DNA of 64,000 nucleotides from Pohlia nutans. Taxonomy: Eukaryota > Streptophyta > Bryopsida > Bryales > Mniaceae. The stretch is taken from contig CM040087.1 of the NCBI GenBank assembly GCA_022496805.1, positions 4,910,001-4,974,000 on the forward strand, given 5' to 3'. The notes below the pieces were generated by a model. It made no database searches and was not told where the DNA came from. It saw nothing but the letters and a program-made list of their open reading frames with translations. The translations under genes were made by a program, and so were the position numbers. Shown here piece after piece: positions 1-64,000 of the stretch (its first letter is position 1; the number at the start of each line of letters is the position of its first letter).

Positions 1-972
1 ACTCTGGTCCTCTTTTTAGAGGCCGGCGAGAATAAAGTGTCTGCTCGTCCCACCCTTGATACAATGCCCACTGGACAAAGGATCAGTGGTAGTACCGTAT
101 ATAGCTACTTAACAATCTCTTTAGTTTTGGACTGTTATCTAGGTCCATGTGACCTAGTTAGTAGAACTCTTTATTTGTGATGGTCTTTAGGACCACAGTT
201 TGATAAGAAGCGCTGGATTGAATTGCCATGAGCGCTGTTGATGGGTTTGGGAAGTATATAGCAATGCAGTATTTTGCATTAAATAGTACTATTATAATTA
301 CTAGATACTAGTTAGTAAAGGATAATTATGTGTGAAGCAAGGGTTCATTTTTTGGCATGTGTAGGTGGAGAGAAAGGGAGGTCACTGTTGTCGCTGACCT
401 TTGAGAATTTGCATGAACCTTATTGAATTGCAATGTTACTGTTGCAGTCGGCATTAATAAACTTCGGATATATATAATCTTTATTGATCATGTGTCTTGA
501 TTCTTGGGTAACGTTCCTGGACTGGTATGAGTCATTGAATTGTTTTCATTGTTACTGTCTTGATTGAGGGTCAAGTTGCAATCCTCATTCAAAAGTGGTT
601 AGATCCTTCTTGTTCACGAGGGTTTAGGGTTGATTTTGGGGTTACTATCATTTACAGTTTATTTACATGGTGTGAAAAAATTAAAATAGAAACTAAGAAT
701 TGTGTTTTAGGTGCTTATTTGATTGTTTGCAGGTGGACATACTTTATGCCAAGTTCATTCTTCAAGGGTGAATCTATTGGACTAGATTCAATTAATCCTT
801 CAAGAATTGCATAAAAAAAGGAGATTGAAGCATCTCAATTTTTGTGTATTCTCAAACGCTGTCTTGCAAGAGCAGCCATTGGGATGCTTTAGGTATCTAT
901 TCTCGTGCAAAATAGGGGTTTTATGTTCGTGCATTTAAATTTTGGATTATGTTGTTAACTTCTCTCTGCTAG
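1..972. other. Intergenic or intronic sequence, no gene recognised
   Basis: AT-rich sequence without a convincing open frame or repeat structure. A frame at 560-814 has no plant-family motif and starts at a non-ATG codon. The stretch could be intron sequence of a plus-strand gene that ends with the small exon proposed at 973-1045. Confidence 0.3.
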
Positions 973-1045
973 TCTGGTGCATGGAAGCATTTCAGAGGTG
1001 GCCAAGGAGCTCATTCCATTCATTACACAACTTCTAGTGGACTAA
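973..1045 (+). CDS. Possible terminal exon, partial gene
   Basis: A pyrimidine-rich tract ending in CTAG at 961-972 looks like a 3' splice site. The following 72 bases read as an amphipathic segment (LVHGSISEVAKELIPF, then ITQLLVD) and end in TAA at 1043-1045. No upstream exon was identified and the family is unknown. It is short enough to be chance. Confidence 0.2.
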
Positions 1046-1381
1046 GAGAAACCAGTTTGAGCTGTGACTCGTGCCTAATTTGCATTGATTTTGTTTCATT
1101 GGTGCTACCTGATTGAAAAATGAAGAATTGCAGAAAAACCTCTGGGGGAATGACTTGATAAGTGTACCACTTTTAGTAGTGTGACTTATGTCTAACTCAT
1201 TTTATGTGTGCTAAAAATTTCGTTTTTAACACCATGTATATAGTTGCAGCCATTGTGTCTATAAAACCCTCTAATATTTTTAGGTGGGAATAGGTTGGTC
1301 GGTACCTAAATGATTTACACATGGAAACTTGAATTGTAAGTTACCAAGTTTGTTGGTAAGTTGTAGATGATTGCAAAGCTA

Positions 1382-1791
1382 CACTACTTTTTGCTAATAG
1401 TGGAGTTATCCTTAAAGTCCATCAAATTTTGAAGAAGATACCGTGAATTTTTCTTTATTATACTCTTATTTGTTCACTCCAAATAGTTAGAAGGTGTGGA
1501 AGATCTTGGTGGTTTATCATTATTAGGTGTGTAAGAGGTGTGTAAGAGCTTGGTGGTCTTCAAAAGTTTTCAAAAGTTTTTTAGCACCAAGAAAGGAGCT
1601 AAAAAACTTTTGAAAACTTTTGAAGACCACCAAGCTCTTACACACCTAATAATGATAGACCACCAAAATCTTCCACACCTTTTAACTATTTAGAGTGAAC
1701 AAATAAGAGTATAGTAAAGCAAAATTCTTTGTAGATTCATCAAACTCAAGGTGACTTTACGGATAACTCAAGTGTGTGTGGGTTTATAGTG
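1382..1791. mobile_element. Large foldback MITE with CACTA-like ends
   Basis: The two halves are inverted copies of each other. The best-matched part is the stem on either side of about 1590, where the GTAAGAGCTTGGTGGTCTTC block is mirrored. Outer arms share GAGTTATCC about 20-25 bases from each end, and both ends begin CACTA when read inward. No target duplication is visible (CTA on the left, AGG on the right), so the superfamily is tentative. The arms differ by many substitutions, so this is not a recent insertion. Confidence 0.55.
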
Positions 1792-3295
1792 AGGGAGGGT
1801 AATTAGTGAAGGTGACACTAAAATGTGATTTGAGATGTGCAAAATGAAGATTTCAGTCACTTAGTAAAAATTTCAGCCCTCGTCAATTTAATGATTTGTA
1901 AAAATAGAGCATGGCTTTAGAATTAGTATCACATGCAAAAAATAATGTAGTGCTAATATGCAGGTCCATGGCTGCCATTGTCATAAGGTTCTTTAGCCTT
2001 TGCAAGCTGTACCTAGGAATAATAGTCTTTGCATAATAATTGTTGTAGCGGATTTTGGAATATTGGACATGCCACATAATTCTTTAGTTAAAAAATGATG
2101 GTGGTGAGTTGGAAGTCCACAACATCCTTGCTTCAAAAATCACATGTTTTGAATATTTTTTCTTTCATGCAGGAAGAGCAAAAAGGGTGAACCCTTGCAA
2201 GGGCTAAAGAATTTTATGACATGCACATTTAATGAAAGCCACTAAGGTTGAGACACCCATTCCCGACTAGGTACACAAAACCAACCACTCTAAATTCTTG
2301 CCTAATTTTTAGATTTTGAAATGAAGATGTACCTCATTTGTACACTAGAGCATATGATCGGTTTTTGGTACCCCTACAACTTCCATTTAAAAAATTTGTA
2401 CTCATTCAAATAATTATCATAAAAAACTAATTAAATATGAAAACTTCTTGATTTTTGTAGTGCTAAAAGAGGAAGATAATCAAAATATCGATTCATCTAT
2501 CCCAAGTATATTACATGTCTTATTTGATCGGTTTTAGGTGTCTCGACCTTATGGCTAGGAGGACCAATTTTTTCTTGTAACAACGGGCTCTTGAGAACTA
2601 CTTGGCAGGTTGAGCGAAACCATTGGAGTCTAAGCTCTAACATTTAAAACATACATACTCTCTTATACTAAGTACACAACGTCATGACACCATGCCAATA
2701 CCTTGCTTAGTATCCATCACAATACCATGTCACAAAAGAGAGTTATTTGTTATTTACGTTTCACATAAGTTTTTGACTCATTAGTGACCACAATGTGGTC
2801 TCGTAGGCACTAATAAATTAAAAGTGATGTGTATGCTTTTAGTCATATTGTATTTTTCATGAGAAAGTATTACATTAATATAGCTGTACAATTCAAAATG
2901 GTTTTTAATAAACTCAAAATCTTAATCATATTTAGATTTGAAGATTTGTGAAGATGCATTATAAAATGCATTCTTGTTGGAGGAATAATTCAATGTTTGT
3001 GTGTAAACGGATTTTTTAATTAATTAATTAATATTTTTAATTTCGACTTTTATCTCCACGGTTATTACTACTATAACCACTAATATTTACAAATACAACA
3101 TATAAAGAAGAGTAATACAAGAACAAATTTATAAAATAATTTGTCATTGTTATTCACGTTGTCTACACAAAGGAACCAAGCCTGCCTTCTTAGTTGTGTT
3201 ATTTGACTAATAAACTATCATTTACTTCTAATCACAATAAAAATATCACTATGAAAAACTCACTAAATGACTCATCTTACTATACCGACAACTTA
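1792..3295. other. AT-rich intergenic region downstream of the phytocyanin gene
   Basis: No gene recognised. It lies 3' of the minus-strand phytocyanin gene and so includes its 3' UTR near 3200-3295. A short TTAA/TTAATTAA run lies near 3016-3032. Nothing else stands out. Confidence 0.4.
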
Positions 3296-5211
3296 CTAAA
3301 ACCACACGACGACCACCGACACTAAGCCCGAAACCACCGCACTCATACCGACAGTAGAGCGCAGGGCATTCGCAGCACCACGATCAGACGCAAACGGAGC
3401 AACTGCAGCAATTGAAGCTCTGACTTCAGAAATCGGAGCTGAATTCACCACCGTCTCATCCTGAAAGAAATCAGGAAATTTTTGCGGAGGAGGGGGTGAA
3501 GTTAGGGGGTTTTTTAAATTGTATATGAGCGGAAACATTAATCGTGGAGATGGCGAAGTTAGGGTTTCATTTGCAGAATTCGCTGGAGCGCCTGCCGCTA
3601 TCGTCTCATTCTGAAAAGAATTATTGTGAATGAGCGGTTTAGGGTTTGGAGATGGCGGAAGAGAAGGGGGTGAAGTTAGGGTTTCGTTTGCAGATGGAGA
3701 GGGAGCAGGCGAGGGAGACTCCGAGGGAGGAAACAGGGGGGGAGCAGGGGGCGGTGGCGATGGAGGTGGAGGTGGAGGGGGATGGCGAGGCGGCGGGGGT
3801 GGCGAGTGCGGGGGTGGAGGAGGATGGCGCGGCGGAGGAGGAGGATAGCGTGGCGGAGGAGGCGATGGAGGAGGTGGCGGGGGAAGCTCCGGCGGAGATG
3901 GCGGTCCTGCCCCGACCGCTACCTTCATGAACATGCCTGCTTGGCTGCAGTGGCCACTGAAGCCGCATATGAAATAGTATGTGCCGGCCTTCGTTAGTAC
4001 GATCACGTCTTCGCCCGTTACGTATTCCTGGATGGCCTGCGTTCCGTTGCAGGTGGTGTAGTCGGTCCAACTCACTTGCTGGACGTTGTGTATCGTTGGA
4101 TCGTAGCTGAAAACTGCTTCAAATGCCAGGTGAGTAGACTGACCAAATCTTTTATTAGCAATTGCACGGGGTTCCAATGCACCAAAGTATGCCTTGATTG
4201 GACACTGTATGCAAAAGTTACAAGGGTTCAAAGTTTTATTGGTTTTGAACAGTAATTTTTTTGGTTAGGAGACAGTTTTGATACTGTATGCGAAAGTTAC
4301 AAGGGTTCAAAGTTTTATTGGTTTTGAACAGTATTTTTTTTGGTTAGGAGACAGTTTAGCATTTTTGTTACTTTTTCATGACTTGAAGAGCAATCCAGAC
4401 TGACCAAATTTTTAATAGCAATTGCACGGGGTTCCAATGCACCAATGTTTGGATACTGTATGCGAAAGTTACAAGGGTTCAAAGTTTTATTGGTTTTGAT
4501 CAGTGATTAGGAGACAGTTTAGCATTTTTGTTACTTTTTCATGACTTGAAGAGCAATCCAGGCTCCTTGAATGCTCTTTTCATATTAATATATAGGTAAT
4601 ATCAGGGTAATACACACGTGCTACCTGGGTGCTACTTAGGCAATACCTGGGTGACACCTAGGTTTGAAGAGGCTACACATCTTGACTCCATGTAGGAAAT
4701 CTGGCTATTGTTCCTTTCTTTCTTTTTCGAAAATCCTTTGCCAATCCAAAATTTATGTAGCAGTTTGGCTAAAATTAGTAACAAAATCACTGGTTCTAAT
4801 GTGAAGGTGGTGTACATTCTTAAAATTAATATGTACTCATCGTTAGGTGAATAATCAATTCAAAAGCAGAATACTCTGGATGGATTAGTTTTGGTGTCTG
4901 ACATTGATAGAGTGATCATTGAGTCTTTGATTCAGTGGTTCATGAATGTTAAATAACAATTAGGACAATAGAACAATGTGTTAGAGAAGAGGTTGTACAC
5001 AAAGCTGGAATTAATTGAGTTGGTATATGTAAGGATTCTTACTTATTTTTTCACCAGCGGTGAATCGCTTTGATGTAGCCCAGTCTGAGTAAAAGGAAGG
5101 GTAAGGAGCGAAGTCCCAGTCCACTGTGTGCTGCGCTGTCATAGCCATAGCCACCGGTGGAAGTAGACTAGCAAATACAAGCACCAGAGCCTCCAAATTT
5201 CGGTGTTTCAT
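3296..5211 (-). CDS. Phytocyanin (blue copper protein) with long proline-rich tail
   Basis: Two-exon gene encoding a secreted type-I copper protein, probably an extracellular, GPI-anchored electron-transfer or cell-surface protein. Exon 1 (5211-5043) gives a signal peptide (residues 1-24, ending AMAM) and the start of the cupredoxin fold with YSDWATSKRFTAGEKI. The intron is 5042-4114, with donor A|GTAAGA and acceptor GAAGCAG|TT. Exon 2 (4113-3296) continues with FSYDPTIHNV, then YYFICGFSGHC. Copper ligands visible are His of HNV, Cys of FIC, His of GHC and a following Met. About 100 residues of Pro/Ser repeats (SPPPP type, extensin/AGP-like) follow, then a Ser/Thr-rich part and a hydrophobic C-terminus ending VVVVWF that fits a GPI signal. 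The joined length is about 328 residues. Uclacyanin and early-nodulin-like proteins are the nearest classes. The spacing from the GHC His to the Met is one residue longer than in cucumber basic protein. Confidence 0.85.
4139..4562. repeat. Direct repeats inside the phytocyanin intron
   Basis: Three near-identical copies of a block containing GTTACAAGGGTTCAAAG begin near 4208, 4282 and 4456. Flanking pieces, GCAATTGCACGGGGTTCC (near 4160 and 4420) and CATGACTTGAAGAGCAATCC (near 4377 and 4540), each occur twice. The order suggests an about 75-bp tandem duplication plus a larger about 260-bp duplication, both within one intron. The copies are nearly identical, so the expansion is recent. Confidence 0.85.
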
Positions 5212-5973
5212 CCTTTTGCTACCTCTGTTGTGACATTGACGATGTTCAGCTGCAATGTAAGTAAGCTTTGTAAGCACGAATAACTTCTGAGATGAAAACA
5301 ACACTGTTAATTGCATAGCTGTATTGGAGGTTTGCTTAGTCACCTGAATTGAACTTCGGGCTTGCTGTAATTGCTGGATGTTCACAATTGTTCTGGAACG
5401 TCAGCATAGTTGTGTCTTCTGATGTGAACAACTTTGCTCCGAACCTGGACATTTGAAGGGCTCCCAATTCTACAAAAAGAGTATGATGAGATGCCAAATG
5501 GCATCAATATCATCCTTCATTGGTGCAGACTTTGTGACGTTCAACATACTCAGATGTCCGTGCAACCCTGGTAATTGTATTTGATTATTGTAATCTTAAT
5601 ATCCTCCAGCCTTTCTGGTGTCTGCAGATTAATGTATCCATCCTCTCCACCAAAGTGCACAAGCTTCAGATGCAGAGGGTCTGATATAATCAAGACGGAA
5701 ATATTGCCACGGTGGGAGTACTAAAAGTTGAGGAAAAGCATCGAAGTAGAGATCAAAGCAAGAGAGAAAGGAAGAACTGATCTGAAGAGAAGGTGTAAGA
5801 GTGGCGAAGAGGCTTAACAGGTGAGGAGATCATGCCAGTGGGTCCATGTTTCCATGGAGATACATGTGGCTGACCATTCAGACGGTCAGGAGCACAGTAG
5901 TGCACTGTCCAGAGTGGCTCATGTGAGTTGGGAGTTGCTTCATTTGTACCCATGATCACGCGTGTATGGAATA
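5212..5973. promoter_or_regulatory. Upstream region of the phytocyanin gene
   Basis: This is the 5' flank of the minus-strand phytocyanin gene and should hold its promoter and 5' UTR. I could not place a TATA box or start site with confidence. The short frames here have no recognisable product. Confidence 0.25.
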
Positions 5974-6932
5974 CAGAAAGAGCAGCAACGCTGCCGGATG
6001 AAAAACCGCAGCTCCGCTGAAGTTGTCGTTAGCTCCGCTGCCCTGAAGCCCGGCTCTTCTGCCCTCAGGTCTGCTTCGCTGCCCTTCACAGCAGATTTCT
6101 TTCTGCAGCATCGTTCCTTCTTTTACTCCTCTCTTTATCTTTGTTCACAGCCGCGAGAGAAGGTATTTGGAGGTTACGTGAACCCTAATTATATTGAAAT
6201 GAATAATCTGCTGTCACGTTTTGTATCCTAGAGTCTGAGGATGAAGCAAAATTCTGCAATGCTGATGTGAGCAATCACATGTGTTGAAAAATCTACACAC
6301 AAATGCAAACTGATGGACTCTTTTTTACAGTTCTGTAGGATCTTCATTGTCTGCTCAGTGATGCATAACTGCTTTTTGTTGTGAACTAGGGACAAGATTC
6401 GCTCTGAGATTTTGTTATTATTGAGATTTACGAAACTTCATTCCTGCAGAGCAAGCAGCTGAAAAAACGCGAACAAAACTGCAAGATCTTGCTGAAAAGA
6501 AGGATGAACTTGTGAAGGATGTAACTAAGCATGATCACGATGAAGCTCGAGAGTATACAAGAATTCTCTTGGATTTGGTAAGCACTTCACACGTCACCCA
6601 CATAATAAAGATGACGGTCCATGGTTGTGCTAACTTAGTATTTGATCACTGAGTTGAAATTAAATTTTGGTGTGCTAACTCATCTATCTCTTGGTGAATT
6701 GAGAAGTGTCTTAGCATGATGTGCTAGAATTTCCAGCCATGAATGTGATCATGTATGAGATTGATGAAAAGAGGGCGTGAAAAGACAATAAAGAAATGTG
6801 AACAAAGATAAATAGAGAAGGAAAGACGCTGCAGAAAGAAATCTGCTGTGAAGCAGGCCTGAGGGCAGGCTTCAGGGCAGTTTTTCATCCGGAGCTGCAG
6901 TTTTTCATCCGGCAGCATAGCTGTTCTTTCAC
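5974..6932. mobile_element. Inverted-repeat element carrying an exon-like insert
   Basis: The left arm (about 5974-6148) and right arm (about 6799-6932) are inverted copies. Both contain CTGCCGGATGAAAAA, then CTGCCCTCAGG/CCTGAGGGCAG, then CAGCAGATTTCTTTCTGCAG, then the TATCTTTGTTCAC block. About 650 bp lies between them, including the exon-like segment at 6450-6577. Arms of this size around unrelated genic sequence resemble a Pack-type Mutator or other foldback element. No clear 9-bp target duplication was found, so the class is open. Confidence 0.6.
6450..6577 (+). pseudogene. Exon-like fragment inside the inverted-repeat element
   Basis: A 128-bp open segment is bounded by a strong acceptor (TTCCTGCAG at 6441-6449) and a strong donor (G|GTAAGC after 6577). 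Entering two bases into a codon, it reads as a charged helical peptide (QAAEKTRTKLQDLAEKKDE, then LVKDVTKHDHDEAREYTRIL) with heptad-like spacing. No neighbouring exons fit. The parent gene was not recognised. Its place between inverted arms suggests capture from a host gene. Confidence 0.45.
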
Positions 6933-7134
6933 CTATCTGTCACCTTCACCAGTTTGGGCCTCAACCAGATCTGATGAAATCCCGCTACATACCGGCACTG
7001 ACGATTTGTTTCACCAGATCATACAATGACCTATCCATTCGATTTGCCTCCCTTTTTTCTTCAAAGCTCGATTCTGTACTTGTAATTCGCTGAGGCAACA
7101 CATCAATTCGGTTGTACCCTGTTCTCCCAGATAA

Positions 7135-7198
7135 GCTTTGCATTGTAGTACTATGAATTGCTTACAAGGTAACAATTCATAGTACTACAATGCAAAGC
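7135..7198. repeat. Perfect 26-bp hairpin
   Basis: The arms at 7135-7160 and 7173-7198 are exact reverse complements, with a 12-nt loop. The core is TTGTAGTACTATGAATTG. It could be a tiny foldback transposon relic or an RNA hairpin. There is no evidence of transcription. Confidence 0.7.
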
Positions 7199-7878
7199 CA
7201 CCTTGCCAGCTGATCGCATTCTCACAAACAATGTGGGTTGGTCACGGGTCTGTGTTTGGCAGACACTTGTCCAGAGCTGCTAGGACAATACTGCTCCCAA
7301 GTGACACGTTAAGGTTGTATTACCTGCCCACCGTGTTGCTTTGCCTTATATCTTTGAGAAGAATTACTGCTTTCTCCCATGTCTCTCATTGGTTCACCGT
7401 ATCCTGCATAGCTCCTCTATTATTCTACTTCGTAACTCTCCTGTGCAGTGAACGAGGCTAGTATCTTCCTGATTCCCTCAGCCGGATCTGGTAATCACAC
7501 TCAGTCTCATGTTTTTTTAAATTTCTTTTCCTCGTAGCTATTCTATTCTGCTTAGTACCATTTCAAAATTGTTTGTACAGGAAATCTAAGAAATAAGTAC
7601 TGTATTGTTTATAGCTTACAGTAGCCAAATTTTTGTCTGAAGTTTGAAACATGCTTTTATTGTCTCTACGTCAAAGGAAGAGACTAAGTAACGATTCAAA
7701 AAAGGAGATATATGTTAAAAGTAATTGGGGCTCGTCATTCCAAAGAATAAATTTATTCCGTCTAATATAGTTGTGAAATGTGGCTATAAGAATAGTGCCA
7801 TCCTAAGATTGTCATTTGCAATATGTGAAGATTGTCATTTGCAATACCGTTTGTGAGGATTGTATAGTACTGTAAAGA

Positions 7879-8226
7879 CATAGAGGTCGCGCCAACTTAC
7901 ATCGGTCCTCAGAATGACCTTTTCAAATAAAGGTTGCCTATCCTCCCTTAAATGACTCACGAATACAAAACCCAGTAGCTAGCTAAACGCTTCATCTTCC
8001 CAGCTTTCCAACGCACCCACCCGCTTAACGCACCCACCCGCTTAATCATTTTGTAAGGTGAAAACCACCCTCCAAACGCGCATCTTCTTTGCTCATTATG
8101 AAAAGTCACTGACAGCCATAAAATTTTGTACACTGTTTTCCCATGAATAGAGCTTTCCAAATATGGGTATTGTGGTTTGGGGAATTGATCATGTGAGGAC
8201 CGATGTAAGTTGGCACGATCTCTATG
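7879..8226. mobile_element. Foldback with about 37-bp inverted termini
   Basis: CATAGAGGTCGCGCCAACTT at 7879 and its inverted counterpart ending at 8226 share CCAACTTACATCGGTCCTCA. The intervening 270 bp has a small direct repeat (ACGCACCCACCCGCTTAA twice near 8011-8045). The inner parts are poorly paired and no target duplication is evident. Confidence 0.5.
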
Positions 8227-8280
8227 AAAATTATACATTTCTATCTGGGATAGAGACACTTGTGATTGGCCGCTTATTAA

Positions 8281-8447
8281 CCCCTAAGCGTCTAAATCGC
8301 CCAACATGGCCATGATCTGCATCACTGAACTTTACAACGGTGGCATTTTCTCATTTTACCTCGGTTTTCTGATTACAATCAACATCATTTTAAAGCTCTT
8401 GTTCTGTACTACAAGATGAACAGTGTCGATTGTGTCAAACTGAAGTC
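8281..8447. mobile_element. piggyBac-like MITE, 3'-truncated, upstream of the S-protein homologue
   Basis: TTAA at 8277-8280 is followed by CCCCTAAGCGTC. The first 167 bp match, in opposite orientation, the complete 243-bp copy at 14918-15160. The match stops near 8447, 42 bp before the presumed ATG of the downstream gene. The end carries CCAACATGG centred on nucleotide 25. The far end is missing, so no second TTAA is present. Confidence 0.65.
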
Positions 8448-8489
8448 TCTGGTGTTGTGTTTATGAATTTCTTTGTGCAGGTGGGATCC

Positions 8490-8993
8490 ATGAAAATGTT
8501 ACGCCACGGTGACGTGATTCTGCATACAGTGCTAGGAGCACTAGGAGCTGCATTATTGCTGCTGTTGGTAACGACGACGACATTAGCGGCGGCGGCAGAC
8601 AATGGCGGCAATCCGTCGGGATCGTCCGTGAACATCATCAACGGGCTGAACGACTCGTTCGTGCTGCACTGCTGGTCCAAGGACAACGACTTCGGGCAGG
8701 TGGCCGTGAACCCCAAGGGCAACTTCTACTGGAAATTCGACCCCAACATCTTCGGCCGCACGCTGTACAGCTGCGAGTTTCTGTGGGGCAACAAGAAGCA
8801 GGACTTCCCCGTGTGGCAAGGCAGTTTCTACGACGAGCGGCCCAAGTGCTGCGCCCGCGGCGCCTGCGCGTACCGGGTCAGCCCGGACGGCATCTACTAC
8901 GGCCTCGTCAGCGACGAAGACGACAATGCGCCCGGTGAGTCCTGGGAGGTTTACAAACCCTGGTTGCCGAATCCCATTCCTTCCGACGATTAA
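8490..8993 (+). CDS. S-protein homologue (plant self-incompatibility S1 family)
   Basis: Single-exon gene of 167 residues from the ATG at 8490, which directly precedes a good signal peptide (residues 1-36: hydrophobic run LGALGAALLLLLV, ending ALAAAA-like). An upstream in-frame ATG at 8463 is possible but weaker, and a CAG at 8478-8480 could be a splice acceptor for a 5' UTR exon. The mature part has the S1 pattern: VNIINGLNDSFVLHCWSKD, DFGQVAV, FYWKF, LYSCEFLWG, then CCARGAC and DGIYYG. The paired cysteines typical of this small secreted beta-sandwich family are present. In poppy the family founder is a stigma ligand, and other members are secreted peptides of mostly unknown role. Codon third positions are strongly GC-rich while the flanks are AT-rich. 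The acidic tail after DGIYYG is longer than usual. Confidence 0.8.
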   Translation: MKMLRHGDVILHTVLGALGAALLLLLVTTTTLAAAADNGGNPSGSSVNIINGLNDSFVLHCWSKDNDFGQVAVNPKGNFYWKFDPNIFGRTLYSCEFLWGNKKQDFPVWQGSFYDERPKCCARGACAYRVSPDGIYYGLVSDEDDNAPGESWEVYKPWLPNPIPSDD

Positions 8994-9034
8994 TTAGAAG
9001 GTACTGTAATCAGTTTCGGAAGAACTCAGACAGC

Positions 9035-9376
9035 CTCTCTGTTTGGATTTGGAGTCAATGGCAGATCAGAAACTGGTCCTACGATCTGATCAAGAATAAG
9101 CTGCAATTGTGAAATGACTGTATAATTAGTTGTCTAGAAGCATCTCAGGTTTCAAATGATGCTGTAGTACTGACTCACGCTGTCTGTTTGGTGTTTACAA
9201 GAATATATATATCCACAGTCTTTGTATTTGGATTTGGAGCTCATGACAGAGCAGAACATTATGAAGCTGGTCCTACGATATGATGAAGAATAGATGTGTA
9301 AATGTCTAGAAGCATTTGTTTCGGTGATGCTTACGCTGTCTGTTTGTGTTTACAAGAATATCCAGTCTCTGGAGCT
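9035..9376. repeat. About 170-bp tandem duplication downstream of the S-protein homologue
   Basis: Two diverged direct copies (about 9035-9205 and about 9212-9376) share TTTGGATTTGGAG, CTGGTCCTACGAT, GTCTAGAAGCAT and CGCTGTCTGTTTG in the same order. They lie in the probable 3' UTR or immediate downstream flank. Confidence 0.7.
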
Positions 9377-9539
9377 CATGTAAGCTAACGGCCCACTTAA
9401 TTTGTGTCAAGAAGTGAGATTTATGCTGTACTTAGTAGTGGGACTTCCTGGTCTGAAACAAATTCTCTGGCAGCTTCTGTATATAATTCGAATAAGTTCC
9501 TGTATGGTCACATGCGTTGTCGTAGACACTCGTTGGAAC

Positions 9540-9625
9540 TAATGCCCGGCAGGCTGCTAGCAGTCATCGATTCTTGTGGCCGCAAGGTCCCGGGTTCGAT
9601 TCCTGCTGAAACCTATAGTTCTTAC
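9540..9625 (+). repeat. tRNA-like (SINE-type) sequence
   Basis: GGTTCGATTCC at 9593-9603 matches an RNA polymerase III B box. An A-box-like TAGCAGTCATCG lies about 34 bp upstream, a normal tRNA spacing. The segment does not fold into a complete cloverleaf by eye, so a tRNA-derived SINE relic is more likely than a functional tRNA gene. Confidence 0.35.
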
Positions 9626-9776
9626 TGCACTTAAACCGGAGGTGCCGCACCGGTCGGCTGCACTCCGTAACTGGACAGGCCTTTTGTCCGTTTCCACATT
9701 ATTTTCACATTATTTCCTCGATACGGTTACCGTAGCAAAATACTGTAGTTCCAATATAGTAAGTTTAACCTTTTAA

Positions 9777-10770
9777 CCCTTTAGCGCGCCACCGTCCATA
9801 TATTGGACGACGAACATATCTCATGTAGAATGGACAATTTTCATCCACCAAAATCATTCCTAGTTCTTGTGCAAATTGACTATTCTTTGAACGGTTTGGA
9901 TCTTCAAAATAGGTTATTATGATTTTTAGAAAAGTAACACAATTGGTTCATTTCAAGTTTCATTTTTAGTTCAAAAAGTGAGACCTCAAACATGATTTTC
10001 TAAAATAGGTGGAATCAAATAATGGAAACCATACCATCTTGTAGGGCATGTTATTCCAATTTCATTACAATTTTGTGAATTTTTTTTTGTGTTGATTTGG
10101 GATTCTTAATTGAATTTGAAGAGAAAACCTTTCAAAATTAAATAAAAAATATTATAAAATATATGATGCATCCAAGCGTACAGATGTGATCTTCACATTG
10201 ATATTTACAAGTTTTCTTTGTACATCTACTTCATTTTAGGGTTTCATCAAACATTTTACAGGGCATCTTGGAAAACAATGTTGGATTGGGATGTTAAAGG
10301 GTTAATGTCCCGATTCAACACTGATTTCAAAGAATGATGCCTTGTTTAATGTTTGATCAATATCAACAAAAATGAAGTTGATGTATAAAGCTAAGTTGCA
10401 AATATGAATGTAAAGATCGCATTTGCATAGTTGGATTTATTATATTTTTTGTTAATTAAATTTTATTTAATTTTCAAGCTTTTCTTTTGGAATTCAATTA
10501 AAAATCCCAAGTCAACAAAAATCAATATAATTATTTTTGTAATGAATTCGTAATAACATTCACTACAAGATGGTATGATTTCCATTATTTGATTCTACTA
10601 ATTTTGGCAAATCATGTTTAAGGTCTCACTTTTGATATTGTACAATTAATAGTCAACTAGCATAAGGACTAAGAGAAATTTGGATGATTGAAAAACTGTA
10701 CATGATGTGGTTAAGAGGAAGGTTACAATCTGTTCGTCATCCATTATATGGACGCAAATGCGTGAAAGGG
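9777..10770. mobile_element. piggyBac-like element, one continuous palindrome
   Basis: Flanked by TTAA at 9773-9776 and 10771-10774. The ends are CCCTTTAGCGCGCC and, inverted, CCCTTTCACGCATT. Both ends carry a palindrome centred on nucleotide 25 (GTCCATATATTGGAC; TCCATATAATGGA). The inverted arms extend almost to the middle, about 450-500 bp each, around a loop near 10280-10330. No coding capacity. Confidence 0.8.
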
Positions 10771-10774
10771 TTAA

Positions 10775-11899
10775 AACATCAAGACGCCAACAACATAATG
10801 ACATGCATTATGTGCTTGTGCACATATTCTTGAATCATGTGCACAAGGAGGGAGGTTAGACAGAAGGTATATTGAAAATACTCAACAAGTTTATTGTGAT
10901 AGGATACTAAATGCAAGCATCACCTTGTGTAGATTTCAACTAACTCCCTCACACGTTTACAAGCAATCACAATGTATTACATAACAAGCCATTGCAACTT
11001 ACGCTAAAAACATCGTACGGTACATTATATGAGGAACTTACAAATGTAAATGTCTATGGATCTCGGTTTGGCATTTGAAGTTCAGATGTGTAACTTTTGA
11101 TTGTGTAGATGATGCAAAAAGAAGTTTCACCGCCGGTTGAATCTTAAACGGCGGTGAAGAAAAAAGGGACTCTTTCTTTCTTTTTCTAAATTCAAAGCAT
11201 ATTCTAAACAATCTCAAAAATCAAACTCCCACTTTATTCAATAAAAACTAATTTAGTAAATAGACTAGTATCCACTACGACGTTAGGAGAAATCTTGGGT
11301 CTCCAAAAGGCCCTGAAGTTTCTCACGTGCCACAAATTTTGGAGTATACCCATCACTTTTTGATGTTGGCATTGGCACCAATGGTGCCACGACGCTGCCA
11401 ACACTGCGGGTAGAGTGGGTCGACCCAATCATTGTGAGGAAGGACATGTGTGTCTCGAGATTGACGCTGTCAAGGCTGACAAGAATGCACCTGCGGCACT
11501 CAAACTCCAAGCACTTCTGAGTGCTGGCAGGAACATTTGCAATTAAAAGTCACGCTTCAGTTCCAACGAACTTACCGTTGTGCCAGCGAACTTCCTTCCC
11601 AAGTTTCATTCTAAGTGGACTAATAAGAATCTAATCTTCCACTTAGTAACTCACTCTGCCAAGTTCCTTTACTGCTAGTGCAATATATACAATGAAAGGG
11701 TCGTTTGCCAAACACCGTTGGCATATTAGTGCCAACAAAGCCCCCCTGTTGTCCATGTAATTCGCAACCAACAGTATGAGTTCACACAATCAACTATGCG
11801 GGCAACGATGGAAACTCACATTTTTAGCATTGGAAGGGCGTTTGGGCATGCAAGTTACTTAACCCGGGCTGTCTTACAAAGCCTTTTGGAGACCCCAAA
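10775..11899. other. Intergenic region, no gene recognised
   Basis: Mixed-composition sequence. One small hairpin near 11130-11160 pairs TCACCGCC with GGCGGTGA. Two overlapping minus-strand frames near 11234-11510 have no recognisable family and show no splice structure. Confidence 0.35.
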
Positions 11900-12127
11900 T
11901 TTCCCCTAATGATATCTTGCTTGTTATTGAATTACAAAATAATTTTGAATTTTAAGTTTCAAATTTATACAAATATATTGGTAATAGCAATCCTTAAGAA
12001 TAGAATCTAAAATTCGTAATGTACAACTTTTATTCATACATCAAGTTCAAAACATCCCTCCTAGGTACATTTTATAATGCATCTTTGCAATTATGCAATC
12101 CTAGAGAGGGATGAGGTCATGTAGGGG
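11900..12127. mobile_element. Truncated piggyBac-like element
   Basis: Sequence from about 11930 to 12127 matches the elements at 33181-33728 and 34520-35010 (shared AATGTACAACTTTTATTCAT and ATCAAGTTCAAAA). It ends in GTAGGGG followed by TTAA at 12128-12131. The other terminus is lost, and the left limit is where similarity fades. Confidence 0.6.
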
Positions 12128-12131
12128 TTAA

Positions 12132-13125
12132 ATTCATATACTTGAAAATTTATAAAAATTGAGCTAAAATATTCTTGATTGATAAACAAATAAGATTTGT
12201 GGATGAAAAAAGGAAAAGACAAATTTAAAAAATTGTAATTCATATGAATTTTGAAACTGAAAAAGATAGTCATGCCTCATTTGTGACATATAAATGGTAT
12301 TTTTTCAACAAAGAAATATCATAAATTACATTCTAATAGCTCTAATTCTACACTTCATTAGTCTAGAAGATTTTTGAAGCGGAAGTTACAAAGGGGTGTA
12401 AGGGTTTGCAACTCTTGTCTTGCAAAAACAAGCGATTTGAGAAACAAGACTTAAATTGCGCAGTAAAGGCGGGCTAGTATTTTGCTACGCAATCCTTGAG
12501 GAATAAATTACATTGAACCCAAATTTAGAAAGTAAGAGAGATTTTTCTTAGAATTGTGACACTCCTATTGAAAGCGTTTAAAGTAATAGTATCATAAATT
12601 GAAACACCCCTGAAAACCGTGTCATATTTTGCCACTGAAACAGTGTTGTAGATTGACTCTAAACTCCATTTTTTGGAAGATTAGTATCAACCAATTGGCT
12701 TCTCGTGATTGTTCTATTTTAGGTAGAGTGGTTGAGCAACCCATATATCGATTTAGGATCAACCCATTATCGGTTCAAGATAAGTTTAGGGCACAAGTAG
12801 GGGGTTTGACAAAATTTTCACTTTAGAATATTTTCTATTTGGCAAAAACAAATATGGAATCGCTTCGTATCTTCATGATTTCTTCTTCTCTATTTTAGAA
12901 AACTAAGTCCTTATTCAAACTCCCATTTCTAAAATGAAAAACACCTTAATTTCTTGATTTATAGTATTTCTACCTTACATAACATTCACTGATTTTCTTT
13001 CAGTTTTTATGAGAATCCCATTGGCGATTTGAAAATTGAAACTTGAAAAATAAAAAGCATTTTTTGGCGATTTATAAAAAAGAATTACTACATGAAATAC
13101 ATAGTTATCTGTAGAATTGTTGGTC
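12132..13125. other. AT-rich intergenic region
   Basis: No gene, repeat boundary or RNA gene recognised. The frame at 12629-12826 has no supporting motif. Confidence 0.35.
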
Positions 13126-13612
13126 ATACATACCAATGATAAGGGAAGATAATGACAATATACTCTATTTTTTTTTAACTTGTAGCAACACTAGTGGGAC
13201 TCGTGCCGTTGAGCACACCAACCCGGAACGGTCGAGTGATACAAAGCGAGTTGTATCGTATAATAGACTAGTGGGACCCGTGCCGTTGAGCACATTGAGC
13301 TTGGGTTGTCTCCTCGACGGATTCCAGCGTGGAACAGTCGAGTGACACAAACTGAGCTGTATTGTATAATAGATAGCAAGCCCATTTTTCAAATAGCCAC
13401 AAAAGAAACTCTCTCATGGAAACGACCCCTCCATGGGCGACCCGGCGACCCGGAAGAAGGAGCTACACATACCAATAATAAGGGAAGATTATGGCTATAT
13501 ACTCTATTTTTTTACCCAATTTTTCTTCAAGCAACATAGCTAGCCCATTTTCCAAATAGCCACAAAAGAAACTCCCTCATGGAAACGACCCCTCTGTCCG
13601 TGGGCGACCCGG
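13126..13612. repeat. Nested direct duplications upstream of the TGD5-like gene
   Basis: A unit running from ACCAATGATAAGGGAAGAT (near 13133) to GGAAACGACCCCTC (near 13432) recurs in shortened form at about 13470-13594. Inside the first unit, GTGCCGTTGAGCACA occurs at 13202 and 13281, and GTCGAGTGA with a following GTATAATAGA occurs near 13230 and 13340. The copies sit directly in front of the promoter or 5' UTR of the gene at 13795. Confidence 0.75.
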
Positions 13613-13794
13613 CGGAAGAAGGGGCACGTCGTCAAAGCCCATCGCTCATTCTTCCACCGCCACGAGTTCGTTCTTGCAATTCTCTCCATCGCCAGCTTAC
13701 CGTTTTGTTGTGCAGATCATTCATTTTGTTGAGAAAATTCATTTTGTTCTGCTGCGAGGGTGATCGTTTGGCAGCGAATTCGCACTTTGTCGTC

Positions 13795-14572
13795 ATGGGT
13801 GTGGCGCCCTTCCAAGGCCGCGGCGTCGGCTTTGGTCTGTCTTCTTCTCTTCCCTCCCAACTGTTCATCTCTCATATTGTCTGCATTAATATCTTTCGGT
13901 AACTTCGGGACTTCATGTGCTCTACGTTTCGACGAATTCGTATTTATGCGCTTCACGGGTTTTTGGAAATATATTTTCGTCGGGGGAAGCCTTGCCTTCA
14001 CGTTTCCCTGAAATTCACGTGCTGCTTTATTGTGCAGGTTTCGGCATTGGCTGTGGATTCGGGATAGGCTGGGGTTTCGGAGGTAGGGTTTCCGTCTGTC
14101 TTGTAAGATAGAAACTCTTTTGGAGAGGCTGGATTCTTGTCTTAGTAAAGTTTTATCTTAAGACAAATTGAAGCCGCTTCGATTCATATTTTTTGGATTA
14201 GTTATGAATTTTGGAAGTGCTCTACAAGTATCCCTATCTTCATGTGTTTCATTGAAGAATGCAGTATATGACGTTTTAGAGCCAGTTTTAACATCCTCTA
14301 CTTTAGTTTAGGGTTTTCATGAGTTATGCCATGCTGACGTTTAGGGTTTTGTTACCGTATTGCCAGGTGCACCGTTGAATGTCCTTGGCATTGGCGCAGG
14401 TGGAGGTTGCGGGATAGGATTAGGGTTAGGATGGGGTTTTGGTGCCGCGTATGGAACCAAGTACCTTGACTCGAAGCTCAGATTTGAGGGTATCGACTTT
14501 GACAAATTGAAGACGGAACATCAGGAGCAGAAAAGGATAGAAGGCTCAAATAGCTCACAGCCACTCAACTGA
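13795..14572 (+). CDS. TGD5: TGD5-like small glycine-rich chloroplast envelope protein
   Basis: Three exons (13795-13834, 14038-14082, 14367-14572) join in frame, each junction splitting a Gly codon G|GT, to give about 96 residues; Arabidopsis TGD5 is about 92. The product starts [14 protein letters not shown], continues as short Gly/Phe repeats ([10 protein letters not shown]), then [31 protein letters not shown] and the conserved FEGIDFD, followed by a hydrophilic tail. In Arabidopsis TGD5 is an outer-envelope protein that works with the TGD1-4 system moving lipid from ER to plastid. The Gly-zipper-like core would form one or two membrane hairpins. Acceptors TGTGCAG and TTGCCAG and the second donor GTAGGG are good; the first donor, G|GTCTGT, is weak. 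The family match is by remembered sequence pattern. Confidence 0.75.
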
Positions 14573-14917
14573 TCCAACCGTAAGATGATTTCTCTATGAA
14601 GCTTAAGGTACTCAAGGTAGGATGTACAAAAAGATGAACTGAGACGAGGATGTTGTTCTGTGCTTGTTTTTTCCAGTGAATGAATGAAAATGAGGAACAC
14701 AACAGCAACGTTGCTTTGAAATCAGATATGTGACTGTTAACCAGATTTCTTCGCCATGAGTTAGGTTGATGAAGAGGGATCATCAACCTTGCATTTTTGA
14801 ACTTATACTTTCCTGCATTTTGTTCATGTTTGTTTCAGTTACTTATTAGGATGATTCTCAATATACTTTGATTCTTGGAACCTGAGACACTCCTGATTCT
14901 TTGTTTGGTAATATCAT

Positions 14918-15160
14918 CCCCTAAGCGTCCACTGTGTATTTTCTGTAGTGTAGGAAAATTGGACCCCCTGCTGCAAATCATCTGTTTGTGTGAAAATGAC
15001 TTCAGTTTGACACAATTGATACTGTTCATCTTGTAGTATAGAACAGGAGCTTTAGAATGATGTATTGCAATCAGAAAACCGAGATAAAAATGAAGAAATG
15101 CCACCGTTGTAAAGTTCAGTGATGCAGATGGCCATATTGGGTGTTTTAGACGCTTAGGGG
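14918..15160. mobile_element. piggyBac-like MITE, 243 bp, complete ends
   Basis: Both ends read CCCCTAAGCGTC inward. The flanks are TCAT on the left and TTAT on the right, so the expected TTAA pair has decayed. The right end has CCAATATGG centred on nucleotide 25. It is the full-length relative, in inverse orientation, of the truncated copy at 8281-8447. Confidence 0.65.
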
Positions 15161-15955
15161 TTATAGTATTCAGAGGATCTGGATACTTACATTTCAGTTT
15201 CTGCAGATAATTATATGCTATTGTGTATACATGTGATTGGACACTTTCCACGTGGCATGTTCTCAACTCATGTTTTTTTGTTACCAAAGGGTTGATATAA
15301 AAGAGTTCTGAGTGTATGGTGATATGTTATTTGCCATGAAATTTATTTTCTTGGTAAGAAATGTTATGGAAATCTCTGTGGAAATTCATTTTTATTGAAT
15401 ATCAGGTCACCCTACAGTACTCTGTTGGCTTTGGGTGTGTCAACCGCAACACTAGAATGCAGAAATGGTGATTTTTTTTTATTATGGAGCATTACAAAGG
15501 TATTTATAATATATACCTTGAGATAATGCATGTTATATTAGGATAGTACATGGCTTGCCAAATTAATTTTTTCTTTCTCAGCTTGTTTTGAACTCTACTA
15601 AAATGGACAGTGTAAAAGGGTATTCAATAGGAAGTAGATTCCCAAGGAGTGTAAATTGTCGAGTAGTCTGTCCCTTTTGACATAGCCAACAAAGACAAGA
15701 CTGAAAGTTTAATTGCAATGACTTGGGAAATTGGCCAGAGGTAACTTTCTGTTTATAATTTTTTTATAATTCTCACACCTGCTTAGATGGGGAATTACAA
15801 CCTTGCCTACCTGAGTATACATATCCTTCAGTAATAACTTAGTTGAATAATATATGCATTCACAACCTTGACATGAAACCTGACATGAAAAGTATTGATG
15901 CTAGGTCGAGCAAGGATACAACTGTGTTATCTATGAAGGATATAGCATGTCTCTA

Positions 15956-18698
15956 TTAATTTATAATGGGGTCGAAAATGTCAGTCCAATTGCTCGCAGT
16001 CCATGCGCCATCGGCTCCAACAACCATGACACCATTCACGAGGAAGGAAGGTGTTTGGACCACTCCTCTTGCGCATCCATACTGCATCAGCCCACAACAA
16101 TGATTTAATTTTTATTTATTTATTTTGACACACGAATTGCTTTGCAACCCGCAGCAACTCGTCAACCCGTCCAAGAAAAAGTTAAACCATGTATGGTCGG
16201 CCTACATCCTCCTTTTAACCCTTAAGCGCCTGAATGACCAATTTTGGTTCAGCATCTTTTGCTGCAGTTGAAATGCGATTTTGGCCATCAAGATGATACT
16301 TTTTAAATTTGAGCTTAACTAACAAAATGTAGCTTACAAAGTCTAGTTTCCACTCCATCTTAAAATTTTGAAAAATTCCTAAAATTGAATGATTTATAGC
16401 AATTACAAGTTGAGGGTGTATTACCGTGGCATGTCCACAATGTTCCACGGTTATAGGTTTTCCACTGTATTTTTAAATTTTTAAATATTTTTTGAGCATG
16501 GTTAACAAACTAATTTTTTTCTTTATAATTAACACATTTGACAAGTTTTTTGTATTTTTAAAATATAGTTTATAATTGATGTGAATTTTCTTTGCTTTTG
16601 TCACTTTGAAAAATTATGATAATTTAAATTTTGCATTAATAATTTTGAAAAAATCATATATTGTAGTTGACATTCGGTTTCATGCAGGAAAAATATGAAA
16701 TTTGATTTTTATTCAATAATAATGGTTAAAGATAGCATACGGTCTTAAGTTTTTCCACCACGGTAATAGGGTCAGGCATTTAAGGGTTAAGATGAAGGTG
16801 CCCCGCAATTACATTTTTGTGATAATAGGAACAATGTTGGTAATGGGTCCGCTTAGTACCTTATGTTTCTAACAAATGTCACCACTATGAAAAGGAACAT
16901 GCATTATGAAAAGGGACATACATAGCACTACAACATGTATCTGGTGAGTACAAAGCGTATTACAAAGCGTATTATTGTCATATTCGTATACTTGGGAATT
17001 TCCACCATTGTGGGACTCTTTGAAATCTACAATTGGTATAGAATTTCCCAGTGAATCTATGCCTGTTGTAGATTCCAGAGAGTCCCAATATGACAAAAAT
17101 TCCCAATTAAACGAATATGACGATAGTATCTAATGTGCTCACTTACTCCCCCGAAAACGAGGTGGCTATGACGAGCAGAGTAATATTCACTCCATGTGAA
17201 AACCGAGAATCCTCACAAAGCGGAATCAGACTGAATTGCAGAGTCAGCTGAAATGACACAGGCAGGGTTGAATTCTTGCCTTGAAAGAGGTGCGAGTGGC
17301 AAGGTTGGTGACACTATTGTTAAAGCCAGCTTCAAATTCATCTGCAGGCATCCCAAGGTCCCCTGCCAAAGAGGCCAGCCGCCTCCTCACAGATGCTGGA
17401 GACTCCTCATCCGTTTTGAGGTTTGAGAACGAGTCCTGCACAAGTGAGCACTCACATAATGTTAACCCTTGAATGACCAAGGATTTATGCATTGGTTTTG
17501 AAATGTCAAATTTAATCGGTCGTATTGTGAAAAATATAATTCAAATAGGATCAGATTTTATATCAGTGAAGAACATTGCATGTGTTGATTAAAAGACAAA
17601 TAAATTTGAATAAAAGGAAGCCTACATATGCTCTATTCAAAACTGCTATAAAAATCATGAGATCCAATTTGGGCTTTTGGGTCCTCTAGGGGTTAAAGAG
17701 TCGTGGAGAAGAAGAATAATATTTTAGGGTTAGTTTTAGTAATTAACGTTACATGCATAACATTCAGTGGATGTGCCTTGGCTCTAGAACACATGGTGCA
17801 GCATATTCCACACCCAATAGGACTCTATCAATAACTAAGTGGACAGGTGGAGTTCCAAGGTGATGTGGAGAGTGCATGAAAAAAAGGTAGAACACATGAA
17901 GGCTACTGAATGATGTGGAATATGGTGCACCATGTGCTGTAGAGCCAAGGCAAAATCATTGTATGCTACTGAATGGTATGTAGTTGTAAATAGCAAACGT
18001 TGTCTTTGATGCCTCCTTTCAAAAATAGACTGTGTGACATAGACTTGTATAAAGAGCTCAAACCAAACATATAAAGGAAAGCCAAATCATTGTAAAACCT
18101 CGTTTACAGTCCACATACTTGGTTTTCAAAAATGTCCTCTAAAAGAGGAATGACAAGGGAAGCATTTATAGTTTGTGCAATATGAAGGGCCCTTGCTCCA
18201 AAGAATGAATTATGATGAAACCTGCCACAAGAAAGTGCTCTTAGGTTACTAAAAGAGTGGGGATCATTTGGTCAAAATGAAAATCCAAATTACATGACTG
18301 TGATGGTTTTTTACATTACAACTTTGAACTCTCATCTCTATCAAGTCGATACTTGATAGTGTAAAGAAAAAAGTGTCATTGTAGGCTTACGGAACCGAAA
18401 AGGGATGCACAATGAGGCCAAGGGAAGAAGAATTATATTGCTCCTTTACTTGCTTCACAATTGGCCAACTCATCTTGCTATAGGGGCACATAGGATCGAC
18501 AAAAACTTCCCACTTAACAAGATTACAATTTTTAGTGGTATACACAAATCCATCATAGCGCTTAGGAATTGCAAATTGTGCCAAACTACTATTAAAAATT
18601 GAGAAGAATACTACAAATGTAAGTACCTCCTTGTAAAAAGAAAAGACACATTGAGACAAAGTGTTTTTGAAGATAGCCATCATCTTTGTCTTCAACAA
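15956..18698 (-). CDS. Secreted DsbA-like thioredoxin-fold protein, four exons
   Basis: Exons 18698-18391, 18221-18119, 17435-17280 and 16081-15956 join in frame to about 230 residues, stop TAA at 15958-15956. Exon 1 holds a signal peptide (hydrophobic VLTFVVFFSIF, then SSLAQ), IPKRYDGFVY and the active-site-like VDPMCPYSKMSWP. Exon 2 gives FFGARALHIAQT. Exon 3 gives PADEFEAG and LATRTSFK. Exon 4 gives YGCARGVVQTPSFLVNG, including the cis-proline TP, and ends DPIIN. This is the plant thioredoxin-superfamily type resembling At1g20225. The motif is CxxS, so a dithiol oxidoreductase role is unlikely. Donors are GTAAGCC and GTATGTG; exon 3 ends AAG|GCAAGA, a probable GC-AG intron. The exons are separated by MITEs (16219-16786, 17466-17692, 17757-17979). 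Start choice between ATGs at 18698 and 18683 is open. Confidence 0.8.
16219..16786. mobile_element. piggyBac-like element in intron 3 of the thioredoxin-fold gene
   Basis: TTAA at 16215-16218 and 16787-16790. The ends are CCCTTAAGCGCCTG and, inverted, CCCTTAAATGCCTG. The left end has ACCAATTTTGGT centred at nucleotide 24.5. Its internal sequence GAGCTTAACTAA is the unoccupied version of the site filled in the element at 20637-21518. Confidence 0.8.
16965..17135. repeat. Foldback in the thioredoxin-fold gene intron
   Basis: Inverted arms on either side of about 17045 share GTCATATTCGT, TTGGGAATTT, TGGGACTCT and AATCTACAA. The hairpin is about 75 bp per arm and imperfect. Termini and target duplication are unclear. 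Confidence 0.6.
17466..17692. mobile_element. piggyBac-like MITE in intron 2 of the thioredoxin-fold gene
   Basis: TTAA at 17462-17465 and 17693-17696. The ends are CCCTTGAATGACC and, inverted, CCCCTAGAGGACCC. CCAAATTGG is centred on nucleotide 25 of the right end. It starts 30 bp from exon 3 and is related to the 220-bp element at 35371-35590. Confidence 0.75.
17757..17979. mobile_element. MITE of the ATAACATTCAGT family, copy 1
   Basis: The ends ATAACATTCAGTGG and GCTACTGAATGGTAT are inverted. The sub-terminal CCTTGGCTCTA is mirrored by TAGAGCCAAGG, and GGTGCAGCATATTCCACA by GTGGAATATGGTGCACC. It lies in intron 2 of the thioredoxin-fold gene. Other copies are at 31886, 32075, 53659 and 55133. 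Confidence 0.75.
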
Positions 18699-19151
18699 GT
18701 GTCAATATTGATATGTATCCTAATATAACAAATACAAATAAACCTACATAAAGAATAAAGATTTTTTTAATATATATTAAAAATTCCATTTTAAAAATTG
18801 ATCTAAAAGACAAGTACTTGAACTTTAGTGATTCTATAATTTACAAATGATATAGGTGATGTTGTTGGCAATCTCATAGATCTACAACCGTCATAGATTT
18901 GTAAACATAAAGACAAGCGCATTTTACCTAAACTTTAGTTTAAAGTAAAAAAAATTGAACACTTTAGTATAGAACTTGCACTTTAATCTTATAACATGCA
19001 CTTATAATTTTTACTTTTTTATTTTTATACTTTCAATCTAGTACTAAATAAAAAAATGACGCTGCGTTGCTATAATTTACAACATGTGAAGCCACATGGA
19101 GGCTTTCTATCAATGCACATCAATGTTTCCTACATCTACCGAATTCCCTTG
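18699..19151. promoter_or_regulatory. Upstream flank of the thioredoxin-fold gene
   Basis: AT-rich 5' flank of the minus-strand gene. It should contain the promoter, but I see no confident TATA element. It ends at the TTAA bordering the next MITE. Confidence 0.25.
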
Positions 19152-19155
19152 TTAA

Positions 19156-19507
19156 CCCTTTAACATCAAGAGGGCCTGAATAGGGTAGCCCGGAAGGAAT
19201 CTAATTTTTTGGGGGAAAATTAAAAATTAAAAAAAAAAAATCATAAATGGCTCTGCAGTGCACTGTAGCACTGCGGCACTGCTGAACTTCAGCTGCTCCA
19301 ACCTCAAAACTTGTTCAATTTGATAACTTTGATTGCTTACCAACGATTCCACAATCTCTCAAATGAGGCGAAAATTTGGAATCTAGATTGCTTTTTCAGT
19401 AGCTTTTCAACGCAACAAGTCTCGCTTGATTTGGTTGAGAAAATCAACTTTTTTCTTCATTATTCTCTTCTAACTAAGCCCATGGGGCTTACCTTGACGT
19501 TTAAGGG
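19156..19507. mobile_element. piggyBac-like MITE, 352 bp
   Basis: TTAA at 19152-19155 and 19508-19511. The ends are CCCTTTAACATCAAG and, inverted, CCCTTAAACGTCAAGG. The right end has TAAGCCCCATGGGCTTA at nucleotides 17-33. A near-identical inverted copy lies at 32819-33176. It abuts the next element through a shared TTAA. Confidence 0.85.
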
Positions 19508-19511
19508 TTAA

Positions 19512-20632
19512 CCCCTAAAAGACTAACCTATAACCATAGGGTATAGACATCATTTTAGTTGGTCTAATTATCAACTATAAGATACATGTAATATCAATTT
19601 TATGATTTTTTAGAATAGTGCCATATACTATCTACATGCCATAAAAAATTTGGAATTATTTGTGATGTTTTGAAATTACTATGACTTTTATAAGCAAGAC
19701 AGTTAAAAAAAATTCATATTATTTACAAATTTTGCTCAAAAAATTTGAAAAGTTTGCAATAATTTAATGTCACAATTAAATATCTTAAATTTTTGACCAT
19801 GCTTAAAAATTATGTGTAAATCCAAAATTAGGATGAAAAAACCTAAATCTATGGAAAATCAAGAATGAACCATGGTAATACCCCTTCAACTTGAAACTAC
19901 ACTAAATAGTGTATTTAGTGTGAGGTGATGAATAATGTGCTTACCCCTACTACTTGTCTAACACTAATTGTCAATTTGTGGGTAATTAGTGTTGGCGGTT
20001 ATCATCCAATTTGATTCATTGTCAGTTATCATCCAATTTGATTCATTCCATTTCTAAAATTTTAGTTTTTCCATCTAAACTTTCATCTCAAGTTTCATTC
20101 CTTACTCACACTAAATATCCATATCTCAAAAGATCACTATGTCAAAACGTTACTATTCTTCATAAATAGTGTGAGAATTCACATTCAGTGTTTTTACAAA
20201 AGTAGTTTATCTGATATTTAGAGTGATGTTCGCAATTACAGTGCCTCACACTAAATACACTATTTAGTGTACTGTAAATCATTTGATTTTACATATTTTT
20301 TGGAAATTCAAATTGGTGGTGAAATTAGACTTGGTATGATTTATTTTTGTAGTTTGGCTCAAATACATAAGAAATCATTACGATAGCTAAAATTGGGTCT
20401 AAGCATAATAGAGTCAAATGTTCTGGAATACATTCCACGGTATTGACGTTTTTGGCTTCAATGAGCCATAAAGTATCATAAAAACAATGATTTGATACGT
20501 TTCTAGTGCTACTAGGAAGATTTTAAACGAATTTACCAAAAAGAAAAATGATGAAAACAACCACATGAATGAAAATTTGTCAATGCTCAAAGAATGAAAA
20601 CAATTAGATTTTGGTTGTTAGGCGTTTAGGAG
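19512..20632. mobile_element. piggyBac-like element, 1.1 kb, with a nested foldback
   Basis: Shares TTAA 19508-19511 with its left neighbour and 20633-20636 with its right neighbour. The ends are CCCCTAAAAGACTAAC and, inverted, CTCCTAAACGCCTAAC. An imperfect palindrome lies at nucleotides 17-35 of the left end. The 370-bp TA-flanked foldback at 19900-20269 is inserted within it. Confidence 0.7.
19900..20269. mobile_element. TA-flanked foldback with CACTAAATAG ends
   Basis: Both ends read CACTAAATAGTG inward, continuing GTATTTAGTGTGAGG, between TA dinucleotides at 19898-19899 and 20270-20271. It is related by its termini to the 101-bp element at 32104-32204. A TA duplication favours a Tc1/mariner-type mechanism, but CACTA ends with a 2-bp duplication cannot be excluded. 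Confidence 0.6.
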
Positions 20633-20636
20633 TTAA

Positions 20637-21518
20637 CCCCTAAATGCTTGAACGACCAAATCTAGTTGATCATCTTTTTTTGCAGCTGAAATACAATTTT
20701 TGCCATCGAGATGACATTTTTTGAATTCGAGCTTAAGCCTTAAACATAATTTTGGGTCCTGGCCGAGCAGCCTGTAGGATCTGGTTTCGAATCTGTGGCT
20801 TGGACAGCAGTTTTCTGCCTGGTTGCATGGCTGAGCAAACGGGCAAGCAAGCGAGAAAAACGGCTGTAAACCTCCTCCTCTCCGAAACACTAGCAAATCA
20901 ACTCACAGATTGTGCGCATCAAATCAAACCCTGAGAGAAAGCTAATTTGAATCCCCACTCCATCCTGCACCAAACGGTACCTTTCTTGTCAACATTGGTT
21001 CACTGTGCTTCCCACGCGAAGGAAGATGCCACCAAAACCCAGCCCCTGGGGCTGGGGTTGTTGTTTAAGGGTTAACTAAATAAATGTAGTTTACAAAGTC
21101 TAGTATGCTCTTTATGTTAAAATTTTGAAAAATTCCTGAAATTGAATGATTTATATCAATTACAAGATCAGAGTGTATAATTATCGCTCCTCCATGGTGT
21201 TCCACGGTTTTAGGATTTTCCACTATATTTCCAAATTTAGAAATACTCTTTGAGCCCGGTGAACAACCTTATGTTTTTCAATGGGTAATTTTTTCATATT
21301 TTTTTACTGTAGCTTGTAATGAATTTTCTTTACTTTCATTACTTCAAAAAAATCATAGTAATTCAAATTATATATATATATATATAATTTTGGAAAAATT
21401 ATTGATCATAATTGACATCTGGTCTCATATAGGAAAAATGTGAAAATTATTTTTAATTCAATAATAGTGGTAAAATATACCATGCAATCTAAAGGTTTCA
21501 GGGTCAGGCATTTAGGGG
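20637..21518. mobile_element. piggyBac-like element interrupted by another
   Basis: TTAA at 20633-20636 and 21519-21522. The ends are CCCCTAAATGCTTG and, inverted, CCCCTAAATGCCTGAC. It is a relative of 16219-16786 and carries an insertion at 20737-21071. Without the insertion the element is about 0.55 kb, like its relative. Confidence 0.8.
20737..21071. mobile_element. Nested piggyBac-like element with a tRNA-like segment
   Basis: Bounded by TTAA at 20733-20736 and 21072-21075. The paralogue at 16219-16786 reads straight through this position with a single TTAA, which shows insertion and duplication directly. The right end, read inward, starts CCCTTAAACAAC and has the perfect 19-bp palindrome CCCAGCCCCAGGGGCTGGG at nucleotides 16-34. 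The left end has mutated to GCCTTAAAC. TGGCCGAGCAG (20760-20770) and GGTTTCGAATC (20783-20793) resemble tRNA A and B boxes. Composition is GC-richer than the host element. Confidence 0.85.
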
Positions 21519-21546
21519 TTAACAACTTGCTCTGAGAACTCAACTA

Positions 21547-21684
21547 AGGTAACTATACCTAAAAGGGAGCATTTACCTTAAAGCGTGCGTATCTATTGCA
21601 GTGAGACATTTCAGAGTTAAAATGTCACACTATAATAGATACGCAATCTTTAAGGTAAATGCTCCCTTTTAGGTATAGTTACCT
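21547..21684. mobile_element. TA-flanked MITE with AGGTAACTATA ends, copy 1
   Basis: A near-perfect foldback: AGGTAACTATACCTAAAAGG is mirrored at the right end, arms about 55 bp, flanked by TA at 21545-21546 and 21685-21686. A longer family member is at 53170-53484. The TA duplication suggests Tc1/mariner-type mobilisation. Confidence 0.75.
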
Positions 21685-22470
21685 TAATGTCAGGTGTAGC
21701 AACGGAGCATAAACCTTTACACTTGTCAATCAGTGTTAATACCTTGCTCTAAGAAGTCAGCTACTGTAATGCCAGATGAGTACGGACTTTATCTAAGAGC
21801 TCAGCTAATTCCAGGTGAGCAAGTCCTTTTACACTTGTCAATCAATGTAGGTAAGATAGGTCATTAAATTTTTGACACCGCCTATTGAAACTTTACTTCT
21901 CATTATGCGAAACATAAAATACAAGGGCCTGGTCATTCGAATTTAGAATCGCTTCAAAAATGGATAAGAAATACAAGCGCACTTCTACTGTCTAGCGGAT
22001 ATACTGTTCTTCTAGAATGAAGCTCGTCTGGTGATTACTGTATATAACTTAACCCTAATTGTGATAGTGGTGCCCATTCGTTGGGTGTGGCATGTTCATG
22101 TAGCTGGTGCTTATCAAGTTTGCAAGACCGTCTGGGCTGGAAGTTGGTGTCCATCACTAAGTTAGCTCCTCCAGCCAGGTGAGGGTACGGTGACTGCCTG
22201 TATGTGTTCAGCACAGAACTACAGAATTAATGTGAACAAATGGTCAACGAAAGCAATAATTCTCTATACATAATCTCCAAGTGCTGTATATGGCTTCTGC
22301 AATCACATGGGAACAACTGAATGTACTTACGCTGCAACAAGACGATGCTGTCGTCGGACCATGAATACCGGTATACAAATTGGACTGCCGATCAATACAG
22401 TAGCATTCAACTGTATGATGTTTGTCATCCATCCACCAAGTGTTACACTTGGGAACTGGTTGAGTTGCTA
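21685..22470. other. Downstream flank of the OVATE gene
   Basis: Contains the probable 3' UTR of the minus-strand OVATE gene near 22240-22470. Two diverged direct copies of a TTTACACTTGTCAATCA-containing block lie near 21716 and 21829. No gene recognised. Confidence 0.35.
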
Positions 22471-25400
22471 TCAGCCACCTCCTCTGGCTGGTTGCGAAAT
22501 ATCCCACAGCTGCCTGGATGGGGATCTGGACGGGGAAGACCGGTGCCTGCTGACGTATGCCTTGGAGCGCTCCTTTCTGGAACTCTTGTGATGATACCGC
22601 ATGGGGCTGCCGAAGGAGACGACGTCGGAGAAGGCCTGGTGAATCAGTTGATGGTGCACCGGTTGGTTGAGGTGCAGGAAGCACTGGAGTAGGTCTTGCA
22701 ACTCCTCCTCCCGCTGCCACAAGTTTTTCTCTTGCATCATTTCCAGCATAGAATCACGGAAATCTGCGTAGGGGTCACTTGAGTCTTTGGCCAAGGCAAT
22801 GCTCTGTTGCACCACAGCTTCGGAGATTCCTGCGGGGAAAATCACATTGTCCACATCCTGAGAGGGTTTACTAACGAGGGTGTACGCTGACATGTCGCCT
22901 GCCAGGTCTTTCGATAGAGTACGCTTGGTGGGCTTCAACGGCGATCCGAGCTGGCTTGCTAATGTTGCTGTTGCAGGACGCGGTTTCTGCTGCCTTTGTG
23001 GCGAAGCTAGGGCAGAAAGCCGGTTGTTCGGCGAATATCTCCTTGTCGGGCTGTCACAAAATGATCTGCGATGAGGGGAGGACGGTGATTTTGGAGTTGT
23101 TCGTCTGATTGGGGATAAAAACGGGAAGTTCTGCAGCTGCTGCTCTCGCTGGTGGTTGAATGGCGCCCTCGCAGGAGAACTGCCAGCCAATGTCCGGCTT
23201 TCCGAGTTCCTGGCTGAATATGGCGGCATTGCAAGGGAACCATGTGGAGCCTCTGTCTGCGAGCTCGTCAAAGCACTAGGGAGCGTGATACCATCATTGT
23301 CAGCACTTTCCAACGGTTGCGTCCAACTACTCGTCTGGTCCGCAGTCTCCATCCCAGTGCCTGTTGATGACCCACCTTCGACAACATTGCTCTGACTGCC
23401 AACACTGACGACCTCCTCCCCCGGGGTGGCAACATCAATCTCGTGCTTTTGGACAGGGAGATTCACGTTTCTGTTAACGCTCTGGATGTTTCTACGAGAT
23501 TCGGCTTGACGTGCACCTGAGCCAGTTGATCGCCTTGAGCGTTTCCTTGCCTCTTCAGGATTCCTTGAAGGACTGCTTGTTGCTACTTTGGACTCCTGAG
23601 ACAGATCACAGCAATGTCTGGAACAGGATGTCGGCTTTCTGGTACCGGCACTCGAGGATCCTGTCATTCGCTGAGGTTTTGAGGATGAGGCTACCCCAAA
23701 TGGTGGTCGACGAATTGCTGACCTACTCTGACAATCAATTTTCTGATTTGGATGAACGGAAACCGATTGAGAATTAACACTGTCAGGCTCCAATATATCG
23801 CGCTCGGTGGCATCGTTTGTGGAGACGGTCGACAAGACACTCGTGCTCTGTTCTCTGCGATTCCTTCCTCCTTCACAGTAGCCGTCATCCACTACTGGCT
23901 TGCCGACATGAAATTTCGGGAGAAAGCAAACTGAAGCATCTGAATCCACAGAAGATGAATACTCACTGTCTAGTTTCATTCGAGAGAGTAATTCACGTAC
24001 AATAGCTTCTGTTTGGACAACCACCTCAACATTGGTCTGTTTGTTTTCTCTGAGTTGTTGCTTCATGGTAAGGAACTCCAGTAGAACTTCCAGGTCATCT
24101 CGACCTGTTCCACAATCCACTTCAAGATCTCTAACTGCTGCAGAATCGCCACGGAAATCACGTAGTTTGACCAATTTCTTGGTATCCGGAGATGGAGCTT
24201 TTCCCCGAAAGAGTTCGTCATCCTCTTCACGGGTATCACCGTTCCTGCCATTGTCGCGGTTGGGACAAGATGAGTGAACATGATTCTGTTGCAGTGAGGC
24301 CCTTCTTGCAATTTTCTCTTCCCGCACATGTTTGACCTCCTGGACGGTTCTCTCAGATTCCATCAATTGGCTCCTCGGGGTAGCATTGGGATCTGTTTTT
24401 GTGGTCCCCCGGCTAGCATCATCACGTTGGGGCACTTGGTGTTTCAATTTGGTAACGCCCAGTTCAAGTCTTTGTGGAGTGCCACGACCTCCAACGCTAT
24501 CATCCTGTTTAGCATCATTTTGCTTCTCAACCATGCTTCTTGCCAGTTCTTCGACGCGACAGCCAAGCTCTTCTTTCCCTTGTTTTGGCATACATGCAGT
24601 TCTCAAAGCATTGAGATTTGCGTCCACGTCTTCTTCTATTTCATCTCGCTGCATCAATTCTCTGAGGTTCCAGCGAACGTTTGCAGCTGCTTTCAATCCC
24701 AGAGGCCATGAAATTTTCGATGAGACCGTCTCCTCTTCGCCTTCATCTCTGAAAATCTTTCTGATGAGCTCCCTGCCAACAAGTGGTGAATCAGGATGTT
24801 GCCTGCTTCGTGAACTATACAGATCCCGGGCTTCATTAACCTGGAGTTCCATGACTTTGGTGGTCGCATTGGGAAGTGATGACTGGTTGACGACCTCTTC
24901 TATTGTAGCCTCTTTCTGCACTGGAGAGTTGAGATGCGGTTTCAGCAAACAGTTCTCAAGAGGAGCAAGCTCATCAAAGTCATCATGTGTCGACAAAGGG
25001 CATTCTGGGTTTCTCCTCGAAGCTGTAGCTTCCTCATGCCCCGTTGCTGAACACCTGCAGCAGTACAATGCCAGTAAGAATTTACACAAAACTGTGCAAT
25101 GGTCTTGGAGCATCTGAAAGTGTGATAAAGACTAAGAATAGAGAACTCCAAATACGGGTCCTAGATAGGGATGCATAATGAACTCTGAATCTCACTAATA
25201 TCACCTACACTGATGTGATGGCTGCTTCAGGGGAAATAAAGGGTCTTTTATGTACAACAAAGGTTCCCGAGTGATGACACTCATTGGATCTCGTTCACGG
25301 TTTCCAGCTGAACTTAAAAATCTGGCTGTTATTCCTTGCTACTTGCTTCAACTATAGATATGAGGTTCGGCATGTGCAGAAGTCTGAGCACATTTGCGTC

Positions 25401-26726
25401 ACTGCTGCTGTGTCTCAGTGAGGGATACAATATGATCTTCAGGGTTGCATAGGAAATATATAGAGATTTGCCTACATGAATATGGGGAAAACACATGAAC
25501 CGCTTCTTGTAACGTTAATATATTTGGGGATCCCCACCGGGTCAAATAACAGCAAGCACTTGCTTCATAATTATGACATTTGACGCAAGTAGATGTGTGG
25601 AGAAAAGTATAAGAACTTACCTGTGCGAAGGGCTGGATTCGGTGCACATGGCATCCGCCACAGAGTTGGCCTCAGGAATACACCACATGTGTCCAACGGT
25701 ATGCATAGAACTCTTGAAATTGCTGGCCTGCGGATTTGTAATCATCTCATTAGCATCAACTTTCTGGCCCGATATCCGAGTGTGAACACTCCCTGTCATC
25801 CCAGCTTCACAAAAGAGCTCCTGATCATTCTCCTCATTAGACGATCTCCCAGCTGGGTCTATACTTACGGAAATCTCCTTTGCCCATGACACATGTTTGC
25901 TTCTCTCTTTGACAGAACCTTCTCTTAAGGCAGCCCCCGAAAGCCCTACACTGTGTTTTTCCATTGCACAGCAGTAGGAAGTATTCTTTTCGGCAAATAT
26001 ATTCACCACATTCGTTCTGCAATTTGATGTTACCTGTTCTGCTGAATTTGAAAGACAATCCCTGGATGAGTTATGAGTTCCTGCACCCTGAAACTCGCCG
26101 GCGTCTTTGGAGGGTATGGATTTGAGGAAATCCTGGGTCGAAACAAAGGTCCTGTGTTGTGGAACCTTGTCAAACCTGCTGGAATGTTGAGATACGGGCA
26201 GTTCTGGTTCAGGCTTTCTCCTGTTGTCAAGTCCTATTCGGGATAAAAGCGAACCAACCCCCTCAGTAACCTTTCCGCCATCAAAGGATGCTGAATTGTT
26301 CTTCGTGGTATCCGTATGCATCGTGTTACTATGATGGTTAGGGAATGTGGAAATGAGTTCCTTCCCTAAATGCGAGCCACATTTGCACGAAACGGCAGTG
26401 TTCCTTGCCTCTCGTAAAGTCTCCCATGTGCTGGCCTTCTTGTGACAGTGGGATTCCCCTGAGTCTCCTGCTTTCCTTGGAACCCCACTCAGGAACGACT
26501 CCTTAGCCAACTTTCTCAGCATGAGTGTGTTGAGTGCATCCACGCCCTCCTTGCTTGTCACTAACTGATCAATGGTGGCTGTGGGTATGGCCTCCGCTTG
26601 CCGAGTAGTTCCTTTGGAGGATGCTAGACTCACGTCTTGAGAACGCTCTTGGACTCCCACAGGATCTATCACGGTGTTCTTCAGGCACGTTCTCGTCACT
26701 GAGCAACCCCATGATCTGTCCTTCAT
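22471..26726 (-). CDS. OVATE family protein with a very long N-terminal extension
   Basis: Two exons: 26726-25621 and 25054-22471. The donor CACAG|GTAAGTTC and acceptor CTGCTGCAG|GTG restore the frame through an Arg codon (AG|G), giving about 1,229 residues. An in-frame TGA precedes the first ATG by two codons, which fixes the start. An acceptor-like TTGTCGCAG near 26747 suggests a 5' UTR intron. Residues about 1129-1181 are a clear OVATE domain: DPYADFRDSMLEMM, then LQDLLQCFLHLN and HHQLIHQAFSDVV. OVATE proteins are plant transcriptional repressors and microtubule/TRM-complex partners affecting organ shape. They usually have 200-400 residues and no intron. The roughly 1,100 preceding residues are Ser/Arg/Glu-rich with no domain I recognise and look disordered. 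The C-terminal 48 residues are Arg/Ser-rich. Large frames on the opposite strand (for example 24332-25117) are shadows. Confidence 0.8.
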
Positions 26727-27814
26727 TTCTCTTCACTGAAAAATAGCTGCGACAATAATAATAACTTATTAGTCAGCTCACGTCACAGGTGCTTTGGAGG
26801 AGATGCTTATGCTCCACGTTGCCACTTCTTGCTATAACACATTGCAATGCTACTTTAAAAGTCGTGAACAAAGAGGAAGAGATCGAGGATAAGAATCTAG
26901 GAAATTTCCCTTGAAGGGAAATTCCTTGACCTGAGCTAAAAACAAGGAGCTGACTCCCTCATGACACTATTGCTGGCCTCGTAATTAGTAAATGTTCGTC
27001 ACTGTCTTTATCCTCTGCGACCTCTTGTGATTTAGCTTCGTTTGGATATTGTAAAACCTTGAGAACCCTCTAACCAACTTGAATAATCTGCAGGGATCAG
27101 GGAACTGACTACAATTCCATGTACAAAGCATGTAACCTCTATTAGTTCCGTCTCCACCTTTCCACCGCAAGAGATATTGTACGTCTACCCAAAGAGGAGC
27201 TCAACAGAGAAAAACCTAGTTCATTTCCTTGAGTATCGGATGGTGACTTATTTCTCTGCATTTTCAGTACATTCTTCAGAAGTATCATATGATTGTTTGC
27301 TGCAATTGAGAAAGCGGAACTACTAAGAGAAATCTGGAATCGCTGCTGCCGAAGCAACCATTCGGAAATCGTCACAAGCTAAATCTGAGCTCCTGAGTTC
27401 TGCAATCTGCACAAGCGAGTAGCTCAGTAATTGGAAGTATTTTCACTGGAACAGTGCCAAACCGGACCAACATAGGCCAGGCATTCTCCAAAAACTGAAG
27501 CCAGCGCTGCGCAGCTCAAGCATATATTAATCGAGTCTGCTCTCTAACACATGACCGCGACTAGAGCTTGACTACACTCTTTTCCCACTCATTACTACAA
27601 AATCGCTCAGGAATAATTCTTAAACGGTATGAACGTGAATTTTGAAGCGATTGTTGTGTCCATGAAGAAGAAAGAAAATGCAACTCGTACACACACTATG
27701 AACGGCTCGATCCTAATTGGATAAGGTTATGTCCAATCAAGCTAATTTAAAGCTCACTCAAGAAATACAAGCAATTACAAGAAGACGAGTGTGAGCTTTT
27801 ATGACCTAAGAGCC
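26727..27814. promoter_or_regulatory. 5' flank and probable UTR intron of the OVATE gene
   Basis: A splice-acceptor-like tract (TTATTATTATTGTCGCAG on the minus strand) ends at about 26748, 22 bp before the ATG, so at least one upstream non-coding exon is likely. I could not place its donor or the promoter. No other gene seen. Confidence 0.3.
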
Positions 27815-28505
27815 AGTGTTCCATTGACTTCATATCACTCTTGTAGTTGTGCGTCTTATCTCCTCGTGATCATCACCTCGACACAACAAGAAGTATGCTG
27901 CGAACTCTCGAACAATCAGAAAGTGCGAATCAAATTCAAGAAGCCACACGAGACAGGAACCTCAATCGCTTGCAAGGTCTCACTCAGGTGCTAATTACGA
28001 CCTTCGACTCATCGCTATCGCATCTATTCGACAATCAGCAGCCAATTCAACCACAGCAATGGCCACTTCGCCTTCTAATATCTCCTCCGACGCAATTTAT
28101 CTCATCAACCTCTCGCTCCAGACTTTGTCCAAATCCACTCCTCCGACTCAAACTAAGACCTCTTACAACTTCCATTGACTTCTTCATCACTCTTGCAGCT
28201 GTACGTACTGTGATCTCCACCTTGACATAAAAAAAGAACTTCAAGAAGTCCTATGTTGCAAACTCCTCTCGAAATATTACAAAGTGCCAATCAAATTCAA
28301 GAAGTCGCGTAAGACACAAACCTCAATCGCCCGTAAGCTCTGTGTAAGGCCTCCTGAAGATACTTATTACAACCTTCTACTCGCCATCTCTTCGCCAATT
28401 CAAGCGCCGCTCTAGTAACTCCTCCGACGCAATTTATTTGTTCAATCTCTCGCTCCAGACTTTGACCAAATGCTCTCCTAAGTAAGACTCCGCCTCTTAA
28501 CTCAA
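27815..28505. repeat. About 350-bp tandem duplication upstream of the OVATE gene
   Basis: Two diverged direct copies run from CCATTGACTTC (27820 and 28168) to CTCGCTCCAGACTTTG (28107 and 28449). On the minus strand both copies keep a related peptide frame (FGQSLEREVDEINCVGG and FGQSLEREIEQINCVGG). The downstream copy continues with LELAKRWRVEGCNKYLQEAL. That retention hints at a decayed coding duplicate, or at a non-coding exon unit of the OVATE gene. Confidence 0.7.
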
Positions 28506-31019
28506 GCCATGCCAAGAACAACAGTTAGTAATGGCACAGTAGTAGAACGGAGAAATAAAAACAATGAACCATCGGCTGCCTGGCTGCAGGATTGTCTCTA
28601 CCAATGAAAGGCTGAAAAGCATTCAACTTAAAAGCGGCAGGGCTGCAGGTGCAGGCAGATCTGCAGATCGTGAATGTCCAGGAAGTTCTAACCATGAGAG
28701 ACGATTGAAGCGGGATTCATCAGCTAGCCTACGTAGATGATGACAAACAATAATACGGCACAGAGTGACTCGCAGAAGTACGTACGTAATGAAACTAGAA
28801 GTAGTTACTCCCGTCTCCAGGCGCTGCTGCTGGCTGCTGCAATTGTTATGTTGCAATCATGTGTCAGAGCTGCACGGCAACGTACGCTTGAGCCAGGCTC
28901 TCTGCGAGCTCCGACGATCGATCGGCTCTCGCCATAGCTGCTCTGTCTCTGACAGTCGTCTCTCCCATTTCGTCTCCTTCTCCGTAAACCTCCAGGCTCT
29001 TTATAGTACACTTCAGAACTATCACAGTTCACTTACTAGTAAAAACATTAAGGGCATCTCTCATACTCCCGTAGATCAAGTGAGTTGTTCTTTTTTGGTT
29101 TTTGAAATAAAGCCCACATGGCTACAATATCTTTAAACATCAGTGTTGTGGCAACTTTGTGTTTTCTTTGGGTTCAATTAGCTGGAAATTTTTTTAGTTA
29201 GATTTGTGTCGAACTATGGCGGTAAATTTCTAAATAGTGCATTTGAATGACAACGATTGTATTTGTAAGAAGTAATGAAGCAATATATGATAAAAAAATT
29301 GGTTAAAAGTTGAAGCTCTAATACATAAATTACAAGACATTGGGCCATATAAGCAACATTGAATGATTTTGGTCTTCCTCTTGAATTCTCATTGACTTGG
29401 TATTCAAAGTCCAACAACAACATCCTCAATATATTCCATTGATTTGATGACAAATAAAGAATGCATCAAAGAATGTTGAGGCAACATATGTAAACATTTA
29501 TAGAGATGCAAAAAGTTATTTGGCTCCATTGAATATTTCTACGTTGAATATGTGGCTACAATCATTGATTTTTACACCCAAATTTGTAAGGAATTGTCAC
29601 CAAGTGAAGGAATTTTTTTTAATGCAATTTAGCTTTTGATAACTTAAAAAAATAAGGTTGTCCGGTGTTAACATTGACAAAATTGATGATACTCAACCTC
29701 CAATTCAGTCCTTGTGTATTGGTAGCGTACATCCTAAAACATAAAAGTACACCTATGGTACATGATGACATAATTATTAAATGGATGGTAATGAGTATAC
29801 CTACCTTAACTCAAAATTGTTATAAAATTGAACCACTATCATATTACCTCATCAATTTAATAAAAAAAAATTGTCCGAATTGAATTTATATTTTGGCCAC
29901 ATCAATTTGTTTGCATGCTCCCACCAAAATGCATTCGTGTATTGAGTATGATCAAGATATGATATATTTTCATAGCGCATCAATTTATTTGAATGATCCA
30001 AACATAGTTGTATTGGTATATTGGTTATGATCAACAAGTATGAAATATTCAGTACTATATACTGAATCACTCTACGGTAGTATCATCTTGCATTTTTTTC
30101 AAAATTGTAGCAACGTATCAATGAAGAATTTTGACTTTTATTCATTGCATTTATCAATCTGATCTTGATTTTTAATAATTGATTTTAATTAAATCTAGTA
30201 TCCCAAAACAAAATTACCATTATAGCATTGGTTTCAAGTGCCAATGAACAATTGTAAGACACATGGCACTTTCATTCAAAAGCTATTACATCAAAAACTT
30301 CAACTTAAATAGCATTACATTCTTTTGGTTTCTATTTTTTCCCCTCTTTTTCATGAATCCTCTTTGATAACAATGACATTTTGCATATCACTATTATAAT
30401 GTTGATTTCATCAATAGTATTAAAAGATGGAGAAATTGTGATATATTTCCATGCAACAAACTCATATACAAGTTCTATCATAACCTTAGTCACTCAAATT
30501 GAACCTCAATTGTAACCTTATTCATTCAAATGAAACCTCAATGGTAACTTTATTATGATAATACTATAAATAGATGGTGATACAGCTGTTTCCTAGGGCT
30601 GTAAATGCTCTGACACTTCACCAACTAAAAAATTGTTGTAAAAGTAAAACAAAAAATATTTCACCATAACATTGGCACAAAATGATCTTTTCGACTCTTT
30701 TTTTTTACAAATTATATTTGCCAACATTGGCTTATTATATCTATAATTATTGATTTTCACCAATAAAATTGAAAAGTGATCTATAAAGGACATAATAACA
30801 TAGAAGCTCAATTGTAATCTTATCCTCACATTACTATAGATGGATGGCAATGCAATTACATTATACGGGTAAGATGCCGCATGTCCCTACATTGCAATTA
30901 AACTATGAGACACCATAAAGGGATTAGTGTACCGGCATAGAAATACCATAAAGAACATGCCGAAGTACATGATTGGCATCTCCTAGCACATGGGATTATG
31001 AATACATGAGACATGAATG
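28506..31019. other. Intergenic region, AT-rich from 29 kb
   Basis: The first 500 bp is of mixed composition (purine- and CAG-rich patches near 28620-28920). The rest is AT-rich. Short local duplications occur, for example AAATTGAACCTCAATTGTAACC near 30497 and a variant near 30530. No gene, RNA gene or element boundary recognised. Confidence 0.3.
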
Positions 31020-31200
31020 GCATCTGTTCAGATGTATGAGCATTTTTCAAAGGGACAGCAAGTGTCGTGTGTTTATGAATACATGCAACATCATGAATTA
31101 TGGCATTTCTACAGGGGCATGAGCATTTTGTGAGTGAAAGCTAGTGTTGGGTGTTAATGAATCATACTGTTAGTACAAGCATCATGAATGGCATCTCTTC
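31020..31200. repeat. Short tandem repeats leading into a coding-like exon
   Basis: Three diverged units containing CATGAATGGCAT(T/C)T, a following CAG and ATGAGC(A/G)TTTT start near 31013, 31090 and 31180. The last unit runs into the open frame at 31201-31421. Each unit keeps a CAG|G splice-acceptor-like site. Confidence 0.5.
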
Positions 31201-31421
31201 AGGTCCATGAGCGTTTTCAGAGTGAAAGCTACGGCGGAATTCATTTGATTGTGAAGCCTGGAGTAATGGCTGAACTGCAAAATGGAGAGAGGATTGTGGA
31301 ATGGGTCAAGTTGAGCATTTGTAATCAAATGCCTGGGGTGCATGCATGCTTAGGTTTACACGAAGTATGCATTCAAAGCATCGTCCCATGCTACGGAACT
31401 CCAGTCACTACCCAGTACTGA
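31201..31421 (+). CDS. Possible terminal exon, unknown family
   Basis: After TCTTCAG at 31194-31200 a frame reads VHERFQSESYGGIHLIVKPG, then VMAELQNGERIVEWVKLS, ending TTQY and TGA. The residue mix is coding-like, with alternating hydrophobics as in a beta-rich domain. I recognise no family and no upstream exon. It could equally be a pseudogene fragment. Confidence 0.35.
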
Positions 31422-31885
31422 AGAATTCATTGAAATAATCAAGACTTGTTTATTACCTACAACAAGATGCTCGACATGGCTGTAAGGTTATTACACTGGA
31501 CTGCAACACGTCACCCTAGTTGTAACAGAATTTAGGTGCGTTAAATCCTGAGGTTACTGTATAGAGGGGTTTTAGATTGTTCCCCCATTAACCCAAGCCC
31601 TTTCCGACCAGCATTGTACACCAATATTTCATTGTATTTAGCATGGTTCCACACCTCCTATGGTTTCAGATCAAATGAAATAAATTCAAGTCAACATGAT
31701 TTTAATGAGCTATTGGGGTCTCAATTTGGAACTTTCTATTTACAACAAATGTCAAATATACGCCAACGTATTTACTATTCCCATCAGCCCTTTAAAGGCT
31801 AACTCTTGCAAATTACACTAGGTGAAGATTTAAGCATGTAAAGTAGGGCAATTTTTTGTACCAGTTGTTGATGTACGTATGTAGA

Positions 31886-32022
31886 CATAACATTTAGTAG
31901 CAATGGGTGGCTCTGCCTTTCAGCTTCATCCAACACCAGATTGTTCTGCCTATATGATGAAGAATATTTGTGATATTCACGTGGGACTCAAAATAGAGCC
32001 AATGAAGGTTACAAAATGTTAT
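31886..32022. mobile_element. MITE of the ATAACATTCAGT family, copy 2
   Basis: Ends ATAACATTTAGTAGC and GGTTACAAAATGTTAT. It is more diverged than the others and lies 52 bp from the next copy. Confidence 0.5.
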
Positions 32023-32074
32023 GGAATGTTGGACAGTCGGACTTAAGCTGATACCCAATTTGCTAGTCTCAAGC

Positions 32075-32332
32075 ATAACATTCAGTAGCCTTCATTCCCA
32101 CTACACAAAATAGGTAGATTAGTGTTAGATACATAAACATGTTGTAAGTTTTTACTATATTTTCAAATCTTATAATTATCTAACACTAATCTACCTATTT
32201 AGTGTACCTTTCTTTCATGCACTTTGCTCATCACCTTGAACCTCCACATGATGAAGTATTGTTGGATGTAGAATATTCCACACCATCTACTGTAGAGCTA
32301 AGGCAGAGATAGCGCATGCTATTGAATGTTAT
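32075..32332. mobile_element. MITE of the ATAACATTCAGT family, copy 3, with nested foldback
   Basis: Ends ATAACATTCAGTAGC and GCTATTGAATGTTAT. A 101-bp foldback (32104-32204) is inserted between TA dinucleotides; its arms share AATAGGTAGATTAGTG. Sub-terminal TAGAGCTAAGG and GAATATTCCACA match copies at 17757, 53659 and 55133. Confidence 0.7.
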
Positions 32333-32574
32333 GGGTGTTGAAAAACGTCTCTGGCCTGACCACCCAATAATTAGCATTTAGTGGAGAATCCAGTTCCTGA
32401 GATGCATCTCCAGAGACAAAGATCTATTTATCCACAAGACGTGAATCAGCTTGGAATTTCTCTCGACGGTCAAAGCCGCTGTTGCAACTTGATTTCTTCA
32501 ACTATATTTCAACTTTTGAAGTTTTGCATTAAGTTACCGGGCAGGGTTGTTGAAGTTCGCTCAGCTGCTCCTGC

Positions 32575-32802
32575 ATGCTCGCACTGACAAGAAAAATAAT
32601 ACAAATTCAGCGTAAGTGGCAGACCTTAAAATGTCAACTCCATCGTGAACTAAAAGTGCGTAATGATATGGTCTCTGAACACATCATAAGATTGCGAGTC
32701 AGTTCAGCCCTGTGGAATAGGGGACAGTTCTTGAAAGCTGATTTGTCAGGATTGCACTCTGTAACTTCCTTTGTCTCATTTCTCAATGGCAATGACATGT
32801 AA
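32575..32802 (+). CDS. Coding-like stretch, unknown family
   Basis: A frame reads KIIQIQRKWQTLKCQLHREL, then KVRNDMVSEHIIRLRVSSAL, with a basic, helical character and a stop at 32800-32802. Another short frame precedes it (32381-32587). No family recognised and no splice model could be fixed. It ends 13 bp before the TTAA of the next MITE, so its 3' end may be displaced. Confidence 0.25.
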   Translation: MLALTRKIIQIQRKWQTLKCQLHRELKVRNDMVSEHIIRLRVSSALWNRGQFLKADLSGLHSVTSFVSFLNGNDM

Positions 32803-32818
32803 GCTTAACCCTTAAACG

Positions 32819-33176
32819 TCAAGGTAAGCCCCATGGGCTTATTTAGAAGAGAATAATGAAGAAAAAAGTTGATTTTCTCAACCAAGTCAAGCGAGACTTG
32901 TTGCGTTGGAAAGCTACTGAAAAAGCGATTTAGATTCCAAATTTTCGCCTCATTTGAGAGATTGTGGAATCGTTGGTAAGCAATCAAAGTTATCAAATTG
33001 AACAAGTTTTGAGGTTGGGGCAGCCGAAGTTCAGCAGTGCCGCAGTGCTACAGTGCTAGCCAGCAGTGCACTGCAGAGCCATTTTTGCACACCAAAAAAA
33101 TAAAAATAAAAAAATCCCCAAAAAAATTTAGATGCCTTCCGGGCTGCCCTGTTTAGGCCCTCTTGATGTTTAAGGG
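32819..33176. mobile_element. piggyBac-like MITE, 358 bp
   Basis: TTAA at 32815-32818 and 33177-33180. An inverted-orientation near-duplicate of 19156-19507. The left end carries TAAGCCCCATGGGCTTA at nucleotides 17-33. The right TTAA is shared with the next element. Confidence 0.85.
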
Positions 33177-33180
33177 TTAA

Positions 33181-33728
33181 CCCCTAAAGGACCTAGCGTC
33201 CATTTCTTTGGACGATGTACAAAATTAATCATTGACTTTTGCAGTGTGGATTTTTAACTATACATTTCATGGGAAGCTGGTTTCATGTATGTGTGATTCA
33301 ATTAAAAAGGGGATGGTTTGTGAAAATTTTATGCCTCATTTCATGTTGTAGTGATTCACCAAAAATTCAAAGCTTTTAGTGTGAAAGTGCTTTTAAAAAA
33401 TCAACTCATAAAATTAAGCAACCAAAAAATCTCCAAAAATGATTACACTTGGAGTGTTACATTTCAACGCATCACAACAAATTTCATTCACACATTATCA
33501 ATATCTTATTCGTAATCAAATTCCAAAAGAATTATGAATTTTAAGTTTCAATTTTTTTAAAGAAGTATTGGTGATAGCAATCATAGATCTAATGGTATGG
33601 ATAGAATCCAAAATTCATAATGTACAACTTTTATTCATATATCAAGTTCAAAATATCCCTCTTTGTTGCATTTTATAAGACATTTTTTAAATTCTCCAAA
33701 TTTGGAGAGGGGTGAGGATGTTTAGGGG
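33181..33728. mobile_element. piggyBac-like element, 548 bp
   Basis: TTAA at 33177-33180 and 33729-33732. The ends are CCCCTAAAGGACC and, inverted, CCCCTAAACATCC. Sub-terminal palindromes are GTCCATTTCTTTGGAC at nucleotides 18-33 (left) and TCTCCAAATTTGGAGA, centred at 28.5 (right). Related to 34520-35010 and 11900-12127. Confidence 0.85.
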
Positions 33729-33732
33729 TTAA

Positions 33733-34519
33733 GGTGATAGTCTACTCCAGGAAATTAGGACAATTGTGGCAACTTCAGATTGGTTCTAAGCAATATAGTT
33801 ACAACGCATAATGTATTCTTATACATGCAATCTTTTTAGTGTATTCCAAATCTTTGCACAAAATTCCTCTTCATCTCTTTCTACTTTCAACCCTCCATAG
33901 TATACTTCACAAAATAAGACTCTACTGATGTGTTACATGTGTCATAGGCTATGTTAAATAGAATACTCCATAGGCTCACCATATCATGTAGTGAATGCAT
34001 GCTATCACTCGTCGCTTCGCAACTCGGAGATAGCATGCACCCGCTACATGCTATAGGAGAGCCTTTAGAGTACTCTATCTTTTACATTTTGGACTTATAG
34101 ATGCCCTAGCTACTACTACCTAGGGAAAAAAAATCCAACCACTTGTCATCCAATCAATAAGCTTCTACATAGGAACAAAATTGAGACGTTGAGGATGCAA
34201 AGATCGGATACTTATCAGTTGAAAAGACAACCACGTGTATGGTACAAATGGAATATGACCAAATTTTAACTTTCAAAATTCATATAAATCACATTTTAAT
34301 TGAGGAAAAAAATTGCTTTTATTTATGATTTTTATTTGTCTATCGGCCAAAAATAATCCCAATTCGATTTTCAGAAAATTCCAACCACGGTAGCTTAAAT
34401 AGGCAGTTTGGGTGCCTCCACCTTATGCCATGTTCCAAATTTCCAAGCCATGCCAGGAGTTGCCACTTGTTAGCCCTCTTCTTACTAGCTGATAAAAGAG
34501 TGACCCTTGCAAAGGGTAA
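33733..34519. other. Intergenic region
   Basis: No gene recognised. An imperfect inverted repeat near 33960-34075 pairs TAGCATGC and flanking CTATAGG-like sequence. It may be another small foldback. Confidence 0.3.
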
Positions 34520-35010
34520 CGCCTAAATGCCCAAAACCCTCTCCAACTTTGTAGGATTGCAAAGATGCATTATAAAATGTAACTAATAGGGATATTTTGA
34601 ACTTGATGTATGAATAACAGTTGTACATTATGAATTTTAGATTCTATCCATACGATTAGATCTATGACCAATATTTTTGTATAAAATTTGAAACATACAA
34701 TTCAAAATTCTTTAGTAATTTGATTACGAATAAGATATTGACAATATGTGAATGAAATTTGTTGTGATGGGTTGGAACCTAACACTCTAAATGTGTTGAT
34801 TTTTAGAGATTTTTTGGTAGCTAAATTTTATGAACTTATTTTTTCAAGAGCACATTTATACTCTATTCAGTTTACACATGCATGAAGCTAACTTCCTATA
34901 AAACTTATAGTTAAAAAAAGAATCCACTATGCAAAAAGTGCATGACGGATTTGAACACGTGGATGAAATCTATACACCGTCCAAAGGATGGACGCTTAGG
35001 CAGGTAAGGG
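34520..35010. mobile_element. piggyBac-like element, 491 bp
   Basis: Right TTAA at 35011-35014; the left is mutated to GTAA at 34516-34519. The left end is CGCCTAAATGCCC; the right, inverted, is CCCTTACCTGCC with GTCCATCCTTTGGAC at nucleotides 18-32. The interior matches 33181-33728 in the opposite orientation. Confidence 0.75.
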
Positions 35011-35370
35011 TTAAGGCCTGCCTTCCCAATTTTACGTTTAGGGATGTGCTCCATCAAACGTGCCCCCTCAGCCCGCTGTAACGTATCCCATCATACTTGA
35101 CATTTTCAAGTGATTGATGTGAACTTGGTCTAACTTAACGCGAAATCAAACCTGTGATCATTGTTTGTGATTTGCTAATGGTAGGTATTGGGGTGCTTCA
35201 AGAGTGCCTAGCTAGTTAGGGATCGTTATCAAGTCGCTGAATTGTCCAAAAGGGTTCAATGGTGGCTGAGCTGTGATGTCTCACACATGTAGGACGCCAA
35301 CTGCAGGTCTTTTCCCAGGTCTGGAAGAGCCAGTACACCACAGCAGGTGTTGGGGCAACCCGACCATTAA

Positions 35371-35590
35371 CCTCTAAAGGACCAAGACGCCCTCATGTTT
35401 TTATAGCAGTTTTGAATAGGTCCTATGTAGGCTTCTTTTTATTTAAATTTGTTTGTCTTTTGATCAACACATGCAATGTTCTTCACTAATTCTGATGATA
35501 TAAAATTTGTACCCATCTGAATTATATTTTTCAGAATATGATCAATTATACTTGTCATTTTAAAACCATGAATCCGTGGTCCTTTAGGAA
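35371..35590. mobile_element. piggyBac-like MITE, 220 bp, decayed ends
   Basis: TTAA at 35367-35370 and 35591-35594. The ends are CCTCTAAAGGACC and, inverted, TTCCTAAAGGACC. The interior (CATGCAATGTTCTTCACT) is related to 17466-17692. No clear palindrome remains at nucleotide 25. Confidence 0.7.
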
Positions 35591-36277
35591 TTAAAGTCCC
35601 AGAGGGCCGGTGAACTCTCCGGTGAGCTCTGAGGTAGAAGCACTCGAACATGTTTGGGACCAAGTCCAGTCACCTATACAAGCACTTGTTTCAACTTCGT
35701 GACTTCCCAATCAAATTATCACAACCATCAGTTGTAGCAATTTGGTTATCAATTATGAATGCCAAGTTAGCAAACCGAGTGGACTAGAAAAGTATTGGTT
35801 CTCCTACTAATATCAATAGTGGATTTATGCAAATTATGTTTGCAGAATCACACATTGTAAAAAAATAAATTAAAATCTGGGCTTGGTTATCAAACCCAAA
35901 GTTTTATGCATTACAATTTTTCTATCATTGAAAACCATCGCTCCAAATAGGTTGAAATCTGCCTTAAGCTGACAGGTATTGGTGCCTCCACCTTATTGCG
36001 CCTGTGAGCTCAGTCACATGTCTTGCCATTAGACTCTCACTTTTCTGGGTACAGTGCTTTGCTCTTCACATGGGGTCCATGAACGTAGAGAATGACTTGC
36101 TGGTATTCATTTGCTCTCAGATCATCCGCTGTCCAATTGTAGATTCTCTCATGTAGTACATTTAATTACAATAAGCCATTTGAGTGTTTTGTATTCATGA
36201 ATTTTGAAACGCATACACTTGACGATGATGGTTTGCCAAAGCAGCTCGGTATACTGTGGTCTGTTGTCAGGATCGGG

Positions 36278-36421
36278 AAAAAAAAAATTATAAGAAGAGT
36301 ATAATACGCCTTATTGATTATTTTGGCCAATCCTCATTATTTTCTAGTGTAATTTGTAACCTATTACACTTGAAAATAACAGGGATTGGTCAATATAACC
36401 AATATGGCGTTATAAATTTTT
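36278..36421. mobile_element. Foldback, about 143 bp
   Basis: Inverted arms of about 65 bp around GTAACCTATTACAC share CCAATCCTCATTATTTTC-like sequence and GCCTTATTGATTATTTTGG. No confident terminal motif or target duplication. Confidence 0.6.
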
Positions 36422-37217
36422 TTAGCAGTAAGTAAAGTCCTCCCTTTTCAACAGTAGCACTGTAAACACATCAACAGTGTCTCACCACTCAACATTTAAC
36501 TAAAGATGAGGTGGACTTGTCCTTGATTCTAAAATTGCTATAGTACTTCAAGAATAGTGGCCTATATTCTAAAATCTTACAGAGAAGGGTTAAAGAACCT
36601 TACGAGAAGCTCAAATCTTTAGGAAGTTATTTTTTTGAAACAAATCTATTTTGTATGGTGAAAAAGAGAATCTTGAAAAACATTTACAAAATTTGACATT
36701 TGTTGAAAAAGAATTTTCCAAGAACATTAATTAGTCAATATTATTATTATTATTATTGGAGTATATATTATTATTACTAGAGCGTTTTTTTCAAGGAAAC
36801 TACATATCATTGAAATTAATGGTTTTATAAATGAAATAATTACATGAATTAAATGAAATAATTACATGAATTAAATCTATAAATAAATTTTGAAATTTTT
36901 TGTCATATTTTTTTCATACTTTGAGATTGTGAAAATAGTTTGCCAAAATGAAAGTGATTTTTTTTCATAAAACAATTTTCTACAAGAAACTAATCAAGCT
37001 ACCAAATTATGCTTAATATTAAATAATTTCCCAAATTATCCTATTTAGTGCCTTGTATAGTTAAAAGTTCTTACAAGTGCACTCTATATTTGATATATCT
37101 AATCATGTATGGAAGGGGGGTATGAACTTCATATAATACTCTACGTCGTGTATATTTGTTATTTGTGGATCCCTCTATAATATCCTGACATATAGTTTTT
37201 TTAATATAATTTAATAA

Positions 37218-37277
<60 letters not shown>

Positions 37278-39000
37278 TAAATTCAAATGTGCTTAATGGT
37301 TACACAATGTATTTTCTATGAAATTTAATATGTCTAATGTATATATATTCTTTACATTGAATTTTTCATTAGCATCCCTTTTGTGCACTCATATGATGTG
37401 AAGGTCATACATACAAATCATCTCTTAAAAGTAAGTACATATGGGTAGATGCAAACTACGGTCCTACAAAAATGTTGTTGCAGTGCACCAAAATTGTAAT
37501 GGGAGCAACTTTCTAAACCTACCTTGCATTTCATTTCAATTCTTTATATATATTTTTAATATTCATGGTGTTTAAATCACATAATTAATCTACCTTATCA
37601 AGTCTTAATATTTTATGTTTACGTAAACAATTATAAGACAAATTAAAAAAGGGACAAAACTATGCAATGTTTACATGCTCATTTGAACCACCTATTATGA
37701 TATGTGTGTACATTCCAAGCAAAATTGATAGTTCTCATCATTTTTAGTATAGTTCTAGTACCTATTATGGGGTGGTGTAAAATTTCAATTCTAATTTTAT
37801 GAGTTGACGTGATGTTTCAAAATAATTTTTTAATTTAAAAATAGACATTATTTTTTTGATTTAAAATTTTAATGTTTAAGAGGATTTTTTTTCCTCTTAG
37901 CATTATTCACAAAAGTGCACGTGCAATTGAAATTTGACAATTGCTTTGCAAGCTTATCAAATCAACAAAGAACTCTATATTAATTGTGCTTCTCAATGCG
38001 CAATTGGTCACTTCATTGGTACTAATTGTGCATGAAATTGCACAAATGTGTATGTTTGAGATTTGGGTGATCGTAGCTTACTTCTACCCATATAAGAGAC
38101 CAATCAAGAATTAACTAGATGCATAGATTATACACATAGAGAAGGATATTGTTGAAGGTAGTGTTTGTAGACATATTAGTCTAACTATTACATAATGCTT
38201 CAAAATCGTAAAAGTATTGTGCATTCGTATAAGAATTTACAAGGTCTACAAGAAATCATAATTTCATTCATCATAGCCATTTTTAAGATTTTATTCGTAA
38301 GGTTTCATTCATAATATACATCTGTCTTAGTGCATCAATTGATCAATGTAAACATGTGACTTAACCAACCATTTGATAATATACTTGAACACCGTAATTG
38401 ACTTGTCCAAATGGAATTTGCACAAATTTGTATGGAATATTTTCAATGAATCAATATATGTTCAATGATCTCGTGAATCAAAATTCCCTCAAGAAAGTTA
38501 CTTCACAAAACATCGAAGTCAAAGGATGTTTTTACAAATATTTTCATTTGTACACGTGGAGGTTCATAAATCCCAATTACAACAATATCTAATTCAAAAG
38601 TAGTGCATCATTCTTGTTAAGGAATAGTAAATATTTATATAGTGTCAAATGTCGAGAAATTAGTCACAGCGTTCTCAAGCCCACACCCTTCACATTGTAA
38701 AGAAACTGCAAATAAAATAATTCAACTCTCCAACCCTCGTTGCTTGACCCAATTGAAGTTAGAGAAAATGCTTTGCAATTCCTTTGATCCCCTGACAAAT
38801 GCTTGAGATTTAAAGGTGCAACAATGAGCCTCTAAAGAACGTTATGGTGAGGGGCAACCTAATTTCACTTGTAGAAAAAGTGACATTGTGAAGAAAGTTG
38901 CCCAAGCATGTGGTGCTCAATTCCACACATACACAATGATTTTGCTAGGGCATCTCCCTAGAAAGCACCACCTTTTCTACTAATGTTTCATTATTAAGTG
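36422..39000. other. AT-rich intergenic region
   Basis: No gene recognised. A (TA)n run is annotated separately at 37221-37274. ATTATT trinucleotide runs occur near 36739-36775. Confidence 0.3.
37221..37274. repeat. (TA)n microsatellite
   Basis: An uninterrupted alternating TA run of about 54 bp. Confidence 0.95.
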
Positions 39001-39028
39001 TCGATTACTCTTTCACGAGTACCGTATT

Positions 39029-39242
39029 GTGTCATTGATAAGGCACCATTATGAGGTAGAGAGAACACCAACAGATAAGAATGTTTTGCAACGAGTGAGG
39101 AGAATCATGGCTGATTTACTCAGTGGAGGACAGGAGTCCTTGGACGGAATGGCTGTTATTACTTGCCGGGTTCATAATAACAACATCATCAACAAAACTT
39201 CAACACAGCAGCTTATATCATCAGTAATAACCAGGGTTTGTT
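39029..39242 (+). pseudogene. Coding-like fragment next to a direct repeat
   Basis: A frame reads SLIRHHYEVERTPTDKNVLQ, then RVRRIMADLLSGGQESLDG, and stays open into the direct repeat at 39255. A second coding-like piece on the same strand (about 39865-40018, ending NFRTLMLL and TAG) lies before the second repeat copy. The two may be exons of one damaged gene. No family recognised. Confidence 0.3.
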
Positions 39243-39254
39243 TTTTTGGTTTTC

Positions 39255-40420
39255 AGGTCATCTAACTTTAGGCTACAAAGCTCGCATGCAAATGAATGAG
39301 GTGGCATTTTTATCCTTTATTTTTTTCCATCTGGTTTTTCCATACTATCTTTTTGATCAATATATTGGCCTTTTGCAAAACCCTTCAAACATATCGTCTT
39401 TTTCATCCAACATCTTGGCCTTTTCATTCATTGCATGTCGCACACAAAGTCTCAGCCTGGCATGCAATCCATTGGTGGCTACATGACTAGTGACATTTTT
39501 CTCATTATGTTCCCACATGGTGATTCTCCTAGTGGATTTTTGTAGCAAACTGGCTAAACCCCTAAATGTCCCAATGTACAAAAACTAAATCACGAACAAA
39601 TTCAAAGCCTTGTTACTTTTTCAAACAATTTTGAATGACTTTCATCCAAGTCGCTTTTGCAAGGCTATAAACCTCTTCGGTAATGGGGAGATGTTAATAT
39701 TGGAGAGGCCTCCAAATGCAAGTACATCAAATTTGTTGGGTAGATTTTATACTTGCAATGGTCCTCTCCTACACAATGAGCCATGCTAATATCTAGCATC
39801 AATTGTATTTAAGGGGTCGGTACATTTAGGGATAAAAAGCCAGAAAAAAAAAACAAGAAAACAGTAGTACTAACTATTGTGCTGGCCGGGAGTAGCCTTC
39901 TTGAGGACATACGCTCAACCTCACCGTCCTGCCTCTCCATCAACACGAATGGTGAGAGGCTGCTGTTCGATCTGCAAGGCACAAAGAATTTCCGCACCTT
40001 GATGCTACTGTAGTTTAAGAGCTGATTCGATACAACACCATCAAATGAAGAGCACGTCGTAAGGGTTTTTTGGGGGTTTTGGGTCATCTAACTTTAGGCT
40101 ACAAAGTTCGCGTGCAAAGTGAATGAAGTGACTTTTATATCCCTTATTTTTTATATTTTAATTTGGAAAACCCGATTACGAATCTTTGCTTTTTCATACA
40201 TCCTATATGTTGGCCTTTTACAAAACCCTTCATATATCTTGTCTTTTTCATTCAACATCTTCAATTGGCGTTTTCATCCATTGCATGTGGCTCATGAAGT
40301 CCCAACTTAGCTTGCAATTGGCGCAATCTAGTGCCTTGGTGGCTACATGAGGTGGCGACTTCTCATTATGTTCCCATATGATGATTCTCCCATTGGATTT
40401 TTGTAGCAAACTAACTATAA
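39255..40420. repeat. About 320-bp direct repeats separated by about 520 bp
   Basis: Copies at about 39255-39560 and 40082-40420 share TCATCTAACTTTAGGCTACA, GGCCTTTT.CAAAACCCTTCA, GTGGCTACATGA and GGATTTTTGTAGCAAACT, in the same orientation. This could be a short terminal-repeat retroelement or a local duplication. I see no primer-binding site or polypurine tract that settles it. Confidence 0.6.
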
Positions 40421-41279
40421 AAACCCAAAAAAATAAAACCATGTATGGGGTATTGTATGCAAGGTTTTTTTGGTTTCATTCTTTTGAGGTAGAGTAGATG
40501 GCAATTATTGTGAAGTGATTTACATCTATGAGTACCGATGAAACATGTAAAATTTGAAAGAATACACATTTATTATTCATACCAAAGGTTGTAAGTTCAT
40601 GTCATGTCAACTTTTCAAAAAGGATGTTGGAATACCACAGTGAGCAAGGGGGACCCGAGATGTCTTGGGCCTTGTAAAGGACAAGATGGAGAAACGAAGA
40701 GGTGACCCGAATGAACAACATACAATAGCATTTTGTGTGAGGTTACAATGGGGGCGTGACATACATGGAAGGAAACCTTGTAAGAGCGCGCATCCATGGG
40801 TTCAAAGAAAGCGTGAATTGGAGTTGTGAGTCAAAAGTTATGACTCGTCCAAGTTGGAGTGACCCGTGTCATAAGGTGTAAATTGTTGTTCACAACATTC
40901 TTGCCATTGGAATTGATATATATTTTTAATTCCAAGGCAAAGCTATTGGTGATTTAATTTTGTCTTTAATGAACTACCTTTTCATAAAAATAAAAAAGAT
41001 GTATTTTTTACACTTGTGTTTTTTCATAACTTTTGAATTTTTATCTTTAACTTAGTTACTTCTACTTTAACACAATTTGCAAATTGTAGCCTTTAGAATT
41101 TATTTTTTATTTGATTTCAAAATCTATTGATGTAGTTAAGGATGTTATTGATGTTTAAAAAAACAATCTGATCTTTCAATTTATACCTTTACAGCTTTTT
41201 AATCCATGCAATCGTTTTGTGTAAAATGTTTTAGTAACTACATATGTAAGTAAAAAGAAAGATCCTCTATATCTATATT

Positions 41280-41335
<56 letters not shown>

Positions 41336-42185
41336 TTAAGTAAACTGAAATTGAATGCTTTGAAGTATTTTGGTGAAATGGGATGAAGGAAAAATTAAGA
41401 TTAAATAATTTAGAGTTATGAGAAGAGCCGTGCACATTTGTAACTATTCAAAAACATTATGCTTTTAGAGATGATATGATGTATTTTTCTCACACATGTA
41501 ATTTTTTTAATGTTGATTTTTTTCATTCTAAATATTTGTGTGACATGTGAGCATAGCTATATTCACCACTTGATACGTTGAACAACACATGAAGACATTT
41601 TTATTACTATTGTCTTATATTCTCTTTATGACTCTTTTAAAAAAATATATACTCAATAACTTTTCATTTATAGATCCAAATTTTTAAATACAGTTGGTGC
41701 ATTCATCATTGCTATTTTGTATGGTATTATTTCACATATCCATATGGGCTTTCACTATTTGTGACATGCTATCGGGACAAAACAAACTAATTGACTTTTG
41801 TTGAATTTTTATGATAAAATTTAAATGAAATTTGAGACTTTAGCAATTTAAAAAATCAAAATAAGTACATAATAATTGTAACAAAGTTTAGACCAAGAAT
41901 CACATGCTAATGTACTGTTTTTATAAATAAATTTAAAACATGAAATTATGTAATCATATGCCAATCAGAACAACCTTTTATCTTTACATTATATTTATTC
42001 ATAACATTGTGAGAAAATTTGTTCAATTATTCTATTTTTATTATTTATTTATTTTTATTTTTAATTATACATTATTCAAAAATATATTAAAAAAATTGTC
42101 ATAAAAACATATTTATTACATGTTACTTATTTATTGGATTATTTATATATGTATGCATATATATGTACCTACTAATTACAATATA
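40421..42185. other. AT-rich intergenic region left of the Mutator-like element
   Basis: No gene recognised. A 50-bp (AT)n run lies at 41283-41332. The rest is AT-rich with no clear boundary until the terminal repeat at 42186. Confidence 0.35.
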
Positions 42186-42727
42186 CACTTACAAACAAAA
42201 CTGAGTATTGATTTGAAACTTTTCCATTCAAACAACCATATCATGAGCATCAATGGGCAAAGTCCAAAAGTGAATTTGCAAAAGTTGTAGTGTGCAACAT
42301 ATAACACATTACTACCGAAGTTTGAAGAGAAACTCAATTGTGATTTGAAAGAAAATGAATTTTAAAGTTAGCCATGTCTAAAACTCAGTTTTGTGCGCTA
42401 CAAGTTGGAAGTACTTTAAATTTTGTGAATTTTTTCTTATAGCTTCAATAAAACTTTTTGTGCCTTGGCATGTTGGTATACATCGTTTTAAAGTGTTTTA
42501 CGCAAAAATTGAAGGAAGTTGACATTTATAGAATTTAAAATATCGACAATTTGACAAACATGCAAATGATGTTGGTTTTCACGATATTTGAATTTGTTTT
42601 TGGATTTGAGATTTTGGGACTGCAATGGCCATTGTATAGAGAGCATACATTGCAATATGACCATTGTTACATCTTAATGCCTTTACATTTGAAATAGTTG
42701 TTGAATAGCCAAAGTGTTCAATTTATA

Positions 42728-43030
42728 TATTAGAGTTGTATGATGCATTTTTTTGGTTTGACTTTTTTGTACAAAGTCTAGGGTTCATGATGCACATACT
42801 CAATTAACCAATTGAAAAACTTGTTTCTTTTGTGTTCAATATCATCAAAATATTGTCAATTTTATGAAAGTCAGTGTAATTTCTGGCAGTTTTGAATTTT
42901 TTGATGATATGGAAAATAATATGTTTTTTAATTTTGATTTGTAGGATTGATTATGTGCGTCATAAACTCTAGTTTTCGTACAAAAATACTAAACCAAAAA
43001 ACTACATCGTATAGCTCCAATATATAAAAA
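42728..43030. repeat. Foldback present only in the left terminal repeat
   Basis: The arms share TATATTAGAG/CTCCAATATA and TTTTTTGGTTT.GT.TTTTTGTAC. The right terminal repeat passes from CAATT to ACACAATTCGCTATTTA without it. Related sequence forms the inner end of the terminal repeats of the element at 55045-61762, so it may be an ancestral part lost from the right end or an insertion. Confidence 0.6.
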
Positions 43031-43421
43031 CACGCAATTCGCTATTTATGCACTTGGCCAAGTGCGCTCATTTCATAAGCATATTTGACTTTTAAAAAGG
43101 TTGATTAAATAGTTCTCTAAAAAACATCAATGTTGTCTTTCTTCAATCCCCTACATTTTAAACAAATAGTTATTTTAATAAATTTTTATTCTCATCTTTA
43201 TCTTTTCTTTTACCTTTTCTTTTATCTTTTCTTTTTTATCTTGATTTCTTTCTTGTCTTCTTTCTTGTCTCCCTCTTGTCTTTCTTCTTGTCTTCTTTTT
43301 GTCTTTCTTCTTGTCTTCCTTTTTGTCTTCGTTGTCTTTTTTCTCTTCTACTTTTTCTTCAGTTGTGGCTGCTGAACCCTAAACAATGGGAGCAAACCAA
43401 AAAAAGAAAAAAAGAAAAAAA

Positions 43422-43423
<2 letters not shown>

Positions 43424-43463
<40 letters not shown>
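43424..43463. repeat. Poly(T)/poly(A) tracts in the Mutator-like terminal repeat
   Basis: An about 40-bp T run, followed by A runs near 43516-43540 and 43588-43597 alternating with CTGAATGGCAGC(C/T)GCC. The mirrored A and T runs lie at 48729-48760 and 48905-48957. Lengths differ between the repeats, as expected for slippage. Confidence 0.85.
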
Positions 43464-43464
<1 letters not shown>

Positions 43465-44522
43465 CCGTTTTTCGGGTTGGCCGTGGGGTGCTGTTGAACC
43501 CTGAATGGCAGCCGCCAAAAAAAAAAAAAAAAAAAAAATCCCTTTTTCTTGGCCGTTGGGTGCTGCTGAACCCTGAATGGCAGCTGCCAAAAAAAAAATC
43601 TTTTTTTTTGACTTTTTTGACTTTTTCTAAAAATTACTATTTTTAGCCGCTTGGGTGCGCGGCCGCGCACCCATAAACCTTCTCATCTCCATCCCTCCCT
43701 CTCCATCCCTCCCCTCTCCTCATATATATAGGGGAGAAGAGAGCCTCGGCACTAACGGCGCATCGGAAATGCGTCAGCGCCCCTCCTGCTGTGGAGCCCG
43801 GCCTGGCCTCTCTCAGCCCGCCCGCCTGCCCGCCCTCGCGTTCTCTCGAGTTCCCTCGCGTTCCCTCGCCGCCTGTGTTCGGTACCTCCGTATCCAGCAG
43901 TAAGCCCCTGACGAGCTCCGTTCCCAGCAGTAACGCTGTTCCCAGCCGACGAGCTCCGTTCCCAGCCCGTATTCCGCCGTTCCCGCTCCCCCTCCACATA
44001 CCCGCCCAGCCGGAGAGACCCGCCCGAAAGAACCTTCTATGTACTATGTTCTCCCACTTCTTGCAGCCAGCGACTGCGGGGACTGGGAGCAAATTCGCCC
44101 CTCCCCTGCTCCAAGCCCTCCAACTCCAAGCAGAAGGTGGTTACCCATTCCCAATTATACGGATATGAGGCATTGATATTATTTTGTATTGTTATTTTTT
44201 ATAGGTAGGCAAGGAGAAATAGATTACAACACAAGTTGAAGTATAATTTTTGGATGAAGAATGAATTAGTTATAAATTTTCAAAGTTGAAGTATGACGCA
44301 TCCCATTCACGTCATGTAGGTGCACCTCTTTCTATCTAAAGAAGATTTGTCTTGCACACACTAAAGATGTTTAAACCAAAAACAACCAATTCATAACCAC
44401 ATTTACATATATTAAAACCAACAAGAGAGAACCATTACCAACTGTAACTCATGCTACAATCAACACCATTAGAACATTGATTGTGGAAAACCCATAACGA
44501 CACTTTTTTGAAATCTCCAATT

Positions 44523-47500
44523 TTATTCCAAACTCAAGTAACTCTCACAATTCTTGCACGACACATAATCATCCCCTTTCTCCACTATTGTGTACACTTT
44601 ACATTTGTCACAATGTACCTTAGGAACCCTAGGAAATATAGTTCTCCTTTGCTTTGAATGAGCCACTAGCACATGAGTTGTACGTTTCGAAGGTGATTGT
44701 GGACAACTTCCCTCACCATCTTCTTGAGCCACACGTTTTTTTCCATGTCCCATCCGTGTGCGCTTTACATTCTCTTGAATGCTGGCTATAGATCCACGTA
44801 CAGGCAAATCAATAGTGGAAGGTCTTTCAAAGGTAAATGGCTCTGAAAGAGATGTCAGAAACTTCTGCACAAGAATTTTTTTGTATATCACCTCTTCTCC
44901 ACTATAGGTTTGAATTGAAGACCTCAATTCTTGAATCATAGTCTCTGCTTCCACCAACACATCTAACAATCCTCTCTGCTGATCATCGTTTTCTGCAAAC
45001 TCCGTAGTCATATCTACAATTGAAGCATCCAATTGTATAGGAGATAATGGTTCCTCATTGTCGATATACTCCTCAATTGATACTCTTGTGGTTGATGGAA
45101 GAATAAAATATTCTTTCACAATTCGTTGCACTCCCAATATATGCTTGCAAGTTGAGACACTACTTGCACATTCACAAAAATAAGTGTTCAAAGAAACACT
45201 ATACTTTGTGTTAGGTGAAGTTTCACTTACCACATAGAATAACATGAGTTCCAAATTAACAACGTCCAAGACTTCACTTGGATTCAATTGATAAGCTTTG
45301 AATATATGCTCCCCTCCTTTCATGATTCGACGATGTTCCTTATCGTTGCCTCTCCTAGAAAATCGTTGAGAATCACCTATACATCATACCAAACTTTATT
45401 AAAACCATAATGAAACCAAGTAAAATCTTCATGGTTACAAGTACACACAACCAAAACATAGAAAGGGTTTAGGGTTAAAAGAACTCACTTATGAGTTGCA
45501 CCATTTGAAAATGATCTACCAAAGTGGGCCTTCCAATACGACTTCCATCTTCCGCACTACCAACGATGGCAATGATAAGATCCCTCAAGGCACGGTTCAC
45601 CTTGGCTTGGAGTAAGGCATACTTAATCCACTCCCAATGCCGTTCTATGTAGTTGGTTGTATCCATACCACCGTAAGCAAAGAGCCGGCCAAATCATGGC
45701 CATAAATTCCTCCATTGTACTCTTCGACCTGCCCATCCAGCCTCCATATACTCTGCTACACTAGGTATGTGCTGAAAATCCTCATAAAGCTTTTCGAGCT
45801 TTTCCTCAAAATCCTCTTCCTTTGAACAATGCATCAAGACATGTAGAGCTATCCAAAGTTTGTTCTTTTCGGGTATGGGAACACGAGTTAAGAGGTTTTC
45901 ACTCCAAGCCTTCATAACATGGAAATGACATAACAAAACTTTGCCAGCCACTTGTACCTTCTCTCCATTTTCGATGCTCCAACAATATTCATCACTTCTA
46001 ACAATGGTATTGATAGAATTTAGTGACGTTTTGTCCTTGTCTATAACTATGGCGGAAGGTCTTACCGCTCCCAAAGATGCAAAAACGGCAATCAACGCCA
46101 ACTCCAAGGCAATACCCTGATGCCCTTGATTTTTATCCTTCGTACACAACCTGTAAAACACAGGGACTCCTTTTCTATCTTGGTTTGGTACTACAGCAGC
46201 ATACAAAGGTAAATCGTAGTCATTAGTCTTAAATGTAGAGTCTAGGGCCCAAGAGTTACCATGTGAGAATCTTCTTGCAACGTCTCTCATCCAATCATCT
46301 TAAATGACTACAATGAATGGCCGCTTTCTTACATCCTTGTCCTTTGGTGCATACGGTTGATAAAAAATAATCTTCCCCTGCATTTGCAACCTCATAATTT
46401 CCACTTGAGCAACATCCCAGTCATGTTTGCGTAGAGTATCTACACAATACACAAAATAAATTTACTTACACATTCAAAAATTAACAAATTGTATCTAATC
46501 ATAATAAACAACAATAATCTATTGAATAATATCTTACCATTTATTCTCATAGAGTACTTGAGTTGATTGACTTCTTTAGGTATGATGAAAAAACGGTAGG
46601 TTGCACGCTCCAAGTCTCCAACCATGGCTTCTATTTTTTTTGCATCACGTTTGGATGCAAGAAAAACTGTAGATGTAGAAACCATTCTTTTCAAATTCTC
46701 TTTGGCCATGGTTATAACAGACGGATGTACAGGTAGAAATAATATGTCATTTTGAGATCTTGGTACATGGCCTCTATGCTGAGTATGCACGGAAATAGTA
46801 CACTCCCTTCCTTTGAATGCTCCACTATTTTTGTCATTCACAATAGGTTCCACAGTTTTCAATTGAAAAGTACAATCTCGTAACTTACTCTTCCTATCTT
46901 ATCTATTGTCCCTTACTAGAGAGGGTCTCACAGCAGGTGCCTTCACATGAGGTCGGTTTTTGTTTCCACTCCTATGACAACGGTAGTACTTAACAATGTG
47001 ATTTTTGTACCGAGTGTTTTGACGCAACCTACGTAAAACAACATACTTCACGCATATTTTATCAAGGGTGGCATCTAGAACGTCATGAGGAACATTATGA
47101 ACCTCATCCCACAACTTGGATTCATTGCAAGTGGGGCACGATTCAAGACAACTCTCTACATACTTGCTGTGGATCCCTCCCACTCTAAAATCTATGGTCC
47201 AATGTGCACGAATTGCATCAAGTGTAGAAGTTAGGTTCAAGTGTTTGCCATTAACATCAACATGGGACTCTTCTACAATTGAACACCAACGTTCAATAGG
47301 AGGAATTTGCCTTCCTTTTAAGTCTTGTCTCGTAGGAGACAAACCAATGCCCCCATTAACACTTATCAACTTCACACTATCTTGAAGTTTTTTCCATCGC
47401 TCAATGGTATGAAAAGCATCATCAATATCTATAGGACGGCCATGACTCTTAGAAAGAGGGCGGAAACTAGCATCTGCTTCACGAATTTGCTCAAATACAG

Positions 47501-47891
47501 GTAACACTTGTTTTTGTAAACACTCAATCGTGAGGTTACTACTTCCAAGTGTGAAATGAACAAACTTTGGGAAAGTCTCAATATGGACATGTTCAAAAGA
47601 AGGAAGAGAAGGCTCATCTATAGGAAACTCCATGTTGCCACTTGAAGAGTTTGGAGGCTCATCGTGACTCCCCTACATTTCCTCGTGCGCTTCGTCATCA
47701 CCATCATTTTCGGATTCGTAATCCGAACTGTTGAAATACGTCTCGCCAAATGTTGTAGTGAAATCAAAATCACTACTACTCCCGTGGGTACCTCCAAGAA
47801 TTTCTTCCACCCCCGCAATATAGTCTAATTCCTCTTCAAAATCCGAAGGATAGGAATAATCATCCTCTTGCCCTAAAGTACCTTCCTCCAT
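44523..47891 (-). pseudogene. MULE transposase gene with four in-frame stops
   Basis: Three exons fit (47891-46538, 46439-45489, 45376-44523), about 1,052 codons, with donors G|GTAAGAT and A|GTGAGTT and acceptors TGTGTAG and GTATAG. An acidic N-terminus is followed by a Cys/His-containing region (SCPTCNES), the MULE DDE core (SWALDSTFKTND; VIDKDKT; CHFHVMKAW; NYIERHWEW), a SWIM zinc finger (FCECASS, then CKHILG) and a C-terminal zinc ribbon (CDKCKVYT, CKNC). Stops interrupt the frame at 47673-47675, 46899-46901, 46300-46302 and 45694-45696, with no frameshift seen. A working copy would cut and paste the element by binding its terminal repeats. This one should be inactive. The family is MULE with SWIM, as in FAR1-related transposases. 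Confidence 0.8.
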
Positions 47892-48149
47892 GGACCCCTC
47901 AACCCTAAATATATACTACACCTAATTAAACAAGAATAATGTGCGAAGTTGGAGAAAAAGCCCTAAACAAAATAAATAAAAGAGATGCTCATGCACAACG
48001 TAAATGTGGGGCACTCAAAGTGGGGCACTCAAAGTGGGAGGGAATGAGGTGGTGAGAGGGAATGAGGAGGTGAAAGGGAATGAGGAGGTGAGAGGCTGTC
48101 CTTTTCTCTGCTGTGGTACTATTCTTCTGCTGGGTACTATTAGCTTGAA
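47892..48149. promoter_or_regulatory. Upstream region of the MULE transposase
   Basis: Between the transposase start and the inner edge of the right terminal repeat. It contains direct repeats of GTGGGGCACTCAAA and GGAATGAGGAGGTGA near 48006-48092. The promoter probably lies here or in the GC-rich part of the terminal repeat. Confidence 0.35.
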
Positions 48150-48287
48150 GAGGGGAGGGGCGAATTTGCTCCCAGTCCCCGCAGTCGCTGGCTGCAAGAA
48201 GTGGGAGAACAGAGTACATAGAAGGTTCTCTCGGGCAGGTCTCTCCGGCTGGGCGGGTATGTGGAGGGGGAGCGGGAACGGCGGAAT

Positions 48288-48350
48288 ACGGGCTGGGAAC
48301 GGAGCTCGTCGGCTGGGAACGGCATTACTGCTGGGAACGGAGCTCGTCAG
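48288..48350. repeat. GCTGGGAACGG repeats in the GC-rich part of the terminal repeat
   Basis: GCTGGGAACGG occurs three times in about 60 bp, two of them continuing AGCTCGTC. The left terminal repeat has the mirror image near 43908-43972. This makes a candidate binding array for transposase or host factors. Confidence 0.75.
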
Positions 48351-48583
48351 GGGCTTACTGCTAGATACGGAGGTACCGAACACAGGCGGCGAGGGAACAC
48401 AAAGGAACTCGAGGGAACGCGAGGGCGAGGGAATGCGAGGGCGGGCGGGCGGGCTGAGAGAGGCCTGGCCGGGCTCCACAGCAGGAGGGGCGCCGGCGCA
48501 TTTCTGATTCGCCGTTAGTGCCGAGGAGAGGAGAGGGTCTCTCCCATTCATTCTTCAACTCCCTCTCCCTCCCCTCACCTCTC

Positions 48584-48586
<3 letters not shown>

Positions 48587-48631
<45 letters not shown>
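48587..48631. repeat. (TA)n microsatellite
   Basis: An alternating TA run of about 45 bp inside the right terminal repeat. The left repeat has only a short TATATATA at the matching place near 43722. Confidence 0.9.
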
Positions 48632-48634
<3 letters not shown>

Positions 48635-49840
48635 GAGAGGAGAAGGAGAAGAAGAGGAAGAAGAGTCTTTGAGTGTGCGGCCGCGCACCCCAGCAACTAA
48701 AAATAGTAATTTTTACAAAAAGTCAAAAAAGTCAAAAAAAAAAGTTTTTTTTTTTTTGTTTTTTTGGCAGCTGCCATTCAGGATTCAGCAGCACCCCACG
48801 GCCAAGAAAAAGGGGAAAAAAATTAAAAATTAAAAAATTAAAAATTAAAAAAAATTTGGCGGCTGCCATTCAGGGTTCAGCAGCACCCCACGGCCAACCC
48901 GAAAAACGAAAAAAAAAAAAAAACAAAACAAAAAAAAACTTTTTTTTTTTTTTTTTTGGTTTGCTCCCATTGTTTAGGGTTCAGCAGCCCCAACTGAAGA
49001 AAAAGTAGAAGAAAAAAAAGACAACGAAGACAAAAAGGAAGACAAGAAGAAAGACAAAAAGAAGACAAGAAAGAAGACAAGAAAGAAGATGAGAAAGAAA
49101 TCAAGATAAAAAAGAAAAGATAAAGATGAGAATAAAAATTTATTTAAATAATTATTTGTTTACAATGTAAGGGATTGAAGAAAGACAATAATCATTGGTT
49201 TTTAAAAAATAAAAGTTAGACAAATAAAATCCTGCGCTCGGGGACCAAGTGCATGATTATATAGCCAAGTGCGTAAATAGCGAATTGTGTGTTTAAATTG
49301 AACGCATTGGCCTATTCAACAACTATTTCAAATGTAAAGGCATTAAGATGTAACAATGGTCATATTGCAACCTATGCTCTCTATACAATGGCCATTGCAG
49401 TCCCAAACTCTCAAATCCAAAAACAAATTCAAATATCGTGAAAACCAACATCATTTGCATGCTTGTCAAATTGTCGATATTTTAAATTCTATAAATGTCA
49501 ACTTCCTTCAATTTTTGCGTAAAACACTTTAAAACGATGTATACCAACATGCCAAGGCACAAAAAGTTTTATTGAAGCTATAAGAAAAAATTCACAAAAT
49601 TTAAAGTACTTCCAACTTGTAGCGCACAAAACTGAGTTTTAGACATGGCTAACTTTAAAATTCATTTTCTTTCAAATCACAATTGAGTTTCTCTTCAAAC
49701 TTCGGTAGTAATGTGTAATATGTTGCACACTACAACTTTTGCAAATTCACTTTTGGACTTTGCCCATTGATGCTCATGATATGGTTGTTTGAGTGGAAAA
49801 GTTTCAAATCAATACTGAGTTTTGCTCGTCACTGTAAGTG

Positions 49841-50656
49841 CACTTTAAAAGGTGAAATAACTATATTAATGCATTTTGTCACAGGAGTGTATCTTACTAC
49901 ATGATGATGTTCTTCATAAAACGTTACTAGCAAATAAGTCTTAATGTTTTTAAGTCAATTATTATTACTTTTGGAAAATAATTAATTTATATAATTGGTC
50001 TTGAAAATATTTTAGGCATATTACATGATAAAAAAATTAATAAATAAAATATTCTTGTCTTGAATCATAAATTTTTGAACATCCTTATGTTAATAATGAA
50101 TTGATGCATTTAATGACATATGCAACGTACAAGACCATGAATAATATAAAAATTTCTCAACAATGAAAACTATCCTTATAAAATTTTAATGAATTTTTGC
50201 AAGTAGTATTATATTGATGACATTGTATAAATTTGCTATGTCGTTTGATTATCATTCAATTATTGCAAACTTTAACAACAATTCTTTTATCGTATACAGT
50301 CAAGTAGTTTTACTACTAATACAATTGGAAATTTACAAGAATGTTGAATCTGACATTGTATGTTGAGTGTAAAAAATAAACGCAATTGACGCTTAAATTT
50401 TTTCATAGTTACATGGAAATAAATACTAGGATTTAAATGTAGTTCTTCCCCCTAAGTAATGAAAATCAATTCAAGTGACTAAAATTTAATTTTTCACATT
50501 AAAATTATTGTACATAATTATGTATTAGAGTGAATAACTTTTGCACAAAGTAGTATCCCAAATTTCAATCCAAAGTGAATTGATTAAAAAACTATAATTC
50601 TCAATCTACTTAGCTATATAATTTTCACCAATTCTAATAAATTCAAGAACAATTTT
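49841..50656. other. AT-rich sequence between the Mutator-like element and the RIIa gene
   Basis: No gene or element recognised. It is the 3' flank of the minus-strand gene at 50657. Confidence 0.35.
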
Positions 50657-51310
50657 TTAACTAACCAATGACTTTTCTTTATCACTTTTGAAATATTCAA
50701 CCATGACAGGGTTTGTTTGTACAATTTCCAAATCAACTTCTTTGATTTCTTTAACTTTCAAATCTTCTTCCAATTTTGCAAGCATTTCCAAACTTATTTG
50801 TTTATCACGTTTTGCCAAATGGTTCACAAGTAAGAAAAACAAGGGTGTTGGAACTTTTTCTCCCGTCTTAGCTCCAAAAAGCTTAAAAAGACCTCTTAAT
50901 ACAGAAACAAAACTCTTAGCAGTGCAGGTGAGCAGAAGTAAGATGAATTCCTTGGGATCTACCAAATCTGATGGAAAATTTGCAAGTTTGAAGACATTCT
51001 CAATAGCAGCATCATGGACTTTGATTTTTTTTGCAATTTCCGCAAGTGGCTTTTGGTTGATGTATTCAAGGTCCTTGGTTTGTTGATACAAATCAATAAG
51101 TTGTTCCATGGTTGGAGGCGGAGCTGTGACATCCAATTTTATCATTGTCAAAAGATTTTGAAAATACTCCAATGCAAATTCTTCCAAGTTTTCCGGTTGA
51201 GCTCGAATAACTTCTTTAGCAAATGTTTTGAGCAATGTTGGTAATCCATTGGGGATTTTGATTTGTTCTACACAATAGATTGGCTCTTGATCAAAAAGAG
51301 ATTTAGACAT
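50657..51310 (-). CDS. RIIa-domain protein, ropporin / radial spoke RSP11-like
   Basis: An intact, intronless 217-residue frame. Residues about 13-50 form a dimerisation/docking domain of the PKA-RIIa type: VEQIKIPNGLPTLLKTFAKE, then VIRAQPENLEEFALEYFQNL. The rest is helical, including a segment near residues 118-200 (LLLLTCTAKSFVSVLRGLF; PTPLFFLLVNHLAKRD) that fits the C-terminal half of ropporins. Length matches ropporin-1-like proteins (about 210-230). In Chlamydomonas, RIIa proteins RSP7 and RSP11 dock on an amphipathic helix of RSP3 in flagellar radial spokes. In a plant this implies a sperm flagellum protein, expected in antheridia. No EF-hand is present, so RSP11 is a better match than RSP7. 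The short acidic Lys-rich end (SDKEKSLVS) is unremarkable. A retrocopy origin is possible given the lack of introns. Confidence 0.8.
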   Translation of the reverse strand: MSKSLFDQEPIYCVEQIKIPNGLPTLLKTFAKEVIRAQPENLEEFALEYFQNLLTMIKLDVTAPPPTMEQLIDLYQQTKDLEYINQKPLAEIAKKIKVHDAAIENVFKLANFPSDLVDPKEFILLLLTCTAKSFVSVLRGLFKLFGAKTGEKVPTPLFFLLVNHLAKRDKQISLEMLAKLEEDLKVKEIKEVDLEIVQTNPVMVEYFKSDKEKSLVS

Positions 51311-52620
51311 GACGAGTGTAACCCTTCTCTTCCTAAAACATTACATATACTTTGTAATATATTTGTAATACAATTCAAACCTTATTCATCACCATCTTCA
51401 TAAAAATAAAAATAAAGAGATTAACAATTCATACATTTCAACATCTGGTAGAATTTTCAATTTTATTCATGTGGTGATTACTTTCACAAATTTGCTTTAG
51501 CTAATTGAAGAATAAAAATTAAGCATGAATGTTATCAATCAAACTACATCAAGAAATTAGGGTTTCCACTTATTTTCAAGTACACAAAGAGATTTGGGGA
51601 TATGATAAATCCTTGATTAATTCAAATGTTCATCCAATAGGACATCTACCTTCACATCATCCACCCAAACTCTTTGATGACCCGACTGTGTAGACATATG
51701 AGTTCACTAACTAGGATCACTAAACATGTCCATACAATTCACTAACTTAAATCATACACATAAGCATTTAGTTCACATACTTGAAATTAATTTTTTATTT
51801 TCAAATGTAAAGATAACATGAAGATATCATCAACGTGGATGGTGTAGAAATGAAGGGAAAAAGAAACAATGAGAACAGGAGTTTTAACAAAAAATAAATG
51901 TTACAAGCATTTATATGGCCAAATGCTCAATCACATGAGAGAATATGTGAAAAATTATTTCCAAAATCATGAAAAATTATTGTGAATTTCTCTCAATTTT
52001 TTAACTACCCTCAATTTTTTTTGGTGTTGCATAACATTCATTCTTGTCCTAGTTTGAAAATCATCCTTTCAAAGCTTATGTAATGCATAGTAATTTCTTA
52101 TCTAGTAGGGTTATTTTAATTTTTTAAATGTAAAAGTTTAAAAGCAAAAAAAAGAAAAAAGAAAAATCTAAAGAATTTAACAACAAAGAAAACAAGAAAG
52201 ACAAAGGTGATGAAAATTTCTTGTTTTGTCTCCTTGTTTATTTTTGATTTTTTAATTTCTTCACATTTCTCTCTAATACAATTACTACTTGAGATGAAAC
52301 ATTTATATAGTGTGAGATAAATAAATTGGAACAAAATTGATATCAAGTTGTGCAAAAAATGTATTTTTGTGTTTATATGGGTATTATTCTAAAAATATGA
52401 ATTTAGCTCTAGGTCGAATGTCATGCACCGTTGCACGACTAAATGACAAATACGTTGCTAACAAGAACTGTAACCAGCTTATCATCCACAAGGATGATAA
52501 AGATTCCTTGTTTGTCTGTACACAATAAAGAAAGAGAATATTCTTTGGAGAGAAATGAATTCGAACGGAAGTTAATACAATGAGAGCATTTCCACTAGTG
52601 AAGCTATTGGCTCAACGTTA
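51311..52620. promoter_or_regulatory. Upstream flank of the RIIa gene
   Basis: AT-rich sequence that should contain the promoter. No confident core element. A purine-rich stretch (AAAGAAAAAAG repeats) lies near 52140-52200. No gene recognised. Confidence 0.25.
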
Positions 52621-53166
52621 TTTCTAAAAATAAAGGTCTTGATTTGACTTGGGAAAGAATTTTTGTCAATCATAACGTTTGAGGTTGATGATTTGCTTGT
52701 GGATACCAGTCAAACTCCTCTTGTTTGGTGAAATTTAGGTTTGAATTCATGATATGAGGTTGGAAAATAGAGATATGACGTCTCATGGGCATGCTTTGAG
52801 AGAATATGAAGCTTCTTTGTTCAAGCTTTGAATTGTAAACGGATTGTCTGTCTTCATCTTTTCGTGTGCACAATTTTGGTATTAAATTGTTTGTAAATGC
52901 TTTTGAAAATTATACTCCCTTCATTTTTTTTGCATGTTTTAATTTAACGCCTTTATCACCCAAAAAAAGTCGTCTCAATACTCAAAAAATGATCTATCTT
53001 CAATAGTAGTATGTAGTTTTTGTGTCACTCCTGTCCTCAAATTTCTTGCTAAAACTTGAGGCCTCGATTTGACTTTGGAAGGTTTTTGCCAGCCATAGCC
53101 CATAAGTTGGAATTTGCTTATAGATACAAACTAGACTCCTCCTGTTTAACAAAATTTCGGTTTGGA
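52621..53166. repeat. Diverged direct repeat pair, about 125 bp
   Basis: Copies near 52630-52745 and 53045-53165 share TCGATTTGACTT(T/G)GG-like sequence, GATTTGCTT.T.GATAC and CTCCT.(C)TTGTTT, in the same orientation. The second copy is cut by the MITE at 53170. Confidence 0.5.
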
Positions 53167-53169
53167 GTA

Positions 53170-53484
53170 AGGTAACTATATCTAAAAGCAACCATTTCCT
53201 TAAAGCGTGCATAGCTCAATCTTCCATAATAAGTAGATTCTGACACCCTACTGTTGATGAGAATGTGCAAAATCTGAACATCAGAGTTTAGGGTCGCTTT
53301 AAGGTCAACCTATAGTTAACACTTTGGAAATTCATAACTTATTCATACAATGTCCAAATAATGCATGCTAAAGTGCGTTGGAATCGTCTTGAACTTGCTA
53401 ATAAGACCCACTGAAAATATTTTCTGTGTTATGTGTGTAAATAGGCTCAGTTGGTAAGGTGAACGCTTTAAGGTATAGTTACCT
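53170..53484. mobile_element. TA-flanked MITE with AGGTAACTATA ends, copy 2
   Basis: Starts AGGTAACTATATCTAAAAG and ends with its inverse GGTATAGTTACCT, between TA at 53168-53169 and 53485-53486. The left arm AAAGCGTGCATAG matches copy 1 (AAAGCGTGCGTAT). At 315 bp it is longer than copy 1 and could be closer to the ancestral form. Confidence 0.75.
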
Positions 53485-53658
53485 TAGTACATAATATTTT
53501 TGAGTAGCAATAATGCTCACCTTCGAATCTCAACCATCTGCACGTTAGGGGATCAAAGAATTGCAAAGAATCTTTTCTAATTTCAACTAATACAAGCAAA
53601 AAGGGTTGGAGAGTTGAATTATTTTGTTAGCAGTTTTTTATAGTGTTGCCTACAATAC

Positions 53659-54437
53659 ATAACATTCAGTAACATGCACTATTTCTATCTTAGCTCTATA
53701 GTAGAAGGCGTGGAATATTCCGCACTCAACAATACTTCATTAGTAGCTAAGAGCATTCCCACCCATGCACGCTAGGACCAACTTGCTGAAATTATTCATC
53801 TACATTTGAAGGGCCCTTGCACTCACACTCCCCCATCCTTGCACGTCCCTCACATATCAATCAAATAATCAATGGACCAATCACAAGTAAAATGTGAGGA
53901 TATAGTCAACTAAATAGTGATTTGAAGGCCCATTTTCTAACATGCTAGGATTGAGAGTAAGAGCAGGGCCACCCATGCCCTTAGAGAGTCTCTTACACTC
54001 CAAAATTAAATGAAAAGTTCCAAGGGCCCTCTCAAAACACCTCTTGACTATGAATCTTAACGTGTTAGAAATTGGGCCTTCAAATCACTATTTAATTGAC
54101 TATATCCTTCTATTCTACTTGTGATTGGTTCATTGACTATTTGATGTGTACTTTTGATACATGAAGGGCGTGCAAGGGTGGAGAAGTGTGAGTGCAAGGG
54201 CCCTAGGTTGATATAGATGAATAATTTGAGAGAGTTAGTCCTAGCGTGCATGGGTGGGAATGCTCTAAAGAGGTATTTTTGAAGTGCCCTTGGCACTTTC
54301 CATCCACTTCTTGATCTGTGTGAGAGACTCTCGGAAGACATGAGTGGCCATGCTCTAAGTGAACAAGTGGAGGCTCAAAGTGATAAGCAGAGTGCATGAA
54401 AGGAAGGCAAGGGACATGAAGGCTACTGAATGTTACG
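53659..54437. mobile_element. MITE of the ATAACATTCAGT family, copy 4, split by other elements
   Basis: The left end ATAACATTCAGTAAC and right end GGCTACTGAATGTTAC surround inserted sequence at 53751-54355. The flanking halves match the uninterrupted 140-bp copy at 55133-55272 (GTGGAATATTCC, AACAAGTGGAGGCTCAA). Confidence 0.75.
53751..54355. mobile_element. Two interleaved foldbacks with TAA target duplications
   Basis: Foldback A: 53751-54265, ends GAGCATTCCCACCCATGC, flanked by TAA at 53748-53750 and 54266-54268. Foldback B: 53961-54355, ends GAGCA(G/T)GGCCAC.CATG, flanked by TAA at 53958-53960 and 54356-54358. The order is A, B, A', B'. TAA duplications and the shared GAGCA start fit PIF/Harbinger (Tourist-like) elements. 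Confidence 0.65.
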
Positions 54438-54491
54438 TATAAAGAATGTGGTTCAACAAGGTATAAACAACATTATGTGTGTGAGGTTTAA

Positions 54492-54732
54492 CCCTTGTGA
54501 GCAAGCGAGGACATATGTGTCCCTGTGGTTTGATTTTGAATTTGATGTACATCTGTTGTATTACTTCATAAGTTAGTTTGCAAAAAAATTGAAAAAAATC
54601 ATGGCCATCAGAAACCCTTATAAGCATCACTTCTGCATATCTTCAGATTGATTGCAAACTATAATCCCTTTATTAATTCAACCACTTCCTTTGTATCTCA
54701 ACCGTATCCAGAAGATGAAAACCTTGCAGGGG
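54492..54732. mobile_element. piggyBac-like MITE, 241 bp
   Basis: TTAA at 54488-54491 and 54733-54736. The ends are CCCTTGTGAGCAAGC and, inverted, CCCCTGCAAGGTTTTC. GGACATATGTGTCC lies at nucleotides 18-31 of the left end. Confidence 0.8.
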
Positions 54733-54789
54733 TTAACCAGCCATGTTGTTTATGCTTTTGAAAAGCATTCATACATACATCATTGAACT

Positions 54790-54935
54790 TTATACATTCA
54801 TGGGAATTGGAAGTAACTTGGCAGTTGAGAAAGGGGCCCAGCTGCTTAGAAAGTGTCGGTATGTTCGACGTTCTGCTACTGCTAGCTTTTCTTTTTGTAT
54901 CTCTTTGACGTAGTATAGTACAGCTTCATCCAGAT
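54790..54935 (-). pseudogene. Terminal exon of an unknown gene, cut off by a transposon
   Basis: A minus-strand frame after a good acceptor (TACTGTTACAG, just above 54935) reads LDEAVLYYVKEIQKEKLAVA, then ERRTYRHFLSSWAPFSTAKL, and ends PMNV with TAA. The composition is strongly coding-like. Upstream on this strand the terminal repeat of the next element begins about 110 bp away and no further exon appears, so the gene is truncated or has a very long intron. Family not recognised. Confidence 0.4.
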
Positions 54936-55132
54936 CTGTAACAGTACTACAGTATAGCCAAAAAGCGCAGCATAGTATGCCATGCAAGAGTTCTGGTCTA
55001 GAATATCTTTTAATTCAGGGGTCTTTTTGCACACGTTGATGCAGTGATGAACAAAACTGAGCATCGATTTGAAACTTTTCCATTCAAACAACCATACCAT
55101 GAGCATCAATGAGCAAAGTCCCATAACATTCA

Positions 55133-55272
55133 GTAGCATGCATTGTTCTTGCCTTGGCTATACACTAGATGGTGTGGAATATTCCACATTCAACAATTCT
55201 TCATTAGTAACTAAGAGGACAAGTGGAGGCTCAAGGTGATGAGCAGAGGGCATGAAGGCTATTGAATGTTAT
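55133..55272. mobile_element. MITE of the ATAACATTCAGT family, copy 5, simplest form
   Basis: 140 bp, with ends ATAACATTCAGTAGC and GCTATTGAATGTTAT. It interrupts the left terminal repeat between CAAAGTCC and GTCAAAAGTAG. The right repeat (inverse of 61665-61690) reads CAAAGTCTAAAAGTAG without it, which gives an empty-site comparison. Confidence 0.8.
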
Positions 55273-56062
55273 GTCAAAAGTAGATATATGCAAAAGCTGT
55301 AATATGTGACATATTAATACATTACAATAGAAGTTTGAAGAAAACTTCAATTGTGATTTGGAAAAAAATGAATTTCAAAGTTAGTCATCCCTCAAACTTG
55401 GTTTTGTGCCCCATGATTTGGTATTTTTTAAAATTTTGTCAAGTTCTCAATGATCTTCAAAAAAGCTTTTTCTGCCTTGACATGTTGGTATACAACATAT
55501 GAGATTGTTAAAATATTCACAATTTGACAAACATGTAAATGATGTTGGTTCTTACAATATTTGAATATTTCCTTAGAATTGAGAGCATGAGACTGCATTG
55601 GCCACTGTAAAGAGTGTATAGGTTGCAACATGAACCATTGTTACATTTTAATGCCCTTGCATTTGAAATATTATTTGAATAGAACAATGCATTCAACTTA
55701 TATATTAGACTCATATGATGCGTTTTCTGGCCTAGATTTTTGATACAAAGACTATAGTTCTTGTCACACATAAGGAGTCCAACCTGTCGAACCTCGTTTT
55801 CTTCAAAAGCGGGCAGTTAGGATTTTTAGGGCAGTAAGGGGTAGCCCCAGCCGCCATAAATAGGCGAGTAAATAGGAGAAGTAGCAGCCATGATGGTCAT
55901 TTTATTTATTTGGAGAGAGTGGCGCTCTCGGGCGTGCTTGAGTGATTACTACGGAACCGGAATGGCGGCGGACTCCGGTAGGAATCCGGTAGGAAACCGG
56001 ATGGGCGACCGGATAGAGGGGGACGGGTCTCTGACGGACCCGGCCACGATCCAGACTTTAAA

Positions 56063-57082
56063 ATGACCGCCCTAAACTGGGCGACTCACTGTTCATTTTC
56101 TCCCAGTGTTTCCAGCCCTCCTCGCCAACAAAGTTTTGTACTTTCCGATAGCATTAGGATTGATAGTGCGCAACCAGAGTTAGAGAAGAGAGAGCGCCGA
56201 AAACTTAGGCGTAGTTCGCGGAAGAGAAAGAGAGTGCGTCCGGAGTTAGTGGAAATGGCGCGGAGAGGAGAGAGTTCTGCAAGGTTCAAAATCGCGGAGA
56301 AGAAAGTGGTTCCGGTCGTTCCGCAGCACCCGGGCGACTTTGACAAGCTGCGCACCGATCTCACGACCATAGAGTGCGCGGAACTCCTTTACCGGGAGTG
56401 GGATTTGCAGGATGCCCGGATGTTGGAGGCGTTGAGGGGCGGAGACATGGAGCCAGCCTTCCGGACGAGCTTCATCCGGGCGAAGTACAAGCACTGGACT
56501 CGGGAGCACTGGCGCATGACGTACGACTTCCCGGACACCACGAACGACCTCGAACCGGTCCAGAAGGGAGACTCGAGTTGGGTGATAGAACGTTTCTCCC
56601 GGATGTCGGACAAGGACGAGTTTAAGGTGGAGGATTGCAAGACTCCCTGGGAGCAGCGGCTTCTCCAGTTTTTGGTGTCAATTCTTAACCCGGACAAGCC
56701 CACCACCCTCACGATCACGTTGGCGAAGGGCATCTACTCCACACTATACTACAAGAAGAAGATCAATTGGGGCTTCGTGGTACAGCGGATTGTCAACCGG
56801 GAGGCGTCAAAAATCGGAGGTACGAAGGGTTGCTCCATTGCTCCTTTCCTTTATCACTTGTACGCCAAGCACGGATGCCTCACGGATAGGGAGAAGGCGA
56901 GGCCGGAGACGCAATCGGTTCCGGTAGAAAGGAGCCCGGCCAAGAAAAAGGCGGCGCGTCCGGGAGGGGAGCTGAACCGGGCAAGGCGTGTGCAAGAAGA
57001 AGAGGAAGAGGAAAGGGATGCCAGGGCGACCGGAGCGAGTCGGAGGAGCGAGAAATGGCTCGCCCGGAAGAGAGAGACATAG
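56063..57082 (+). CDS. Plant transposon protein (putative plant transposon domain type)
   Basis: A 339-residue frame; an internal ATG at 56255 (MARRGESSARF) is an alternative start. A basic N-terminus (KRERRKLRRSSRKRKRVRPE) is followed by a globular part of about 200 residues with PWEQRLLQFLVSILNPDKP, GIYSTLYYKKKINWGFVVQR and APFLYHLYAKHGCL. That order (polymerase-like leucine-rich start, KINW, then a hydrophobic YxLY near the end) resembles the putative plant transposon protein domain common in plant repeats. The last 70 residues are Lys/Arg/Glu-rich. Codons are GC-rich with many CCGG, unlike the AT-rich surroundings. Function unknown; DNA or nucleoprotein binding is a guess. Confidence 0.5.
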   Translation: MTALNWATHCSFSPSVSSPPRQQSFVLSDSIRIDSAQPELEKRERRKLRRSSRKRKRVRPELVEMARRGESSARFKIAEKKVVPVVPQHPGDFDKLRTDLTTIECAELLYREWDLQDARMLEALRGGDMEPAFRTSFIRAKYKHWTREHWRMTYDFPDTTNDLEPVQKGDSSWVIERFSRMSDKDEFKVEDCKTPWEQRLLQFLVSILNPDKPTTLTITLAKGIYSTLYYKKKINWGFVVQRIVNREASKIGGTKGCSIAPFLYHLYAKHGCLTDREKARPETQSVPVERSPAKKKAARPGGELNRARRVQEEEEEERDARATGASRRSEKWLARKRET

Positions 57083-58760
57083 TATATTCTTTTACACCCC
57101 ATGACAGGCATATTCTACAAATACTATTACTTTACGTATCATGTACACATGCACCATATAGGTGTTGCACTGCTGCATTCGATAAGTTTGCACTGGCAGT
57201 GGTCAACTGATCACATTCCTTAGCTTATTACAGCATGTTCGGGAGGGTGGGCGGGTACTTTCAGTATCAACACCTGAGGGAGCTTTGAACTTAGGGTGCT
57301 GGAATGTCAAGTATGATACCCTAACTCGCATTATTCAAGTGATGTAATCGACCATGAGTATGATGCGGTTCACCACTTGGCTGGGTACTTTTAGTACTAC
57401 ATACTTAATATTATTCTAGTCAAGACGAAGCAGGGATTTATTTTGCATCATCTGTATCGATCATCAGACCATATGGAAGCTTGTGCACTCCGGGGTGCTA
57501 AACTGCAAAGAGAATTTGCCTAGTTATAACAAGTAGCTAGCAAGTCAGGATCTCATACAACAGAATCTTGGGTTCAACCAGATGGGAGTGTGTGCTCACT
57601 AGGGTACTGAAAAAAGAACACTTGTATCAAGCAATGAATAAGTGGAAATGAGAATATAACCAGATGCATCGAGGTCATGGATTCATAGGTGTTACAGGCT
57701 GACTACTCACTAGTAGCTCTGAGTAAGAGTTAGAGCCACTAGGGTACTAAAAAAGAAACCACATGCATTGGAACAACACCAGATGGATTGGAATCAAGAG
57801 TTCATGGGTGTTATTCGCTAAGTAGTAATTTCGAATAAGATTCAGAGCTAGGCTTCATCACGAAATTACACTGCATACTAGTTGTAAGAGAAACTTGTCA
57901 AACTACTTAGAATCACAAAAGCCAAGAACAGTCAACATGATTGGGACCGTATGATTTTAGCAGGCCAGGCTGGCCAAACTCATGTCTGCTCATTCCAAAG
58001 CAAAAGTTGAGGGAGCCGCCTCACCTACATCCATGGCCAAAAACAAACAATTAGTCAGTTTTCAGTCGTATGCAAGGTGTCTTAAGCAGGTCTCCAGTTG
58101 TTATCCATGTCACAGCAAATGCAAAGGAATGTCAGAATAGTCTTTTAATAACATGTAACACCACCTCTAATTCCTCTCTCAAAATGAATGCACTCATCAC
58201 ACAGTTTCATGGGACCTTGTTCGCCATTGGTGCGAAGTTTCCGTGCCAGTTGTTCTGCGGAAGCAGCTCTCGATCACGTGCAAACTTGAAGTCGAATAGG
58301 CTCCTCACAAAAGCACAGGCAACACAAGAATGAGAAGCACCTCTAGCTCTGACTCAAGCCGGAAAATAAGGAGTCAGTCGTTCACTGGTTCTCAGTTAGA
58401 GTGAGTTAAACCCTTGCATGGATGTATGAGATACCAACTGGTACTTTCATTGCCAGTAAGTCATTGTCTGTGGCCGCCCTGGAGGCTTGGACAGAATAGG
58501 ACTCCTGAGAATGCTATGGGGAGTATGGGCCATGCATGCTGTGTGATGATTTTGTGAAGTAGTCCAACGTACTTAACTTTAGGTAGTAGGCCTTATGTAC
58601 AAAGTTTAGTGTAACACTTAGTGGCATGAGAGAGCCTATGGTAGTACACGTGGATTCACTTTCTTGGTGTTTACATAAGATATACAGAAAATATCTTAAA
58701 AAATAAATGAATAAATTTACATATCATATGGAAATATGATAGTACAAAATGGGAACGTCC
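57083..58760. other. Interior of the second element, non-coding
   Basis: Lower GC than its neighbours. About 90-bp diverged tandem units containing ACCAGATG, CTAGGGTACT(G/A)AAAAAAGAA and GGGTGTTA lie near 57575-57850. GGGTACTTT(C/T)AGTA occurs at 57255 and 57384. It may be an intron between the ORF at 56063-57082 and coding-like sequence after 58770, but no splice model could be fixed. Confidence 0.35.
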
Positions 58761-58772
58761 CGGACCGTATTG

Positions 58773-58800
58773 TGTGAGAGAGAGAGAGAGAGAGAGAGAC
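58773..58800. repeat. (GA)n microsatellite
   Basis: An uninterrupted GAGAGA run of about 26 bp at the start of the second CCGG-rich block. Confidence 0.9.
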
Positions 58801-60520
58801 CGGAGGCGTCCCAACCGGCCAGAGGTACTGAACCGGAGGAACGTCGGAAGGGAAGGGAGGACCTGGTACGAGAGCAACCGGGTGGCGCCAGGGCCTAGCC
58901 TGAGGAGCGCCGGAAGAGGAGATGGTGGAGACGGGTGCCCAATAGGGAGAGGAAGAAGAACCAGAGGGTGGGCCAGGAGGTAACCCGGACGGTCAACCGG
59001 ACGGTGCGCAAGGGGCAAACCAGAAGGCGAACAACAGGGGGAATGCGGTGAGCAAGTGAGCGAACCGGTTGTTCCGGATCAGGCGCCAAAGGCAGAAGAT
59101 CAAGCACAGCAGCAAGAAGAAGCAGGGGAGTAGCTGCTCGGAAGCCCCGTTGTTTAGTTAGGATCCGGATTCAGTGGATCCGGCCTTGTAGGATAACTTT
59201 TTGAGTAGGTAGGTTAGATCTTTTTGTGAATAGACTTTTTAGGATTCAAGTGCTAGTGGCAGTTTAGGATAGGAACTGAACCGTGGGGAGAGCTCCCCGG
59301 ATTTCCGGATCCCGGGTTTGTAGGATGTGAGGATTTCTTGGATCTGGGCGTTTGGGGTTTGCTTCTTATCAAGGAATGTTCTTCATTCCTTGGGTCTTTT
59401 GTGTACCACTGTTCCTTGCAAATGATTATAGGCGCATGTTCTTTTCCACAAGTTGTGTGTGTGTGTGTGCTTGTGTTGTTGCTTGAGACAGTGGTCCAAC
59501 TAGTCCCTTGGTAACCGGAAGGACTAACCGGGTTTTGTCGTACATTCAGTTAAGAGTCCGGATAGAGGATTTGGGGGAGTTACACTAGTAGAAATCTTGT
59601 CTTATGTGACAAGTCTTTAATGACTCAATGTCGGGAATGACATGTCCGTAATGACACAAAGTGGGACTTTGTGTCATTATGGACTTGTCATTCCCGACAT
59701 TGAGTCATTAAAGACTTGTCACATAAGACAAGATTTCTACTAGTGTTAGAGGTTGTTTAAATGTAGGGTTTTCTGTGCCCGGTTGGAGGGGATAATCCGG
59801 ATTAGTGGCTGAGAGGATAGGAGGGGGTACTCCGGTTCTGTCAGAACTCCTGGACGGGTAGTCTGGTAGAGGTGCCAACATCTGGGTAGGTCGTGCAACA
59901 TCAGGGTACGGAAAAGCCAGAGTAAAATAGACCGTTAAGAACCCAACCGACTCCGGACACCCCGGATATTGTCCATCGAGGTTAGCAAGTCGTTGTAGTA
60001 TTTTGGGAGAAGGGGGAAACCGGTTGCGCTTGTGTGACCGGCTGTGGGTTTTGGATAAATCTGCAGTTGAAGTGCAGTACGGAAAGTACTCGGATCAAGG
60101 AGTTGAGATAGGGTAACCGGAAAGTAGTGAAGTTCCCATCACCGAAATGAGTAGGGAAGGGTGTGCCTTTAAATCCAGCACCACTAAATGCAAATGGAAA
60201 ACCCTCTGAGGGAAAACAGAGGCTAAAACAAACCGGGTTAAGTTGTTAGGATAGACCGGGCAGAGTAGGGTTGGATAAACCTCCAATCCGGACAGAAACC
60301 GGATCTAGCAATAACCGGATCAGTTAGTAGAAAAAGATCCGGTTTAGTACGGAAAGAGGAAGATAGCTGGTGAGAGAAAGAGAGAAATCACCAGCCCGGA
60401 CCAATCTCCGGAAACCTCCCACTCCACAGAGTCTCCGCGGAACGATAACCCGGAAATCACCTTTACGAGCATTCTTAATACGAAAAAGTGCGCTCTAGGG
60501 GAGTATCCGGTATCACGTGC
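58801..60520. other. Second CCGG-rich block
   Basis: Very frequent CCGG, usually in ACCGG or CCGGAT. Short Arg/Gly-rich and Pro/Gln-rich frames near 58801-59150 could be an eroded continuation of the transposon protein (no clear domain). From 59150 on there is no coding capacity. A (TG)n run lies near 59455. The 163-bp CACTA-type element at 59583-59745 is inserted here. Confidence 0.5.
59583..59745. mobile_element. CACTA-type MITE, nearly perfect palindrome
   Basis: Ends CACTAGTAGAAATCTTG inverted at both sides, with arms of about 75 bp that are almost exact, flanked by TTA at 59580-59582 and 59746-59748. The 3-bp duplication and CACTA start are diagnostic of the superfamily. Arm identity suggests a young insertion. 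Confidence 0.9.
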
Positions 60521-60666
60521 TACGACACAACCAATAAAAAAATTTATCATTTTCAACATCATCACAAAGTTCAAAGCCACTAGAAACTGTGCAATGCTTT
60601 TATGATATTGAGAACAACAAAAACAAGTTGTTCGATTAGTTGAATCAATTATGTGTGTCATGAACT

Positions 60667-61206
60667 CTTGGCGGGTTCACTCAATGTATTCAATGCAAAG
60701 CATATGCTAACAAGTTATTTTTCGACCCCCTATTTGAATTTTATTAAGTTTGATTTAGCTCCAAGATTTTGAGTGTTGTCACATAATTAATCATTATATC
60801 TTTCATTTGAAAAAAATCTTTCATTAAACTCAACAGCACCTCTAAAAACACAATTGAAGATTGAACTAAAATGGATGTATTTTCACTTTAAACATTTATC
60901 AAGAATGCGTTCGGATGAATATAGCATTCAATTTTGGTATATATAAAATATATATGAGCCTTCATTTTTACAATGTAATATAGGAGATCAAAGTATGTAT
61001 TAGTTGTAGAGTGCATTTATTCTCTTCAAGAATTTGTAAGTAATTATATAGAATAAAGAAAATTCACAAAAATTCTCAATATATATATAGATATATATAT
61101 ATATATATATTTCAAGTTGTTTGATTGATTTTTTACAATGTACTATAGGGGATCAAAAACCTGTTCGCACGTGGTTGTAGTAAACACATTGAGTGAATCC
61201 CCTGAG
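60667..61206. mobile_element. hAT-like foldback in the right terminal repeat
   Basis: An 8-bp direct duplication CATGAACT (60659-60666 and 61207-61214) brackets a 540-bp segment. Its ends are CTTGGCGGGTTCACTCAATG and, inverted, CTCAGGGGATTCACTCAATG. Rejoining the flanks restores the sequence of the left terminal repeat (AGAACTATAG.CTTTG). An 8-bp duplication is typical of hAT. Confidence 0.75.
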
Positions 61207-61762
61207 CATGAACTATGGTCTTTGTTCCAAAAATTTAAACCAAAAAACGCATCGTATGGCTCTAATATATAAATTAAACGCGTTGTCCTATTCAACAAAC
61301 ATTTCAAATGCAAGGGCACCAATATATAACAATGGTTCATCTTGCAACCTATACACTCTTACAATGGCCAATGCAGTCTCATGCTCTCAATTCTAACAAA
61401 ATATTCAAATATTGTGAGAAACAACATCATTTGCGTATTTGTCAAATTGTGAATATTTTAAATTCTATAAATTTCAATGTCCTTCAATTTTTTGTACAAC
61501 AATCTCAAACTTGACAAAATTTAAAGTAATTCCAAATCAAGGTGCACAAAACCAAGTTTGAGATATGGTCAACTTTGAAAGTCATTTTTTTTCAAATCAC
61601 AATTGAGTTTTTCTTCAAACTTCCATAGTAATGTGTTATATGTCGCATACTACAACTTTCGCATATCTACTTTTAGACTTTGCACATTTATGCTCATGGT
61701 ATGGTTATTTAAATGAAAAGTTTCAAAATCAATACTCAGTTTTGTTCATCATTGTATTGTCA

Positions 61763-64000
61763 CTTAATCCTGAATGCCTTTCTTATTGACAAGGGGCATA
61801 TACTTTGTTCATTACCGGTGTGATGTCCTGTTTGGATTTTGTGGTAAAGAAATACCCAAATCGTTCTACATTCGACTACATATACCATATACTATGGACC
61901 ACAGTAATTACAATAGGTCACAACTGAATATATCTCAAATTGAGTGTGGTGCTCATAATTTTAGAATAGTTTACAACCTCTTTGACATAGAATGGATGTT
62001 GTGGGCCACATTTACTTTACACCCGCTACAATTGAACATCACTTGATATTGAAACGAGGGGCTTACTTCTAAATGTCTTAAAAACTACGTACAATTAAAT
62101 TTCCTAATCCTTATAATGTGTATTACAAAGTTATTACAATGACATAAGTTTTTACTTGTGGGATGCACTCTATACTATGTTTAAGAATCACATGCATTCA
62201 TGACCCCCTCTAAAAACCCCTTGTATACGAGGGGTTATATGTTTAAAAACCTTTGTATTCAAATTAAATTTGCCTTAAATATATGTTTATTGTAAGTATA
62301 CATCAAATATTTTCAACTCTAAATATGTTTATTGTATGTATACGTAATACATCAATGTTCAAATTATTACCCCTTTTGTGCACTCATGTATACTTGTACA
62401 TATATAGTATAGTGCACCCCCGGGATTTTTTTATTGGACCTATAAATCCATTAGAGGTGTGTTTTGTGAATCTTCTTATCTCGACACCCTTTTGAGCAGC
62501 CATTAAACATCCATTAGTGAATTTCGTAATACTTAGACTACTCAATGAAGAAGGCAATTTCGTAAATAATTTTGATAACTTTAATAAAATTTGAAGTGTT
62601 CATAATTTGAAAAATTTGTTACACACTTTTTCAAAAACGTCATAAATTTTCAACTTTAGGACACTAAGAGAAATTTTATATTTAGATTTGATCTTGGATT
62701 TATTTCAGTTTCTGCAAACTCCGAAGAGTAAACTATTCTTACATCTAAGGTGAGTGGGCAACTAATTGACACCGACCATAAACAAACTCCTGTAATTACT
62801 TTATCAATGATATTTCACTATGCCAAAAATCAACAATCAGTAAAATAATTATGACTTTGAATCACTACTTGAACTTACTTCATTTATAAAGATTATGTTT
62901 ATTCTATGATTCTTTATATTCCTTTGGGACATATTCACTGTCAACTTTAGCCCAAGTTTATTGTCACAGATAGGAAACCTAAACCATGGACTTTGAAAAT
63001 TCATAACTTATTCAATATAACTCCAAATTCATGATTCAACAAGGGGTAGATTTAGAATTGATTTGCTAATTCATTCAAACTATCACATTGCATCTTATAT
63101 TACCATTAATAAGTGCAATGGTCAAAGTGTCAGTTTATGGCATGTCCACCTTAAATGTTGAATCTTCCTTTCTTATAAAGTAATGGCTTGATGAATGGAA
63201 TATTTTAAATTTTAATGTCTTTTATAATTATTGGAAAGAGAGTCTAAAAAGAAGAAGATAGAACCGTATTCTCTCAATCACCAAGAGGTCAATACTAGGC
63301 TTCACAATTTCACCAATTATTGAGATGAGTCAATTTTTTAAAGTCTAGAGACCATTCATCATTTTAATATTTAGCTTTTATAATACACAATCCATTATTT
63401 AGTGCTTGTCACAATGAGGTAATGGACTAAAGGTTAAAGATTTCAGTTATTGCTTATTGCTTTTCAAGAATTCCTAATTGATAAGGTAAGGTTATGGCAT
63501 TTGTATTTGTGGTCTTTCATTGGTGAAAAGCTCAAGAATTTTGAAGACTGCTAATATCTTACATTGAAGCCAAGATATGAAACTTTAATGAACCTTTTAG
63601 GCTTGCAGCAATTAGAAACTGCCTTTACAAATACGTTAACCTACTTTTAAAAATTTCAAAAAGAAATAAGGTTGAAAACCCCCATAACTTAACTGCCTAC
63701 TCCTCAAAGAACATCACGTTGATGTCATCAACAACTGCTATTCATCACCCACTTATAATTCAAACATTAGCTATCTACAAAATATGTGTTTTTTTGATGC
63801 AATTCAAAATATTTTTGTATTAAATAAAACACCAGTTATATTCCATAAAATAAACATGAATATCTTTTCACTTTCAAAATTCATACAAAATACACTTTTT
63901 GAATATATATATATATATATATCAATATATGTTATATTATATTTTCATGAATCTTGAAAACATTTCCAAGTTTATTTTCTTTGTTTTCTAAACACAACTT
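61763..64000. other. AT-rich sequence to the end of the window
   Basis: No gene recognised. Frames at 61774-62046 and 62283-62495 lack family motifs. Short (TA)n runs lie near 63905-63921. TAAATATATGTTTATTGTA occurs with a variant near 62278 and 62322, a small direct repeat. Confidence 0.3.

Follow-up and report, generated by a model that had tools for sequence, protein, structure and literature searches.

What are the short elements with TTAA flanks and CCC tips that crowd part of the genome of the moss Pohlia nutans, and which transposase moves them? They lie in the window, by which we mean the whole analysed stretch of 64,000 nt (contig CM040087.1, positions 4,910,001 to 4,974,000). An earlier note, made from the letters alone, had proposed a swarm of piggyBac-like MITEs in a land-plant genome. 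The host is indeed a land plant, and the piggyBac-like reading is supported by a TTAA duplication and by DDE_Tnp_1_7 elements with matching ends (families E2/E4 and C). With a probability of about 95%, we conclude that the swarm consists of transposase-less piggyBac MITEs, moved in trans by piggyBac transposases of full-length elements elsewhere in the moss nuclear genome. The evidence for this reading is the TTAA duplication, the ends which two family groups have in common with transposase-bearing elements, and a palindrome at a fixed distance from one end.

TTAA-flanked elements in the window

On both strands of the window, TTAACCC[CT]T occurs 23 times compared to 1.51 occurrences expected from a first-order Markov model, and any of the 15 remaining four-base palindromes precedes CCCYT only 0–2 times. 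Simulation with a second-order Markov model (100 runs) gave 0.9 ends on average and 3 at most. Facing end pairs 150–1300 bp apart number 11 (some overlap) vs. 0 in 100 simulations. Telomere-like CCCTAAA repeats were ruled out as a source of the tips, which are not tandem, adjoin TTAA and pair up. Single ends for which no partner was found in the window also occur, e.g., at 36593. The window was resolved into 14 two-ended elements and two fragments, the MITEs being 220–1121 bp in size and representing at least eight or nine families:

D1, 8281–8447, plus strand: one-ended family-D fragment with end CCCCTAAGCGTC, TTAA at 8277–8280, stopping just upstream of an S1-type gene; 89.5% identity to D2 over 171 bp
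E1b, 9769–10770, minus strand: same family as E1a, inverted, in two pieces (9769–9776 and 10306–10770), TTAA at 9765–9768 and 10771–10774
E1a, 9777–10301, plus strand: 525 bp, TTAA on both sides, palindrome end on the left
C3, 11912–12127, plus strand: family-C fragment with intact plain end, TTAA at 12128–12131; 76–82% identity to C1 and C2
D2, 14918–15160, minus strand: complete family-D element whose ends CCCCTAAGCGTC are identical over 12 nt
E2, 16219–16786, plus strand: TTAA on both sides, 72–80% to E4
B1, 17466–17692, plus strand: TTAA on both sides, 80.9% to B2 over 199 bp
A1, 19156–19507, plus strand: TTAA on both sides, the right one common to A1 and E3; 86.7% identity to A2
E3, 19512–20632, plus strand: TTAA on both sides, common with A1 and E4; related to E2/E4 (aligns to E2 with a score of 162)
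E4, 20637–21518, plus strand: E2-type element, TTAA on both sides, interrupted by N
N, 20737–21071, plus strand: nested in E4, TTAA on both sides
A2, 32809–33176, minus strand: second family-A copy, one TTAA common with C1
C1, 33181–33728, plus strand: TTAA on both sides, plain end matching transposase-bearing loci
C2, 34520–35010, minus strand: second family-C copy, flanks GTAA/TTAA, 82% to C1 over 355 bp
B2, 35371–35590, minus strand: second family-B copy, TTAA on both sides, decayed end bases
F, 54492–54732, plus strand: TTAA on both sides, palindrome GGACATATGTGTCC at the left end; no further copy noticed in the window

TTAA flanks both sides of 12 of the 14 two-ended elements, and three single TTAAs are common to neighbouring elements. 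Clustering of the insertions showed no clear excess over chance in a rough hand estimate. The flanks of D2 (TCAT/TTAT) and C2 (GTAA on one side) speak against a piggyBac origin.

The earlier note had counted at least twelve elements with TTAA flanks and CCCT or CCCC ends. Eight of its twelve intervals strictly fit at both ends, whereas four deviate: 19512–20632 has one end CTCC, 20737–21071 one end GCCT, 34520–35010 one end CGCC besides the GTAA flank, and 35371–35590 has CCTC and TTCC. What had been taken as a single 994-bp element at 9777–10770 is really a nest of two, E1a having inserted at a TTAA within the TIR of the inverted E1b. Aligned over their full length, E1a and E1b score 362 (at most 57 for shuffles), which rules out a single element with long TIRs; once E1a is removed, the end of E1b can be aligned across a single TTAA with the plain end of E1a. 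The boundary of A2 is 32809 and not 32819. Among three copies called TTAA-decayed or truncated, those at 8281 and 11900 are one-ended fragments as described, but the one at 14918 (D2) is complete and merely lies between flanks without TTAA.

For the piggyBac superfamily, TIRs of 12–19 bp and CC[C/T]T tips are described in PMC2872659. Such ends were found in the window, e.g., in D2 with its 12 identical terminal nucleotides, the two ends agreeing only partly in several elements; in one transposase-bearing locus elsewhere (L028), the ends are identical over 16 nt. Translation of the five larger elements (E1, E2, A, E3, and C) gave no long frames, the stop-free stretches reaching at most 84 aa, and a search of the window for a transposase remnant found none (best moth piggyBac match: E 0.095 in tblastn, 0.21 in phmmer).

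The TTAA duplication is directly visible in two comparisons of filled and unfilled sites in the window, namely N in E4, where the interior of E2 is the unfilled counterpart with a single TTAA, and E1a in E1b. Genome-wide, 41 of the 42 family-A matches listed (A1 included) cover at least 342 of the 352 nt of A1. Flanks were read for 20 copies, i.e., the best 20 of these 42 matches after the window's own: TTAA is present at the left end in 20/20 and plainly at the right end in 18/20, the exceptions being a TTGA and a copy that is broken up by a further TTAA element. A number of family-A copies lie directly beside others or are nested with them (L029, L030, L034, L047). The filled and unfilled sites alone would also fit a true duplication of TA or TTA, as in Tc1/mariner- or Harbinger-like elements, with TTAA merely a preferred site. 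Since 12/14 elements and almost every family-A copy read retain the full TTAA on both sides, the two ends mirror each other, and the linked transposase is of the piggyBac type (see below), we regard this explanation as highly improbable.

Transposases with matching ends elsewhere in the genome

The P. nutans genome contains at least 116 matches to DDE_Tnp_1_7, the piggyBac transposase domain; a first look gave 1305 candidates. All 116 scored matches exceed the Pfam cut-off (258–282 bits), and none of 14 control genomes has any. Twenty transposase loci, all picked for a stop-free frame, were read. Of these, 13 have TTAA-CCCY ends on both sides, 5–6.8 kb apart. L009 and L018 are 99.4% identical over 5,038 bp, followed by L013/L025 (97.7%) and L013/L017 (89.5%); identity between paired loci stops at the TTAA to within one base, marking the element boundaries. 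In these 20 stop-free loci, the catalytic aspartates (moth numbering) are present in 20/20 (D268), 19/20 (D346), and 20/20 (D447). Cysteine/histidine motifs were recognized by eye at the C-terminus in 19/20, the exception being L028, whose frame ends earlier; a Pfam zinc-finger match above the cut-off was found in none of the seven proteins scanned.

The moss transposases are distant from the moth protein (phmmer E-values of 6e-24 to 1.5e-39). Identity between groups is 51% or less among the 20 loci read, and the sequences point to at least seven transposase lineages in the moss genome. In a protein search with the moth transposase, those of the best 120 of 853 matches that bear an organism name are all insects; among the best 120 of 182 matches to the moss L014 protein, the two organism-named ones are animals, and no named plant was present.

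Two family groups of the window match transposase-bearing ends from the first nucleotide on, over the terminal 26–29 nt. Nucleotides 1–29 of E2 match nucleotides 1–29 of L009 (93%) and L018 (90%), and C1 agrees with L014, L016, and L023 over its terminal 26 nt (92%); further, nucleotides 49–87 of C1 match L019 at nucleotides 66–105 from one end (82.5%). The 20 loci read did not include an autonomous partner for A, B, D, E1, F, or N. Conceivably, then, the swarm is mixed, only E2/E4 and C being piggyBac and at least one of the other families belonging to another TTAA-type or unnamed group with convergent ends, and D2 without TTAA would fit such a mixture. Against this, tips, target and palindrome position are all alike across the families, and E1 even has a box (GTCCAT...TGGAC) in common with C, so that we consider a mixed origin improbable.

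TTAA is also the target of Sola3 transposons. A swarm of Kolobok MITEs moved by a Kolobok transposase would have the same target as well, according to PMC9587614. The Kolobok termini described there are 5′-RR and YY-3′; the earlier note had remarked that Kolobok uses TTAA but does not usually begin with CCC. Such termini were not found on the window elements, nearly all of which start with CC, and the transposase with E2/E4 and C ends belongs to DDE_Tnp_1_7; a Kolobok origin therefore has very little probability. The earlier note had proposed to measure TTAA at both ends of genome-wide copies and to search the genome for a DDE_Tnp_1_7 transposase with the same ends. As both tests turned out favourably, the piggyBac interpretation is supported.

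A palindrome near nucleotide 25

The complementarity profile over 23 unselected ends peaks at centres 25.0 (0.547) and 24.5 (0.422) above a background of about 0.25, the highest value elsewhere being 0.379 at 52.0. The best of 24.5 and 25 amounts to 0.602, compared to 0.371 ± 0.036 at random TTAA sites and 0.352 ± 0.031 for shuffles, and this value was reached in 0/5000 cases in either control. In a second set of 42 distinct ends from 20 other loci (198 kb elsewhere), the top centre is again 25.0 (0/2000 shuffles), and 30/42 ends have a score of 0.7 or less.

According to the earlier note, the palindrome has a fixed position and a sequence which varies between families. This was borne out, but each window element has a strong palindrome mainly at one of its ends, and the families have a core in common (C at nucleotide 21 and G at nucleotide 29 in 8/9). 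It is weak in D2 (0.5) and centred at 26 in E3. The arms covary between families: with the better end per family chosen beforehand, 46/72 pairs are complementary vs. 30.2 ± 4.4 on re-pairing (4/10,000). Comparison of 24 ends revealed the box clearly in the opposite end only in E1, which turned out to be a pair of copies; family B showed it weakly, with 13/17 (p = 0.007) and 12/17 (p = 0.04); in the remaining 20/24 ends, a deeper second box of the moth style was not found.

In moth piggyBac, a dimer of the cysteine-rich domain (CRD) binds bp 17–33, where the minor groove narrows around bp 25 (PMC7351741), so that the comparison drawn in the earlier note is correct. In the moss, a palindromic site near bp 25 of one end is present as judged from its letters, and by analogy it would be bound by the CRD. 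The swarm could also be piggyBac with a palindrome that serves as a host-factor site or hairpin or is a relic of the origin of the ends; CRD binding in the moss is indeed drawn from analogy, and most elements have a weak palindrome or none at one end, while some families have only a weak one. Its position equals that of the moth CRD dimer (PMC7351741) and of the bat palindrome (PMC11707139), however, and its arms covary as described for the better ends, and we hold a role other than CRD binding to be unlikely.

Under the piggyBac reading, the MITEs would be cut and pasted in trans by transposases from full-length elements in the same genome. If the moth and bat structures are a guide, the first 16 or so bp of the end would be read by the core of the transposase, and excision would proceed via hairpins, with TTAA being restored. 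The palindromes may differ between families because the CRD of each family's transposase differs. If the palindrome varies with its CRD in this way, end recognition would have two parts, a tip that is nearly the same throughout (CCCYTAAA) and a box specific to each lineage.

Relation to animal piggyBac and meaning for the moss

Like piggyBac of the moth Trichoplusia ni, the moss elements combine a TTAA target, CCC tips and a palindromic box centred at bp 25 of one end (PMC7351741) with a DDD transposase of DDE_Tnp_1_7 and a C-terminal cysteine-rich domain. In contrast to the moth, the palindrome has a different sequence and occurs mainly at one end, whereas the moth box is described for both (PMC11707139). 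For piggyBat of the bat Myotis lucifugus, the same source describes an imperfect palindrome 3 bp after a motif at bp 11–16, at the left end only and unrelated in sequence to that of the moth. The moss elements resemble piggyBat in the imperfect palindrome just inside the tip of one end and in histidine plus cysteine CRD ligands unlike those of the moth (PMC11707139), the moss pattern being recognized by eye. Unlike the three motif-plus-palindrome repeats of piggyBat's left end (PMC11707139), no such repeats stood out here in a same-end comparison without a shuffle control. Among MITEs, the CMITEs of the coral Acropora are similar in their TTAA duplications, 13–14-bp TIRs, CC[C/T]T tips and tandem neighbours, and one CMITE family is linked to a piggyBac-like element (PMC2872659). 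CMITEs are described there as about 100 bp long with a conserved interior, whereas the moss elements measure 220–1121 bp, and their interiors differ between families with the end architecture kept.

PiggyBac has been studied mostly in animals and is used there as a tool. The statement of the earlier note that it is seldom reported from land plants is fair, yet plants are listed among its hosts in PMC2874221 and PMC8086355, and a table of the C-fern genome gives 1230 PiggyBac copies (PMC6890710). In the genome paper of P. nutans, DNA transposons make up 23.68% of the genome, and piggyBac is unnamed in the main text. The superfamily is thus a known one, but its host is unusual, and the elements are diverse and apparently have moved recently. 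The odds seem even for a further proposal, namely that the piggyBac fauna of the moss is old and diversified and has recently been mobile, that each lineage may have its own palindrome at bp 25, and that piggyBac and its MITEs may account for much of the 23.68%.

That the superfamily thrives in a land plant is shown by the 116 or more transposase matches, by copies with 99.4% identity over 5 kb, and by the density of the MITE swarm; moss genomics also gains a name for a repeat class absent from the main text of the genome paper. With a palindrome which keeps its position and changes its letters, what was a detail of the moth and bat structures becomes testable as a trait across many natural families. 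If each lineage is indeed paired with its own palindrome, the genome would be usable as a natural series for reading the rule of CRD-to-DNA recognition.

TTAA-flanked elements and other contents of the window

The earlier note had described a swarm of elements with TTAA flanks and CCC ends, and the counts bear this out: the strict end TTAACCC[CT]T occurs 23 times in the window, whereas dinucleotide frequencies predict 1.5 and a second-order simulation gave 0.9, and no other four-base palindrome is enriched ahead of CCCYT there. Among the MITE families (here A to D, E1 to E4, F and N), self-comparison of the window gave groups of full-length or partial copies with identities of 86.7% (A, two copies), 80.9% (B), 76–82% (C), 89.5% (D) and 72–80% (E2/E4). 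The flanks of the family A copies diverge outwards starting at the TTAA on both sides. Fourteen two-ended elements were resolved and 12 of them have TTAA on both sides, the exceptions being C2 (GTAA/TTAA) and D2 (TCAT/TTAT); the TTAT flank of D2 is the complement of ATAA, which is reported alongside TTAA for moth piggyBac-type insertions (PMC8634313). Eleven element intervals make up 9.4% of the window.

Filled and unfilled sites could be compared directly. N (20737–21071) lies inside E4, and the same place in the related E2 is uninterrupted with a single TTAA (unfilled GAGC-TTAA-CTAA in E2, filled GAGC-TTAA-[N]-TTAA-CTAA in E4). The interval 9777–10770, previously taken for one element, proved to be two copies of the same family in opposite orientation, since the two halves give an end-to-end alignment (score 362; at most 57 in shuffles). 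E1a (9777–10301) is inserted at a TTAA within the terminal inverted repeat (TIR) of E1b (9769–10770), and with E1a removed, the restored end of E1b aligns, through one TTAA, with the corresponding end of E1a. One TTAA is common to neighbouring elements at 19508, 20633 and 33177, and such sharing, or nesting in another element's TIR-internal TTAA, is also seen among genome-wide copies of family A (L029, L030, L034, L047); the element tip (CCC-TTAA-A) itself offers an insertion target. Lone TTAA-CC ends at 36593 and 63437, for which no partner was found, are chance occurrences or remnants.

Other features observed in the window are:

4136–4564, direct repeats near the plastocyanin-like gene (offsets about 80, 170 and 250 bp, identity reaching 95%)
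8281–8993, MITE fragment D1 next to a self-incompatibility S1 gene, whose stop-to-stop frame it overlaps and for which it may provide the 5′ leader
17756–17980, 32205–32335, 53658–53753, 54355–54432 and 55122–55256, short dispersed repeat without TTAA/CCC ends, several copies beginning near CATAACATTCAGT
42184–49836, large MULE-type element, in which inverted arms of about 1.9 kb (42183–44116 against 49836–48143, piecewise 78–97% identity) enclose an open frame that encodes a MULE transposase domain
50657–51340, RIIa-domain gene
55039–61757, second element with inverted arms related to those of the MULE-type element; its 366-aa open frame (55982–57082) has no Pfam match

Five of ten open frames lie above the Pfam cut-off (plastocyanin-like, self-incompatibility S1, Ovate, RIIa, MULE transposase domain) and the Pfam-matched frames are plant genes. 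For the RIIa protein, identity is 88% to a Ceratodon purpureus protein and 73% to one from Sphagnum, which makes the source a moss. The closest relative with a name is encoded on a Ceratodon contig of 110.5 Mb and bears a 'VG' locus tag, which we take to denote the male V sex chromosome; either the RIIa gene may have moved or the window may be sex-linked.

A palindrome near nucleotide 25

Over all 23 strict ends, unselected, complementarity peaks at centres 25.0 and 24.5, and the palindrome score lies above 5000/5000 random TTAA samples and 5000/5000 shuffles. With one element per family (n = 9), the score is 0.742, compared with 0.499 ± 0.049 at other centres (maximum 0.589) and 0.495 ± 0.037 in shuffles, none of 3000 reaching 0.742; the better end and register were picked in observed and control data alike, and E2 and E3 are mutually related. 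A second set from 20 other genome stretches (198 kb) supplied 56 strict ends of sufficient length, which reduced to 42 when similar ones were merged. Here, the top centre is again 25.0 (0.422; runner-up 28.5, 0.333), no shuffle of 2000 reaches the score, and 30 of the 42 ends score at most 0.7. The fixed position proposed earlier is found in both sets. Strict ends number 18 per 64 kb in these stretches, which were chosen for carrying transposase, so this density does not stand for the genome at large.

The palindrome sequence differs between families around a common core, with nt 21 a C in 8/9 families and nt 29 a G in 8/9. In addition, arms fit their own end in 46/72 pairs, against 30.2 ± 4.4 when arms are swapped between families (4/10,000), a test in which the pre-chosen better end per family somewhat favours the observed fit. 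A strong box is mostly confined to one end of each element and is not, as a rule, repeated deeper in the opposite end (24 ends; p < 0.05 only for E1, whose match comes from two copies, and, weakly, B).

Transposase loci and genome-wide copies

The Pohlia nutans genome is given as 698.20 Mb and 22 chromosomes in the genome paper (PMC9247546); the assembly searched has 697,796,988 bp in 332 contigs, with the 64-kb window on contig C3 at 4,910,001–4,974,000. It holds at least 116 matches to the piggyBac transposase domain DDE_Tnp_1_7 (PF13843): all 116 scored among 1305 first-look candidates are far above the cut-off (258–282 bits) and many are stop-free open frames, while 0/14 control genomes gave a match. 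Twenty loci, all picked for a stop-free match, were read together with about 4 kb of flanking DNA either way. Every one of them gives a match to the moth transposase (E 6e-24 to 1.5e-39), and together they form seven groups with between-group identity of at most 51%. The catalytic residues D268 and D447 (moth numbering) are present in 20/20 loci and D346 in 19/20, as is a Cys/His-rich C-terminal stretch (19/20); a Pfam scan of one protein per group found DDE_Tnp_1_7 over nearly the whole domain length in 7/7.

A TTAA-CCCY end was named on both sides for 13/20 loci, spaced about 5 to 6.8 kb, the pairs of L018, L019 and L021 being chosen because they resemble those of sister elements rather than for the best TIR score. 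These TTAAs bound locus-to-locus similarity within one base (L013/L025, L013/L017, L009/L018), and L009 and L018 are 99.4% identical over 5,038 bp. Near-identical copies with different flanks speak for recent movement of full-length elements. In the L014-type element (L014, L016, L023), arrays of an approximately 80-bp repeat flank the transposase gene on both sides in inverted orientation.

The expectation of DDE_Tnp_1_7 loci with MITE-like ends held for E2 and C1. E2 nt 1–29, tip and palindrome included, match L009 (93%) and L018 (90%), with no further similarity beyond them at E 1e-3. The last 26 nt of the plain end of C1 are 92% identical to L014, L016 and L023, and C1 nt 49–87 are 82.5% identical to L019 nt 66–105 counted from an end; the second end type of C looks, by eye, like the ends CCCCTAACTGCCCAA of L019 and L021. 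Families A, B and E1 recur next to the transposase loci read and an N-type end (39 nt) lies beside L027, but for A, B, D, E1, F and N the 20 loci yielded no full-length partner.

Family A has at least 42 genome-wide matches, the window's own included, 41 of them spanning no fewer than 342 of the element's 352 nt (scores were computed for 40 of 3103 first-look candidates); this is a lower bound, as A2 is absent from the matches listed. The TTAA flanks claimed for the window recur in the best 20 copies after the window's own: left in 20/20, with the start of L045 correctly placed, and right, plain, in 18/20. The exceptions are L046 (TTGA) and L047, split at its TIR-internal TTAA by another element with the tip CCCCTAAACGTCCC. 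In L048, both members of the outermost palindrome pair are altered.

Proposed movement and placement of the elements

Target, tips, palindrome, transposase with its residues and common ends are seen directly in the DNA. By analogy with moth and bat structures, as described in PMC7351741 and PMC11707139, a transposase dimer would hold the element tips, two C-terminal cysteine-rich domains would jointly grip and bend the palindrome of one end, and the element would be excised via hairpins and the gap sealed on TTAA. The one-sided MITE palindrome would accord with such an intrinsically asymmetric complex. Since the elements translated contain no long frame and none matches the moth transposase, they must be moved in trans.

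Plants are listed as piggyBac hosts in published work (PMC2874221; PMC8086355), and a fern genome table has 1230 copies (PMC6890710). Literature searched with moss or bryophyte terms gave, in the text available, no description of moss piggyBac elements: the word in the section of PMC10619864 concerned is 'piggybacking', with no moss element, PMC5505980, a method paper on Physcomitrella, contains the word, and the main text of the Pohlia nutans genome paper (PMC9247546) does not contain it. As plant piggyBac is already published and no moss description was found, the elements are not a new kind; they add new members to a known superfamily, in a host that is unusual for it.
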